A stretch of DNA of 64,000 nucleotides from Bryoerythrophyllum caledonicum (lineage: Eukaryota > Streptophyta > Bryopsida > Pottiales > Pottiaceae), in contig OZ020517.1 in assembly GCA_963971425.1 (NCBI GenBank), positions 6,512,501-6,576,500 on the forward strand, read 5' to 3'. A program made the translations under genes and the position numbers. Positions 1 through 64,000 of the stretch are shown piece after piece. Under the pieces are notes generated by a model. The model was given only the letters and a program-made list of their open reading frames with translations. It had not been told where the DNA came from and searched no databases. Position 1 is the first letter of the stretch, and the number at the start of each line of letters is the position of its first letter.

Positions 1-689
1 CGAAGCACAGAAATCAAAGCGTTCTTGTTGGGGAAGTCTAGTACCCTGAAGATAGTCCCATGCTGATGCAAGTTATAGTAGCTCAAATTTGGTTTAGGTA
101 GAAGCTTGTTGTAGACATTCACAGGAGGTTTAAGAATTGCAAAACTATACTTGATGTTGAAAGAGCATTTGCAGTTGTTATTCAATCTCTACATTTGTCT
201 CTTCTACTTGATTTTGGAACTACATCTGTAAGCATTTGTCAATTCGTTTGAATGAAACAGATTACGTTGCTTTAGCATTTCAGCCATCATTTGTAAACAA
301 GAGCCGAATCTTGTCTCCTTATTTGATACATTGAGTTTATCCATATTGATCTAGGTTTGGATTCATAATACAACATTTATCACTTTTAATGTAGTGGACA
401 TTAAATGCAAGCTCGTACATCAATTGTGAAGTAGACAATTAGTATAGTGATAAAATTATACACCAAATACTAATCACTACAGTATTAGTGAGTGCTTTTG
501 ATTTAGTAGTTGGCATTCAATATTTGGCATTTAGTCTAATGATATATATATCGTATCCTAGGGTAAGGTTTGGCTTTAAATAATTCTAAAAATAGCTTCC
601 AAAATATGTTTAGATATATGGTTTAGAAATATCATCAAAATTTTAACAAAATATCATCAGAATTTTAAAAAAAGAATTTTGAAGAATAA

Positions 690-1165
690 TAAATTTTTAG
701 TGCAACATCCAAAAATTTAGAAAATGTAAAAATATTAGTGCAACATCCAAAAATTTAGAAAATGTGAAAATGTTAGTGCAACATCCAAAAAATTTATGAG
801 GAGGCTAACAGTCGTCAAAGAAACTCCACCTATGAGCGTGTACCTGTGAGCGTGGTACAGCACGCCAAAAAAATTTAGAAAATGTGAAAAAGCTAAAGCA
901 AAATCCAAAAAAAATTTGAACAAACAGCCATCCAGAAACTCCACATCTAAGCGTGGTAAAGCAGACTATGTAGGAGGCTGAAGTCCGGCACACTACCCTA
1001 GGAGCCGCCACGTCAAAGAAAGCATAGAGCCTATACAAGTCGGGTACACCAGAGCCGGTTATTCTTTTGCGGAGTGGGGAGCGTTTCATTATATCGAGGC
1101 CACTTGCAGCATCAACAAACGATATGGGACAATGCTCCAAGTTAATATGTTTCTTGGCTCTAACG
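690..1165 (+). repeat. Dispersed repeat R1 (family with 17.8 and 24.1 kb)
   Basis: The segment opens with about three tandem copies of a unit of roughly 38 bp containing 'tagtgcaacatccaaaaa'. It then matches, in the same order and orientation, landmarks of the repeats at about 17830 and 24060: 'gaggaggctaaca', 'gagcgtggtac', 'gtccggcacactaccc', 'gccgccac', 'ccggttattc' and 'atatgggacaatg'. It is clearly more diverged than the other two copies, so it is an older insertion. Function is unknown. Confidence 0.65.
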
Positions 1166-1504
1166 CTTAATCTGCTTCTTTGCTTGATTGTTGTAACACA
1201 TTCCACGTGCATTTGAGAACGTGGTCACCCTACCCTATTCCCAAGTAATCAAATTCAAAAAATTAGGTACAGACTGATACAGTATACATAGCCTTTAAAT
1301 ATATATTTCAGCTGCTACAACAATAATTCCTTCTACTAATATGCCGAGGTACAAATTGTTCCACGTACTAAAAAAAACTTTGACTCATCTACATAAACAA
1401 GGTTAACTAACGTGTTAGCTAATATTTTAAAAAATAGAGCATGAACAGTCTTAAATCAAAGTTCTACACTTCATTGTTTGTGAATTGAGCCTTTGAGTGT
1501 CATA

Positions 1505-1514
1505 AGGTCTATCC
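1505..1514 (+). repeat. Left target-site duplication of element A
   Basis: AGGTCTATCC directly precedes the left terminal inverted repeat. The identical decamer follows the right terminal repeat at 14589-14598. Nine or ten bases is the expected size for a Mutator-like transposase. Confidence 0.9.
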
Positions 1515-1567
1515 CAGGATTGCTATCTTGTGAGCGGTGAGCCTTGAGCAGCGAGCGGTGAGCACAG
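1515..1567 (+). repeat. Left terminal inverted repeat of element A
   Basis: The terminus starts CAGGATTGCTATCTTGTGAG and runs into short GC-rich iterations of the type GAGCGGTGAGC / CAGCGAGCGGTGAGC, then a poly-T tract. It matches the right terminus in inverted orientation (an exact core of at least 20 bp) and the start of the second copy at 56757 in direct orientation. The GAGCGG-type iterations vary in number between the three termini, which looks like slippage in a multi-site transposase-binding region. Confidence 0.88.
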
Positions 1568-2097
1568 TTTTTTTGGTTTTTTTTTTGCCCAAAAAATCTA
1601 AAAAAATATATGGTACCTACGGCCGTGGATTAAATTTACAAACTTTTGGCAATAAATTAAAAACATGCAACAATAAACAACGACAAGATATTTGGACATT
1701 GTGACTACGTAATTCTTGATGTTTAGGATTGTAACAATTCGTCTAAAAACCTGGAGTGACATCTATGGCTGTGGATTGGATCTACTTTATCCTTTTAATA
1801 CATGGGTGACATCCATCTAATACCTAGGCGATACCCGTGTTGTTTTACTACTTTGATTTGGAAAAGTTAGATACTTTGAAAGTATTGGCATGTTCAATAA
1901 ATATGGTTTGAGATTGTAAAAATCTCGTGGCACAAAACATAAAATGTATTAACATAACACAAATGATAATTACGTTGGCTAAGTATATAAAGAAACAAAT
2001 CGATATTCCTGAATAAAACACAATAGATAGAAGACTTTAATAAAGATATAAAAAAACAACATGCATTGTTAAAAAAAAATACAACCAAATGGATAAT
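1568..2097. other. Left subterminal region of element A, non-coding
   Basis: AT-rich spacer between the terminal repeat and the 3' end of the methyltransferase-like gene. It contains phrases such as 'cctacggccgtggat' and 'catctatggctgtggattgg'. Comparable phrases ('cctatagccgtgag', 'cctatagccatgg') recur in the same place in the second copy at 56.85-56.98 kb. These may be subterminal transposase sites or relics of shared ancestry. The 3' untranslated region and polyadenylation signals of the minus-strand gene should lie here. I see no gene. Confidence 0.5.
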
Positions 2098-5000
2098 TCA
2101 ATTTTCCTCCCCTGATAGCTCATCTGAGCTATCCTCATAAATATCAGGCGAACTACTATCCGTACCACTACCAACCGCTTCCCCATCTATGAAGCGCTCT
2201 GCTGCGGACCTGCGTTGGGGTACTCGTGAAATCGGAGGAGGAGATGGTAGGGCAGCCATCGCATGTGCGATGCCCCAATCCCAAGGATTCATGTGATACG
2301 AACGAGGCGGACTCATCATCTCCTTCGACAAGCGCGATAACACTCCGGTTTCCGATGTGGATGATGAAGCCATCAACGACGTCGACCGACTGCATTAATC
2401 AAGTGGAACGGTGATGTCAACGACTGAATATTTTCAAAGGCAGTAAACTTCAACGGAAAGTCAATTAAATAAGATGGGACCCTAAACGTACTTACAAGTC
2501 CTCTTGCGAGCGGTCTTCACCTCGGGCTCGTCATCATCGACCTCCAATGGGCGTTTTCTAGAGCCTTCATGCAACGGTGGCTGAATTCCGGACTCTACTT
2601 CCATGGTGCTCGGAATCAAAGGGCGGAGGACCTCATCAACCAAACCAGCGTCCTCTTCTAATGCGAGGATGTGGCGCTTAAGGGCCTTACAAGCCTTGAT
2701 GGATGCACCTATTATAATGAAACAAGTTAATAGAAGTTAGCAAATGAGGAAAAAAAACCATGAGAGAAGAAGAAGTCTGTAGAACACTTACCTGTGGATG
2801 CTGTAAGATCGAGGACAATCTCATCTTCTTTGGTACAAAGGTCGATAAGAGCCTCCATGAGGTTGGAGGACTTCTCTCGTGCTCCACGCCATGGCTGGTT
2901 GGTGGATCCCCTCATCGTCAGCGTCTCCTGTGTAATCAGATTGGTCAAGTGACCATCTGATGACAACTGAATCCCCTCCAGCAACAATTCCATCCTATCA
3001 TTAAATGAAAATGGAACCCAAGGCTCCAACTTCCTCACATAGCACTTCACCATGAAGCACTTGTGAGTGCGCCCGGGATGGCCCTCGCGCGAGAGAGACA
3101 AGCCATTAATGGCAAACCACTTTGTCTCCTCACGGAAATCTGCCCACTCAGCCCAAGCATGAAGTTCGTTCGAGATGAACTTCGAGTCTGGGTAGAACAC
3201 GATGAGCGGTGCCCCATTGCGAAGCAAGGCCTCTGCCATCTCGAAACATCGGTGAATCCAAGGGGATTCGAGCTTTCCTCCAGTAGAGTGCTGAGTTGGA
3301 AGTTTGTTCCAACTCGGCACCGAACCACCGCCCTCAATTCCAGGGACGGGCAAATCCTCAGGGACATCAAAGAGTATCATGTCCACCAAACCGTCATCGC
3401 AAGGCTCTCCGCGGTGATGCCGCAAACGCGACCCGGAATGCACCTTCATAAACTGCCGCATCTCTAACCAAAGAGATGGCAGGTCATCCTCTTCAGCAAT
3501 ACTATCGAACAAAGTCATAATGCTGAGAGCGCTTTGAGAAATCACCTCCACTCCGACAGTAGACTCCAAATGCTCCACTGCAGGAATCGTGTAGATTGTC
3601 TGCGAGGGCTTTGCCACGTAGGTGGAGGGTCGGCTGCTGCCCGATGGAGAAATGCCTTGCGTCGGTCCCATGGCAGCTGGAATAGCAAACGCTGCTGCCC
3701 CTCCAAGCTGAGCAAACAACTTCTCAGGCCCCTCCTTTGCCACAAATGCCGCCAACTCCCTGTTCCTCTCCCTCGTCTCCTTCTTCAAACTCTTCGCTTT
3801 GAGATTCTCCACCCTCAATGCCTCCTTCTCTGCCGCCTTGAGCGCCGCCTTCGTCGCCCTTTCCGCAGCCTTTGCACGATCCTTCTCTAAAAGCAAACCG
3901 TCAACTGCCTCAACTACGGCAGAAACTGAAGAAGGAAGCATGTCGCCATCTCCACCAGTGGCTAAGGAATCACAGTCTCTTCGAAGCTGAAGCTCTTCAC
4001 CCGGTGTGGGATCCGAATTCTTCAACTCCAAGTACCAAGGGCACTGCACCAAGTGATGACGAGAAAAACGCTGCCTCTGCTGCTCGGTGAAGATACAGTC
4101 TGGTGAAGTAGGGTCCGTCCACTTCTTGAAGCGGATGGGCATTTGACTTGGCACCAACGCTCCTTTAACCACTAGCTCCCTCCAGAAGTAGCGAAGCACC
4201 GCCCGCTTCATGGTCTTCTCGCATCCCTCCTGCTTTAGAAACTCCTCTGACTTCGAGAACACACCTTTTCTCCCAAGGTGGTCCTTGAATGCCTTCGCCC
4301 ACAGCATGATGCTCCAAGCCTCCATCCAAGAACCAATGTCTTGGATGGGATTAGGGAGCCCGTCATTCTTCAATACGACGTTGTCCTCTTCAATTAGCTC
4401 CGAGAACTTCTTCTCAATTTCCTCCTCCAACTATAATATACAGTACAATCTCTTAGACAAAATCAATATCCAAAATTGTTACTTGTAATTGCAATAGACA
4501 ATAGAGATTTGGAAAACTCACCCCTGCCCAAAAGGCTGCAGTATCGATCCATCCCCGAAGACTCGTGTCTGAAGCTGGCGATTTGGGGAAATTGTACTCC
4601 GCCCTACTGTCCTTGCTCATGTTCCACCATTTGCACCATCTTCCCTTGAACTTCCCAGCCACCTTCGCCGTGCAAATGAGTTGGAGCTTCTCGAGTGTCA
4701 TCTCTGGCTTAGTCTGGTAAATATCGAAATGACGCAACACCTAAAGTAGAGCACGAATAACTGGACTCAGTTATGGTTCGAAACTAAAACAAATTGAAAC
4801 AACATGGATAAAACATAAACAGATGCCATAAAATTTGAAATTCACATACCTCCTTGAAGAATTCCTCACCGTTCGCCGGGTTTCCAACCGCCAACATCCG
4901 TGTAAATGTTGTTTGACAAGCTATTTTTTTCTTGTGCACGGCATCAGTGCAGAGTCTCACCAACTCTGCTGGACTTCCAACGCGATCAACACCAACACCA

Positions 5001-8000
5001 GTGACAAGGCTATCCTTGTAATTGCGTATGCACTCCTCTTGGGCAGCAATAATCTCCCGCTAGAAACCAACATTCATCAGAAATACATAATGAAAATTTA
5101 ACAGTTACTGAACAAAAATGCAATGATAATTTCAGTTCAAGTGTAGGCTGATAAACATACCTCAAACATGAGTTTCTGAAATGCGTCATACGTCATGTGA
5201 TACCATTTCTTTGTAGTCTTCTTCCCCCACTCGTGCACACTAGCTTCATAATCATCATCACTAATCAAGCCCTTCAACTGCTCAAAGTCCAACAATCCGA
5301 AATGTTGGACCCTCTTCAACTCATGTGATAAATGCTGCGTGACGTGATCAGCCTCTTTTTGCCTATAATAAACAAACCATAATTTAGATACGTGCATGAC
5401 CAATATGGATTTAAACCACCAAATACGACCATGGCAACGATGATAATTGGAGAATTGCAGAATTATTATTAACAAAAATCAGGAGGATTGCATCTTACTT
5501 GTTAAGATCAGTCATGGCGTTGAGAAGAATATGGCGGTTTTCCAAACACGGCTCTAGAACCACTGCCCTCACCGGTGAATGGAAGATGAAGTCTCGAGAG
5601 TGCATCTGGGATATCACCTCCATCCACGCAATGTGGCGGTGGTTGCCATCCCAGATAAAGAAGTACTTGTTTGAGAACGACTGCAACTCCGGCCTCATCT
5701 GCAACATCATCTCAAACTTGCGATCCTCCTCTTGCCAAAGTGTAGACCAGTTGGCTCGCTCAGAAGGGAGTACCTCCTGCTCGGTCATTGAGAAACTCTT
5801 CGACGCAACATAGAAACATGCGGATCCGGGTCGATATCCCTTCACAAACTCCGCCTTGAGCTTCTCAACATCACTCTTCAAGGGGAGACGAACTTCCGTC
5901 ATAGGTAGCATGCGGCATAGTGGAATGAGGAGCTCCTCGATTGAAGGGTAGAGTGACCTCTGTAGGACATCTGACGCTGTCCCACGAATGGACTTCCTCA
6001 ACGCTTGCTCGGTCGATTCCATCCTCGAGTCGCCCTCAAAGTCATGGATCTCTTCCTCCTCAGGTTGATTCATCGGATCTAAGCTCTCCCTACAGGATAC
6101 CGTCCCTTGTTCTTGCGGTGCCGCCTGAAATATTAAAGCACAAAGGAACGTCACCATAGAAACACAGTGAGCCTATAAATCTCTCTCACTCGGAACGCAG
6201 CAGCCTACCTCATCGAGGGGGACGCTCCCTCTAGTCATGGACATCCCAAAGGACCCAACGTTCCTTAAGCGCTTCTGACCCGAGGCCTCCACCTGAAACC
6301 AACATACAAACCTCAGCACCAAGCATGCAATCAACATAAAAAATCAGCGTACATTCTCCACGAGCGTATGAGATAGTCCCCTATTACGGATTCTGTCATC
6401 CTGCGACCGTGCAACTTGCTACGCGTACCCTAAACGAGGAGTAGTTGGAGATAAGAAAACCGACGAGCTGCAGTACTCGTGAAGAGGAAAAAAAAAAAAT
6501 CACGACTCCCCAGACCACCCTCGGATCCGAGGGTCAAATTGTGCAACCAAAATTTCAAAAAAAAAACGCGCGTACCTCCACCACGAGCACTGCAACGTGC
6601 TCTTACTAGCGAGCTCCGCTCCACGCGAGCACCTGAATTTAATTCTCCAAGCCCTAAACGAGGAGGACCAGCACGTGGTCTATCACTAGTTGGAGATAAG
6701 AAAACCGACGAGCAGCAGTACTCGTGAAGAGGAAAAAAAAAACCACGACTCCCCAGACCACCCTCGGATCCGAGGGTCAAATTGTGCAACCAAAATTTCA
6801 AAAACAAATGCGCGTACCTCCACCACGAGCACTTCAATCTGCTCTTACTAGCGAGCTCCGCTCCACGCGAGCACCTGAATTTAATTCTCCAAGCCCTAAA
6901 CGAGGAGGACCAGCACGTGGTCTATCACTAGTTGGAGATAAGAAAACCGACGAGCTGCAGTACTCGTGAAGAGGAAAAAAAAAACCACGACTCCCCAGAC
7001 CACCCTCGGATCCGAGGGTCAAATTGTGCAACCAAAATTTCAAAAAAAAAACGCGCGTACCTCCACCACGAGCACTTCAATCTGCTCTTACTAGCGAGCT
7101 CCGCTCCACGCGAGCACCTGAATTTAATTCTCCAAGCCCTAAACGAGGAGGACCAGCACGTGGTCTATCACTAGTTGGAGATAAGAAAACCGACGAGCAG
7201 CAGTACTCGTGAAGAGGAAAAAAAAAACCACGACTCCCTAGACCACCCTCGGATCCGAAGGTCAAATTGTGCAACCAAAATTTCAAAAAAAAAACGCGCG
7301 TACCTCCACCACGAGCACTGCAACGTGCTCTTACTAGCGAGCTCTGCTCCACGCGAGCACCTGAATTTAATTCTCCAAGCCCTAAACGAGGAGGACCAGC
7401 ACGTGGTCTATCACTAGTTGGAGATAAGAAAACCGACGAGCTGCAGTACTCGTGAAGAGGAAAAAAAAAACCACGACTCCCCAGACCACCCTCGGATCCG
7501 AGGGTCAAATTGTGCAACCAAAATTTCAAAAAAAAAACGCGCGTACCTCCACCACGAGCACTTCAATCTGCTCTTACTAGCGAGCTCCGCTCCACGCGAG
7601 CACCTGAATTTAATTCTCCAAGCCCTAAACGAGGAGGACCAGCACGTGGTCTATCACTAGTTGGAGATAAGAAAACCGACGAGCAGCAGTACTCGTGAAG
7701 AGGAAAAAAAAAACCACGACTCCCTAGACCACCCTCGGATCCGAAGGTCAAATTGTGCAACCAAAATTTCAAAAAAAAAACGCGCGTACCTCCACCACGA
7801 GCACTGCAACGTGCTCTTACTAGCGAGCTCCGCTCCACGCGAGCACCTGAATTTAATTCTCCAAGCCCTAAACGAGGAGGACCAGCACGTGGTCTATCAC
7901 TAGTTGGAGATAAGAAAACCGACGAGCTGCAGTACTCGTGAAGAGGAAAAAAAAAACCACGACTCCCCAGACCACCCTCGGATCCGAGGGTCAAATTGTG

Positions 8001-10016
8001 CAACCAAAATTTCAAAAAAAAACGCGCGTACCTCCACCACGAGCACTTCAATCTGCTCTTACTAGCGAGCTCCGCTCCACGCGAGCACCTGAATTTAATT
8101 CTCCAAGCCCTAAACGAGGAGGACCAGCACGTGGTCTATCACTAGTTGGAGATAAGAAAACCGACGAGCAGCAGTACTCGTGAAGAGGAAAAAAAAAACC
8201 ACGACTCCCCAGACCACCCTCGGATCCGAGGGTCAAATTGTGCAACCAAAATTTCAAAAAAAAAACGCGCGTACCTCCACCACGAGCACTGCAACGTGCT
8301 CTTACTAGCGAGCTCTGCTCCACGCGAGCACCTGAATTTAATTCTCCAAGCCCTAAACGAGGAGGACCAGCACGTGGTCTATCACTAGTTGGAGATAAGA
8401 AATCCGACGAGCTGCAGTACTCGTGAAGAGGAAAAAAAAAACCACGACTCCCCAGACCACCCTCGGATCCGAGGGTCAAATTGTGCAACCAAAATTTCAA
8501 AAAAAAAACGCGCGTACCTCCACCACGAGCACTTCAATCTGCTCTTACTAGCGAGCTCCGCTCCACGCGAGCACCTGAATTTAATTCTCCAAGCCCTAAA
8601 CGAGGAGGACCAGCACGTGGTCTATCACTAGTTGGAGATAAGAAAACCGACGAGCTGCAGTACTCGTGAAGAGGAAAAAAAAAACCACGACTCCCCAGAC
8701 CACCCTCGGATCCGAGGGTCAAATTGTGCAACCAAAATTTCAAAAAAAAACGCGCGTACCTCCACCACGAGCACTTCAATCTGCTCTTACTAGCGAGCTC
8801 CGCTCCACGCGAGCACCTGAATTTAATTCTCCAAGCCCTAAACGAGGAGGACCAGCACGTGGTCTATCACTAGTTGGAGATAAGAAAACCGACGAGCTGC
8901 AGTACTCGTGAAGAGGAAAAAAAAAACCACGACTCCCCAGACCACCCTCGGATCCGAGGGTCAAATTGTGCAACCTGATTTTAGAATAAAAAATGTGCGT
9001 ACCTCCACCACGAGCACTGCAACGTGCTCTTACTAGCGAGCTCTGCTCCACGCGAGCACCTGACTTTATTTCTCCAAGCCCTAAACGAGGTGGACCAGCA
9101 CGTGCTCTATCACTAGTTGGAGATAAGAAAACCGACGAGCAACTGAAGAGCAGCAATCCTAATCGAAGTGGCCGAGCAGCTTGAGGATGTGGCTGAGGAA
9201 GTGAATATTATAATTATTGGTTGACCCATGGTTCACGGTATCGTTGGCACCCGGGTAATCCTGGCGCTCCAAGAATATTTGAATGAACTATATGTAACGA
9301 TGTGAGACATTGAGACTCTAGAAGTACTATTCATTCAATCAGGTTCTGCAGACGCCGGATAGGGAGGCTATGATACGTACCTGAGGCGATGAGCCTGGTC
9401 CTGGCTCAGGTTGTGATGGGGTTTTGCTGTTCTTACTTCGATGATGAAATCTAGCTAGACTAGCGAGTGTTTGAGCTGGGGAAGTGGGGTTGATCTTTGT
9501 AGACCTTGATGGATTTCCTCGGCTTCCAGATGCAATAGTTGACTTCATCATTTGACACTGAGACTCCTCAGAACTGTCGTCAGTCTCCTTACCTCTTTCC
9601 AAAGAGGTATCCGAGGCACCAGATCTCTGATACTGACTCATCGTATTAGCTTGAAGTAAGTCCTCTTCTAGTGTCTTCCCACAAATATGCTCACTAGGCC
9701 TATTTACCTGCACGATCTTGGAACGACTGTAGTCAAGCCCTAACACTACTCAACTTATATGAGTCAATAATCTCTGCAAATCAATGGAACACCAATCAAA
9801 TAATACCTGATCTCTGTAACGGGATGATGAAGCTCCTTTGTGGATAGTTGTCAAATCCCTAAGTTCCTTACTTGATGTTGCGCCCACTACTACTGTATTC
9901 TGAGAAGCTAATAATGCTAGCTTCTCTCGACGTTTCTTCTGAGCGCGTACTTGCTTAGGATTTGAAAACTTTGTAGGTCTTCTCCTCTGTCTAGCATTCT
10001 TAGTCATCCTCAGCAC
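2098..10016 (-). CDS. Element A gene: ParB-like domain fused to a divergent beta-class DNA methyltransferase-like domain
   Basis: Proposed exons in order of transcription: 10016-9807, about 9710-9381, 6292-6209, 6124-5499, 5362-5161, 5059-4850, 4740-4522, 4430-2792, 2708-2492, 2389-2098. All introns are GT-AG and phases agree throughout, giving about 1,340 aa. The N-terminus is very basic (start MLRMTKNARQRRR), probably nuclear. Exon 6124-5499 ends with a ParB/sulfiredoxin-type signature, FFIWDGNHRHIAWM. Exon 4430-2792 has an alanine/lysine/glutamate-rich coiled coil, then DMILFDVPED where beta-class methylases have DPPY, and GAPLIVFYPDSKF. The permuted cofactor region EDEIVLDLTASTG is split by an intron and continues ASIKACKALKRHILALEED. 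The C-terminus is acidic. The fold order (motif IV before motif I) fits N4/N6 methylases, but the catalytic tetrad is DVPE. The 3.1-kb intron holds the 243-bp satellite. The acceptor of exon 2 and the first exon are the least certain parts. An active methylase is not excluded, but a DNA-binding pseudoenzyme is likelier. Confidence 0.72.
6430..9150. repeat. Eleven-copy 243-bp satellite inside an intron, each unit with a 16-bp palindrome
   Basis: Units of 242-243 bp start with 'ttggagataagaaaacc' at about 6446, 6690, 6932, 7175, 7418, 7661, 7904, 8146, 8389, 8632, 8874 and a last partial one at 9117. Each contains the perfect palindrome CCCTCGGATCCGAGGG at 6518, 6761, 7003, 7489, 7975, 8217, 8460, 8703 and 8945, with the one-base variant CCGAAGG in the units at 7246 and 7732. 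Other fixed parts are an A-tract of 8-11 bases, a 'gcgcgtacctccaccacgag' block and 'cagcacgtggtctatcacta'. Copies alternate in small variants (cagcag/cagctg; gcaacgtgc/tcaatctgc), suggesting amplification of a two-unit block. The array lies wholly in the intron between 9380 and 6293 of the methyltransferase-like gene and just outside its ParB-encoding exon. Confidence 0.93.
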
Positions 10017-10610
10017 TCAACCCTAAACTGTTATCTCCACTTCCGAAACATCACAAACTAGCAGGTATAGCACTCACTAATAGTCACAACTGCAAGGTCG
10101 CAACCGTGCAATACTTATCTCATCATGCTACCTTCGACGGGGGGGATAGATTCAGTTCTCGAAAATATCGGATCTTGACGGTCTTTAGTTTGAATAGAGA
10201 CAGCGTTGTAGTCTCTAATAATGTTACTTTCACCATATATATCCCACCGTCTGGCGCAAACTTCATATTTACAGGTATACCAAGCATCACTATTGAAAAA
10301 AGACTGCAGGCATGGTATTAAAACAATGGGCAACCCTTCCGTTTCAAGGAGCCCCGATTAGATAATTTGATATATTAAGATATGCATGGACTACTACAAG
10401 CATGACTTTCATTGCTTTTTGTCGTATCCGTCCAGGAGGAAAGAGAATTGCTGCATGAGCATCCTACGTGTGATATTAATTTATTATCCCGCCGGAAAAA
10501 GGCCAATGAACCATCTTATTTGAATGTGGACGCAAGCAGTGACTCATTCTCTTTCGTCAATCCAAGGTCATTTCGCAAAGTTGTTCAACCTTCTCTGAGA
10601 CCCCTGGAAC
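10017..10610. promoter_or_regulatory. Shared divergent promoter region of element A
   Basis: This 0.6-kb interval separates the first exon of the minus-strand methyltransferase-like gene from the ATG of the plus-strand transposase gene, so both promoters must be here or in the adjoining exons. I see no certain TATA element; 'accatatatatccc' near 10230 is the best AT-rich candidate. An open frame at 10412-10666 overlaps the transposase start in another frame and has no recognisable content. Confidence 0.45.
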
Positions 10611-13600
10611 ATGGCGTCTCTTTCATCATGTCGAGGGGGCATCCCTTTTCTCATGCCTGTTGGTGAACGTGGCACTGTCATTGTCGCAGAGTCTTTGCTT
10701 TGTCTTCGTTTTGGATTTAAGAGTGGAACAGTTCAAGTCGAACAGGAAGTATTTGATAGTAACGGGATTCACACGCAATCCATTTATCAAGTCAAAGATC
10801 GTGATGCGGTAGGATTTGTGTGGAATTTATGTTCAGGTTCATTCAAAGTGTACGGTGTGTTAGATGCTCAGATGTCTGGTCATGCATCTACAACCGTCAC
10901 CACTTTTTCAGAGGATTCCGGAGATACGATACTCCTGCCTGGTTTGGGCACGAGGTCTATCCCAATTGTCCATACACTTAGCGACACAGAGGAAGAAGAT
11001 TTCACTGATCCCAACGTAGGTAACTCACAAAATCTCACCAATTGTCACAAGTCATTCCTTCCCAGTATGTCTATTTCACCTGCATCGATATCCGATACGT
11101 CCCAATCTGTTTCAATAGGAAAGCCACCAGTTGATCCTAAATCCAGAAGAATACGGAGTATTCTTCTGCAAGTGCGTAAAACAGGTCTTAGGAAGGGGTC
11201 CAGGTCGGAGTTGTCACGAATTGATCTAGATAGTCTAGATCTGAAAAGTGTGAAGTACTTGCCTCCAGATTACAATGGAAACCAAATCTTTGAACTACCG
11301 CCACTTCCAGAGGGTATCCCCCCATAGTTTGGAGGGGGGCTCGATGGTATGAGTAAGCAGTACGATGGTCACGCTTGGTGCAGGACGATGACTACAAACA
11401 TCAAGAATGACTTCAGCCTCACATACCGGAAGTCAACGTGTACCGGGCATCTCCAGTGTCCCAACGCAAGTTGTGACTATAAGAGCAGAAATGAAGGGCG
11501 CACGAATCAAACCGAGTGGAGCGGGTTCGCCTTCATCCCGTTTCCTGTCAACGGACCACCCTCCGAGAAGTCAACATTGGCATGTAAGCTTTGTCGGACT
11601 CCTCCTATTTGTATATCTCTCTGTGATGCTCGTATCTACTACGTGACATCGACCGATCTGTCACGCACTCGTGCGGCCATTCATCTTGGGCACCATGACC
11701 ATCCCATCTCGAAAGGCGTCGACCAGTGCGCGATGGACGTTGTCCACGACTGTGTTGCCAAAGAAGTCCAGCGCACACCGAAGGCTACGAACTCCGCAAT
11801 CATAATGGCAGCGAGCAAGAACTTTCTTTCTGACTACTTGATTCGTCCGACATCCGGGTCATCTACTTTGGAAGGAGCTTCTATGGACGTTGTCCTGGAT
11901 CAATTCGAGACACTCTCATCTCCAAATATTAGAAACCTTGTGTCAACTTGCAAGAGGTTCTATAGTGGTGGTAAGGGAGTGATGGACAACATTATGGCCC
12001 TAAAAGAATCGTCCAAGTTCGTGTTCATACACGAGAACAAGTTCCCTGGTCAATCCAAAGGTAAAGTATTTGTCTTCAAGATGTCAGTCGATCGAGCAGG
12101 TAGTGGTGTGGATCTTGTCAAGCGTATGCAACCCGGGAATGACCTACAAGATTGTTGGTTGATGTTCGATCATGTCAAGCGGGTCAAAGAATGGACAACC
12201 ATGGCATGTCATGTATACGATAGTAAGTATTGTCGAGTCATGACAATTGCCATGTGCGATATGCAATCCGAGGATGCTGACGCACAACAGCTTTTCTGGG
12301 AGAATTTGAATAATACGATGAAGAACCATGGATTGGAGGCGACGAACTTCAAGGGCTTCATGGCGGATAGTGCTGGAGCTAACTGGCACGCAGTTCGTCG
12401 AGTTTACGGCAACGGCGACAAAGACAAGCCCATGGACAACAAGGAACGGACTTGTCTATTCCATTGGACGAAATGCCTCCAGCGAGCCACCGTTCGGAAC
12501 ATTATTGCCGGCTTCCAAGACCAACATATTGCCCTTTGCAAGATCTGGAAGAATGCAAAGTCACAAGAGGAGGCTGAAGCGCAATATAATGTAATAAGAG
12601 GGTGGTGGGTGTCCTCTGGTGCCACTACCGAAGTAGGGCGACGAGCTCTTGAGGATTGGATGGCGTTTTGGCACTTTCGGTATCGACAGTGGGGCGGCGC
12701 AATGCAACTTGTAAGTTCTCTGTACTTTTCATACAATCTATTCTCCAGTTCTATCTGTTATAGTGCTTTGAAATCATTTTATGACCCTCGTTGACTCCTT
12801 ATAGGATCTGACGCTGGATGAGAGGGCGGACATGCCTTCATGCAACCTCGCTGAAACCGTCCACAACCGGTGGCTTCAGCAATCAGGGAACACGATGACA
12901 TGCTTATACGCTGCCACCGTGGACGATCTCATCCGTGCTTTCATGCAGATAACTTCATATCGTGCATGGTTGAAGGGTGGAACATCTGGTACTGGACCGG
13001 ACAAAGGCACGCTGAGGCTTCGTTCTGCTCAACGTTCAAGTGATCCCAAACTCATTGCTGAGGCTATTAGGAACTTTCCAAATGCTGCAGATCTATTAAA
13101 CCGAACTGGCGGACTAGAAGGTTCGGAGATTTTTGGGTCAACGAAGCGCAAGCTTGATTTGCCCCCAGGGTCCGAACATGATTCTCACCGTTCCGATACG
13201 GTGAACTACTCTATTCCATGAGATAGGACAAGGGTGACTCGGGCACGTATCGAGGAGTCCCTTAGCGGTCAAAACTCCGGAGTTCAACACACAACCTCCG
13301 TCCAAGAGTCGGACTGTGATCCAATGAAGTGGCACATTGCTCGTCTTCCAAAGAAGTCCGCTCGAAGATGCCAGGCATTGCAAGCTCATACAGGTCAGCA
13401 ATGCAACGCTCGAGTACAACGTGGAAGTTATGGAACTCCGGCCCCAACATACGCTGGTTTTAAGAAGGATTTCAGGAGTCCACGAAATGTTGCTGCGGAG
13501 TTCTGGTTTTGCCCTGATGACATTAGCCGTTGTGTGAAGGGATCGAAGCGATCATTTGTACTGGATTGGAACGCAGTTCCAATAACGTGGCCTGTGAAGT

Positions 13601-14172
13601 TTGGCACAAACCTAACAGTGCAAGAGGTATTGGTGTTAGAGGAAGCCGGTTTCCAATTGCAGCAACGTGGTGCTCTTTCACCACGTAGACAATTCCAAGT
13701 GTCTTTGGACATGCCCCTTCCGCGTTCCCACTTCCCGGTTCCCGTGAATCCAAATTCATTCCACACATTTCGGCACGGCTATGCGATCCGTAGGGCCTCG
13801 GACGTTCCCACAATTGAGCAACGCAATAAGTGGTCAAGCGCGGCTCTTATGAATAACTGTTACGTTTCGAACGTCGTTGCCATACCATACCCAGGTTGGG
13901 GATGTGTTATTACCCTTGACACATGCTTTGAAAAGTCCTACTGCATCACCTTTACGGACCTCCCGGGGTGTTCTTGCCCTGATTTCTTGAAAATGCAGTC
14001 GGAGGCATTGGGAAAAAAGGGGCAGTGGAAGTATTGCAAGCATGTGTACTACATCCTTCGTTACTTGTGTAAGATGGATTACAAGGTGGACGTATTCATG
14101 CACGCTCCCAGTTATAGCTTCAACGAAGTGATGCGCATTCTCGAAGTTGCCAACATTGCAGAACAAGCATGA
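10611..14172 (+). pseudogene. Element A transposase: MULE type with zinc-binding N-terminus and SWIM finger, two in-frame stops
   Basis: Two exons, 10611-12710 and 12805-14172, joined by a 94-bp GT-AG intron (CTT|gtaagt ... ttatag|GAT) in phase 0. Read through, they give about 1,150 aa. Exon 1 carries a Cys/His region (CTGHLQCPNASC, then CKLC, then HLGHHDHP) like the WRKY-GCM1/FLYWCH-type fingers of MULE transposases. It then has the catalytic-core features MTIAMCDMQ (first Asp), GFMADSAGANW (second Asp) and CLFHW after it. Exon 2 has the SWIM pattern CSC ... CKH in DLPGCSCPDFLKMQ ... WKYCKHVYYIL. The frame is interrupted by TAG at 11325-11327 (after PEGIPP) and TGA at 13219-13221 (after VNYSIP), with full conservation of reading on both sides. 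It is either recently inactivated or depends on read-through. It is divergent from the ParB/methyltransferase-like gene. Confidence 0.85.
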
Positions 14173-14535
14173 GTAGTCAGAGTTTGTAGCAAAGATCAGA
14201 CGTCAAGATTTGGTCCTAAGTAGCATCACAGAGTGAGCAAGATATCAAATTATACTTTTGAATTGGGGATCAAAATCCTGAATTCAGAATTTATGAGACA
14301 TGATATTGTACTAAGTAATAAATTGAATGTTCATAGAAACGTAGTCACGAGAGAGGAGAAGACCCCAAATCAGAAGTTGTTTTGACAAAGCTAAGGTGAC
14401 CACGGTTATAGGACTCATTCTTAATTTAGTAAATTGTATCAAACTTTGTGTGCAATTTTTTCATTTCTGTGGATTTTTCCTTGAATTTCACATTTTTTTG
14501 AAAAAAACACTTTTTTTTTTTTTTTCCAGAGATTT
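14173..14535. other. Right subterminal region of element A, non-coding
   Basis: Spacer between the transposase stop and the right terminal repeat. It ends in a long T-tract at about 14510-14525, mirrored by the poly-T just inside the left terminus. I see no gene; it should contain the transposase 3' untranslated region. Confidence 0.5.
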
Positions 14536-14588
14536 TTAGGCTCCCTGCTCGCCGCTCGCCGCTCACCGCTCACAAGATAGCGTCGCTC
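14536..14588 (-). repeat. Right terminal inverted repeat of element A
   Basis: Read inward on the minus strand it gives GAGCGACGCTATCTTGTGAG followed by CGGTGAGCGGCGAGCGGCGAGC. The core at 14562-14581 is an exact inverted match to 1522-1541. The outermost seven bases are diverged from the left end and from the second copy at 56757, so this terminus has either mutated or adapted. Confidence 0.88.
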
Positions 14589-14598
14589 AGGTCTATCC
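14589..14598 (+). repeat. Right target-site duplication of element A
   Basis: AGGTCTATCC, identical to 1505-1514. Collapsing the two copies gives the pre-insertion site, which lay just downstream of the RING-like pseudogene that now begins at about 14627. Confidence 0.9.
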
Positions 14599-14626
14599 GT
14601 ATGTTCAAAACACAAGCAACGATTTG

Positions 14627-16145
14627 CTAAATTGCCGAATCACAATGAGTTGCAGGCTCTTTGTCATTCACTAGAGTGTTGTCATCCTTGCCGGCGGCTC
14701 GTGATACGCTCGAGAAGATAGTACAATCGGTATGGTGGTGTGGCTCCATCAGTCCCCCAAATTGTGCCACCCACGAGCTTGTGAGATGAATCGGTGATGA
14801 AGCATGGTGAGGATCCTTGCACCTCTTGCACTTGTAATCTTGACCTGCCATCAGCTCCGCCACGCATGGAGCATGCAAGAAGCAACCACAAGATGACAAA
14901 ACCGCGGCTTTCCACACAAATCCTAAACCTCAATAAGCACAAGTGTCATTGCCTTCTACTCCTAAAGGAGGAATAGATGATTGTGTTGGATAATCAAACG
15001 GCCTCGGTGTTTGAAGTGTGAGGGATTGTCGCTTTGCTTTCGCAAGTTGTGCTTGAGCGCTCGTCAATGCTGCAACAGCCGCGTCGTATGCTGTGCGCTA
15101 CGTTGCCGCATCTGACTCCAGCTGCAACACCTCCGCCCGGAACTTCGCGTCTGACTCTCGCAGAGAAGCAAGCTGAGCCGACAACTCTTCCATTTCCGCG
15201 GCTTTGTTAGCACATTCAACAGCTAGAGCGCTTTCACGAAGAAGACGTTTTACCTATTTTGATGCTACAATGTATGCAACATTAAGCGCATCCTCGGCTT
15301 CGTCATCTTCCGCGTGCATCTTCTCGAAAGCGGCGTCTAGTTTCAGGCGTGTCTCCTGTAGAGGGGCCGCTATCGCCTCCACTTCATCGGCGCGGATGCA
15401 CTCCTCCTCCTACACAGCAACAAGACCAATGGAGGACGGTGGGCCGAAACTGTTTGCTTTGTTGCTTGTGCAAGATAATTGTGAAATTATCTTGCACAAG
15501 CCTTCGACTTGGCAGCGCGTTGCCATCGGCTCAAGCTTCTGGAGATTACGGCGTTGATTCTTCAGCCAATGCTTCATGCGCGACAGTGCTTCCGCGCACC
15601 AATTCACAGGCTTTTGATGAACGAACGTGGCGTAGCAAGCCTTCAAGAATTGCAAAGGGTAGTAAGCATTGTCGGGTTTATTACCGTAGACCTTGATATT
15701 GTTGCCCGAGCGTCTTCACCTGTGTTGGATCGGTGCACCTCGCCAACTCGTATCGATGGAGCTGACTGCCCGGCTCCCACACGTTGGTGACTTCCTTGTC
15801 GGTAATGAAGGGATACACCTTGGAGACTTGCTTCACAAGCGGGCCTTCGGTGCAGAGACCCACCCACGTAGTGAAGAACTGGTGCCCGTAATGTGCGTCA
15901 CGCCCAAGCAACATGGGTGCTGCAGCAACCATTCGCTCGCGCAAGTTGTTTCCAATATCCGCGAGGTCAAACGGATCACCAAACTCCTCCATGGAAATCC
16001 CCCGCACAGTCAGTGCCTCGCTCTCACTGGCACCTGAAGAGGAGTCATCTACGTGATCCTCTAGTGCAAGAAGTTGAAGCATCGGCGGTGGGCTGCAGCT
16101 CACCCTCCGCTTCTGCTTCCCCTCCATTTCCTGTCGTGACGTCAT
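14627..16145 (-). pseudogene. RING-like coiled-coil protein, copy 1 (decayed)
   Basis: The minus-strand frame starts at 16145 (MTSRQEMEGKQKRR). Its N-terminal domain, containing LRERMVAAAPMLLGRDAHYG, is shared with the paralogues at 22096 and 27545. A one-base deletion relative to copy 2 breaks the frame near 15681. Reading continues in the other frame through FLKACYATFVHQKPVNW, a long coiled coil, and a RING-like finger (CAY, then SSCGCFLHAPC, then CKRC). In-frame stops include three TAG codons (near 15408, 15253 and 15105) and one TGA that replaces the second Cys of the first pair. The C-terminal WVAQFGG box is shared with copy 2. Like copy 2 it lacks the intron of copy 3. The molecular role is unknown; a ubiquitin-ligase-like or chromatin role is only a guess from the finger. 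It lies 40 bp outside the right end of element A. Confidence 0.75.
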
Positions 16146-16785
16146 TGAAACTCAACTACAGTACCCTACAAGGTCATGACAAAATGGTCAAGACAAAATG
16201 GTGAGCATGCAAGAACAATAGGGGATGAAAACAGAAAAAGCTAGAGTGGGCTTCGAAAACAACAAGGAGCTGAAACAGACTTGATAGTAATGGCCAATGG
16301 AAAGTTTCAAAACATGGCGGACATGGCCAATGGGAAGTTCCAAAACATGGCGGACATGGCCAAAGTTTGCTTCATCATCTATCAAATGTCAAGCTAGGAC
16401 TTGACAGTTTGATGTAGTTACACAGTAAAATGCAGTAAACTTGTCTGAATTGAAGTGCTAGCAAGTAGCCTAATTACACCCACACTTGACAGTTTGATGT
16501 AGCACAACAAAGTGCAGGTCAGGTTCTCAATTAAAGTGCTAGCAAGTGCACAATTACACTCAGTACAATTGGCACGTCACTAGAAATCATTGAGTAGGAC
16601 CCTTGAATGAGAAATGAAATCCTCTACAGCTAGGTAATAATATATATAATATATATATATATAAAAGGTAATATATCCAAAAAGGATCTCCGATTCCCAC
16701 CATGCTGCTATATCCCAAGAAAGCTTCTTCCGGATCCTGGTTTTTTTTCATTCCAATCTCTAATTGAATTGATAATAATGTATAT
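16146..16785. other. Non-coding spacer
   Basis: AT-rich spacer upstream of the copy 1 pseudogene. It includes short direct repeats ('acttgacagtttgatgtag' twice near 16400 and 16490; 'ggccaatgg(a/g)aag' with 'aaaacatggcggacatggcc' twice near 16300-16370) and an AT dinucleotide-like tract near 16640-16665. I see no gene. Confidence 0.5.
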
Positions 16786-16789
16786 AGAT

Positions 16790-17095
16790 TGCGTAATAAA
16801 TCCAAGAGTCCCGGAGTCTTGGAGTCCTGGAGTTTTGGAGTCTCGGAGTCCCGGAGTCCTAGAGTCTTGGAGTCCCAGAGATTAAATTCTTTAAGTTTCC
16901 AATTCCGAAGGTCCCAAAGTCCCATTGTTTTGGAGTCTCGGAGTCCTCGGGTTGTGGAGTCCTGGAGTCCCGAAGTCTCAGAGTCCCGCAGTCCCGTAGT
17001 CCCAAAGTCCTTGAATCGTTGAGTCGAGGAGTCCCTAAGTCTCGGAGTCCCAAAGTTCAAGAATCTTGAAATCTCTAAATCCATGAGACTTGGAG
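16790..17095 (+). repeat. Degenerate 9-bp tandem repeat (GGAGTCCCG type)
   Basis: About thirty imperfect copies of a nonamer with consensus close to GGAGTCCCG / GGAGTCTTG run across the segment. They make both strands look open and produce repetitive frames that I do not treat as coding. A weaker version in other phases continues to about 17370. Confidence 0.8.
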
Positions 17096-17099
17096 TCAA

Positions 17100-17819
17100 T
17101 AAATTTGGATTTTAAAATTTTATTGGTTGAAAGGTGTGGGTTTAAAAGGTATGAATTAAGAAATTAAGGAATAAAAAAGTAAGACTAGAAAAAGACTCAA
17201 AGATTCACGGACTTAAAGACTCAAGATCTAAAGGACTTTGAGACAACGGAACTCCGGGACTCCGGTTTGACAAAAAAAGAATTGAAATAGTAAGGGTTGA
17301 AAAAGTAAGGATTGGAAATGTAAGCATTGAAATGTAAGAATTGAAAAGTAAGGATTGAAAAAGTAAGACATGAGAGGCAATTTTGTACTTTTACTTTATT
17401 TTACTTTTTGGTACTTGCATTTTACCTTTTGTTTCTTTTACTTTCGGATTAGTATACTTGACTTATACCTTTTTACTTTTATATTTTCTTTTACTATATT
17501 GTTTACTTCTTTTATATTTAGGTGACTGACTTTTATTTTTAAAGTGACTTATAGATGACTGGCTTATATTTTGACTTTCACTAATAGGTCACAAACTTCT
17601 ATTGTAGTATTTTATCTTTACCTATATTTTTCGGGTTGATATTTCCTTTATTTTTTAAACTTTTTAGCATATTTTACTTTTGGATACATGACTCCATTAT
17701 TACTTTTACTTCTAGGTAACTTGCTTTTGCTTTTAGTTCAATTTTGATTACCACTTTTAGGTTAGTGATATTTAGTGCAAAAATTTGAGCACATCATTTC
17801 ATATTAGCGTAGAAGAAGG
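17100..17819. other. Low-complexity spacer
   Basis: Purine-rich then T-rich simple sequence ('aagtaaggattgaaa' iterations near 17280-17360, then 'acttttact' iterations). I see no gene. Confidence 0.5.
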
Positions 17820-18830
17820 TAACATTGTAAAAATGTTAGTGCAACATCCAAAAAATACGATGAGGAGGCTAACATCCGGCAAACATACTCCAAAATAAAT
17901 TCCGGAGGTACGTCAAAAAGCACCACCTACAAGCATGTACCTGTATGTCAGCTTGAGCGTGGTACAACAGGTCGTGTAGGGGGCTAAAGTCTGGCACACT
18001 ACCCCAGGGGCCGCCACATCAACTTAAGCTAGTAGCCTACACAAGCCGGGTATACCAAGGCCCGGTTATTCAAAAGACAATGAAAGTGTACTCTATTATA
18101 TTGAAGTTTCCCGCAGTATCAACAGACAATATGGGACAATGCCCCAACTTGTAAGTGGGCGCCATGCACCTTGTACATCCTGACCGTTGATCGTGACCGT
18201 TGACCGATGAATGTTTCCCACGTGTTGCTGATGAAGCACCCAGATGATATGACCCAGTTCATACTATGGTGCACATGATACCTGGTACCTCACCGTGTAA
18301 TACCTACCTTGGCTGCTAGAGCAACCATGGTAACATCCAGCTTACTAATTCATGTGTAGTTTCAAGACTGGTTATACGGATATTCTTAAGCACTCTATCA
18401 ATATACATTAATGGAAATTTTCTAAAATGAAAGTTAGCAAAAGTAAAACTCAGCAAAAATGAAACTTGTTGAAAATAGTGCTTTTGAAAGATGAAACTTT
18501 TGTGAAATAATAATTTTGGAAAATGAACCTTGAACATCAAAAAAAGCTAGTAAATGCAAAAGTATCCTTTTTGAAGTAGTGCTTTTGTAAAAAAAGAACA
18601 AATCGTGTATTATAGATAGTACATAAGTTTGACCCTGGCATCACATGGGTATCACTACACCACTTTAGTATGCCACCACTTCTACTCATCTTTGTGAAAT
18701 TTAACACCAAATATCAACGTGTAATATTTTATTACCACCAAAAGCCACCATATGATTGGCAAGTGATGTTGAAGTTCATATTTATTTTTTGCTACATTAG
18801 TAGGATAATTAACATTTAGTGTTTGGGCAC
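17820..18830 (+). repeat. Dispersed repeat R2 (near-identical to R3)
   Basis: From about 17930 onward this segment is almost identical to 24112-25005: both contain 'gcatgtacctgtatgtcagc', 'ccgggtataccaaggcccgg', 'atatgggacaatgcc', 'cctggtacctcaccgtgtaa' and 'ttgctacattagtagg'. I count only scattered single-base differences. The copies are in direct orientation about 6.2 kb apart and flank the RING-like copy 2. I see no TG...CA long-terminal-repeat ends, primer-binding site or retroelement gene between them, so I do not call them LTRs. Confidence 0.75.
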
Positions 18831-18840
18831 TCACTCCCTC

Positions 18841-19655
18841 TCACTACACTAAACGCCGAATTTGGTGTAGTGACACAAATAGTGTACTTACCATAGTACA
18901 CTAATTGCAAACAAGCTAACGAATAAAGTTAGCCGTCCATGACATTCATGATACCATAATCAAGTTTCTTGTGCCACAATCAAAATTTACTTTATCAAAG
19001 ATTACTTTATCAGTGTACACTTTATGGAAATTTACTTTTTTCAAAGTTCACTTTTCAAGTGCTTACTTTTTCAAGAGATTACTTTTTTAAGTTTTACTTT
19101 TTAAAAGGTTTATTTTTTCAAAAGTTCTTTGCTTCAAACGTTTTTTTTTTTCAAAACTTTACTTTTTCAAAAGAATGTCCTTCCAAACATTTACTTTTTA
19201 AAAACTTTACTTATTCAAAACTTTGAGTTTTTAAAAGTTCACTTTTTCAATAACATACTTTTTCAAAACTTTACTTCTTCAAAAACAATAAAAATTCAAA
19301 AGTTTAATTTTCCAAACATTTACTATTCAACCAGTTCACTTTTTCAAACATTTACTTTTTCATACATTTACTTTTTCAAAACTTTACTTTTTAAAATGTT
19401 TACTTTTTAAAATGTTTACTTTTCAAATGTTTATTTTTTCAAATCTTCTCTTTTTCAAATATTTACTTTTGGAAAAGCTTATTTTTACAAAAGTTTACCT
19501 TTTCAGAAGGTAAATTGTCCTTTTTCCCCCAATTGATGTTTTTCCCCGAATCTTTACAAAAGTTCACAAATAGTGTAGTAGTTCACATTTAGTGTACTAT
19601 TCTATCACTACACTAATTGCGTAGTTGACAATTAGTGTACGGGTTTGTATGTAGT
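18841..19655 (+). mobile_element. Non-autonomous CACTA-like element
   Basis: The segment begins CACTACACTAAACGCC and ends in inverted form with CACTACATACAAACCCGTAC. Subterminal copies of 'acactaattg' and 'tagtgtac' lie near both ends and an interior of degenerate 'actttttcaaa' iterations fills the middle. An inverted relative lies at about 49480-50390 with matching ends and the same interior on the other strand. CACTA termini with subterminal repeats are typical of the CACTA/EnSpm superfamily. No transposase frame is present, and I could not fix a convincing 3-bp target duplication. Confidence 0.55.
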
Positions 19656-19659
19656 GTCC

Positions 19660-22095
19660 ACTATGGCTATTTAAATGCCTGGGCTACACATTTTTCACTT
19701 TTGGTGGTACTAAGTTTCAAACCACAAATCCAAAAAAAAAAAAAACCCTTCAATTAGCTCTTCATAGGGACAATCTAGTATAAAAGTTTCAAAATGAAAG
19801 AATTTTCTTGCCCTACAAAAAAAATTGCTTAATATAGATCTCATACTCAATTTGTGTTTAGAAAAGATACAAGATCCGCACATCTTGTTGCACCCTTTCT
19901 TTTTGCCTAATACAACGTACAGTAGTATGTGGTATGAAGAGTATAATTAATACATAGTATGAAAGGTTTAGTTTGTACATGGTATAAATAGTATATGTTG
20001 TACATAATTCAAAGGATTTACACTTGTACTTAGTGTCAATAGAATAGTAACTTAGGACATAGTAGAATAATATTGATTGATATGTTGCATGTAAGGCTTA
20101 ATTAGTACTTAGTGTAAATAATCTAGTGAAAATAGTGTAATTGATATTAGTAGTGTTGAGTATAAATAGAATGGTTTGTATGTGGTATAAACAGTGTATC
20201 TCTATGTATAATAGATTACAGTCCATTTGGTAAAGTCGGGCCTATGACCGTGGGCTTACCTATGACTGCTTATCCATAACTTATCCACAAGCCATTGATT
20301 ATTGAAACAAGACAAAGTTCAAGTTAGTTAAACGCTATTGTCATTTAGTATCTTCTAATTTTAGTAAAGTTATACATTTACTTAACTAGGGATTGCTTTT
20401 GGTTTTTTGAGGACAAAGGGCATCCACTAGTATAGTACAAATGATATTATTAGTATATTTTATGAGTAGCCTTACAATGGTACATAGTATGATAGGTTTA
20501 ATCAGTACTTACTACAAAGAGTATGATTAGTTCTTCAATAATTTAAGAACATATTTCAAGATGATGTATATATGGTGTAATGAATACATAGTATAAATGG
20601 TATGATTGGTATATAGTGTATGATTATACACTATGGTTATTATTATATTTGATACATATTATAAATAGTGTAACTAGTACATAGTATATACATATTACAA
20701 GTTACAACTAGTATATGATATATAAATAGTATAAATAGTGTAAAGGATACATAGGATAAATAATATGATTGATATATGGGAATAAGAGGATTAATTAGTA
20801 TTTACTGTAGATAGATTATTTAGGACACTTTATATATTTTGTACATAGTACATGTCATGTAAATTGTGCATAATATAAAAGGTTTAATTGGTACATAATA
20901 TGAAAGGTTTAAGTAGTACTTTGTACAAACAATTTTATAGTTAGTATATAGTGTAAATAGTATGATTATTATCATTTTATGTATAGTATAAACAGAATGA
21001 ATAATACAATGAGTATTTAGTATAAATAGAGCAAGAACATAATTAGTATGATTGGTACATAATGTAATATTTAGTGTAATTGATACATAGTATAAATAAT
21101 ATAATTGACACTTGTGCAAATAGATACAACTTAGTTCTATGATGAAAAGATACATGCATCTTGGAAAGCAAAAGATAAAAAGGCATGCAGAATTTACATT
21201 TTGGTTGGCCTCTTTGGGATTTGGGAAAACGTAATTTGTGACATTTTCATATGCCAAGTGACGTTTTCACAAATATTGTGTTATCATTGGTATGTAGTAT
21301 AATTTAGTATATAGTGTACATAGTAAAATTAATATGTACGCATTGTAGACTAGTATGTCTATAAACCTTTGTCAATATGGATGATCCGCAAACTTTACCC
21401 AAAATCCTCAAGAGTCTGACCTGTAAATGGGAAAAGCCAGGGCCACCGACTCCACTAGCACAATTTTACTATAAACCTTGAATAGATCATTGGACATATT
21501 AGTTTTTAAGCCCCAGAATTCCCAAACTCCAGTTTCAGCCTGGCTTTTATTGAACGCCGAGTGTTGTATGGCACACACTGTTCAAGTCAGCCATGTCAGC
21601 GACATTTTGCATTTGTATGCGCTAGACTTGTTCAATCAGCCATGTCAACGACTTTGCTGAATATGCATACCACATTCGTCCAAGTTTGAGCCTTTCAAAA
21701 CATTGTTATTTACGCTTATTTTTAAGCTTGAACTCTGATTTATCATTACAGTCATCAATAAACTGAAGACTACAGTGTATACTTGAATCAAACCCAGATT
21801 TCACATAACGTTGAACTTCAAATAAAGACTACAAGGCTAAAGGTTAGCATCGCAACTACACTTCATGAATTAAATGCCACATGAACGGTAGCCTCAACCC
21901 AAGTAGTCCCTTCGAGAGCAACGTCATTTATGCTTCAGCAATGATTGCTGCAATGCAAGTGTTGGTTCACAAGTTCAATTTTGTCGCAACGCCCAGCTCA
22001 TTCAAGCAGGATTATTTTAGTATTGCGCATCTTTTCTCACATGTTACTAGTTGTTCAGTCTGCCTATTTTACCGAACTAACAATTTTTAGCCACA
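19660..22095. other. AT-rich spacer with degenerate 'tagtataaatag' repeats
   Basis: About 19900-21350 is made of drifting copies of phrases such as 'acatagtataaatagtgtaattg', very AT-rich and without a credible gene; the open frame at 20820-21257 is a by-product. A segment near 19690-19800 resembles 47195-47330 in direct orientation. From 21480 to 22095 the base composition becomes mixed and could include a promoter or leader of the following RING-like gene, but I recognise no element. Confidence 0.5.
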
Positions 22096-23641
22096 ATGAC
22101 AGCAGGGAGGAACATAAGTCCCCGGAAACCAAGATCTACGCCGAGGAAACGCAAGTTTGTGGCGGTCAGCTCCAGTGAAGACCACCGCATCAGCGACGTC
22201 GAGCTTCGAAGTCCTTCGACCACTCCTTTGCTTCAAGCACCTGTTCGGGAAGCTCCAAAGTGGGTTGGGGAGTTTGATGAAGCTGTCGACCTCACTGAGA
22301 TCCAGGACGATGTTCGAGCGCGTATGTTTGGAGCAGCGCCAATGTTGTTGGGGCGCGGTGTTGTCTACGGAACTGAGTTCTTCAAGGTGCATGTTGGACT
22401 TTGTGACGAGGGTCCTCTCGTGGACGATGTCTCCAAGCAGTACCCGCAAGTCAAGGAGGACGTTGTGAAGGAGGTGTGGAAGGTGGGCGGTTTGCCTAAC
22501 CGCTATGAAATCGCAAATTCTGCGTCCGCGGAGCAAGCCCTCGATTTTGGTACGCAATACTACAAGGTTTATGGCAATAAGCCTAATAACGGCTATTTTT
22601 CAATGCGATTCCTCAAAGCTTGTTTTGCTCACATTGTGTACAAGCTACCAGTGAATTGGGTGGCGGAAGCGCTGACGCAGCTCAAGAAACGGGCTGTTCG
22701 GAAACACCTCAATCCTCAGAAACTTGGGCCCATCGCGAGGCGCGCCCAAGTGTTGGAGTTGTGCAACATCATCAAGCACCTCGCTGCGACGTCTACTGTA
22801 TCCAGTAATCGTGTTGACGGTGCGGAATCCACAGCGAGGTTACGATTGGCGGAAGTGGATGTTTCTACAGCAAATGTGGCGGAAGCTGCAGCAAATGCGG
22901 ACACGACAGCTGCAAATGTGGAGGAGGCGTCACGCAAACTTCAACTTGCCTATCAACTTGCGGATGAGAAGGACGTGGAGGTGAAGGACTGGGAAGTTGC
23001 GTACGCTGCCGCCTCGAAGGAGGCACGACGCCTCGCTCAAGATCTCACAGTCTCCGATGACGAGTATCTTGCTAAAGCGAGTGAAGCAAGGGCATTCCAG
23101 GACAAGATCACTTAAAACCGCGTTACGAAAGATGCTGCACGTCAGGAGAGGTGTGATCTGAAAGCCTCTTTGCTAGAGCTGCGAAGGAAGCACAACGAGG
23201 CACTTGTATCATTGCGGGGTGCTCAGACAACACATCACCGAGCAACACGACAGGATATGACAATGAAGCCAAAGCACGTCTTTGATTATCCTCATTCCGA
23301 GTTTGTTCCCCCTTTAGGCATCCCTACTCTCCAAATTTGTGCTTACTGTAATCTTGGATTTGTAGCAAAGGCTGCAGTCATGTGTAGTTGTGGTTGTTTT
23401 CTTCATTGTACTTGTGTTGCTGAGTTAATTGCTAGCAAAGATTTTTGATGCAGGCACTGCAAGGATGTACACCTTCCTTCATCACCTGTCCACCTTGCTC
23501 CCACGTGGGTGGCGCAATTTGGCGGAGAATTGGACAAGCACGGCCTTGAGGAGTGCGACTACTTTGCTAATGTCCTCAAGCAAGTTGAAGAAGACAATGA
23601 TCTCTGTCTCCTTTGAAATGGAGACACTCGGGTCATTCTAG
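22096..23641 (+). pseudogene. RING-like coiled-coil protein, copy 2 (two or three lesions)
   Basis: A single exon starts at ATG 22096 (MTAGRNISPRKPRS, basic). The conserved N-terminal domain contains MFGAAPMLLGRGVVYG and GLCDEGPLVDDVSKQYP. FLKACFAHIVYKLPVNW and an alanine-rich coiled coil (about residues 235-335) follow. TAA at 23113-23115 interrupts the frame, which then continues without change through HPHSEF-like sequence to a RING-like finger CAYC ... CSCGCFLHCTC. A TGA at 23446-23448 lies directly before CRHCKD, where copy 1 has KCKRCKD. The frame ends at a TGA near 23620, after WVAQFGG. It lies between the direct repeats R2 and R3. It has no intron at the place where copy 3 has one, so copies 1 and 2 form the closer pair. 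Function is unknown. Confidence 0.75.
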
Positions 23642-24044
23642 GCGACAGCTAGGGAAATCTTAAAGTACTCACTAAACGAGTTTGACCCTGCCTTCGTTCA
23701 TAGGTTCTGATGTCGCAAGTTTGTTGATGTTGTGGAGTCTCTAACATTTTTTTTCAGTAACTCATGACACTGTGGGTTCAAGCCTAGTGTAGTCTAGAAT
23801 ATTAGCAGCTTCACCCTTAGACCACGAAGCAGCCAATTTCTGGCTTAATTTTCTGACATTTGTAGATGACCAACAACATCAATTTTGTATGACAATGAAA
23901 TATTGTATGTCTCAATGTGCAAACATAACCCGTAAAGGATCAAAGTCTGCTTTGAGAGGCGTTTTCGATTTTGGATAGTTCCTAAAATCCAAAAAAAACC
24001 TTACAAAGAGAAAAAGTGATACAATATTATCCTTGATTAAACAA

Positions 24045-25010
24045 TTACACAGGTATATCCGTCAAAAAGCTCCATCTGCAAACATGTACCTGTAGATCCA
24101 TCGAAACAAAAACACCTGCAAGCATGTACCTGTATGTCAGCTTGAGCGTGGTACAACAGGCCGTGTAGGGGGCTAAAGTCTGGCACACTACCCCAGGGGC
24201 CGCCACGTCAACTTAAGCTAGTAGCCTACACAAGCCGGGTATACCAAGGCCCGGTTATTCAAAAGACAATGAAAGTGTACTCCATTATATTGAAGTTTCC
24301 CGCAGTATCAACAGACAATATGGGACAATGCCCCAACTTGTAAGTGGGCGCCATGCACCTTGTACATCCTGACCGTTGATCGTGACCGTTGACCGATGAA
24401 TGTTTCCCACGTGTTGCTGATGAAGCACCCAGATGATATGACCCAGTTCATACTATGGTGCACATGATACCTGGTACCTCACCGTGTAATACCTACCTTG
24501 GCTGCTAGAGCAACCATGGTAACATCCAGCTTACTAATTCATGTGTAGTTTCAAGACCGGTTATACGGATATTCTTAAGCACTCTATCAATATACATTAA
24601 TGGAAATTTTCTAAAATGAAAGTTAGCAAAAGTAAAACTCAACAAAAATGAAACTTGTTGAAAATAGTGCTTTTGAAAGATGAAGCTTTTGTGAAATAAT
24701 AATTTTGGAAAATGAACCTTGAACATCAAAAAAAGCTAGTAAATGCAAAAGTATCCTTTTTGAAGTAGCGCTTTTGTAAAAAAATAGCCAAATCATGTAT
24801 TATAGATAGTATATAAGTTTGACCCTGGCATCACATGGGTATCACTACACCACTTTAGTATGCCGCCATTTCTACTCATCTTTGTGAAATTTAACACCAA
24901 ATATCAACGTGTAAAATTTTATTACGGCCAAAAGCCACCATATGATTGGCAAGTGATGTTGAAGTCCATATTTATTTTTTGCTACATTAGTAGGGTAATT
25001 AACATTTATT
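24045..25010 (+). repeat. Dispersed repeat R3 (near-identical to R2)
   Basis: Direct copy of the repeat at about 17930-18820, diverging at the left boundary (an extra 'gtacctgtagatccatcgaaac' block) and at the right, where it runs into a 639-bp tandem duplication. The high identity argues for a recent duplication or recent insertion of both copies. Confidence 0.75.
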
Positions 25011-26160
25011 TTAGATTGTCCCATAACACACCCCGTCCCTCACTCTCTCTTGATTTATTTTAGATTGTCACTCATTGGTTCTCTCTCTTTCTCCTCTCTA
25101 TAATTTATTTTAGATTGTCCTTCTCCCTCTCGCACTTATTTCCCCATGTCTCCATTGTTCATTATTTTTTGATTTTTTTATTTTTGTTTTTTTTTGGGGG
25201 GGAGGGGTTCTAGGGTCTAGGGTTTTTGGGCTTTAGGGTTTTTAGGGTCCCACTATTTCTCATTTCTCCCTCTTTGTACTTTTTTCAAGGTCGTGTTTTG
25301 ACTGCCCCTCTTTCCTTCTAGGACACTATTCATCATTTTAGTGTAATGTAAAAGGACAATCATTTTATCATTCTTCTTGTGATGTAAAAAAGACACTATT
25401 CATCATTTTAGTGTAATGAAAAAGGACAATCATTTTATTATTCTTTGTGTGGTGTAAAAAAGACACTATTTATCAATTCTAGTGTAATGGGAAAGGACAA
25501 TATTTATCATTCTTAGTGTGATGTAAAAAAGACACTATTTATCAATTCTAGTGTAATGAAAACAGACAATATTTATCATTCGGCATGTGATGTAAAAAAG
25601 ACACTATTTATCAATTTTTGCTACATTAGTAGGGTAATTAACATTTATTTTAGATTGTCCCATCACACACCCCCTCCCTCCCTCTCTCTTGATTTATTTT
25701 AAATTGTCACTCACTGGTTTTCTCTCTCTCCTCTCCCTCTTAATTTATTTGAGATTGTCCTTCTCAGGCTCTCGCACTGATTTCCTCATTGTCTCCATTG
25801 TTCATTATTTTTTTATTTTTTTATTTTTGTTTTCTTTTTTGGGGGGGTTCTAAGGTCTAGGGTTTTTGGGCTTTAGGGTTTTTAGGGTCCCACTATTTCT
25901 CATTTCTCCCTCTTTGTACTTTTTTCAAGGTCGTGTTTTGATTGCCCCTCTTTCCTTCTAGGACACTATTCATCATTTTAGTGTAATGAAAAAGGACAAT
26001 CATTTTATCATTCTTAGTGTGGTGTAAAAAAGACACTATTTATCAATTCTAGTGTAATGGAAAAGGACAATATTTATCATTCTTAGTGTGATGTAAAAAA
26101 GACACTATTTATCAATTCTAGTGTTATAAAAAAGACACTATTCATCATTTTCGTGGAATA
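24981..26160 (+). repeat. Tandem duplication, unit about 639 bp, with internal subrepeats
   Basis: 'gctacattagtagggtaatt' occurs at 24981 and again at 25620, and the following sequence (T/C-rich block, 'ctagggtttttgggctttag', 'catttctccctctttgtact') repeats in the same order. Inside each unit are several copies of a shorter module with 'agacactatttatcaattc' and 'agtgtaatg.aaaggacaat'. There is no coding potential. Confidence 0.8.
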
Positions 26161-26227
26161 AACAGAACACAAAGAATAAATAAAATACTACAAGTGCGTG
26201 TATGAGCATTGTACAAGAGGCCAAGAA

Positions 26228-26268
26228 GGGGCTTGTTAGGTGTTTAGGGTTTAGGGTTTAGGGTTTAA
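26228..26268 (+). repeat. Short interstitial plant-type telomere repeat
   Basis: Three adjacent GTTTAGG-type heptamers, consistent with the plant telomere unit TTTAGGG. Related but degenerate 'tagggttt' phrases occur near 25205-25250 and 25855-25890. They mark the lineage rather than a chromosome end. Confidence 0.7.
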
Positions 26269-26369
26269 TGTCAATCTAAGTTAATCCTTATATAGTTAAT
26301 ATGTGACTACAAAAAAATATATTGTTTGACATTTAGTGGGAAAACTAGCAATCTTGCATTGTTGATTGC

Positions 26370-26830
26370 TCATTTTTTTACTTTTAATTTTTACCACAAC
26401 AATATGTGGTGAAACCTTTAAACTGACCGTTTGGAATATCAATCTAAAACATATTGAGTTTGTAAAAAACTAAAACTTGAATTAGCAATATTTGAACCTC
26501 CACTACTAGCACAGTTGACTTGAATAAGCTACACCCATTTTCTACCTCTAAAATTGGTTTATAGGAAACTAACATTATCCTGAACACAATGGTCATGGAT
26601 TTAGACCTTATGTAGTGCAATAATTTTGTGTAGTAAAAGTCTGCTATTCACCAAATGCAGGGAAGAAAATGAACCATTTGCTTGACTTCAAACACTCTAT
26701 CGTTCAATCCTTGTGGTCAAAGTTCATGAAATTTTGATTGTTCATTCATAAAGAAGTCTTAATTGAGATCCTACGGTTAGATGTAGAAAATAAAAAGTTT
26801 TGTCTCTCTTCTTAAGCATTGTACTAGAAT
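26370..26830 (+). repeat. Dispersed repeat, inverted relative at about 46530-46990
   Basis: Landmarks 'acaacaatatgtggtgaaa', 'tgaacctccact', 'ctacaccc.ttttctacctc', 'gcagggaagaaaat.aacca' and 'tcctacggtt' recur in the same order on the opposite strand at 46.53-46.99 kb, at moderate identity. No open frame is shared. The rest of 26270-27538 shows no gene. Confidence 0.6.
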
Positions 26831-27544
26831 GGAGCATTTTTGAAGTATTTTTGTCGCAAAAATGCCTTGGGTCTTTAGAGATTAAGGGTTGAAAATTATC
26901 CACTACGATTCATTGAGTGAACTTTCTTCATCAGAAGTACATGTGTTGACTTGCATCGATGTGGTAAGCATTAATCAAATATTTTACTAAGAACATCTAA
27001 GGACAAGAGACTCTTAGCAATCCGAGTTTTCCTTACATGCAGCAATACTTGGCTTGCTTTCAAAATAAGGAGTGAATGGGAGAGAATTGACAGATGCCTA
27101 AAAAATAAAATTGCTCATGTCCAATTAGCAAGGCCAAAAGTTACACCCCACATATATTTTTTGGGTCCAGTAACCTCCTCTTCTCAATCAAGGTGTACCA
27201 TATTGTTGTACATGAGTACATTTTCTAACCCTACAGAAATCATGATGGATGAAAGATGCGTACCAAGATGAATCATTATGATCCATGGTTGGGCCGTGGG
27301 AGAGGTTATGAAATTATCCACTATGATTCATTGATTGAACTTACCACATTAATAGTACATTTTGTTGACTTATCTCGATGTTTAAGCATTAATAATATAT
27401 CTTACTAACTAGCATCTAGGGACATGGACTTCAAGCCATAAGTGCCATTTCCGAACTTGTTGTTTTCAACCTCTACGCCTTTGTTGATGCACACCACTGT
27501 TGACATCTGTGTCCTTCACACCTTTGCTGTAGCAAGCTGTGACA

Positions 27545-29828
27545 ATGGGAAAAACTAGGTCCAAACACAGAGTGGCTCTGGCTCAAGTCGATGAGATTTC
27601 TAGTGAGACTAGCAACGATAAAACTCCTCTCACTTCTGCATTACTAAATCCTTCTATTTGGGCTGAGGCTTTTGATCTTCGAGGAGTAGGAGAGAATTTG
27701 AGGAAGCAGCTAACCACTGTAGCTCCATTTTTGCTTGGTGACGCCGCGTACTATAGCTTGGAGTTCTTCTATGAGATAGGCGGACTTTCGATGAAGGGTG
27801 TCCCATTCAAGTGCTTGAAGGAAGAACATAATCTCCGTATGGAGGCAATTGTTGGCACCTACCCCCTGAATAGGAATGAGAACCGCCATCCGCTTAGGCA
27901 TATGGAGGAAGAAGTTGCTGCTAGAGCACTAAGGATGTATCAACGCGTTTATGGGGCTACAGTCCCGGACAATGGGAAATTTGGGACTGCTTTTGTGAGA
28001 GGCTTGATGCTTGACGCCAAGAAGTGGAAGATAAATTGGGTTGAAGGTGCTGTTGAGATAGCAAAGGTAAGTTCCAACTTTTTGTAGCAGAGACTTTGAG
28101 CACAAATTGCTAGTCCATTAATGTATTTGCTTACTTTTTTGATTCTAAGTCTTGATCCTTTGCTCTAACTTGTTCATTCGCAGTCTTTTTAGCATTGTTT
28201 GATAATTGTTGATGCTTATGCAGAGCCGCCTCAAAAATCCTCGTATCAATCCAGCCAAGCTCACTCCACCATGCTTGCGGGAGCAAATCCAAGCCATGTT
28301 GCACGTGTTTAGGACAGTAGTCGACAAGGTCATACGGGAGAAAAACGCGGCAATGAAGACAATATCCGAGGGAGGTGTGCCGCGTTCCGGCGGTATTGTG
28401 CGTCAGCCACGCGCTCCACAGACTGTCATGGAAGCACCGCTCCGCAAATCACCATTGAAGCCTACTATAGTATTGAAGGGTCCAACTGGAGCACCACTCC
28501 ACCACTCACTCCCTAAGCTTGCTGCAACATTGACAACACGTGAGAAGAAGCTATCTGAGACACAACCAGAAGCCGCACTCCAGAAGCCGATACTCCAGGG
28601 AGCTGCATAGTCAATTAAGCAACGTGAGAAGAAAGAGGCGGAGCTGTTGAAAATCAGAGCTCAGCTAGAGCATGCAGAAATATCGTTGGCGATGCAAGAG
28701 ACTAAGAGGCAAGAGTTGGCGCGCACTGAGCAAGCGAAGTGGGAGGAGTTTGAAGGGATCCAATAGTCAAAGCAAGACATAGTCTTGGACGACCGCTCCA
28801 AAAAGGTGGTAGATACGCGCTTGCGATCTCTCATGGACGATGCAGTTGCTGTGTCTACCAAGTTGTCAACTTTGGACCCTGAGATTAAGCACTGGACTGC
28901 AGCCGCTGCCGATTTGCGAGCCCAGTTTCTTCCGCTGCAGGATTCCATTAACAACATTACTGCCAAAATTGACATCATGATTGTTCAAGAGAGTTGTATC
29001 CGCCCACACCAATTTTATTCAGCATTTCCTGTGACCCGTGAGGAAATGGTACCGTTGAAGCAACACCTCCCATGCGTAGGATGCGGATGCTATTGGACAG
29101 AGATGGCTTTAGCGAACCTCCCTTGCGGATGTCTTCTTCACCCTATTTGTTTGTTTCAAGTTGCTCTATCCTCCAAACCTTGTTGTCCTGGCTGCAATGT
29201 CAAGCCATCTGGAGGCTGGATGGGACAATGGGGCTTTAAATTCGACATTGCTTCAGAAGAGGCTGCCGCTGCAGCAGTGAACAAAGAAGGATGGGCATCT
29301 CCATTGAGTGGCATTGAGACAAAGGTGCAGAATACCAAACGGAAGATCGAAGCGCGATCATCTGATTTTTCCTCCTCCAAGCGAGCATGTCACCCACTAC
29401 ACAAGGCGACTGCATCCAACGTTGAAGCTGCTGGCTTCATCGTTGCGGTAGCTGATATCATAGCAACCGTTGCTGTACAGATTGTCGACTTTGGAGCAAC
29501 GCCTTGCGAGGTAATTGGTCACACTAAGTTGGAGCTGGAAGTTGGTGACGACGTAGCAAGTGGCACTACGGTTGTAGGAGCTGGTGGTGAAACAAGAGTT
29601 GCTGCTGCAAATGATGTTGTCAAGGATGCAGCACATGGGGACGATGTGCAAGCCAGTGTCAACTTAGGAGGCCACCACATTGCAACATCCAGCCCAACGT
29701 CACCTAACTATGCAGAGCAAGAGCTAGTGGTTGAAATTTCACCTGAAGTTAGACCTTTAGATTATGGAGAGATCCTTAACATTGCAAATGCTGCAGCAGC
29801 AGAAGCGGATCCCACTACTGCCGCATGA
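27545..29828 (+). pseudogene. RING-like coiled-coil protein, copy 3 (intron-containing, two in-frame TAG)
   Basis: Exon 1 is 27545-28066 (ATG at 27545, ending GAVEIAK|gtaagt) and exon 2 is 28224-29828 (atgcag|AGCCGC), phase 0, 157-bp intron. The N-terminal domain matches copies 1 and 2 (LRKQLTTVAPFLLGDAAYY; later KINWVEGAVEIAK). After the intron come a Pro-rich linker, a Glu/Gln-rich coiled coil and a RING-like finger: CVGCGCYW, then LPCGCLLHPIC, then CCPGC with a W-rich box behind it. A long Ala/Val-rich tail ends at TGA 29826-29828. Two TAG codons (28608-28610 and 28764-28766) sit in the coiled coil with reading conserved on both sides. It is either a recent pseudogene or translated with read-through. 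It is convergent with gene C. Function is unknown. Confidence 0.72.
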
Positions 29829-30213
29829 AGCAACCATGTTCATTAAGCTAGTTAAAGGCTGGCATATATAGACTTGGAAGACTTCCAGCAGCTAGAAGAT
29901 CAATCAGCAATAGACTCTTCAGCATACTACCATGTGCACATCATGTACCTTTTTAGTGCAATAAAAGCAAAAAACACCTTTGTTGGCATATTTATGTATG
30001 CTATGAATGTCAATATCTATAAGCACTTAGGCATGTAGGTATAACAAACACAATATAGTTGGTGGACATGCAGCTACACAATTAATCTTTGATGGTGGTG
30101 TGCTCTGCTTGGCTTTCCAACCAGTTCTTATTTATTGGTATTCAGGTGGAAGTCATCTTGTGAATAAGAATCCTTAGCATTTTTATTTTTGAATGAGAAT
30201 TCTCCATTAAAAC
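29829..30213. other. Convergent intergenic spacer
   Basis: Spacer between the end of RING-like copy 3 (+) and the end of gene C (-), holding both 3' regions. I see nothing else. Confidence 0.5.
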
Positions 30214-33200
30214 TCAAATGATATGAGTCACGTCCTCTACGCTAGTTTGACAGTCACTACAGCCTACTTCAGTACTATAAACAGACTCATCTAAATCTGA
30301 TGCCTCAACAAGCACATATCTACTGCCACGCCATGCTTCACTGGCAGCCCCTGCCCCAGACGCATGCCACGCGTCGCGCCTACGAGCCATACCTGCAACG
30401 ATTGTTGGATCAGGCAATGTGTGCTCAGATTCAAGAATCCTCTTTTGCAACTTCACAGCATATCTGTGTTGTATGTTTCTATACCAGAACTCATATTGCT
30501 GCACAATAACACTTGTCCTAGCTCTTGTCCCTCCATGTTGTCCATGGTACTGGCTAGATGCTTTAGCAGCATGGTGCGATTTCTCCATCCCTTGATAATT
30601 CCAAACAGACAAACTCCCGTATTTTTCCACAAACCAGGGTCCGTGCTTCACCAGTACATGTTGCAAGCATTGAGAGCACAAACAAACACTTTATTAAAAG
30701 TTTAATATACTATATGTAATGGAGATTTTGTTGCAGCAACAATTACATGGAGGCTATGTCTAAAACTTGCAGATCTTTGCTACAACAACAATCGCTACTC
30801 AAGCCTGGGTCAAGGGATGACTTACAATGTAGTGTGTCACATGACCCTCGCCATGGGCAGCAATAAAAGCCCTTCCAAAACCCTCAATGACCGATTTACA
30901 GTTCCTCCGGCTTTGCTCATTTGTTAGAACCAACCCTGTGAAGTATGGCTGCAGTGCCTCTAGGGTCTCCCACACTCGTCTGCGTTTCACCCTTGCTTGA
31001 CCGTTCTCCAGGTTGTTCGACTCTGAAGCAAGCACATCCTTCCAGACCCGATCATTCCCAGACCATGAACTTGGTTCAAACAATTTGCTCGCTAATACTC
31101 CTCCTATGCTAGGCTTCTGAACCACATTCCATGTTCTGCCATATAGCTTCGGGTCCTACTTCAGCACACAGTTAGATCCCTCTACTCCACTTGCAGACAT
31201 AGTTTTCTCCATAGCATCTATAGCAATCGATCTCCTCTCTTCATCTTGCATATTCCAAACAAACATGCAGTGGAGATGGAGAACTTTTTCAGTGATGCGG
31301 ACCAACGCATGCAAAGTGCATATATGAGTTCTGCTAAGGGGAATTGGTAGGATTGGCTTCCATCGAGGATGTGTCTCAATGTCATATGGTGGACCTCGAA
31401 TGTTAGGTGCGAACAATCCTCCTTGCCATGAACCTTTTCCACGAGAAGAGGCTGTTCGTTCTGCTTCAGCCGCAGTGCAAGTCCTTAAACGTTCGTATTG
31501 TTGCTCGCAATATATGCAATTCATTTTGCAGGCCGGTCCATGCTGTAGGCCGTACATACACTTGATTGTTTTCATATCCGCGCTCAAGTGCCACTCCACT
31601 AGAAAACTCCCTTGGCCCAGAACTTCTAGATGTTGCCCATCAGATTGTGCTTTGATAATTGTCGGGAAGTCAGTTTGTTGAAACACCCACTGGAGGATGT
31701 CATACGATTCTTTCTCCACCTTGAAGCGACCCACTGGCCAAATCTCTTGCTCTGATTGAACTGAAAAATACCTCTCATCGTTTTTTTGAATATTCGGGTC
31801 TAGAGCTCGATTCATGAGTGTCAAGCTCACTCTTTCAAACTTCTCCCCATGGATCACCTCTGCCTCGTCCAACTTCAGCACAAATATCAGCGGCCCACCG
31901 TTGCATTCTGTAAGGAATTGAGGTTATTGAAATAAAGTTCACTTGACTACTGCAGCAAATGCTTCCGACTTCAGGCACTTTTCAAGACTCACCTTCAATT
32001 GTGATGTTATAGAACAACACCATCGATCGTTGAACAACTTCGATATTTGCAAAGAGATTATTTTTGTTGTTGAGAATGACCTCTTTCGAATTCCTAACCA
32101 CCTTTTATTGACCCTCACTTCTGGAATCACTCGCCGGCCATCAATATGGAAGTACTCTCCAATAAACTACGGAAGCTTGTTGTTCATTTTTCTTCTCAAT
32201 TCTGCCAGCCTTGTACTAGAGGGCAAATGACCATGCTTCAGCTCAGGTGCTACAGATGTGACTCGATGCTTGATAACCTTGCACAATGCATAGTATCCTC
32301 TATGTGTTACATTGTTGCCATCACACACTCCCAACATTAGCTACCCACTCAACTCCTTTTGTATCTTCTTAAAAACAGCCTGGGTTGTTGCCGCACTAGC
32401 TTGACTCATTCTAGGTTGCTCCCCCAGCCTTAGAGCCTCACCTGCGGAAAAAACACTTGCAATAGCACGTGCTGTAACAGTCTGAGAATCTTTTGTTCCA
32501 ACCCATCGTTTCCTCTCTCTGCGTGTTTTATTTGATCGCTGCAACTGACTGACAAGCTGCGGTTGAATATGCGCTCGTAATATAGTGTGCCGCCATTTAG
32601 CATTCCCCGATCCTACAAAGCCAATAGAAATACCAAATCCAAGCATAGACAATCACCATCGAATATCCATGGAATTCATCTTCAGATTCATAATTTCATT
32701 AAGCATTGAACTGGCCCGAAGACAAAAAAGAACATGCATGGGTCAACTATACAGTACGATCACGACTTAAACATGAGCCACTTAAGAACCTCGTGCAAGT
32801 TCATCGACGTTCTTGATGCTTTGGACGCGAGCACGTTTGCGAAGTCCTCTTGGAGTTTCCACCATGGATTTGATCTGTGCTTGTAACTTCTCGTCTGCTG
32901 CCTTAGATTTTAACAAATCCAACTTCAAAGCACTGATCGTCTCTTGGCTTGCTTGAGCTCCTACAATAGCTGACATCCTTAATGCTTCAAATGTAGCTTC
33001 TAAGTTTTCCACTTTGATTTGCAACTGCGCACATTCCTGAACAAGCGTAGTTGTAGTGTTTGACAAACTTTCAACCTCGCTGGACCTCATATTCCTGCTC
33101 TAAACCTCGAACCGTAGACTGCAAGTACAATATTTCTCGAACACCGCTCACGAGCTTAATGTATCCAAGCATACCATGCTCGTCGTGGCACAAAAACTCT

Positions 33201-33348
33201 AGATATTCTTTTCTAGTACGGAAGCTTGGAGGTGAATTGGTAGCTGGATCCACTGGATATAAACCACAATCAACCCAGAGGTCAATGTGAATTTCACCAG
33301 CTACCCTCCTAGCCGCAAAGGTTAAACGGCTGACTTGATCATGCAGGA
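30214..33348 (-). pseudogene. Gene C: degraded transposase-like gene, 5' end cut off by element B
   Basis: Minus-strand blocks read from 33344 down to TGA at 30214. An N-terminal segment with HIDLWVDCGLYPVDP is followed by a coiled coil after a one-base frameshift near 33090. Blocks with RRKRW-like basic sequence follow, then the core: CMYGLQHGPACKMNCIYC, PLSRTHICTLHALVRITEKV, and finally KYGSLSVWNYQGMEKSHHAAK with QHGG. This order (CxxC-like block, H-rich 'LHALVRI' block, 'YG.LS...QG.EKSH' block) resembles large uncharacterised transposase-like proteins of eukaryotic repeats; I cannot name the superfamily. In-frame TAG stops lie at 32341-32343, 32167-32169 and 31156-31158. Introns are likely (for example gtaagt near 30820). 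The missing first 20 bases of the coding sequence are on the far side of element B, at 55676-55695. Confidence 0.6.
33345..33348 (+). repeat. Left target-site duplication of element B
   Basis: AGGA directly precedes the left terminal repeat and is repeated at 55676-55679. Four bases alone is weak, but collapsing the two copies restores an open frame with an ATG for gene C, which supports the boundary. Confidence 0.75.
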
Positions 33349-33376
33349 AACACCATATTCATTATATTGGGAGATT
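33349..33376 (+). repeat. Left terminal inverted repeat of element B
   Basis: 28 bp beginning AACACCATATTCATTATATT, an exact inverted match to 55648-55675. Sequence similarity stops abruptly on both sides of the 28 bases. Confidence 0.85.
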
Positions 33377-33718
33377 TCCAGGGATTTAGGAGGTACACGC
33401 TCTTGAGTAATCCAAATATTTTACCGTAGTGATGAAGCAAAATATGATTAGAATAGAAGTACAACACCATTTTTGTAAGATAATATGAAGATGTATGGGC
33501 AAACAGTACCCAAATTGGAGAATCAAATGAAATAATATCTTTAATTGCAGACTATATTTATTATATGATAGAAGTAATCCATATACAAAACATGCATCAT
33601 CCTTTCCATGCAAAAAAAGGCTTCTACTACGACCAAAAACATACACATTAATTCCTAGTCAATGCACATTCTGGTATAGCCAAGCTGAATGTGCACTTGT
33701 ACCACTCAGATCATAAAT
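33377..33718. other. Left subterminal region of element B
   Basis: Non-coding, AT-rich. Near 33680 there is a single half-site of the element's palindrome family ('aagctgaatgtgcac'). No gene. Confidence 0.5.
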
Positions 33719-34746
33719 CTACTTGTTCTTCTCCACGTCACCAGAATTAGATTTCCTCAGCTCATCTCTACCCCTCTGAAGTTCATCTTTGCGGCTGTAA
33801 CCGGTATATGGCATTTGACTAGCCCGTATATGTTCTTGCAGTCGTTGGCGTTGCATTCGTTGGTTCCAAGTAACAATAGGCACAGGAAGTGAGTGGCGAC
33901 GGCGAGAGTGACGCTTTGAGTTTTGGTTTAAACCATGCTTTGGGGAAGCACTTTGACGCTCAATAGTCGGTTGAAGCACCTAGCAAAAGAGACCACAAAA
34001 ATCAGCTTAAACCAAGCTGAATATGTAGCCACACATGTCAAAAAAACACAAACACCATGATGTGGAATCCATTCAAATAATTATGTCCAATTTAGGTGTT
34101 CGTAAAACATGCAAAATCAAAACAGTGATGAGTATTCAACTGAAGATACAACACATACTAAACAATAACAAAAAATAAGACCAACCTCAATATTAGAATG
34201 CGTTTTCCCACTTAGAGATTGGAGCTTGTTCTCATCATTTCCGACCGTTGCAACAGGCCAACACGTAGTAGGAATTGAGGGCATTTTCTCTGATGGCACC
34301 GTCGTAGGTGGTTGAATTACACCAGCAAGAGTTTGAAGTGCGTGATCCTACGACGTAGGGACAAAGAGAGTTAAAATGAAACTTGTGCACATTTAGCTCT
34401 ATTCGAGCTGAATGTGCACATTGCCAAAAAAGACCTAGGACAAATACAGAGAAGGGGAGGGGGGGAATACCATGCTATGCGGGGGAAGAGACAATGATTC
34501 CTCACGTCCGGGAACAAGCACTTGGTCACCTTTCCCACAAATCCCATCAACACCGGGGGACCCCAAAATTTGACGAGGTTGAAGAATAGAACGGGAGGCA
34601 ACCTTTCGAATGCAAATTTTAGGTGGGGGGCTGTTGACTTCATCTTCTTCAACTGGAGCCATCGAAGAGTCCATCGAATAATCAGCTGCTCCGCGGGAGT
34701 ACAAATCATTATGTTTACGTTGAATTCGATATCCACAATCTTCTGA
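33719..34746 (-). CDS. Uncharacterised element B gene (3' exons), basic C-terminus
   Basis: Three exons fit with GT-AG borders, all in phase 0: 34746-34471 (ending SLPPHSM|gtattc), 34347-34186 (ending HSNIE|gttggt) and 33979-33719 (ending in KNK and TAG). The 5' start is not found; an upstream exon is needed because the first block opens directly at an acceptor (ttttgaag|TCAGAAG). The protein is low-complexity. An acidic stretch (MAPVEEDEVNSPPPK) is followed by a Ser/Pro-rich middle and a strongly basic C-terminus (KRHSRRRH, then QRMQRQRLQEHIRA). I recognise no domain. A palindrome copy lies in the intron at 34384-34420. It lies downstream of the FCP1-like gene on the same strand and could be part of the same transcription unit. 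Confidence 0.45.
34384..34420. repeat. Element B palindrome copy (intron)
   Basis: Arms TGTGCACATTTAGCTC and GAGCTGAATGTGCACA around a short centre. This is the longer-armed version of the family, with one mismatch between arms. It sits in the intron between exons ending at 34471 and starting at 34347. Confidence 0.85.
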
Positions 34747-34970
34747 CTTCAAAACAGAATCCACGGTGGCAATACAACAGTTTACATGAGAAAATGATTA
34801 ATGGCTCTTTTTCAAACATGGAAGCAAAGAGAAAACAAAAACTTACAAATCCAACAATTTACAAACGGAAAATTACAAACAAATATCAAAGAACTGGCAA
34901 CTGCCACTTGACTTATAAGATATGTATAGTATAATACATCAACACATTTATGATTGATACCAGAGAACTT

Positions 34971-36025
34971 CTAATTTGAGAGCCCATCAGATATCATAAT
35001 CGCGTGCGTTAATTCCATGTACTCTAAGCTATATGGATCCGAGCAAATTGTTGGACGACCAAAGGGATTCCCACGCCGAAAAGATTGCAGCCCTAACTCT
35101 GCACTACTGTGGAGCTTTTGGAGCCATGGAAGCAAGACATTTAGAAGGAACTTATCGTTCCATCCATCCTCTTTGTAGGACCAGGTATCCGCAAGAAGAA
35201 CATTCTCCGGATCATTAAGGACGTGCTTGTACGGACTGTCATCTATGATGATGGTATTCTCCTTCGTAAAGGAGACACCCTTTTCAGTAAATAGGACTTT
35301 CGACAACGTCTTCAGAAATACCTCCTTATCTGAGTTCTTAACTTTCAGATATTGAGGTACATTATGGATCACAGCAGTTACGACTCTCCTACAATGCTCT
35401 TGCCCAAATATGACTTTTGGTGAGGCCGCTTTTGGGAAGAGGTAATTGACGATGCTACTAGTGGTGTTCAATTTCATCGAACTCCAGACCGATATCGATG
35501 CAAACTTGGAAACACCGTCCAAAAATGCCTTGCAGCCTGGACGAACATACACTAGCTTTGGGCCGACCTTGGCTGGAACTTTTACCGAGTGTGGTAGAGA
35601 ACATGCATTGAAGGCTTGCGTAGCAGACCTCAAGCGGAATTCCTCGCACACACACAATATACCGTTCAAGTCAAACACAATGTTTAACCACGGTTTGACC
35701 ACTCTAGGGGTTGAACAAGGAACACGGACTACAGCGCTATGAACGCTCTCCAGAGGCTCGACCACCTGGAATTCAGATGGGAAAGAGTGGAGGTACATGT
35801 TACTAAACATTAAACATCATATAACAATAGAGCACATAATATTATACGAAGAAGGAAGCACTGCAAAAGACAGCACAATCTTTTTGGCCATGAAGTGGTG
35901 AGATTAAGGTTATACCTGTGAGTTGATGGCCAAAGTAGCATCAATGGGCTTTGCACCAACCATAGGAGGATGCTGAGAAGAGCCAGCATCATCTTTTATG
36001 AAATCGACTTCGAGGCTTAGGGCAT
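34971..36025 (-). CDS. FCP1/NIF-like HAD-superfamily domain protein, altered nucleophile motif
   Basis: Two exons are clear: 36025-35916 and 35765-34971, joined at CAACTCACAG|gtata ... ttccag|GTGGTCG in phase 0, with stop TAG at 34971-34973. The first exon enters in phase 1, so an upstream exon is missing from my model. The domain runs in FCP1 order: IVFDLNGILC (the DxDx[T/V] motif, here D-L-N-G-I, so the second Asp is Asn); YVRPGCKAFLDGVSKFASIS; VWSSMKLNTTSSIVNYLF; KVIFGQEHC; and NTIIIDDSPYKHVLNDPENV with the second Asp pair. In FCP1/SCP phosphatases the second Asp of the first motif is the acid/base. Its replacement suggests loss of activity, although Asn variants are frequent in plant NIF-like families by my recollection. 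Its role in a transposon is unknown. Confidence 0.72.
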
Positions 36026-36236
36026 CTGAAATTCAGCAAATTTGATTACAGGTTATGAACAAGCATGCCTCAAAAATGCAACGCCACTTGATACTAAAGA
36101 AGATTAACATTCAGCTCGACTCTAACTGATTGTGCCAGTGTATGAGTACTCAACAATTGGATGCACAAGGGAGAGGACAACTTGAATTTCAATATGATGT
36201 ACACAGAGGGAGAACAACATGATATACAGAAAGTAA

Positions 36237-36269
36237 TGCATATTCAGCTCGAGTCGAGCTGAATATGCA
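36237..36269. repeat. Element B palindrome copy (perfect)
   Basis: Perfect 33-bp palindrome with one central base: arms TGCATATTCAGCTCGA and TCGAGCTGAATATGCA. It lies in the 550-bp spacer between the FCP1-like and ParB/methyltransferase-like genes. The rest of 36026-36576 shows no further gene. Confidence 0.92.
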
Positions 36270-36576
36270 ATAGAAGTAACAATGACTTAAGGAGAAGGAC
36301 TGAACGGAAAAAAACAGAGAGAGACATACTACTATTTATCTGCAGTACATTTAATTCAACTTAAGTGTAGTCTATAAAGAAAAAATAAATGGATTAAGAC
36401 GAAAACATCATACAACGAAGAGAAGTGATTAAGGAGATTCGAAATGGAAACAACATCGAATTTACTCAACCAAGGTTTAAAAGGACAATAAACATCCAAG
36501 ATTATTTACAAACATAACTTAATGTACGAAAATAATTAGGAAAACATGATTAACAACAACAAGAATACTCGATATA

Positions 36577-39500
36577 CTAGTTCTCATCGAGAATTCCACC
36601 TGAAAAGTGTCCTGGAGATGCTTGAGTGTTGCTCGGTGTGTTGACTTCATTAGCAACTTCAGTCTCTTTCACCGGGATCACATTGATTGGCTGAACACTG
36701 GGATCGGCGGAAACCATGCGCTCGGCTCCAACATAGGCTATTGCTTGTGGCGGTGAAAGAGGAGAAGACGTCTTCGGATCCGATGTCAACAAAGACTGTT
36801 GGACATACGCCTCTTTAAACGAGGAGACCGTCTCTATAACAGTAGGGCCTTGAGACGATGGTCTTGCAGCCGCCTCAGGAGTTGCACCTAAAATATGCTC
36901 TATCGGCTTGGACTGCGGTGGCAACATCTGTTCGAACCTTGCAAACATAGAAGCGATCATCGTTTGCGTGTTCCGCTCCATCTCGGCTCTCTGCGCTGCA
37001 AGGAGCTCATCTTGGCGCTCTTCCTGCCGTCTTGACAACTCTTGGTTGAGCCTCTCTTGCTCCTCGACCTTCTTTAAGAGCATCTCGACCTTCAATGACA
37101 TATCAGCTTGTGCAGTGGGAGGGGACGTCGATAGCGCGGGCGAGTTAACCGTCACAGGAGTTCGTTGGCGCTTGTGGGGGGGCGTTGGCGCAGAAGCCAT
37201 CACTTCAATGTCATCGTCAGTATTTCCATCTGAGGAATCAGCCTTACTCTGCGACCGATTGTTGGATGGACCAGCACCACCTGCAATTACACTGGACCGA
37301 CGAAGAGCAAGATCCTCATAATCATTCGCACAATATGCTTCAATATCTGCGCCTTCATTAACGCGAGCAGAAGCGGGGTCTGATGGTTCAGCTACCGCAA
37401 CATCTGAGCTCGTAACATCCACAGTAGGTTGCTCATCATCATCTTCCTCATTATCATCGTCGTCATCAACTCGTCTCTTTCCCTTACCCTTACCACGAGG
37501 GGGCTTAATAGGGTACTTTGTCTCGTCAACTGGATAACCGTCGGCAACGAAATCCGCTTTGCATAGAGACAAAGCCAACTTGGCCTTGCTTTCGTACCGA
37601 TCACTCTCAGAAGTCTCGCAGATGCAGGCACACTCTAGAGATTCGATCTGCAAGGCACACCAGAGACACTAGCAATCAATCAAACTAACTCAAGCGACAT
37701 ATAATTGCATTCTATGAAACTACACTACTTGCATATTCAGCTCGACTCGAGCTGAATATGCAACTCAGAACTAATGATCGAGAAGCACTTGCATATTCAG
37801 CTCGAGTCAAGCTGAATATGCAAACAGGAGAGCTCGGCAGAAATTCTTACCATAGATGCAATAAGAAACTTTGAGCCTCCAAAGGCAGAGAAGACTAAGT
37901 CCCCGGGTTTGCACCATTCTTTGAGTACTTGAAAGTAGAACTCCATCGTGAACTCAGTAGTGTTTACACGATACTCCAACTCGTTGTACTTGCGGACCTT
38001 GGTGTTTGCAACATGAAGCGGATAGACACTCCTTTGTAACTAAGTTAGAGCGAGCTAACTGCTTACGGACTAGCCAAAGAAGTTCCACAGAATCTTTTGA
38101 CAACTTGTTGCCTTTCGACAGATCATCGAGCCGCTCATACTTACCAGGAATGTATGCGGAACTATATGTCACGTATTCGTCCACAAATGGGGATTTCTCG
38201 GTTATGGAGAAGATTTGCCTCTCCTCTGTCTTGGTCCCACAAATCCATAGCCAGACATCTGGGTCTGTCAGTCCAGGGCTGCCTCCAGTCCGCAATGCCT
38301 CCATGAAGTCCTTGAAGAATGGGTTAGCCACCGTTGATGTTGGCTTTAAATCTTGCCCGGGAGCTGATCTGAAATCAATCAATCCAAGCCGAGGCTTTTC
38401 GCCGCGGGGATCCCATGTGTTTTCGGGCCACACACCCAACGTATCATTGATGATGTTGTACTTTCGGATGTATGCAGACCCGGACGCTTCTTCAAAATGT
38501 TGGCGCTTGTCTAAGAACAACTTAAACCAAGCTTTTGCGTACGGCGAAAGCTCCTCCGCAGACTTGTTCTTGCTCCGAAGCTGTCGCGCCTCAGTGAAAA
38601 ATGCCTCACCGGGTTGATCGACAAGCACCCTCATGGTTGCGGATGAGACGTGATATTCACGCTTAAAACGCTTCCAGTTTCCAGGAACAAAATTCTTGTT
38701 TGCATCAAAAAATGCAAGACTAGGCTTTAGTTTCTGCAACTCCCTACGGACGACGTTCTTCCTCTTGCGCCGCTCGATCCATTCCAAAGCCGTGTAATTA
38801 CTATCCAATACACTGGTTGGTGTCTTGATGACCACCTTCGGATACTGCAGTCGCCGTTTTGGTCCGCTGCGGTTCAAAATGTGGTTCAACAACTTCACAT
38901 GATCTGCATCAGTGAGGCCATTGAGCCACTTGAAGAACTCTCGATTCAGACCACCATCCTTCGCTGGCGTCGACTTCAGGTTGTCTTTGAATTTGCGCAA
39001 GGGGTTGGTGTCAACGTCAATCAAGTCGCCTTGAGCACTTGCGGCCATCACATCTCGCCAGAGATTGAAAGTAGAATCAGGCGACGTGATAATCTTGACC
39101 TCATTTGAGAGAGTCAGCTGAGGAACCTGACTAGATTTACTAGCATACTGCTGGTTCTTTGCAACGTCAATGCAGGCAAACCGACGTTGAATGGCCTCAA
39201 TGAACTCCTGCAGGAGGCATAACAATAATCTTAGTAATACAGAACAATTGTTGACATGGGTGTGCATATTCAGCTCGAGTCGAGCTGAATATGCAATCGT
39301 AATCAGGATTGCTAACCTTATACGCCTTGTCGTTGACTCTTGGAGCTCCACGGCCACCCGGGGTATTCTTCTTCTGTGGTGGTGTTGGGCGACCTAGATT
39401 AGTCCATGTCGACCGTGCAGATAGGATGTTGGTCGACCACGTTGGCTTGAAGACGGACAAGTGATTGACTCGGTTGTAGAATGCCGAGATCTTACGCAGC

Positions 39501-40735
39501 TTCTCTTTGTCATCGGACCATACGACAAAGCACTTCCATACGCGAAAGTGTCTCACTGTGGTCTCGTCAATAGATTCATCCGCCATCATCGCTAAGCTTG
39601 CCGCCACGCTATGTTGGCCATTTATGATGTAGAACTTCCCCTTTCGAATGTCTTCCCAGTTTCCATCAGGCTTCTCGTTTGTTATCGGCATCACGCAAAG
39701 CGTCTGCTTGATGGATTTATCGGGCATGTTTATGAGGTAATTCATTACCACGTCCATGCCCTTCTTCTCAAAGGCCCGAATTGTCCAGTCCTCTGGTGCT
39801 GGTGATAACTGCCGCACATCCAACTCCTTCTTCATGTCAGGGTCGTAGAGGAAGCAGTCCTGGCAATCTGTCCAGAACTTTTCGTACACTTCGGATGCAT
39901 TTCCGTAGTCAATGGCTTCTCCAGGACGCAACTCGTGGGGCAAATCGGTGATCGCAGAGACGATGCTGGCCTCAACGTCTGGCTTACCAACTTCTTGGTT
40001 TTTTGCACTAGATTTTAGTGCTCTTCGAGTTGAAGCCTCCGGAGCAAGTGATCGACGCTGCCTCTTTGGTGGCGTTGGATTTGTAGACAACGACTTCCTC
40101 GGATTAACCTTGCCAGTTCGAGCCGCTGCAGTTTTTTGTCCAGTGTTATCGCCTTGGCTGACATTGCCACTCTCGGTCCTACGAGAGACCTTCACCGGAG
40201 TCATCTCGGATGAGGTCTGCGAGTTTTGAAGAACCTTCATTGCCATTGCATGAAGGAGACTTGTCAACTTTGACGACAAAGCTTTAGCGCGAAGAGGCCC
40301 GCCAATGCTGCTCTTCCAGTAATCTTCGTCCTGCTGTTTGAGGATGTCCTTCTTTATTGACTCAAATAATGAGTTCTCAATACTGTCGAGAAAGGGATCA
40401 AGGCTGAAGACTTGAGTCATGCAGTCGATGAGAACCGTGTACTGAAGACTACTTTCAGTTGTCGTCTCACTTTTAACCACGAGGAACTTCTTGTGGTGGT
40501 CAAACTCGATTATCTTCTCATTCGGTGAAACGTGCAAGAACATATCCATGCCTCGAAATTTGTGAGTCAACACCAAGCTGTTAGAGTGACCGATATGTTC
40601 GAACCCCCACGCCTCATGCCTCTCTGGATCTCGAAGCTCGTAGCAGTTGAGTAACTCGTGCTCCTCTCCGTCGTCGGACTCGATCGCAATACTTATTGGT
40701 TTATAGTATTGATCCAGGACTTCTTGGTCGTTCAT
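36577..40735 (-). CDS. Element B gene: ParB-like domain plus strongly diverged DNA methyltransferase-like domain
   Basis: Three exons: 40735-39317 (ATG at 40735; ends KAYK|gttagc), 39207-37851 and 37647-36577; GT-AG, phase 0, about 1,280 aa. Exon 1 carries an acidic N-terminus, a basic linker and a ParB/Srx-like block KGKFYIINGQHSVAASL followed by RVWKCFVVWSDDKEKLRKIS. Exon 2 has RLGLIDFRSAPGQD at the place of methylase motif IV and WLWICGTK after it. It ends FYFQVLKEWCKPGDLVFSAFGGSKFLIASM, which is the permuted cofactor motif (usual form GD.VLDPF.GSGTT). Exon 3 continues IESLECACICETSESDRYESKAKLAL, then an acidic and Gln/Glu-rich coiled coil. DPPY is absent and the glycine loop is altered. 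One extra base near 38,030 breaks the frame (exon 2 length is 3n+1), so it is either a young pseudogene, a sequencing error, or a missed tiny intron. Both introns carry palindromes. Confidence 0.65.
37730..37822. repeat. Two palindrome copies in one intron of the element B methyltransferase-like gene
   Basis: Copies at 37730-37762 (perfect, central base C) and 37790-37822 (one mismatch near the centre). Both lie in the 203-bp intron 37648-37850, making up a third of it. Confidence 0.92.
39263..39295. repeat. Palindrome copy in the first intron of the element B methyltransferase-like gene
   Basis: Perfect 33-bp copy with central G inside the 109-bp intron 39208-39316. Such a hairpin could fold in the pre-mRNA. 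Confidence 0.92.
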
Positions 40736-40814
40736 TGGATTTCTGCAATGGAGTCCGTAAGTGAATTCAGATTTTATTATACGTACTGAATGTATTACAA
40801 TTTTTTCTTAACTT

Positions 40815-41537
40815 TGCATATTTAGCTCGAGTCGAGCTGAATATGCAATACGACACTTAATTGCACAGGTGTAGTTCCATCAAGAAGTTTCAAATCTTGT
40901 ATTACCACTTGCAATTGTTTGAAGTTTTTTATCATTTCTATTGCACATTTAGCTTTACTTGAGCTAAATGTGCACACAAATGTTTTACCGTGCACATTAA
41001 GCTCTTGTCAAGCTGAATGTGCTGATAAATATTAATGTAACGCCCATGAACTAGTGAACTGAACGTGTATATTCATTATGAGTCAAGTTGAATGTACACA
41101 GAAAGCTCATTAGACTGTGCATATTCAGCTCGAGTCGAGCTGAATATGCATTCATAGCTGAAATCAAGATGCACATTCAGCTTCTCTCTAGCTGAATGTA
41201 CGCATTACGATCAATCATTTGTGCTCATACTAATGAGCCGGAAGTGCATATTCAGCTCGAGTCGAGCTGAATGTGCACACAAAGCTCATCATACTCTGCA
41301 CATTCAGCTCGAGTCGAGCTGAATATGCACATCATTCAAAATTGCACGTGCACATTCAGCTCTACCCAAGCTAAATATGCACCTCGTGATCAACCAATTG
41401 TGCATATTCAGCTCGAGTCGAGCTGAATATGCACATCATTCAAAATTGCACGTGCACATTCAGCTCTACCCAAGCTAAATATGCACCTCGTGATCAACCA
41501 ATTGTGCATATTCAGCTCGACTTGAGCTGAATATGCA
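40815..41537. repeat. Palindrome cluster upstream of the element B methyltransferase-like gene
   Basis: About twelve copies in 0.72 kb, starting near 40815, 40942, 40991, 41066, 41118, 41170, 41245, 41297, 41349, 41401, 41453 and 41505. From 41118 on, most starts are close to 52 bp apart. Several are perfect (41118, 41297, 41401), others have paired or unpaired changes (tttagct, taccca, acttga). Two adjoining 104-bp tandem units, 41297-41400 and 41401-41504, each contain one perfect and one degenerate palindrome. The cluster begins 80 bp upstream of the ATG at 40735, so it overlaps the promoter or leader of that gene. Confidence 0.93.
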
Positions 41538-41539
41538 CT

Positions 41540-44500
41540 AATTATATGAATGAAAAATTACAAAATTCATTCAAATTGCAAGTTCCATAGGAGTCTACCT
41601 ACCTCATTTCCATTTTTTTTGCAACCTCTTGAATCTTCAAACAAATGGCTTGAGGTATGTCACACAAAGGAGCTGCTTCAGTGACAAAATGTCCCCTCTT
41701 TGAATCGTAATCCAATCACTATTAGAAACTCAAAACTAAGATAAGTGGCCGAAATTCTTCAACTTAAAAACCTACCAACTCCCAACTTACAAAAAATTAC
41801 AACATCACAAGGATTTCATCCCAAGGTGAACCCGTATAACTCTGAATGCAACTTCTTCCTGGAGTCAAGCATTTGACCGTATCTCGGCTGAGACCTCTTC
41901 ACTGTAGTCTGCACTGCACAGAAGGATCAGCACGTTCGGCATCTCTCTCACCCGTGGAAGGAGAACGGCAACATAAAATCAAGTTGAGTACAGAAAGACG
42001 AGAGAAGTCATGCACAAGATCATGTACCCAAGCTTCGAGCCACTGGGGCCCTTCAATGCCATCCAAGGCAACGCCAACGACAGTGCCACTGATGAGCGCC
42101 TCCTTCAACACACAATCGTCCAACAGGTGGCTGCTACTCGTAATCACCACTATTGCACCTGTCCAGACTTCAAGTCCACCGAAATTGAGGTCAAACAGTT
42201 CATATCCAGGTTATCTGATGACTCCTTCAAACAATTTCAAACAATTTTGAAATTGAGGTCAAACAATTTCGAACCTTCAAACAATTTCGAACCTTCAAAC
42301 AATTACGAACATTCAAACAATTTCGAACATTCAAAGCAGCTAGCACGAGTCCAGACTTCAAGCCCACCGAAATTGAGGTCAAACAGTTCATATCCAGGTT
42401 ATCTGATGACTCCTTCAAACAATTTCAAACAATTTTGAAATTGAGGCCAAACAATTTTGAACCTTCAAACAATTTCGAACATTCAAAGCAGCTAGCACGA
42501 GTAAGTTCTCAGCAAATTAACAATTTCGAACATTCAAAGCAGCTAGCACGAGTAAGTTCTCAGCAAATTAACAATTTCGAACATTCAAAGCAGCTAGCAC
42601 GGAGACTCACTTGAACGGTTTGCTCGTATGAGAGTTGCAGATTATTCTTGATCTTCTTTTCGACGAAATTCACTGCCTCTTGGTCCTTGGAACTAGAGCT
42701 GGTTGCCTGCATTAAGAGCATTCGAGTCATGCAAACAAGTAACTACAACCATGACTAGCCAGCTCTCTCAAGATTTACAATCTATCTTCATTAAATAGTG
42801 CTGTAATGTTTCATACGAGTCCGGAACTAACATCGACCACCTGATCGCAATGTACAGTTGACCTCCAATTGGCTACTCTAAGAGCTGAGGATCTGGACAT
42901 GGCATGCAACTAATGTCCACGTACCTTGTAGCCAAAATAATGTCCAGCCGGGTTTGAAGTCTGGACACCTCAATTTCGGTGGGCTTGAAGTCCTCCAAAA
43001 GAATCAAAATAATTCACGTCGCTTCCACTGATTCCCGACAACGCTCCCACCAAACATCTCATCATATCCTCCCACACTCGAGCTCCTGCAACAAAATCCA
43101 ACCGCCCAACACTCAGTACACATACAACACTCGATCGGCCTAACCACCCATCTAGACCTCCTCGAAATTCACACTCACCCACCCTCCCAGGCCACACCAA
43201 AACAAAACAACCTCGCTGCAGGACTGAACTAACGTCCGGTCCTTCTCCGGCACTGTAGCAACTCAGGTAAGAGGTAAGTAACCTCCCAACTGCTGTTGCT
43301 TGTGGGCTTATCGGACTAGGATTCCGAGATCTGATCACTTCTCCGATTAGCACCAGACGATGAACTGTAGCACAATCCGACAAAAATTAGTCTTGGCGAT
43401 GGCGGGGTCCGGAGTCTACTCTTCCAATTCTGGGACTTGCGGCGCCATGCACCCAAGCATTCCGATCATCCTCCAAACCTCACCTCTCGAATTTCACACT
43501 CACCTCACCACACCACAGAGATATCCTCTGCAGAACCCTCAGACCACATACCAACCCCAGCTCATCCCACACTGAACCAATTCAGCAGCTTTTAACTCGT
43601 GCCCATGCCCACAGCGGAACCATACAGAAACGAACACTGCCGCAAATAACTTTAACAACCTCTCCAACCCGACCACTTCACAAACATCCTGCACCGGCTC
43701 ACTTCAACAAAACCTCCACTCCATCACCACTCCGAAGAAAACCTATCTCCACTCCAGTGTACTGACTCACGTCAACACTGATTAACGACGCTTAAAACGC
43801 CACAAGTTCCAAGGCTTCAACACAGAATTGCTCATGACCTACACTCTCAAAACTTACAGGCAAATCCAACATCACCAATTGCAACCAACGACACCCAAAC
43901 CCTAAAAACTTCTCTGAAGCCAAAACCCTAAACCTCAACCTCCACAACGCAATCAACCTAAACCAGCGATCAACCTAAACCAGCGATCAACCCTAAGCCA
44001 GCGATCAACCAAAACCACGAAACCAGCGATCCCACGATACCTCAAACTTCAAACTCACAGGCCTGTCGGCGTAGGCTTACCTCATGATGGCGTGCGGCGA
44101 TGGATCTGTGGCTATGCGGTGGTGCGCCTGCGCTTCGGCGTTGGATCTGAGGCTACGCGGTGGTGCGCCTGCGCTTCGGCGTCGCCCACAGCAACAACAC
44201 AACACAAGACGCTCTTCCGTCTCTCGCCCCGCACTGCCCTCTCTCCTGGAAACACTCGCGGCCCAGCTCCCTCACTCACCGCACAGACGACGACCGCGCT
44301 CTCGAAAGAAGTCGTCGCCCTCGGAACCCACTTTCACTGCCTGATCTCCGCAGCGCTACCGCCTGAGCACCGCACTGCGCGCCACGCTCCTTCAAGCTCG
44401 GCGTCCAGGTCCGGGCCTGATTCGGGGCACGCAAGAAGATGAAAAGAGACGCCCTTCGTCTCCCTCCGGCCTCTTGCCCTCCGCCGTTCGCACTGTTCCC

Positions 44501-44720
44501 TCGCCTGTTCCCAAATTTGTTCCTTTCCTTTTCCTGCTTCGCTGATCGCATCGCTCCCTTCTTTGTTCGCATCGCTCCCTTCTTTGTTCGCATCGCTCCC
44601 TTCTTTGTTCTCATGATTCCCACCGTTCCCTCACCTGTTCATAGCCGACTTTTCCTGCTTCGCTGTTCGCATCGCTCCCTTCTCTGTTCTAATGATTCCC
44701 ATCGTTCCCTCACCCGTTCA
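41540..44720. other. Non-coding region of element B with several short tandem repeats
   Basis: No convincing gene. 42170-42600 repeats 'aacaatttcgaa(c/a)(c/a)ttcaaa' and larger blocks containing 'agcagctagcacgagtaagt'. 43910-44035 repeats 'ccagcgatcaacctaaa' about four times. 44540-44620 has about three copies of a unit of roughly 20 bp, 'ttcgcatcgctcccttcttt', plus a related copy near 44665. The composition from 42.9 to 44.7 kb is clearly more GC-rich than the neighbours and could be a 5' leader or promoter island for the minus-strand genes, but open frames here differ in all directions and lack recognisable domains. Confidence 0.5.
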
Positions 44721-46529
44721 TAACCAACAAGTTATGGCCCATTTCGGGTCCTCTTTCCATAATCTCAATAGCAACTGCTAAAGACTTGAACTATGAAAAA
44801 GAGGTGGAGGACGATGGGCTCTATTGAGACAATCTCCGCAAATATCGGTGCAAGCGTAGACCAGCGACAATGATTTCCATAAGTGGGGGTTCTGATGTTA
44901 TGTACCTTGTGGTATTGATGTTATTCTGCATGATTTAGAACACTCCTAGATTCTTGGAGGCTAAAAAAGCTCATCGGTCTTATAGGGTTAAGCAATGTGC
45001 ATATATGGAGGGAGGAAATAATTCTACCTAATTTAATTTTCGGTGATAGCCAATATAATTACAATTTGAATCCAAGTGATTTCATACTTTTTCGATGAAA
45101 TGTAAATTCTTTGTGAATTTTCAAAGTGTGTTGCCTTTTTTAGCCGGTGACCGCTAATAGGTACCCCCAATAGTGCCGGCAAAAAGTACGGGATTCTTTT
45201 GAGTCCCTAACCTTCACTTGGAGCTAAATAGGTGGTAATGGGATGGAAGTCAGTTGGATATACCCTAATTTTATTGGTGTTGATTATGAGTTCTCATTGG
45301 ATACAAGGGGTTACCTTATCCATTATCTTCCAAAATGCAACTAAGTTAAAACTGTAATATATGGGTTTTACACAAATCTCATCTTGGGAAGACCAAAGCA
45401 GCTAAAATTTGGATTTTAGCCTAAAATTTCTCATTTCAATTCATAATTTGTCCATTTGATTTGGTTCTTTGATCTTCCCGTGAACTGCAACAAATCCACC
45501 TCAATCTACCAAATGTATCTTGTTCAAGAGTAGAAAATTTACACTCCTTGCAAGTGCGTCCATGGCATTTCATACCATATGATTAGTTGGATGATCCTTC
45601 TTTTTGTGATGGTGGCAAATATGGGGCATACTTATCTAAATTCAATTTCTAGTGTAACATGTCTTTTTTAGATAAAAGATGAAGACAAGAAGGATCGGTG
45701 CGATGATAAGCAAGTGCAACGGTGTGGGACACGAAAACAGAGCGAAGGCTGGGAAACTCCGAGCCAAAAGTCTGCTCTTACACGGTGAAGACGAAGCCTC
45801 AAACCCATCAGGGACCTCAAAAATGGATGTTTCATGTACCTAGAACAGAGATCGAGAGGCCGGGAGTCTACGAAAAATGGTTTTGGGTTTTGGGTGTTAG
45901 TTCATTTTTTAATTCATCGACAGGTTCTCGTTACTTGGATGAATGAAATTATCTTGCTATTGCTTCATTCCGCGAGATGCGGGCGCTCACACGGAGAAGG
46001 GAGAGTTTGGGGGAGCTTATACACCAAACACCTCAGCGTCTAAAACCGTAAAAATGTAGAAACGGGTGGAATCAAATCTACAAGATAGGGGTTAGTGACG
46101 GCATCGAGTCCAGTAACGGTTTTAGGTATAAGATGCTTTATTTATTTAATCCGCGGGTTCCTGTTTGATCGTTGCATGGGTTCTGGATGATTTTCATCCA
46201 TGTTGTGGAGATGAGCCAGTTGGTAGACTTTCTGTGGTCGACACCTAAACCCGTCATGCACCCAAAACCATAGCTTTTCAAGTCTGGATAGTCTACAAAT
46301 GAAAAAGTGGGGCCCACTTATTTCATTCATTTAGAATTTTCTTTCATGCCCATTTCCACTACAAGTCAAGTCTTTGTAGAACCTCATGAAAAGCTAAACA
46401 ACAATCAGTTAATTGATTTTCAACTGTATCAATAGAGAGGGTCTCCAACCTCTACGTTTTAAATGAATATATGTATTAACCCCTAAAGGACCACGACCAC
46501 TTTCGCTCTAAAACCAGTCCAAAACTGCC

Positions 46530-46990
46530 ACTGCCAAAAAGAGACATGAAAATCACATTTTAAAGTGAATTTTGGATTTTCAACCGTAAGATCTTAAAAA
46601 AACTTCCATATAAACATGCCTTAAACTTTTGGTTGCAATCCACCGTACAGATTGATAGATTTTAGTGTTTAAAGTCAAAACAATGGTTGATTTTCTTCCC
46701 TGCGTTGAGTAGATCAACAGACTTTGACTTCACTTTTTATCAAATTTTTGCATTGTACAAGGTCTAAATCTTTTACCATTGTCTTAAGCATGATGTTATT
46801 TCCCAACACACCAATTTTTAGAGGTAGAAAAGGGGTGTAGCATATTCAAAAGAAGTGTGCAAGGAGTGGAGGTTCAATGATTGCCATTTCACGTTTTATT
46901 TTGTGTACTACGTATGTATTCAAATGATAATCAAAACGGTCAATAAGAAGGTTTTCACCACATATTGTTGTTGAAAAAATAAAAAGTGAA
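46530..46990 (-). repeat. Dispersed repeat, inverted relative of 26370-26830
   Basis: Reverse-complement landmarks match 26.37-26.83 kb in order ('acaacaatatgtggtgaaa', 'tgaacctccact', 'gcagggaagaaaatc'). It lies inside element B, so it was either part of it or arrived later. Confidence 0.6.
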
Positions 46991-49479
46991 AAATTTGAAG
47001 ATCTCTAGGTCTTATGTAGAAAAGATGAAGTTTTTTTCCCCCGTTGCCCGACAATGTGTGAAAATGTTTGACTTGGAATAAAATGCCTTTTTACACTAAA
47101 GACAAGATTTTTTATTGAAAATTTCCAGAAAAGGAAATATTCTTTATGTGTGTGAAAAATCTCAATGTCAATAGAAACTTTTGTCAAAAAAATTGGAGGT
47201 GCCCGGTGTTCCCACTTTTGGCTTTAAGTGGTACCAACTTTCAAAACACAAATCCAAAAAATAAAATAAAAATATGCCTACGAAGCTCCTATCAGAGGCA
47301 ATCCGGAATAAAAAATTTAGAGAAAAAAGATTTTTTTTCGAGTTTTAGGAACCTGCCCAAAATCATAAATCCCCCTGAAGGAGACTCTGGTCCTTTAGTG
47401 TTATATACATTTTGCACCTACTCTATAGGCTTGTATATATCATACTCAAAAACTTCCTGTAGTGAATGCAAATCAAAGACACTGGGATTATACAATATAT
47501 ATTTTTGTATTTCTTGTTTTTGGATGATTTATGATTAAACAATTGAGTTGCAATATTTAATCTTCTTCTTTTTGTGATAGCACATATATAAAAACCAAAA
47601 ATACAATTCCAAAGTTTTTATATGTTCAAAACAATTAATTCTATTTAAAAGACATGCATAGATTTTGGCCTAATGGCAATATCATGGATAAAATAGTGAG
47701 TTTAAATAAATATCTAAGTAGATTGGAATCTAGTGATTGGATGAGGGGGCTTCAAATTAAAAATCTAATTTTGAAAACTATCAAATATCTTTCATGGATT
47801 GAGAATCCTAATCTGTTGTGAAACAAAACTTCAATAATGGGATTGTATTTTCAAATACATACTAGCAGTTGGCGCTTGCTTTGCAACGCATTAGTTCAAC
47901 CATTTTAATGTAGTTTTTATATCACAAAATATATTAAAAAAAAAAGTAACAACAATCTACATAAAATATAAATATATCTTTGAAACCTATGCACGAGTTT
48001 TAATAATGTAATAGAATAGAATAGAAAAAAATTAATTAGGTTTTAGATTTTTTGCATTTTAACATGGAATTTCAAAAATGTTATGAACATCAAATTTGTA
48101 ATCAAGAGTTTCAAATTTATTTTGGATAAGCACAAATTGCAACACACAAATGCAAATTTCACACACCCACAAACTCAACTTTTAATTACAATCTCAATTT
48201 CACACATCCACAAACTCAATTTGCAATTACAATCTCAAAACTTGTAATTTCAATCTCCACAACTCGAATATGCAATTTTGCAACTCCAACTTTGTATGCC
48301 AACCTCCAAGATCACAACTCCATCTTCACAACTTTTTTACTCCAAGTTTACAACTCATCATTTGCAAAGATGATGGCATGACAACCTTTATCCCTTGAAA
48401 GGCTGACTTGGCCAACCCGACTACTGCTACAGGTCCCTGCTGTTGAAACCGCCATCGAAGGCATCGACCGTGCCAAATGTGTGTTGCGCCTTCCTCTTCG
48501 GCAATATACCCGCCAAGGCACACACCCGTATACTCGGTGCACACCCGATCCCGCCCAGGGTGATCCCATATCCGTCCTCCCGACTGCTTCAAATTGTGCT
48601 AGGATGAGGGCTTCCTCCTTGGAGTCAGAAACGAAAATGAGGCACTGGAGTCCAGAACAAAAAACAAACCTTGGAGCTTGCTCACATTCCGTGGAATCAC
48701 CCAAAACCAGACCCTGGAGTCCAAAAATCATACCATAAAATTCAAGGAAAATTCAATACTCAAATCTAATACTCAAATTAATTTTGTAAACATGTGTAAC
48801 ACTCTACGGTTGAAACAGGGGAGGCCTTAGAGGATACTAGACTACCATTGTTTTTCAACCAAAGTACTAGTGGTTTTCAATGGAAAATATTGATACGAGT
48901 ATAGTTGTACAAGATAATGAACTTTAGTTTTTTAAACAAATGTTTTTACATTTGCATGTGATCTTTGACCCTTATTCATGTGGGAGAAAGGATAGTAGAA
49001 AATACTTATGTATAATATGTAACGCATGAATTTTGTGTGAAAGAATGCATATATAAGGTAGTACCGTTTGCAATAAAGGGAAGAGTGATGGAACCAAACT
49101 TTTGCAAGTGCGCAAAGTTACACATCAACTTGCAATATGTTTGAATGACGTTAAAAAACATTGCGATCATAAATTTTTGAAGGCACTCAAACTTATGTCC
49201 ATAATGGCGACAATTGCATAATGTTGCGATCAAAGGATACGGATGTGCTATTAGAGCCGACACCAAAAAACTTATAAATTGACTCTATAGGAACTTCCTT
49301 AAATTCTTAGAATCCTTCAAGGGAACTCTTGGGCCTTTAGGGTCAAAGATGATTTGAATTATAAAACACATAAATTAATAATAGCAAGTGAATCAATATC
49401 GCATGAGACAAGATCATCTTGCAAAGTCAACTCAAAGGAGTAAATATTGATTCATAACAAATGAGATGAAGTACACTAA

Positions 49480-50390
49480 AAGTTTCATTTAGTGTAGTGG
49501 ACACTAAATACGAACCCATACACTAATTGTCAACTACGCAATTAGCGTAGTGACAAAATAATACACTAAATGTGAACTACTACACTATTTGTGAACTTTT
49601 GTAAAGATTGGAATATTTACTTTTTTACTCGTGCACGTTTAGTGTATTGAAAGTAGAAGAGAATTATGTGTACGAAAAGGTGAAAAAGAGAAAAACTAAA
49701 ACTCCCAAAGAAAAAATTGGAAAAAACAGCAATTGGGAAAAAAGAGCAATTAGGAAAAAACAACAATTTGGGTAAACAACATATAGGAAAAAACAACATT
49801 TTTGCGAAAACAACAATTAGGAAAAAACAATTAGGAAAAAACAACATTTTTGAAAAAAACAAGAACTAGGAAAAAACATCAATTCGGGGAAAAAAGACAA
49901 CTTACCTTTTGCAAAGGTAAACTTTTGTAAAAATAAGCTTTTCCAAATGTAAACATTTGAAAAAGTAAAGATTTGAAAAAATTCACTTTTGAAAAAGTGA
50001 ACTTTTGAAAAGAAATCTTGGAAAAAAGTAAAGTTTTGAAAAAGTGAGGTTTTGAAAAAGTAAGGTTTTGAAAAACTAAGATTTTGAAAAAGTATACTTT
50101 TGAAAAAGTAAATGTTTGAAAAAGTCAATTCTAAAAAAGTAAACTTTTTAAGAAGTAAAACTTGAAAAAATAATCTCTTGAAAAAGTAAGTTTTAAACAA
50201 ATTATATTTCCATAAAGTGTACTCCGATAAAGTAATCTTTGATAAAGTAAATATTGATCAAATAATCTTTTTGAGAAAGTACACTTGTTTGCAATTAGTA
50301 CACTATTTGTCAACTTGTTTGCAATTAGTGTACTACAGTAAGTACACTATTCGTGCAATTACAGTAAATGAAACTTTTTGTGTAGTGACT
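49480..50390 (-). mobile_element. Non-autonomous CACTA-like element, inverted relative of 18841-19655
   Basis: One end has CACTAAATACGAACCCATAC followed by 'actaattgtcaactacgcaattagcgtagtg'. The other end reads inward as CACTACACAAAAAGTTTC. The interior is 'gaaaaagtaaac.tttt' iterations, the complement of those at 19.0-19.5 kb. No coding capacity; exact ends and target duplication are not settled. Confidence 0.5.
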
Positions 50391-50514
50391 TCTTAAATCT
50401 TATCTTTAGGTGATATGTAATGAATTTTCTTAAATCAATACCAAGGCACAATTCAATTTTGATACGATAAACAATCTTATAGAAAGGACATTTTGATTCA
50501 GTGGTAATCTCGAT

Positions 50515-50790
50515 GCTAATCTAAACCCTAATCCTAAACCCCAAACACTAAACTCTAAAACCCTGAACCCTAATATTTAAATCATTAAACCTAAACAATA
50601 AACTATAAGACCTTAAACCCTAAAAACTAAACCCTTGAACCTAAACCCTAAACCCAAATCCATAAATCTAATTCTAGAATTGTCTAGTCCGAAACCCTAA
50701 ACCCTATAATTTACACTTCATATCATGGACTTGCAATCCTAAACCTTAAACCCTAAACCCTAAATGTCAAAATGTAATTTGAACCCTAAA
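50515..50790. repeat. Degenerate plant-type telomere repeats (CCCTAAA)
   Basis: Many 'aaccctaaaccc' phrases with drift between them. They are too degenerate and internal to be a chromosome end. Confidence 0.7.
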
Positions 50791-51154
50791 CCTAAATCTT
50801 TACTTTTATAATCTAGTCATAATCAATATCTTTAATATGGAAATAAATGACCGTATTCAAATATCCATAACCCCAATTGATAACCTTAAATTGATACATA
50901 ATTCTATACCTTAAATTTAAATTGATTCTTGCATATTTAAATTGATACCCATAACCCCAATTGATAACCTGAAATTGATCATGTAAATAGAAACTTCCAT
51001 TACATCGAGATATGAGGAGAAACTTATGTGCTTGTTAATTTTTTGGTCAAGTTTGAAAGATGCTTTATTTAGAATAGCTCCTCCCCACCAAACGTGATGT
51101 CATTCCCGCTCTTTTCTTAATGGCAACTTGTTCGACGTGGTCAATACACCCCAA

Positions 51155-51157
<3 letters not shown>

Positions 51158-51221
<64 letters not shown>
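51158..51221. repeat. (CT)n microsatellite
   Basis: About thirty CT dinucleotides in an uninterrupted run. The open frame across it is an artefact. Confidence 0.95.
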
Positions 51222-51224
<3 letters not shown>

Positions 51225-51540
51225 GCACCTTTTCAATACTCGGCAAGCCTTCGTGAATCTATACTGTCTCGAAGTATGCCTCGACATTTGAAAGACCTAT
51301 TGCATTCAAAGTCAAATTTCTGTGCAAGAAGTGGATACATTATTCTAGGTCAACTTAGTTGCGTTTGGAATTTCTAGAGATGCGGAGGTGTGTGGTCGTG
51401 AATGGTTGCTGCGGCCGTGACAAAGAGTAGGGTTTTCTCTTCCTTCTTCATTCAAGACGTTTTGGTGCACGCAATCGGACCATTTGTAAGTGACTTTTGT
51501 CTAAACTTTATGGTGATTTACTTGGCATTTGGTTCGCACA

Positions 51541-51770
51541 TTTGATACTATCATTTTTAATGTAATGAAAAAGTTGTAGGAAGGAGGTGATACTTTGGCG
51601 TCGACACAATCGCCTCCTGAGTACAGGTTTAGGAATTCGTTTTTTTATTTGTACATTTGATACGTTTTATTTTGGTTTGCACATTTGATACTATCATTTT
51701 CAATATAATGAAAAAGTTGTAGGAAGGAGGTGATACTTTGGCGTCAACACAATCGCCTCCTTAGTACTGG
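51541..51770. repeat. Direct duplication, period 142 bp
   Basis: 'tttgatactatcattttyaat' occurs at 51541 and 51683, followed in both by 'gaaaaagttgtaggaaggag' and 'aatcgcctcct'. It lies upstream of the palindrome quartet and the DUF7869-type gene. Confidence 0.8.
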
Positions 51771-51894
51771 TTTAGGGATTCATTTTATTATTTGTACGTT
51801 AGTATGACATATATGTTCTTGCAATTGTCAAAATGCGTAGTTTTTCTTGGTATGAATGCTTCGGGTTTTGATTCAGTACTCTAGCTTGAAGCAG

Positions 51895-52029
51895 TGCACA
51901 TTTAGCTCGACCCGAGCTGAATATGCAGTGCACATTCAGCTCGACCCGAGCTGAATATGCAGTGCACATTCAGCTCGACCCGAGCTGAATATGCAGTGCA
52001 CATTCAGCTCGACCCGAGCTGAATGTGCT
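51895..52029. repeat. Four tandem palindromes upstream of the DUF7869-type gene
   Basis: Four copies with a 34-bp period start at 51895, 51929, 51963 and 51997. Each has arms TGCACATTCAGCTCG / CGAGCTGAATATGCA around the shared centre ACC. They share the variant centre and so arose by local amplification. They end 135 bp before the ATG at 52164, the position of a promoter or leader. Confidence 0.93.
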
Positions 52030-52163
52030 TTGTTTTCACCTAATCGTGGAGATGAACAATTGTGCTATTATTTTGTTTACTTTGATTGATGTGGGATGGA
52101 CCTTGAAGTACTATTATACTACGACAACTATTTACACTTTTGCCTTAATTTTGCAGTGCCGAG

Positions 52164-55019
52164 ATGGACACTTCAACCGGTGCCTCAATCGATGATGATT
52201 TTGATTTGTCAAGTGACAACTCGTCTTTCCACGATCCAGTAGATGCTGATTTGATGGAATTCGAAGTTCTCCCAAGGCATTCTTGGGTTGGTAAGATAGT
52301 CGAAATGAAAAACCTGTCCGGAGTTACAATTGCCACTGGAATACTTCGCAACCTTCACACCACGGCTATTTCTGGGTCTGATGCTCCATTAGGTGATACG
52401 CACGTTGCCATTCAGGTCTCCAGGACATTAGTTGAAGATGAAGCACCGGACGAATGGCGTTATTGTGTTAAGATTTGGCCTGTTGGTCAAGTTTTCTATA
52501 ATAGTGTCAGTCTCTTGCATCACCAGCAGCGTGATACTTACAATTCTGTAATGGCAATGAGAAGCCGGTCTCTTGGAGAGAGGACTCGCTCTTACGAAAG
52601 TTCATCTAGGATCCCTTCAACCATGGTTTCAACAAAATCATCAATTCTCCTCTCTGACGAATCTATCAACTCTGTTGCTGGAAAACGCTGTTGCTTGAGG
52701 AGTTGTGTTCAACGCTTCCCACGATTGAAGATTAAGGTATTGCGGATGAGGATGTATTTTGGAACCTCCGTTCAATTTCGAAGGCATATGAAGCTAGATG
52801 TTCACGGACAATTTCATGTGGACAATAACGGTAGAAATGTGGTGACCATTGAGGGCGTTGATGTGTGCGCAGCTGCTTGGCAGCACATCATGGGCGTCAG
52901 TGAAACCTCGTTCTATGAATATGCCAAGGATGCAGCGGCTGGTGTAGTCGCGCAAGCCCATGGTAATTCTGGGAAACGGAAACCTAGAAATCACACAGTA
53001 GTCGCTACCGCAGCATTACGTGTCATTCTTAATAGAAATGCTGACCACATGCCCCACAAGTCCCGCATCTTGCCTTCGGGTGAGACATCCGTCGCCAAAG
53101 TTCTTCCCGCAAATTTCAAGTGGAAAGATCAAATTCCTGCAATTGATGCCCATTTAGTTGGTTGCGGGCTTTCCCAAATTTCCACTTCAGGGCTGAGTAA
53201 GATTAGACGGGTCCATTTTTCCGATTACAATGCAAAACGACCTGGGGATAACTTTGCACGTTGTTCAACGTGTGATAAGTACCATTCCCATCGGAGGTTG
53301 CAGCAACCTGGAACAGAAGCTGCGCTAATGTGGCAGCAGAGGTTGAATCTCCATTTGGATTCAGCATGGGCTCATCGAGAGTTGTATTATTCCAACCGTT
53401 ACCGCTCTCAAGAGTTTCCGGATGAATGTGTTACGATTATGCACGACAAGATGGATCACTCAAAGACTGCATCTCCTGTCCTCTCTCACAAGACAAAACA
53501 TTTAGATGGTCTGATGAAGTTGCCCATCTCTGTTACTGGAATGCTTGCACATGGTCATGGTGATGTTCGTTATGCTCATTATGGCTTGGACATTTACCCA
53601 CATGATGTCAACTATACAGTGGGATCTTTTGCTAGATTGTTGCGAGACTTAGAACAACCTTCGAAGACATCGTCTCGACAATTATTTTTGGATTCGGGGA
53701 GAACTGCATTGTTTCGAGCTGTTTTGCAAGGAGCTTCAGATACTTGTGTCCCATTCCTCCGTGCCGCACCTGAGTCTCTAGCTACAGCAAAACCTTTGCC
53801 GCCTATTTTGCATGTGCAAATGGACAATGCGGTCAGTGACAACAAAAATAGATATGTGTTTTGCTTTTGGTCTCTTCTTGTTGCAAAGGGTATCTTCCGA
53901 GAAGTTTATGTTAATTTCATGCTTGTTGGCCACACACATGATGACATTGATGCATTATTCGGTCGATGGAGTATGGCTTTGAAGAAGGAGAGTTTCCCCA
54001 CGATCCCTTTGCTTATGAGATCATTTATGGAGAACGAAAGTGTGCCAACAATCCCCCACTTGATTGAAGAAGTCCCGGACTTCAAGTCCTTTATTAGTGA
54101 AGGTATTGCAGGTGGAGACGAAGCATTGCAGGGCCACACAAAGGCTCACCAATTCAAATTCTTTGTTGACTCCAACGGATGTCCCATGATGAAATACAAG
54201 ATTCTTTGTCATCAAGATGATTGGCTTCCAAGAGAAGGGGGTGGGATCAAATTGTGGAAGGAGGATTCAAATGGGAGGTCTTTGTGGCCACGTGGAGAAC
54301 CACCTTCATTGCAGCCACATGCAATGCGCAATCTTCCTGAAGTGATTAAAGGTCTTTCTGGATTCATTTCATATTGGGAGCATCAAGCACGTGAGGATCG
54401 TACAGGTGAATATCGAAGGCGATATGAGCCTTTGAGCTACTATTGGCGGGCAGTTAGAGAGTCACTTAGTCAACCAATGGACTTGCCCACCTCTCTACAG
54501 GATGGTTTTTGGCCTTCTAGTCGTATTGGTCAGACAATCGAGGACCAATTCACTAGTGTGGGCGCTGTTCGTGAGGATCATGATGACGATGACCATTTTG
54601 TTGGGCAGAGTCGAGATAGGCCAGCCCCTTCTTTTCGGATTAATCGAGACGTTTACTCAGGCTATTTTGTTGCATTAAGACCGTGTGATGGAGATGAACG
54701 TCCTGTTTGGATTGCACAAGCGCTCTCGGACCCTAATTCGGATCTGGAAAGGCCTAACTCTATCAAAATACAGTACTTCCGCCCCACTTCGCGCGATGCA
54801 AATGTCCAAAGATGCTATGATGGATGGGCCTCTTCCAACGGTCTACAATGGACAATTGATGACGAGCAACATCCGCAATGGGAGGACACCGGATCTCTAT
54901 TGACTGCATGGAAGTCTAGAAGTAGGAGTGAATTTCCTGTTGTGAAGATCCCTAGAAATCAAGTTCAAATCATCCAAGATAGTTTGATCAGGGATGCCGC
55001 GCCGTCTTCTTTGCAATGA
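52164..55019 (+). CDS. DUF7869-type transposase-like protein of element B (intact, 951 aa)
   Basis: One uninterrupted frame from ATG 52164 to TGA 55017-55019. A splice acceptor-like 'ttttgcag' just before the ATG suggests an upstream leader exon. The C-terminal half carries the DUF7869 signature as I know it: VTIMHDKMDHSKTASP with an early Asp pair; GHGDVRYAHYGLDIYPHDVN; LHVQMDNAVSDNKNRYVF; and VGHTHDDIDALFGRWS. The three acidic clusters (D..D, D-N, H-x-D-D-x-D) would fit an RNase-H-like DDE/D transposase core, but that reading is my inference. Before it lies a Cys/His block, ARCSTCDKYHSH. The family is common in repeat-rich genomes of streptophytes and invertebrates. It is the best candidate for the enzyme that moves element B. 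It is preceded by four tandem palindromes and followed by several more. Confidence 0.8.
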   Translation: MDTSTGASIDDDFDLSSDNSSFHDPVDADLMEFEVLPRHSWVGKIVEMKNLSGVTIATGILRNLHTTAISGSDAPLGDTHVAIQVSRTLVEDEAPDEWRYCVKIWPVGQVFYNSVSLLHHQQRDTYNSVMAMRSRSLGERTRSYESSSRIPSTMVSTKSSILLSDESINSVAGKRCCLRSCVQRFPRLKIKVLRMRMYFGTSVQFRRHMKLDVHGQFHVDNNGRNVVTIEGVDVCAAAWQHIMGVSETSFYEYAKDAAAGVVAQAHGNSGKRKPRNHTVVATAALRVILNRNADHMPHKSRILPSGETSVAKVLPANFKWKDQIPAIDAHLVGCGLSQISTSGLSKIRRVHFSDYNAKRPGDNFARCSTCDKYHSHRRLQQPGTEAALMWQQRLNLHLDSAWAHRELYYSNRYRSQEFPDECVTIMHDKMDHSKTASPVLSHKTKHLDGLMKLPISVTGMLAHGHGDVRYAHYGLDIYPHDVNYTVGSFARLLRDLEQPSKTSSRQLFLDSGRTALFRAVLQGASDTCVPFLRAAPESLATAKPLPPILHVQMDNAVSDNKNRYVFCFWSLLVAKGIFREVYVNFMLVGHTHDDIDALFGRWSMALKKESFPTIPLLMRSFMENESVPTIPHLIEEVPDFKSFISEGIAGGDEALQGHTKAHQFKFFVDSNGCPMMKYKILCHQDDWLPREGGGIKLWKEDSNGRSLWPRGEPPSLQPHAMRNLPEVIKGLSGFISYWEHQAREDRTGEYRRRYEPLSYYWRAVRESLSQPMDLPTSLQDGFWPSSRIGQTIEDQFTSVGAVREDHDDDDHFVGQSRDRPAPSFRINRDVYSGYFVALRPCDGDERPVWIAQALSDPNSDLERPNSIKIQYFRPTSRDANVQRCYDGWASSNGLQWTIDDEQHPQWEDTGSLLTAWKSRSRSEFPVVKIPRNQVQIIQDSLIRDAAPSSLQ

Positions 55020-55647
55020 TTTTTAGTACAAAGATGTTACTCTTATACTAGTATCTAAGAATGTGTGCATAAGATCAAAATTTGTTGGCGTGATTTTAGC
55101 TCGAATCGAGCTGAAAGTGTACACCCATTTCTTGTGGAGTTTAATACATTTCAGAGTTTTGATATTTTATTATTTGCTATGCTGAATGGTTTATCGCATA
55201 GGAATTGCTTGGGCACATTCAGCTCAACTCGAGCTGAATGTGTATGGCTTTCTTTTTGGAGAGAAGTGAATTCTGGGCTTGATGATTTGCCCTTTGATAT
55301 TTGCTATTTTGAATGTTTTATCGCATAGGAATTGTTGGGGCACATTCAGCTCGACTCGAGCTGATAGTGTGTTTCGATTTGAGAAATGCATTTTCGTACC
55401 TTGACATTTGATCTTTTGTTTTTGAATGATATTTGGAAATGTAAGTGTTGCTTGCTTTCAGCTTGACTGGAGCTAAAAATGTACTTCAATTTCTTTCTAG
55501 CCTGTTTTTACATTGAAAATAATTTCGCACCTCCCATTTTAGTGGACACCAAACTCGAAAGATAGTATTCAAAGGTTACTATGAAAATCACTAACATTTG
55601 CATATTTAGGTTTGCTCAAGCTTTTCATATTATTTTGGGAGGCTCCC
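55020..55647. repeat. Right subterminal region of element B with decayed palindromes
   Basis: Non-coding. Palindromes start near 55090 (TTTAGCTCGAATCGAGCTGAA core), 55212 (GCACATTCAGCTCAACTCGA...), 55340 and, very decayed, 55455. Spacing is about 120 bp, and the copies at 55212 and 55340 share flanking text ('atcgcataggaattg'). No gene. Confidence 0.82.
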
Positions 55648-55675
55648 AATCTCCCAATATAATGAATATGGTGTT
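55648..55675 (-). repeat. Right terminal inverted repeat of element B
   Basis: Exact reverse complement of 33349-33376, ending AATATGGTGTT on the plus strand. Confidence 0.85.
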
Positions 55676-55695
55676 AGGAGCGTGCCTCTCTTCAT
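55676..55695 (-). pseudogene. 5' end of gene C, separated by element B
   Basis: An ATG on the minus strand at 55695-55693 is followed by codons MKRGTL and two further bases up to the element boundary. With one copy of the AGGA duplication removed, the frame runs without a break into LHDQVSRLTFAARRVAG at 33344 and below. AGGA at 55676-55679 is also the right target duplication. Confidence 0.75.
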
Positions 55696-56756
55696 AACTG
55701 GAGCATAGCTAGAACTCAACTTGACAGCAAGAGTATAAGTATTTGTAACATCTCTAAGTGCCATGCTAATGCAACGTTAAAATCAGTGTTGTCTACCAAT
55801 CTGACAAGAAAGTATCACTGGAAAGTGAATCTAGGACACGTGATACTAAACGTCAAATCATGTCATTGCAAAAACATTGTGCTACAGGAGAATTCAAGGA
55901 AACAATTAAAAAGATTTTGCTACATCAGAGGTCGAAGACATGGTTGACAAAAACTTGGCGCATGCCAAACATGCCACATGCCATAAACCACACATCTTCT
56001 TGCCAATTTATTTTGCCCCTTCCCGCCCTACTAAAGGTGAAGTGGCATGAGTTTTAAAAAGATTCTATAGTACAAGTCGTTTTATACTATTTGTGAGCTT
56101 GTACAGTAAAGCCTCATTTGCATATTTTATTGATGTAGTTGTTTGGTACATGTGATACTAAATGGTTTTTCTTTCAACGTGAAAGGACGGCAAAAAATTA
56201 AAAAATCTGTGAGCTAGAAAGTGCCGTGATCACACTGGCATGATCTATTATTGTTTAAGCATGCCATCTCGGATTTGAGCATGCCACATCACAGACCGTG
56301 AAGGGATAATCGTGCCGTTTTGCTTGGGTGGCTGGTCCTTCGGCTGGACGACAGGGACGACCAACAGCCGGGGCAAGCTTAACCTACCACTGCCCAAGCA
56401 AGAATGAGCTCAAAGGTACAATGCCCGAAACTCCCTTAAAGGGCCTCTCAATGACCCCAAAACTTCTCTAATGGTCGAAATGAATGGTTTTTGTCTGCTC
56501 CTTATTCAACAAGGTGAGAATTTCTCAGGATTCATGAAGACGTCATATTTACATGTGACATCTTTAGAATCTAGTTTAAATATGATACTAATATATTAGC
56601 CTTGTTGATGACTCCATTCCATTGTGTGTAGTGCTAATAGTTACCCTATGAATAAAACTACAAAGCCCCCTCATCAACCACCATACTTCTGCACAATGGT
56701 CGCGCTTTTCAAATTGGCATAATACTCATTCTTAGAAACATCATTTTTGACATTAT
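55696..56756. other. Flank between element B and the second A-family element
   Basis: Pre-insertion upstream region of gene C, so it probably holds its promoter. A GC-richer stretch at 56230-56420 contains a run with 'ggctggtccttcggctgg'. I see no gene or further element end. Confidence 0.5.
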
Positions 56757-56812
56757 CAGGAATGCTATCTTGTGAGCGGTGAGTGGTGAGCGGCGAGCGG
56801 CGACCACTAAAT
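56757..56812 (+). repeat. Left terminus of the second A-family element
   Basis: Matches 1515-1567 in direct orientation, with a different arrangement of the short GAGCGG/GAGTGG iterations after the shared 27 bases. Confidence 0.85.
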
Positions 56813-57618
56813 TCATGACAATTTTTACCATTGTTTTTGTTGTGAAATTAAAAAGAACACCTATAGCCGTGAGTGTAGGTGGATTGTGCTTCAAAAAAAG
56901 AAACAAATTAACATAAGAGAAATTCTTGACTTGCAATCGCTTTAATTTATAGTTTATTGAATAGAGGCACCTATAGCCATGGAACTATTATTAGAATTTA
57001 GTGGAATAATTACATCCAAAAGCAATTGGATAAGAGATAATGTAACATATATTACAAAGCAAACTTCTATACCAAATAATAACAATTTTATATATGATTT
57101 ATGGGAGAGAAGTACATCTATAATCCCCTTATTTTCTTATACAATAGAATTAAAAATATGGAGATGAAGTACATCTATTCAACTATCAAAATTCTTTTAC
57201 TGCAAATATTTTAAGTCCACATTGGATAAACATCGCTTGAATAACTCTTTGACTTGCAGTAGAGGAATTCTCTTGGATGTGTATTACTATTCTAATTAAG
57301 TCAAATATGTAGTACTATTCTAATGAATCTTTTGGGTTAAAGGAAATTTCGGCAAGAAGGTTTAGGGTGCTCAATGGAGAGAATGATAGTGATGGACCAT
57401 CTAAAAATATTTGAAACTTTGTATACTATTCATGATGTGATAATTGTATAGTTCTAAATTCAAAGACACATTATGAAAATTGATTAAAATCCATCCGTGA
57501 ATGATAATTCAATATCTATTAGATTATCTAACTAGAGTACAAACATTTATGTGGATGAAACAAATAATCAAATAAGACATCCAAGGGTGATATATATCCA
57601 TAAATCCAAAGCCTCATA
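56813..57618. other. Subterminal region of the second A-family element
   Basis: AT-rich spacer with the 'cctatagccgtg/catgg' phrases also seen inside element A. No gene. Confidence 0.5.
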
Positions 57619-60111
57619 TCAGATCAATACGGCATACAAAATAGAGGAATCACTACTCCTCAAATGTGAACTATCGTCACTGCCTTGATGGATAAACGAT
57701 TTATTGCTATCATAACCACTATCAAAATCGGTACTAGCCTCCTCAGCCTCGTCATCCACAAAAACCTCTGCTCCGGAGCCGGATCGAGCAGTAGGTGGAC
57801 GTTGTGGAGGCGACGGCTGCGCTACGGATGCAATGGCAGCAGCTTCAGCATACTCATGCAAAATATGCGGCTGCTCCGGACTGACAACCTTCCCTGCCAA
57901 GCGAGCCAGCACTCCAACGGGAGGTGTTGACAGAGAAGCCATTAAGGACGTTGAGAACCGTCTGCAACTGATTTACATTAGAAAAAAAAGATGAAAGAAT
58001 AAGATAACAAAAACAACAAATGAATGAAGAGAACTTACTTACAAGTTCTCTTAGGCACAGTCTTAATCTCTGGTTTGTCATCACCAAGCTCCAAAGGGCG
58101 CTTGAGAGAAGTCTGCTCCATGGGTTCAACAATTGCAGAATTAACCTCCACCGTCTATGGAATCATGGGTCAAAGCACCTCGTCTACCAAGTCCTTGTCT
58201 GTCTCCAAGGCAAGAATATGACGCTTGAGGGCTTTGCAAGCCTTGATAGATGCACCTGAAAAAAATGTGGAATACAAACAGTAAGAAATTAGAATCATGG
58301 TTAGATAATCAAAAAACAAAATGGAAGTATGAAATGAATATACCTGTAGAAGCGGTGAGGTCCATGACGATTTCATCTTCCTTGGTGCAAAGATCAATAA
58401 AAGACTCCAATAGATTTTGTGACTTCTCTCTCGCTCCTCGCCATGGCATCCCGGTGGAGGCCCTCACCGTCAGTGACTCCTGGGTGATGTAATTGGTCAG
58501 ATGACCGTCTGAAGAAAGCTCAATCCCATCCGCCAAAAGCTCCACTTTGTCATTGAAGACATGGAATTTGAGGATCCCTCTTCCGAACGAACCACTTGAC
58601 CATGAAAGTCTTGTGTACGCGGCCGGGGCGACCATCAGAGAAGAGGGGAAGTCCATTGAAGGGGAACTACTTCGCCATTTCGTCGAATCTCAACCACTGA
58701 GCCGAAGAAACCAATTCATTTGAAATGAACCTGGAATCTTGATAGAACACGATGATAGCTCCTCCATCACGAAGAAACGACTCTGCCAACTCGAAGTTAA
58801 ACCGAATCCACAATGATTCTTTCCGACCCTTGGGGTCGGCACTGTAGGTAGTGTGTTCCATGGTAGAATCACAGTACCACTCTGAATGGGACTGCAACTA
58901 GCAAGTCCTCCGCAACGTCAAATATAAACATATCCGCCAAACCATCCTCAGTCAATTCCCCCTTCATGTACCGCGTCCTAGATCCGCCATAGGCCATCAA
59001 CCAGTGTGCTATATCCCTTTAATCTGGCGGAACGTCATCCTCAGCTGTAACTGAATCATAATCAGTAAAGATAGAGTAGGCGCTGGTATTGATTACCTCA
59101 ACACCTATAGTGGACTGTGTCTGCTCGACTATAGGAATCGAATAGATGGTCTGCGTTGGTTTTGCAACGAATGCTCATGGTCGGCTGTTAGCGGATGGAG
59201 AAGCGCCAAATGTTGCCAATACGGGTGCCAGCCGTAAGAACGATCCAAGACCCACGGCAGACAACAGTTTCTCGGGTCCCTCCTTTGCCACCAGTGTTGC
59301 CAACTCCTTGTTCTTTACTCGAGTCTCTTTCCTCTCCTTCCGTACAATCTCCTTCTCCAACCGTGCCGCCTCTCGCTCTGCATCTCTAGCCGCAATCTTG
59401 GCAGCCTTCTGTATTGCCCTCTCCTTGGCATTTTCAGATAGCTCAAGCTCAGGCTCAACCAGGAATGGAGCTGAAGCATGCAAAGCTGGACCAGCTCCAG
59501 AATGTGTTGCCAAAGCATCACACGACTCCCGGAGCTCCACCTCGTCACCTGGAGTTGGAACTAATCCACAAAACTCTAAGTACCAAGGACACTGAGCCAA
59601 GTGGTGTCGAGTGAAACGGCGCAACTGAGACTCTGTGAAGATACACTCAGCGCTGACAGTGGTATCACACCACTTCCTCAACCGGATTGGCAACTCCCGA
59701 GGCTGCAATGCTCCGTTGGCAACGATCTTTTGCTAGAAGTATCGAAGCACCACTCTCTTCACAGTTTGAAGTGCCTCTAGCTGCTTGAGAAACTCATCAC
59801 TTCACGAATGGCTTCGTCTCACTAAAATGGTTCTTGAACGCCTTCTTCCAGAACGTGAGAGAGTTGGCCTCAATCCACGAGCCAATGTCCAGTACCCGGT
59901 TCGGAAGACCCTCCATCCTAATGGTGATATTGTCTTCCTTCACAACCTTGGAAAACAACTTCTCTGCCTCCTCCTCAAGCTATACAGTAAATAACACAAT
60001 GTTACAAAAACATCACTAACAACTGAGTATAAAACAGTAGATCAAATAGTTTAAGAACATTGAACTTACCCCTGCCCAAAATGAAGCGACGTCGAGCCAG
60101 GGTTTAAGATT
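57619..60111 (-). pseudogene. Methyltransferase-like pseudogene, paralogue of the element A gene
   Basis: It corresponds exon by exon to the 3' half of the element A gene: 60111-60070 (ends ...DVASFWAG), 59979-58344, 58255-58039 and 57961-57619, with the same splice positions and phases. Conserved blocks include DMFIFDVAED (for DMILFDVPED), EDEIVMDLTASTG, ASIKACKALKRHILALETD and the tail MASLSTPPVGVLARL. Lesions include a one-base frameshift near 59810, TAG for Trp near 59732, TAA near 59020, TAG for Trp and a frameshift near 58570-58660, and TGA plus TAG near 58160-58180. All exons upstream, including the ParB-like domain, are missing and replaced by repeats at about 60112. So the DPPY position was already Asp-Val in the common ancestor. 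Confidence 0.85.
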
Positions 60112-63100
60112 GATCTCCGAACATAATTGCATATAATACACAAACTCAGTCCAAAATTAATTTAAACATATCTCATAGAGTAACTTCAAGAATAAATCGA
60201 AGGTCATATGAATACCAGAGTCACCAAAATAAATACGAGAGCATGAATCCAGCATGAATTAATGAATACGCATGAATCGAGTGGAGAAGTGTAGAGTTTT
60301 TTAAAGTACAGAGTCACCCAAAGAATAACCATTCACAAGAATCTAGTCCGAATCCATGAGTCCATTACGAATTCATCATGAAGGAAGATTAATGTCACCT
60401 AAAGGAGAGAGTCAACATAAAAAAAACATGCACATGAATCCATCGTAAATTAATTCTTAAGCATGAATCCAGCATTAAAAATTAAACTTGCACATGAATC
60501 CAGCATGAATTAACCAGGAAGCATGAGTCAAGCATGAAAAACTCAAAGAGTCACATAAAGGCCAGAGTAACTTAAATAAACAAAACTTCACATGAATCCA
60601 GCATGCGTCCATAAAAAAGCATGAAACCAACTTGAAATCTGCTCTATCCCGATGTACATTTAACTCGCGTAAGATCATGATTCCAGCAATAAAGCAGTTT
60701 AATGTCACTAAAAAAACACAATACTCAATCTACGATGTGTCCCTCGGATCCGAGGGACTCTCAGTCATCTCTCGATTATTTTCCAATTCGCGCCTAAGTT
60801 GGAATCCGGCATGATAGAAGTTAAGAGTCACTCAAAAAACAAACACAAACTCAGTCCTCCATGTGTCCCTCGGATCCGAGGGACCCTCGGCACTATCCTG
60901 ATTAACTTAAAACTCTTGCTGCACCATGAATCCAACAATATAGAAGTTAAAGGACACTTCAAAATATAACTAAGAACTTAGTCCGGCATACTATCTCACG
61001 ATACACTATTCTTTAACTCACAGCTCCTTACTGTGAATGAATCCAACATATTTTCATTCCATAGTCACCCAAAAAGAGGTATATAAACATGATGATAGCA
61101 AGCATCCAGATAAACCAGCATGAATTCAGCATGTTTAAAGTGGTGAGTCACTTGAAGTCTAGAGTCACCAAAATCTAAACATGCATATGAATACATCATC
61201 AAGTCAAGAATGAACATGAATTCTGCATGAATAAGTGTAGAGTCACAGAAAGGCCAGAGTCACAAAAAAAACTATACTTCACATGTATCCAGCTTCACAT
61301 GTATCCAGCTATACTTTCAACTCATGGCAGATCATGATTTGAGCACGCATGAAGTTTAAAGCCAATTAAAACATAACACAATACTTCGGCTAACATGTGT
61401 CCCTCGGATCTGAGGGACTCTCAGCTCTATCTCGTTTTTTTTTCAATTCGTGCCTACACTAGAATCAAGCTTGATTTAAGACATAAGTCACAAAAAAAAC
61501 CTAAATCTCAATCCTCTATCTGTATTACGACTCTATTCAGAATGACTTAAAGCTCTTAACTAAGCGTCAATCCAGCGTAAATGATGTCCAGAGTCACCCA
61601 ATCCAAAAACGTGCACATGAATTCACCAAGAATGCGTGAATCCAGAATGGGTCCAGAGTCATAGAGTGTAGAGTCATTTTAAGTCCAGAGTCATCAAAAA
61701 AAATCAAGCACATCAATCCAGCATGTATCCATGAATATGATTGAATCCAGTATAAGAGAAATGAGACTCATTCAAAACAAAACACAAAACTCGGTCAACC
61801 GTCTCTCCCTCGGATCCGAGGGTCACTCGGATCTATCCCGATTCACTTTCAACTCACGCCTAAGCTGGAATCCATGGAGATAGAAGTTTAGAGTCACTTA
61901 AAAAAAACTTAAAACTCAGTCCTCAATCTGCCTCAGGGCTCACCACTGATAAACTTATAGCTTCTTTCTAATTATCAATCCAGCTGAATTTCATTCCATA
62001 GTCACCCAAAAAGTGGAACATGAACATGAATCCAGTAAGCATCCAAAGAAACCAACAGGACTTCAGCATGCATAAAGTGTTGAGCCACTCGAAGTCCAGA
62101 ATCACGAAAATCTAAACATGCACATGAATTCATCATCAATTCATAACTGAACATGAAATCAGCCTAAATAAGTCTAGAGTCACATAAAGGCCAGAGTCAC
62201 AAAAATCAATACGTCACATGAAACCAGCGTGAGTCTATAAAGAAGCAGGAAACCTGGAGACAATAAGTTTACAGTCACATGAAATATAACACATGATTGA
62301 CTCCACCATTTGTCCCTCGGATCCGAGGGACCCTCGGCTCTATCCTGATGAACATTCAACTCGCGCGAGATCTTGATTCTAGCATGCAATAAGTTTAAAG
62401 TCACTACTACCAATAACACAATACTCAGCCTACCATGTGTCCCTCGGATCCGAGGGACTCTCAGCTCAATCTCGATATTTTTTTTAACTCGCGTCTACAC
62501 CAGAATTAAGTATGATAGAAGATTAGAGTCACCAAGAAAAAACCTAAAACTCAGTTCACCATCAGTATTACGACTCTATTCTGAATCACTTAAGGCTCTC
62601 AAAAAAACGTCAATCCAACGAGAATATTGTCTAGAGTCACCTAATCCAAAAATGTGCACATAAATTCACCAAGAATTCATGATTCCAACATGAGTCCAGA
62701 GTCAAAGAGTGTAGAGTCACTTTAAGTCCAGAGTCATCAAACAATTACATGCACATAAGTTCAGAGCCACTCAAAAAACTCAAAAAACAAACACAAAAAT
62801 CAGTTCTCCATGTGTCCCTCGGATCCGAGGGACTCTCAGCTCTATCTCGATTGTTTTTCAATTTTCGCCTATGCTGGAACCCAGCATGTTATAAGTTAAG
62901 AACCACTCAAAAAACAAACACAAAACTTAGTACTCCATGTGTCCCTCGGATCCGAGGGACTCTCAGCTCTATCTCGATTGTTTTTCAATTTTCGCCTATG
63001 CTGGAACCCAGCATGTTATAAGTTAAGAACCACTCAAAAAACAAACACAAAACTTAGTACTCCATGTGTTCCTCGGATCCGAGGGACCCTCGGCCCTATC

Positions 63101-63420
63101 CCGATTAACTTAGAACTCTTGCCTCACTATGAATCCAACATGATAGAAGTTTAGAGACACTTCAAAATACAACTCAAAACTAAATCCTTAATCTGCCTCA
63201 CGACTCACTATTGATTTACTTACAGCTCCATGCTATGAATGAATCTAGCAGATTAGCATTACAGAGTCACTCAAAAAGAGGTTTATGGACATGAATCCAG
63301 CAACGGAGTAACCAACATGAATTGACCATGCATAATGTGTTGAGGCAGATGAAGTCCAGAGTCACCAAAATCTTAACATATTCAGATCACAAATTAACAT
63401 GAATTCAGCATCTAAACATA
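60112..63420. repeat. Degenerate repeat field with ten copies of the element A palindrome
   Basis: The field is built from drifting modules such as 'agagtcac', 'catgaatccagcatgaatt' and 'aaacaaacacaaaactcag'. CCCTCGGATCCGAGGG occurs at 60741, 60867, 61807, 62314, 62441, 62816 and 62943 and, outside this field, at 63785; one-base variants are at 61401 (CTGAGGG) and 63070 (TCCTCGG). Most copies are preceded by 'catgtgt' and followed by 'actctcag' or 'accctcgg'. 62816-62942 is a tandem unit of 127 bp. The surrounding text is unrelated to the 243-bp satellite of element A. Short frames crossing the copies are not credible genes. Confidence 0.9.
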
Positions 63421-64000
63421 CACATTAACACATCATCAAGTCATGAACAAATTTTTTGGATTTATTTTCATATTCATTTTTGTTTATCAACAATGTTTCT
63501 AAAATTTCCAAGATTTTCACTAGCTCAAAGGGGAGTTTTGGATCCAAAGGCTTTCTTTGGGCCACTCAAAAGTTTGAAAAGAGTTGAAAATACATGTATG
63601 CTCATATGGAAAAATACCATATTCAAAAAATAAAATTATGAGGTTGACTTATTTACTTGAAAAGAAACAACAACAGAAGCAAGACAAACTCTATGTTTTC
63701 TATTTTCTATTTCTAAATTATTTTTTTTGGAAATCAAGGCATGATTTTAAACTTTTGAAAAGTTTTGGAGTGCCCCAAAGATGGCCCTCGGATCCGAGGG
63801 CCATTTTGGAGGCCCTCAAAAATTTCAAAAAACTTGAAAGATCTCAATCTAGCAACAACAGAAAATCCCAAAATATAATTTATATTTTACAAAGAAAATT
63901 TACTCAATGGTTAAAGGTAAGAAATTGAAGATGAAAGTTATTTTTGAAGAATTTTTTGGATTTATTTTCATATTCATTTTTGTTTATCAAACAATGTTTC
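63421..64000. other. AT-rich right end of the window with an extended palindrome
   Basis: No gene. A 20-bp perfect palindrome, GGCCCTCGGATCCGAGGGCC, lies at 63783-63802. The phrase 'ttttttggatttattttcatattcatttttgtttatca' occurs twice (about 63451 and 63953), suggesting a direct repeat of about 500 bp period that continues past the window. Confidence 0.6.

Follow-up and report, generated by a model that had tools for sequence, protein, structure and literature searches.

Two different DNA transposons of Bryoerythrophyllum caledonicum carry minus-strand accessory genes and element-specific palindromes that co-vary with the accessory protein

Two complete DNA transposons lying in one stretch of the Bryoerythrophyllum caledonicum genome (437 Mb in 894 contigs) each combine a plus-strand transposase, a minus-strand accessory gene, and a set of palindromes specific to the element. 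Across copies of each type in the same genome, the outer bases of the palindrome track the divergence of the accessory protein. From these sequence patterns, we lean slightly toward a reading in which the accessory protein would bind the palindromes of its own element and keep that element's noncoding DNA active, in the manner of the VANC proteins. Below, the window refers to the whole stretch of DNA that was analyzed (64,000 nucleotides; positions 6,512,501-6,576,500 of contig OZ020517.1), and the two elements are called A and B.

Element A spans 13,074 bp (1515-14588) and has 42-nt inverted ends that are 86% complementary (1522-1563 and 14540-14581), with a 10-bp target duplication, AGGTCTATCC, on its left (1505-1514) and right (14589-14598) flanks. 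The left end recurs in other copies, as 25 of 29 other A-type copies end at 1510-1516 in window coordinates. A second A-type copy is flanked by the target duplication GCCGGTAAAG, and the slice containing L055 stops before the A-type right end. Target duplications of 8 to 11 bp, long inverted ends, and a Transposase_mut domain are hallmarks of MULEs. The transposase region of element A (10611-14172, plus strand; open reading frames at 10611-11327, 11349-12794, and 13234-14172) matches Transposase_mut (PF00872) in Pfam at an E value of 0.12, which is below the cut-off. The MULE label of the earlier note is therefore kept in the weaker form "MULE-like," based on the 10-bp duplication and the inverted ends together with this subthreshold match.

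Element B is a DUF7869 transposon of 22,327 bp (33349-55675) with perfect 28-bp inverted ends and a 4-bp target duplication, AGGA. Its left end was recovered in both of the two other copies compared and its right end in one of them, the remaining slice being too short; another B-type copy has the target duplication AAAA. The transposase open reading frame (52164-55019, plus strand) matches PF25273 at an E value of 4e-43, confirming the DUF7869 identity proposed earlier, and a NIF-like phosphatase gene is carried as cargo (34971-35810, minus strand; PF03031, E value of 1.9e-18). The two elements thus differ, as had been claimed, in the length of the target duplication (10 versus 4 bp), in their inverted ends, and in the type of transposase (MULE-like versus DUF7869). 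A decayed A-type element, C, has an end at 56757 and continues beyond the end of the window (56757-64000), with a broken accessory gene at about 60156-57622 on the minus strand. Position 60111, at which the earlier note ended its region, falls within this broken gene and not at an element end.

The accessory gene diverges from the transposase in both elements, and the same orientation was found in other copies. We paired genes with transposases by coordinates, on the 5' side alone and among the copies listed. For 41 of 77 A-type accessory exons, a listed transposase lies at most 40 kb away, always on the opposite strand (41/41). For the B type, 36 of the 41 entries typed (of 100) paired with a transposase within 60 kb, again on opposite strands in every case (36/36). 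Unpaired accessory entries say little, since the pairing covered this one side and the listed copies. For the 45% B lineage, the 150 listed of 3,613 DUF7869 candidates yielded no clear transposase partner.

The accessory gene of element A (2097-6073, minus strand) was modeled with seven exons (6073-5499, 5362-5161, 5059-4850, 4740-4522, 4430-2792, 2708-2492, and 2389-2097) encoding 1,117 residues plus a stop, with an assumed start codon and no internal stops. Its product had been described as ParB/methyltransferase-like, and the methyltransferase part of this description has some backing. Exons 5 and 6 encode an N6/N4 methyltransferase-like domain; the spliced protein matches PF01555 (N6_N4_Mtase) at an E value of 2.2e-5 and 25.0 bits, just under the cut-off of 26.7, over a stretch that surrounds motif I, and matches the PHROG DNA methyltransferase phrog_3008 at 4.5e-6. 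The ParB part is limited to a short ParB-like motif in exon 1, DGNHRH in five of the six A sequences aligned and DGNHCH in the other. No ParB profile matched the A or B proteins in Pfam, NCBIfam, PHROGs, or PADLOC, and none among PDB profiles matched the A exon. A ParB-like motif protein occurring together with repeated palindromes does resemble bacterial ParB-parS, but the A and B proteins differ from that system in having no ParB profile match, and the parS analogy likewise goes no further than the short motif. Weak matches from the ParB profile search (LysM14_C, E value of 0.073; HTH_Tnp_Tc3_2, 0.0038 in L064) were set aside as unrelated, and PDB profile matches of A exons to eL24 (E value of 0.0081), Crl, and spike protein G (1.7) were set aside as chance-like. 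Viral sequences related to the methyltransferase exon of A were also sought; of 25 pattern matches, none was confirmed.

The accessory gene of element B (36577-40735, minus strand) has three exons, and a further one probably lies upstream of 41.6 kb, as judged by eye. The first (40735-39317) contains INGQHSVAAS, ParB-like by eye; the second (39207-37851) is methyltransferase-like by eye, with DFRS instead of DPPY, and contains a frameshift; the third covers 37647-36577. As a result of the frameshift, the reading frame of the window copy has 479 codons, compared with 547 in most near-identical copies. INGQHSVAAS is present in three of three aligned B sequences, L065 has a stop codon at this motif, and DFRS or DFRN, placed by eye, takes the DPPY position in the window copy, L045, and L046. 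The methyltransferase label of B comes from DFRS/DFRN and from FSAFGGSKF, also read by eye; neither PF01555 nor any other profile search that was run returned a methyltransferase match. Both labels that the earlier note attached to B are consequently eye-read motifs to which the profile searches lend no support. AlphaFold models of the two B exons were unusable, with mean pLDDT values of 36.8 (methyltransferase-like) and 38.1 (ParB-like). Profile comparison of shallow alignments detected no homology between the A and B accessory proteins, so their common plan may be a chance resemblance. The plan itself, as claimed earlier, stands in part: it is solid for the layout of plus-strand transposase, minus-strand accessory gene, and palindromes, moderate for a putative methyltransferase domain in A, and weak for the remaining candidate domain labels.

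The DPPY-type motif is the catalytic motif IV of N6/N4 DNA methyltransferases, and GATC and TCGA are classic targets of adenine methylases. A protein that marks its own sites as an active adenine methyltransferase would fit the PF01555-like stretch around motif I in A, as well as the GATC at the center of the A palindrome and the two TCGA in the core of the B palindrome. However, motif IV, placed by eye, reads DVPE in all six A lineages aligned, which makes active DNA methylation by the A protein unlikely; decayed element C has DVAE at this position, and the three B sequences read have DFRS or DFRN. We regard marking by an active enzyme as very improbable.

The palindromes of element A form an array at 6428-9216, in 243-bp tandem units with ACCCTCGGATCCGAGGGT (11 sites, nine of them perfect), positioned between the divergent accessory gene and transposase and about 5 kb from either end of the element. 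Because all 11 sites lie in this tandem array, they are not independent copies. The element B palindrome is a 33-mer with 26 sites at up to 10 mismatches in 33, all inside element B and none elsewhere in the window (mean of 0 in five base shuffles). Fifteen of them are at 37730-41537, inside the accessory gene or immediately upstream of it: two in the intron preceding the last exon (37730-37822), one in a 109-bp intron (39263-39295) that holds three tandem units in copy L005, and 12 upstream of the gene or in its 5' intron (40815-41537). A perfect palindrome lies downstream of the accessory gene (36237-36269), four in 34-bp tandem lie directly upstream of the transposase open reading frame (51895-52029), and three diverged ones lie downstream of it (55089-55371). 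Element C contains 10 sites of the type TCCCTCGGATCCGAGGGA (60740-63801). None of the 11 A and 26 B sites overlaps a modeled exon or open reading frame; the coding share of element B in the gene model is 34%. The expectation of at least ten element-specific palindromes per element was thus borne out.

If slippage passively maintained tandem repeats or hairpins that have no protein partner, it could produce tandem arrays of varying copy number such as those of A (nine perfect words in the window versus five in L039). Yet the same A 18-mer occurs in 243-bp units and in unalignable units of 139/219 bp, and B sites are dispersed, with all 13 sites of L046 in noncoding DNA, so that slippage is scarcely credible. 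Across the genome, the A 16-mer occurs at 616 sites and a B 18-mer gives 1,065 strand matches, with reversed controls giving 0 in both cases. Of the first 100 B matches listed, which all come from contig C1, 57 have a listed B gene or transposase within 25 kb (3.7 expected) and 43 lie farther away. For the 34 A sites listed on C1, the corresponding numbers are 14 within 25 kb of a listed copy (0.4 expected) and 20 beyond. The proximity count omitted one of the 22 listed B45 places (C1, 7665982), which has no listed palindrome within 25 kb.

Palindromes of the family type were found in all eight A-type and all seven B-type lineages examined in this genome, leaving no gene-bearing lineage without them among these 15; L045, a B lineage, has two sites in its 4.5-kb slice. 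Read toward the center, the A-type half-site is ACCC-TCGGA in the window element and A80, ACCT-TCGGA in A66, GAGTT-TCGGA in A64, GGCTT-TCGGA in A61, GTACC-TCGGA in A59, and GTCCC-TCGGA in C and in A58, the last with other words mixed in. The B-type half-site is mostly ATTC-AGCTCGA in the window element, B54, and B51, AATC-AGCTCGA in B57 (two sites only), and CTTT-AGCTCGA in the B45 group. The counted sites were picked by their core, so core conservation in these counts is partly by construction; core-free scans gave the same words.

As the earlier note had predicted, protein clade predicts palindrome sequence. In A, the outer half-site bases correlate with divergence of the methyltransferase exon (Mantel r = 0.70, P = 0.0005, n = 8), while the bases beyond the half-site do not follow the protein (r = 0.01). 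In B, the outer half-site bases correlate with divergence of the methyltransferase-like exon (Mantel r = 0.83, P = 0.011, n = 7), and bases farther out show a weak correlation (r = 0.41, P = 0.034) that may stem from the three B45 sub-lineages. These are 88 to 91% alike, A59, A58, and C are 86 to 94% alike, and B54 and B51 are 83% alike; with such close kin counted once, there are about five independent A lineages and four B lineages. The Mantel correlation reflects shared descent and alone is no proof of co-adaptation. Taken together, the clade prediction and the presence of palindromes in every lineage examined lend support to a putative self-recognition system and to the VANC parallel. Captured sites of host factors, such as promoter or insulator elements, would also be found in intronic and gene-flanking DNA, as the palindromes are. 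Host sites would not be expected to differ in their outer bases among element lineages of one genome and to track the element protein, however, or to lie near listed copies as often as 57 times in 100, and we consider a host origin improbable.

The palindromes of A are tied more closely to the accessory protein than to the transposase. Using a 200-residue transposase segment from seven A lineages, the partial correlation of palindrome with accessory exon was 0.77 with the transposase removed (P = 0.003), compared with 0.35 for palindrome and transposase with the accessory exon removed (P = 0.084). For example, A80 and A59 have transposase segments that are 97% identical, but their accessory exons are 59% identical and their palindromes differ. 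These results bear on the possibility that the palindromes are transposase binding sites, in the form of subterminal repeats, with the accessory gene incidental. Some B palindromes do lie about 0.3 to 1 kb from the element ends (33663, 34386, and 55089-55339), but the A array is far from both ends, and 15 of the 26 B palindromes cluster at the accessory gene; transposase binding therefore seems a poor candidate.

Linkage could account for some of the co-variation in A, since the array adjoins the accessory gene. The window element and A80 have accessory exons that are 81% identical at a dS of about 0.95, and their palindromes are the same at 18 of 18 bases. Between them, 6044-9491 is unaligned (blastn, 1e-5), whereas the flanks on both sides align at 68 to 77%; a looser search of the two arrays returned 28-nt matches around the palindrome and matches of 48 to 58 nt at 79 to 81%. 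An 18-mer identical at this dS within an otherwise unaligned array counts against linkage alone. The accessory gene is under purifying selection: dN/dS for the A exon is 0.05 to 0.19 in eight pairs (0.07 to 0.19 in pairs with the window copy), two of the eight having dS above 3.6 and hence poorly estimated ratios, and for the B exon it is 0.11 to 0.31 in three pairs, a fourth being saturated.

In the reading that we favor, the minus-strand accessory gene of each element would encode a DNA-recognition protein whose cognate site is the palindrome. Candidate sites would be, in A, the array that separates the two divergent genes and, in B, the palindromes of introns and gene flanks. Recognition would be by a dimer, and the methyltransferase-like domain would have a binding rather than a catalytic role. 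Occupancy of many sites would mark copies as "self" and keep their regulatory DNA accessible, presumably relieving silencing of the accessory gene itself and of the transposase. The main rival draws on the same evidence: the protein may be a self-binding autoregulator that represses or tunes its own promoter and that of the transposase as a form of copy-number control. The position of the A array between divergent genes and the B sites at 51895-52029, directly upstream of the transposase, agree with such a role. B sites also occur inside internal introns and past the ends of genes, however, arrays of at least 10 sites seem to exceed what an operator needs, and the site placement resembles that of VANC; we consider autoregulation unlikely, though a serious contender.

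The anti-silencing reading draws on VANDAL elements, for which published work describes an element-encoded protein with short motifs, often in tandem, in the introns and upstream DNA of its own family, and joint evolution of motif and protein (PMC5735166, PMC10398659). The VANC21 motif YAGTATTAY, for instance, is found upstream of VANA21 and within introns of both VANC21 and VANB21 (PMC5735166), the same noncoding DNA is targeted by RNA-directed methylation in VANDAL elements (PMC10398659), and VANC binding and methylation loss were shown by experiment in Arabidopsis (PMC5735166, PMC10398659). Noncoding motif arrays that co-vary with the protein, as in VANC-type systems, are present in both A and B, where the pairing is known from sequence. 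In contrast to VANC21, whose motif as described there is nine bases long and has one orientation, A and B have palindromes that are 18 to 33 bp long, and a methyltransferase-like domain further sets the A protein apart from VANC. A combination of a ParB domain with an adenine methylase, for which nicking activity is reported, is described for Bce_0392 of Bacillus cereus (PMC5512222). The genes analyzed here resemble this combination, being ParB-like at motif level, but unlike the prokaryotic Bce_0392 they are intron bearing, reside in DNA transposons, and have an altered methylase motif IV.

A literature search whose scope took in few subscription papers and no bioRxiv preprints brought up no paper recognized as describing this system. 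More tentatively, and with rather less than even confidence, we suggest that A and B may represent a second class of self-recognition beside VANC. Catalytically altered ParB-methyltransferase-like readers of element-specific palindromes would have been acquired by two unrelated types of DNA transposon in one genome and would have diversified into at least six words in A and at least three in B under host silencing pressure. Little is understood about how transposons evade silencing, and VANC is the sequence-specific example that we encountered. If this reading is true, a different type of protein does the work of VANC in two further types of transposon, and a single genome supplies many natural protein-site pairs with co-varying bases and residues, a panel with which recognition codes and anti-silencing could readily be tested. 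Even if the outcome proved to be repression, these elements would provide a large and clean set of transposon-specific DNA readers.

Among 100 matches listed for the exon at 37851-39207 of the element B accessory gene (minus strand, 36577-40735), 8 were listed as 100% identical, counting the window copy itself, and 11 as 99% identical. These near-identical exons suggest that element B, a DUF7869 transposon at 33349-55675, may have transposed recently. The window copy carries a frameshift in this exon: its reading frame spans 479 codons, compared with 547 in most near-identical copies, in which the exon is open. Element B also contains a gene for a NIF-like phosphatase (34971-35810; PF03031, E = 1.9e-18), which is present as well in L003, another copy of the element from the same genome with 99.8% identity to positions 34746-37763.

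Several other repeats are found in the window. Two AT-rich arrays of 16- to 17-bp repeats, at 19036-19546 and 49495-50270, are inverted relative to each other and lie approximately 30 kb apart, the latter within element B. A minisatellite with an 8-bp, GGAGTC-like unit occupies 16785-17105, and direct repeats at 17915-18214 and 24104-24403, which are 97% identical and 6,189 bp apart, are possibly long terminal repeats. Three open reading frames, at 15681-16145 (minus strand), 22096-23115 (plus strand), and 27539-28087 (plus strand), have N-terminal motifs that look alike by eye; a Pfam search with these frames returned zero matches above the cutoff, and they perhaps represent another repeat family.

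The decayed A-type element at 56757-64000 carries the palindrome TCCCTCGGATCCGAGGGA, which is also the main word in A58, an A-type lineage of the same genome. A second A-type element end was observed at L054:674, approximately 360 bp past the point where the C15 copy of element A terminates. For two further A-type lineages, A80 and A59 (sequences L066 and L070, with L040 and L061), the transposase segments share 97% identity but the accessory exons only 59%. This conflict between transposase and accessory-gene histories suggests, from sequence comparison, that A-type elements may have undergone exchange with one another.
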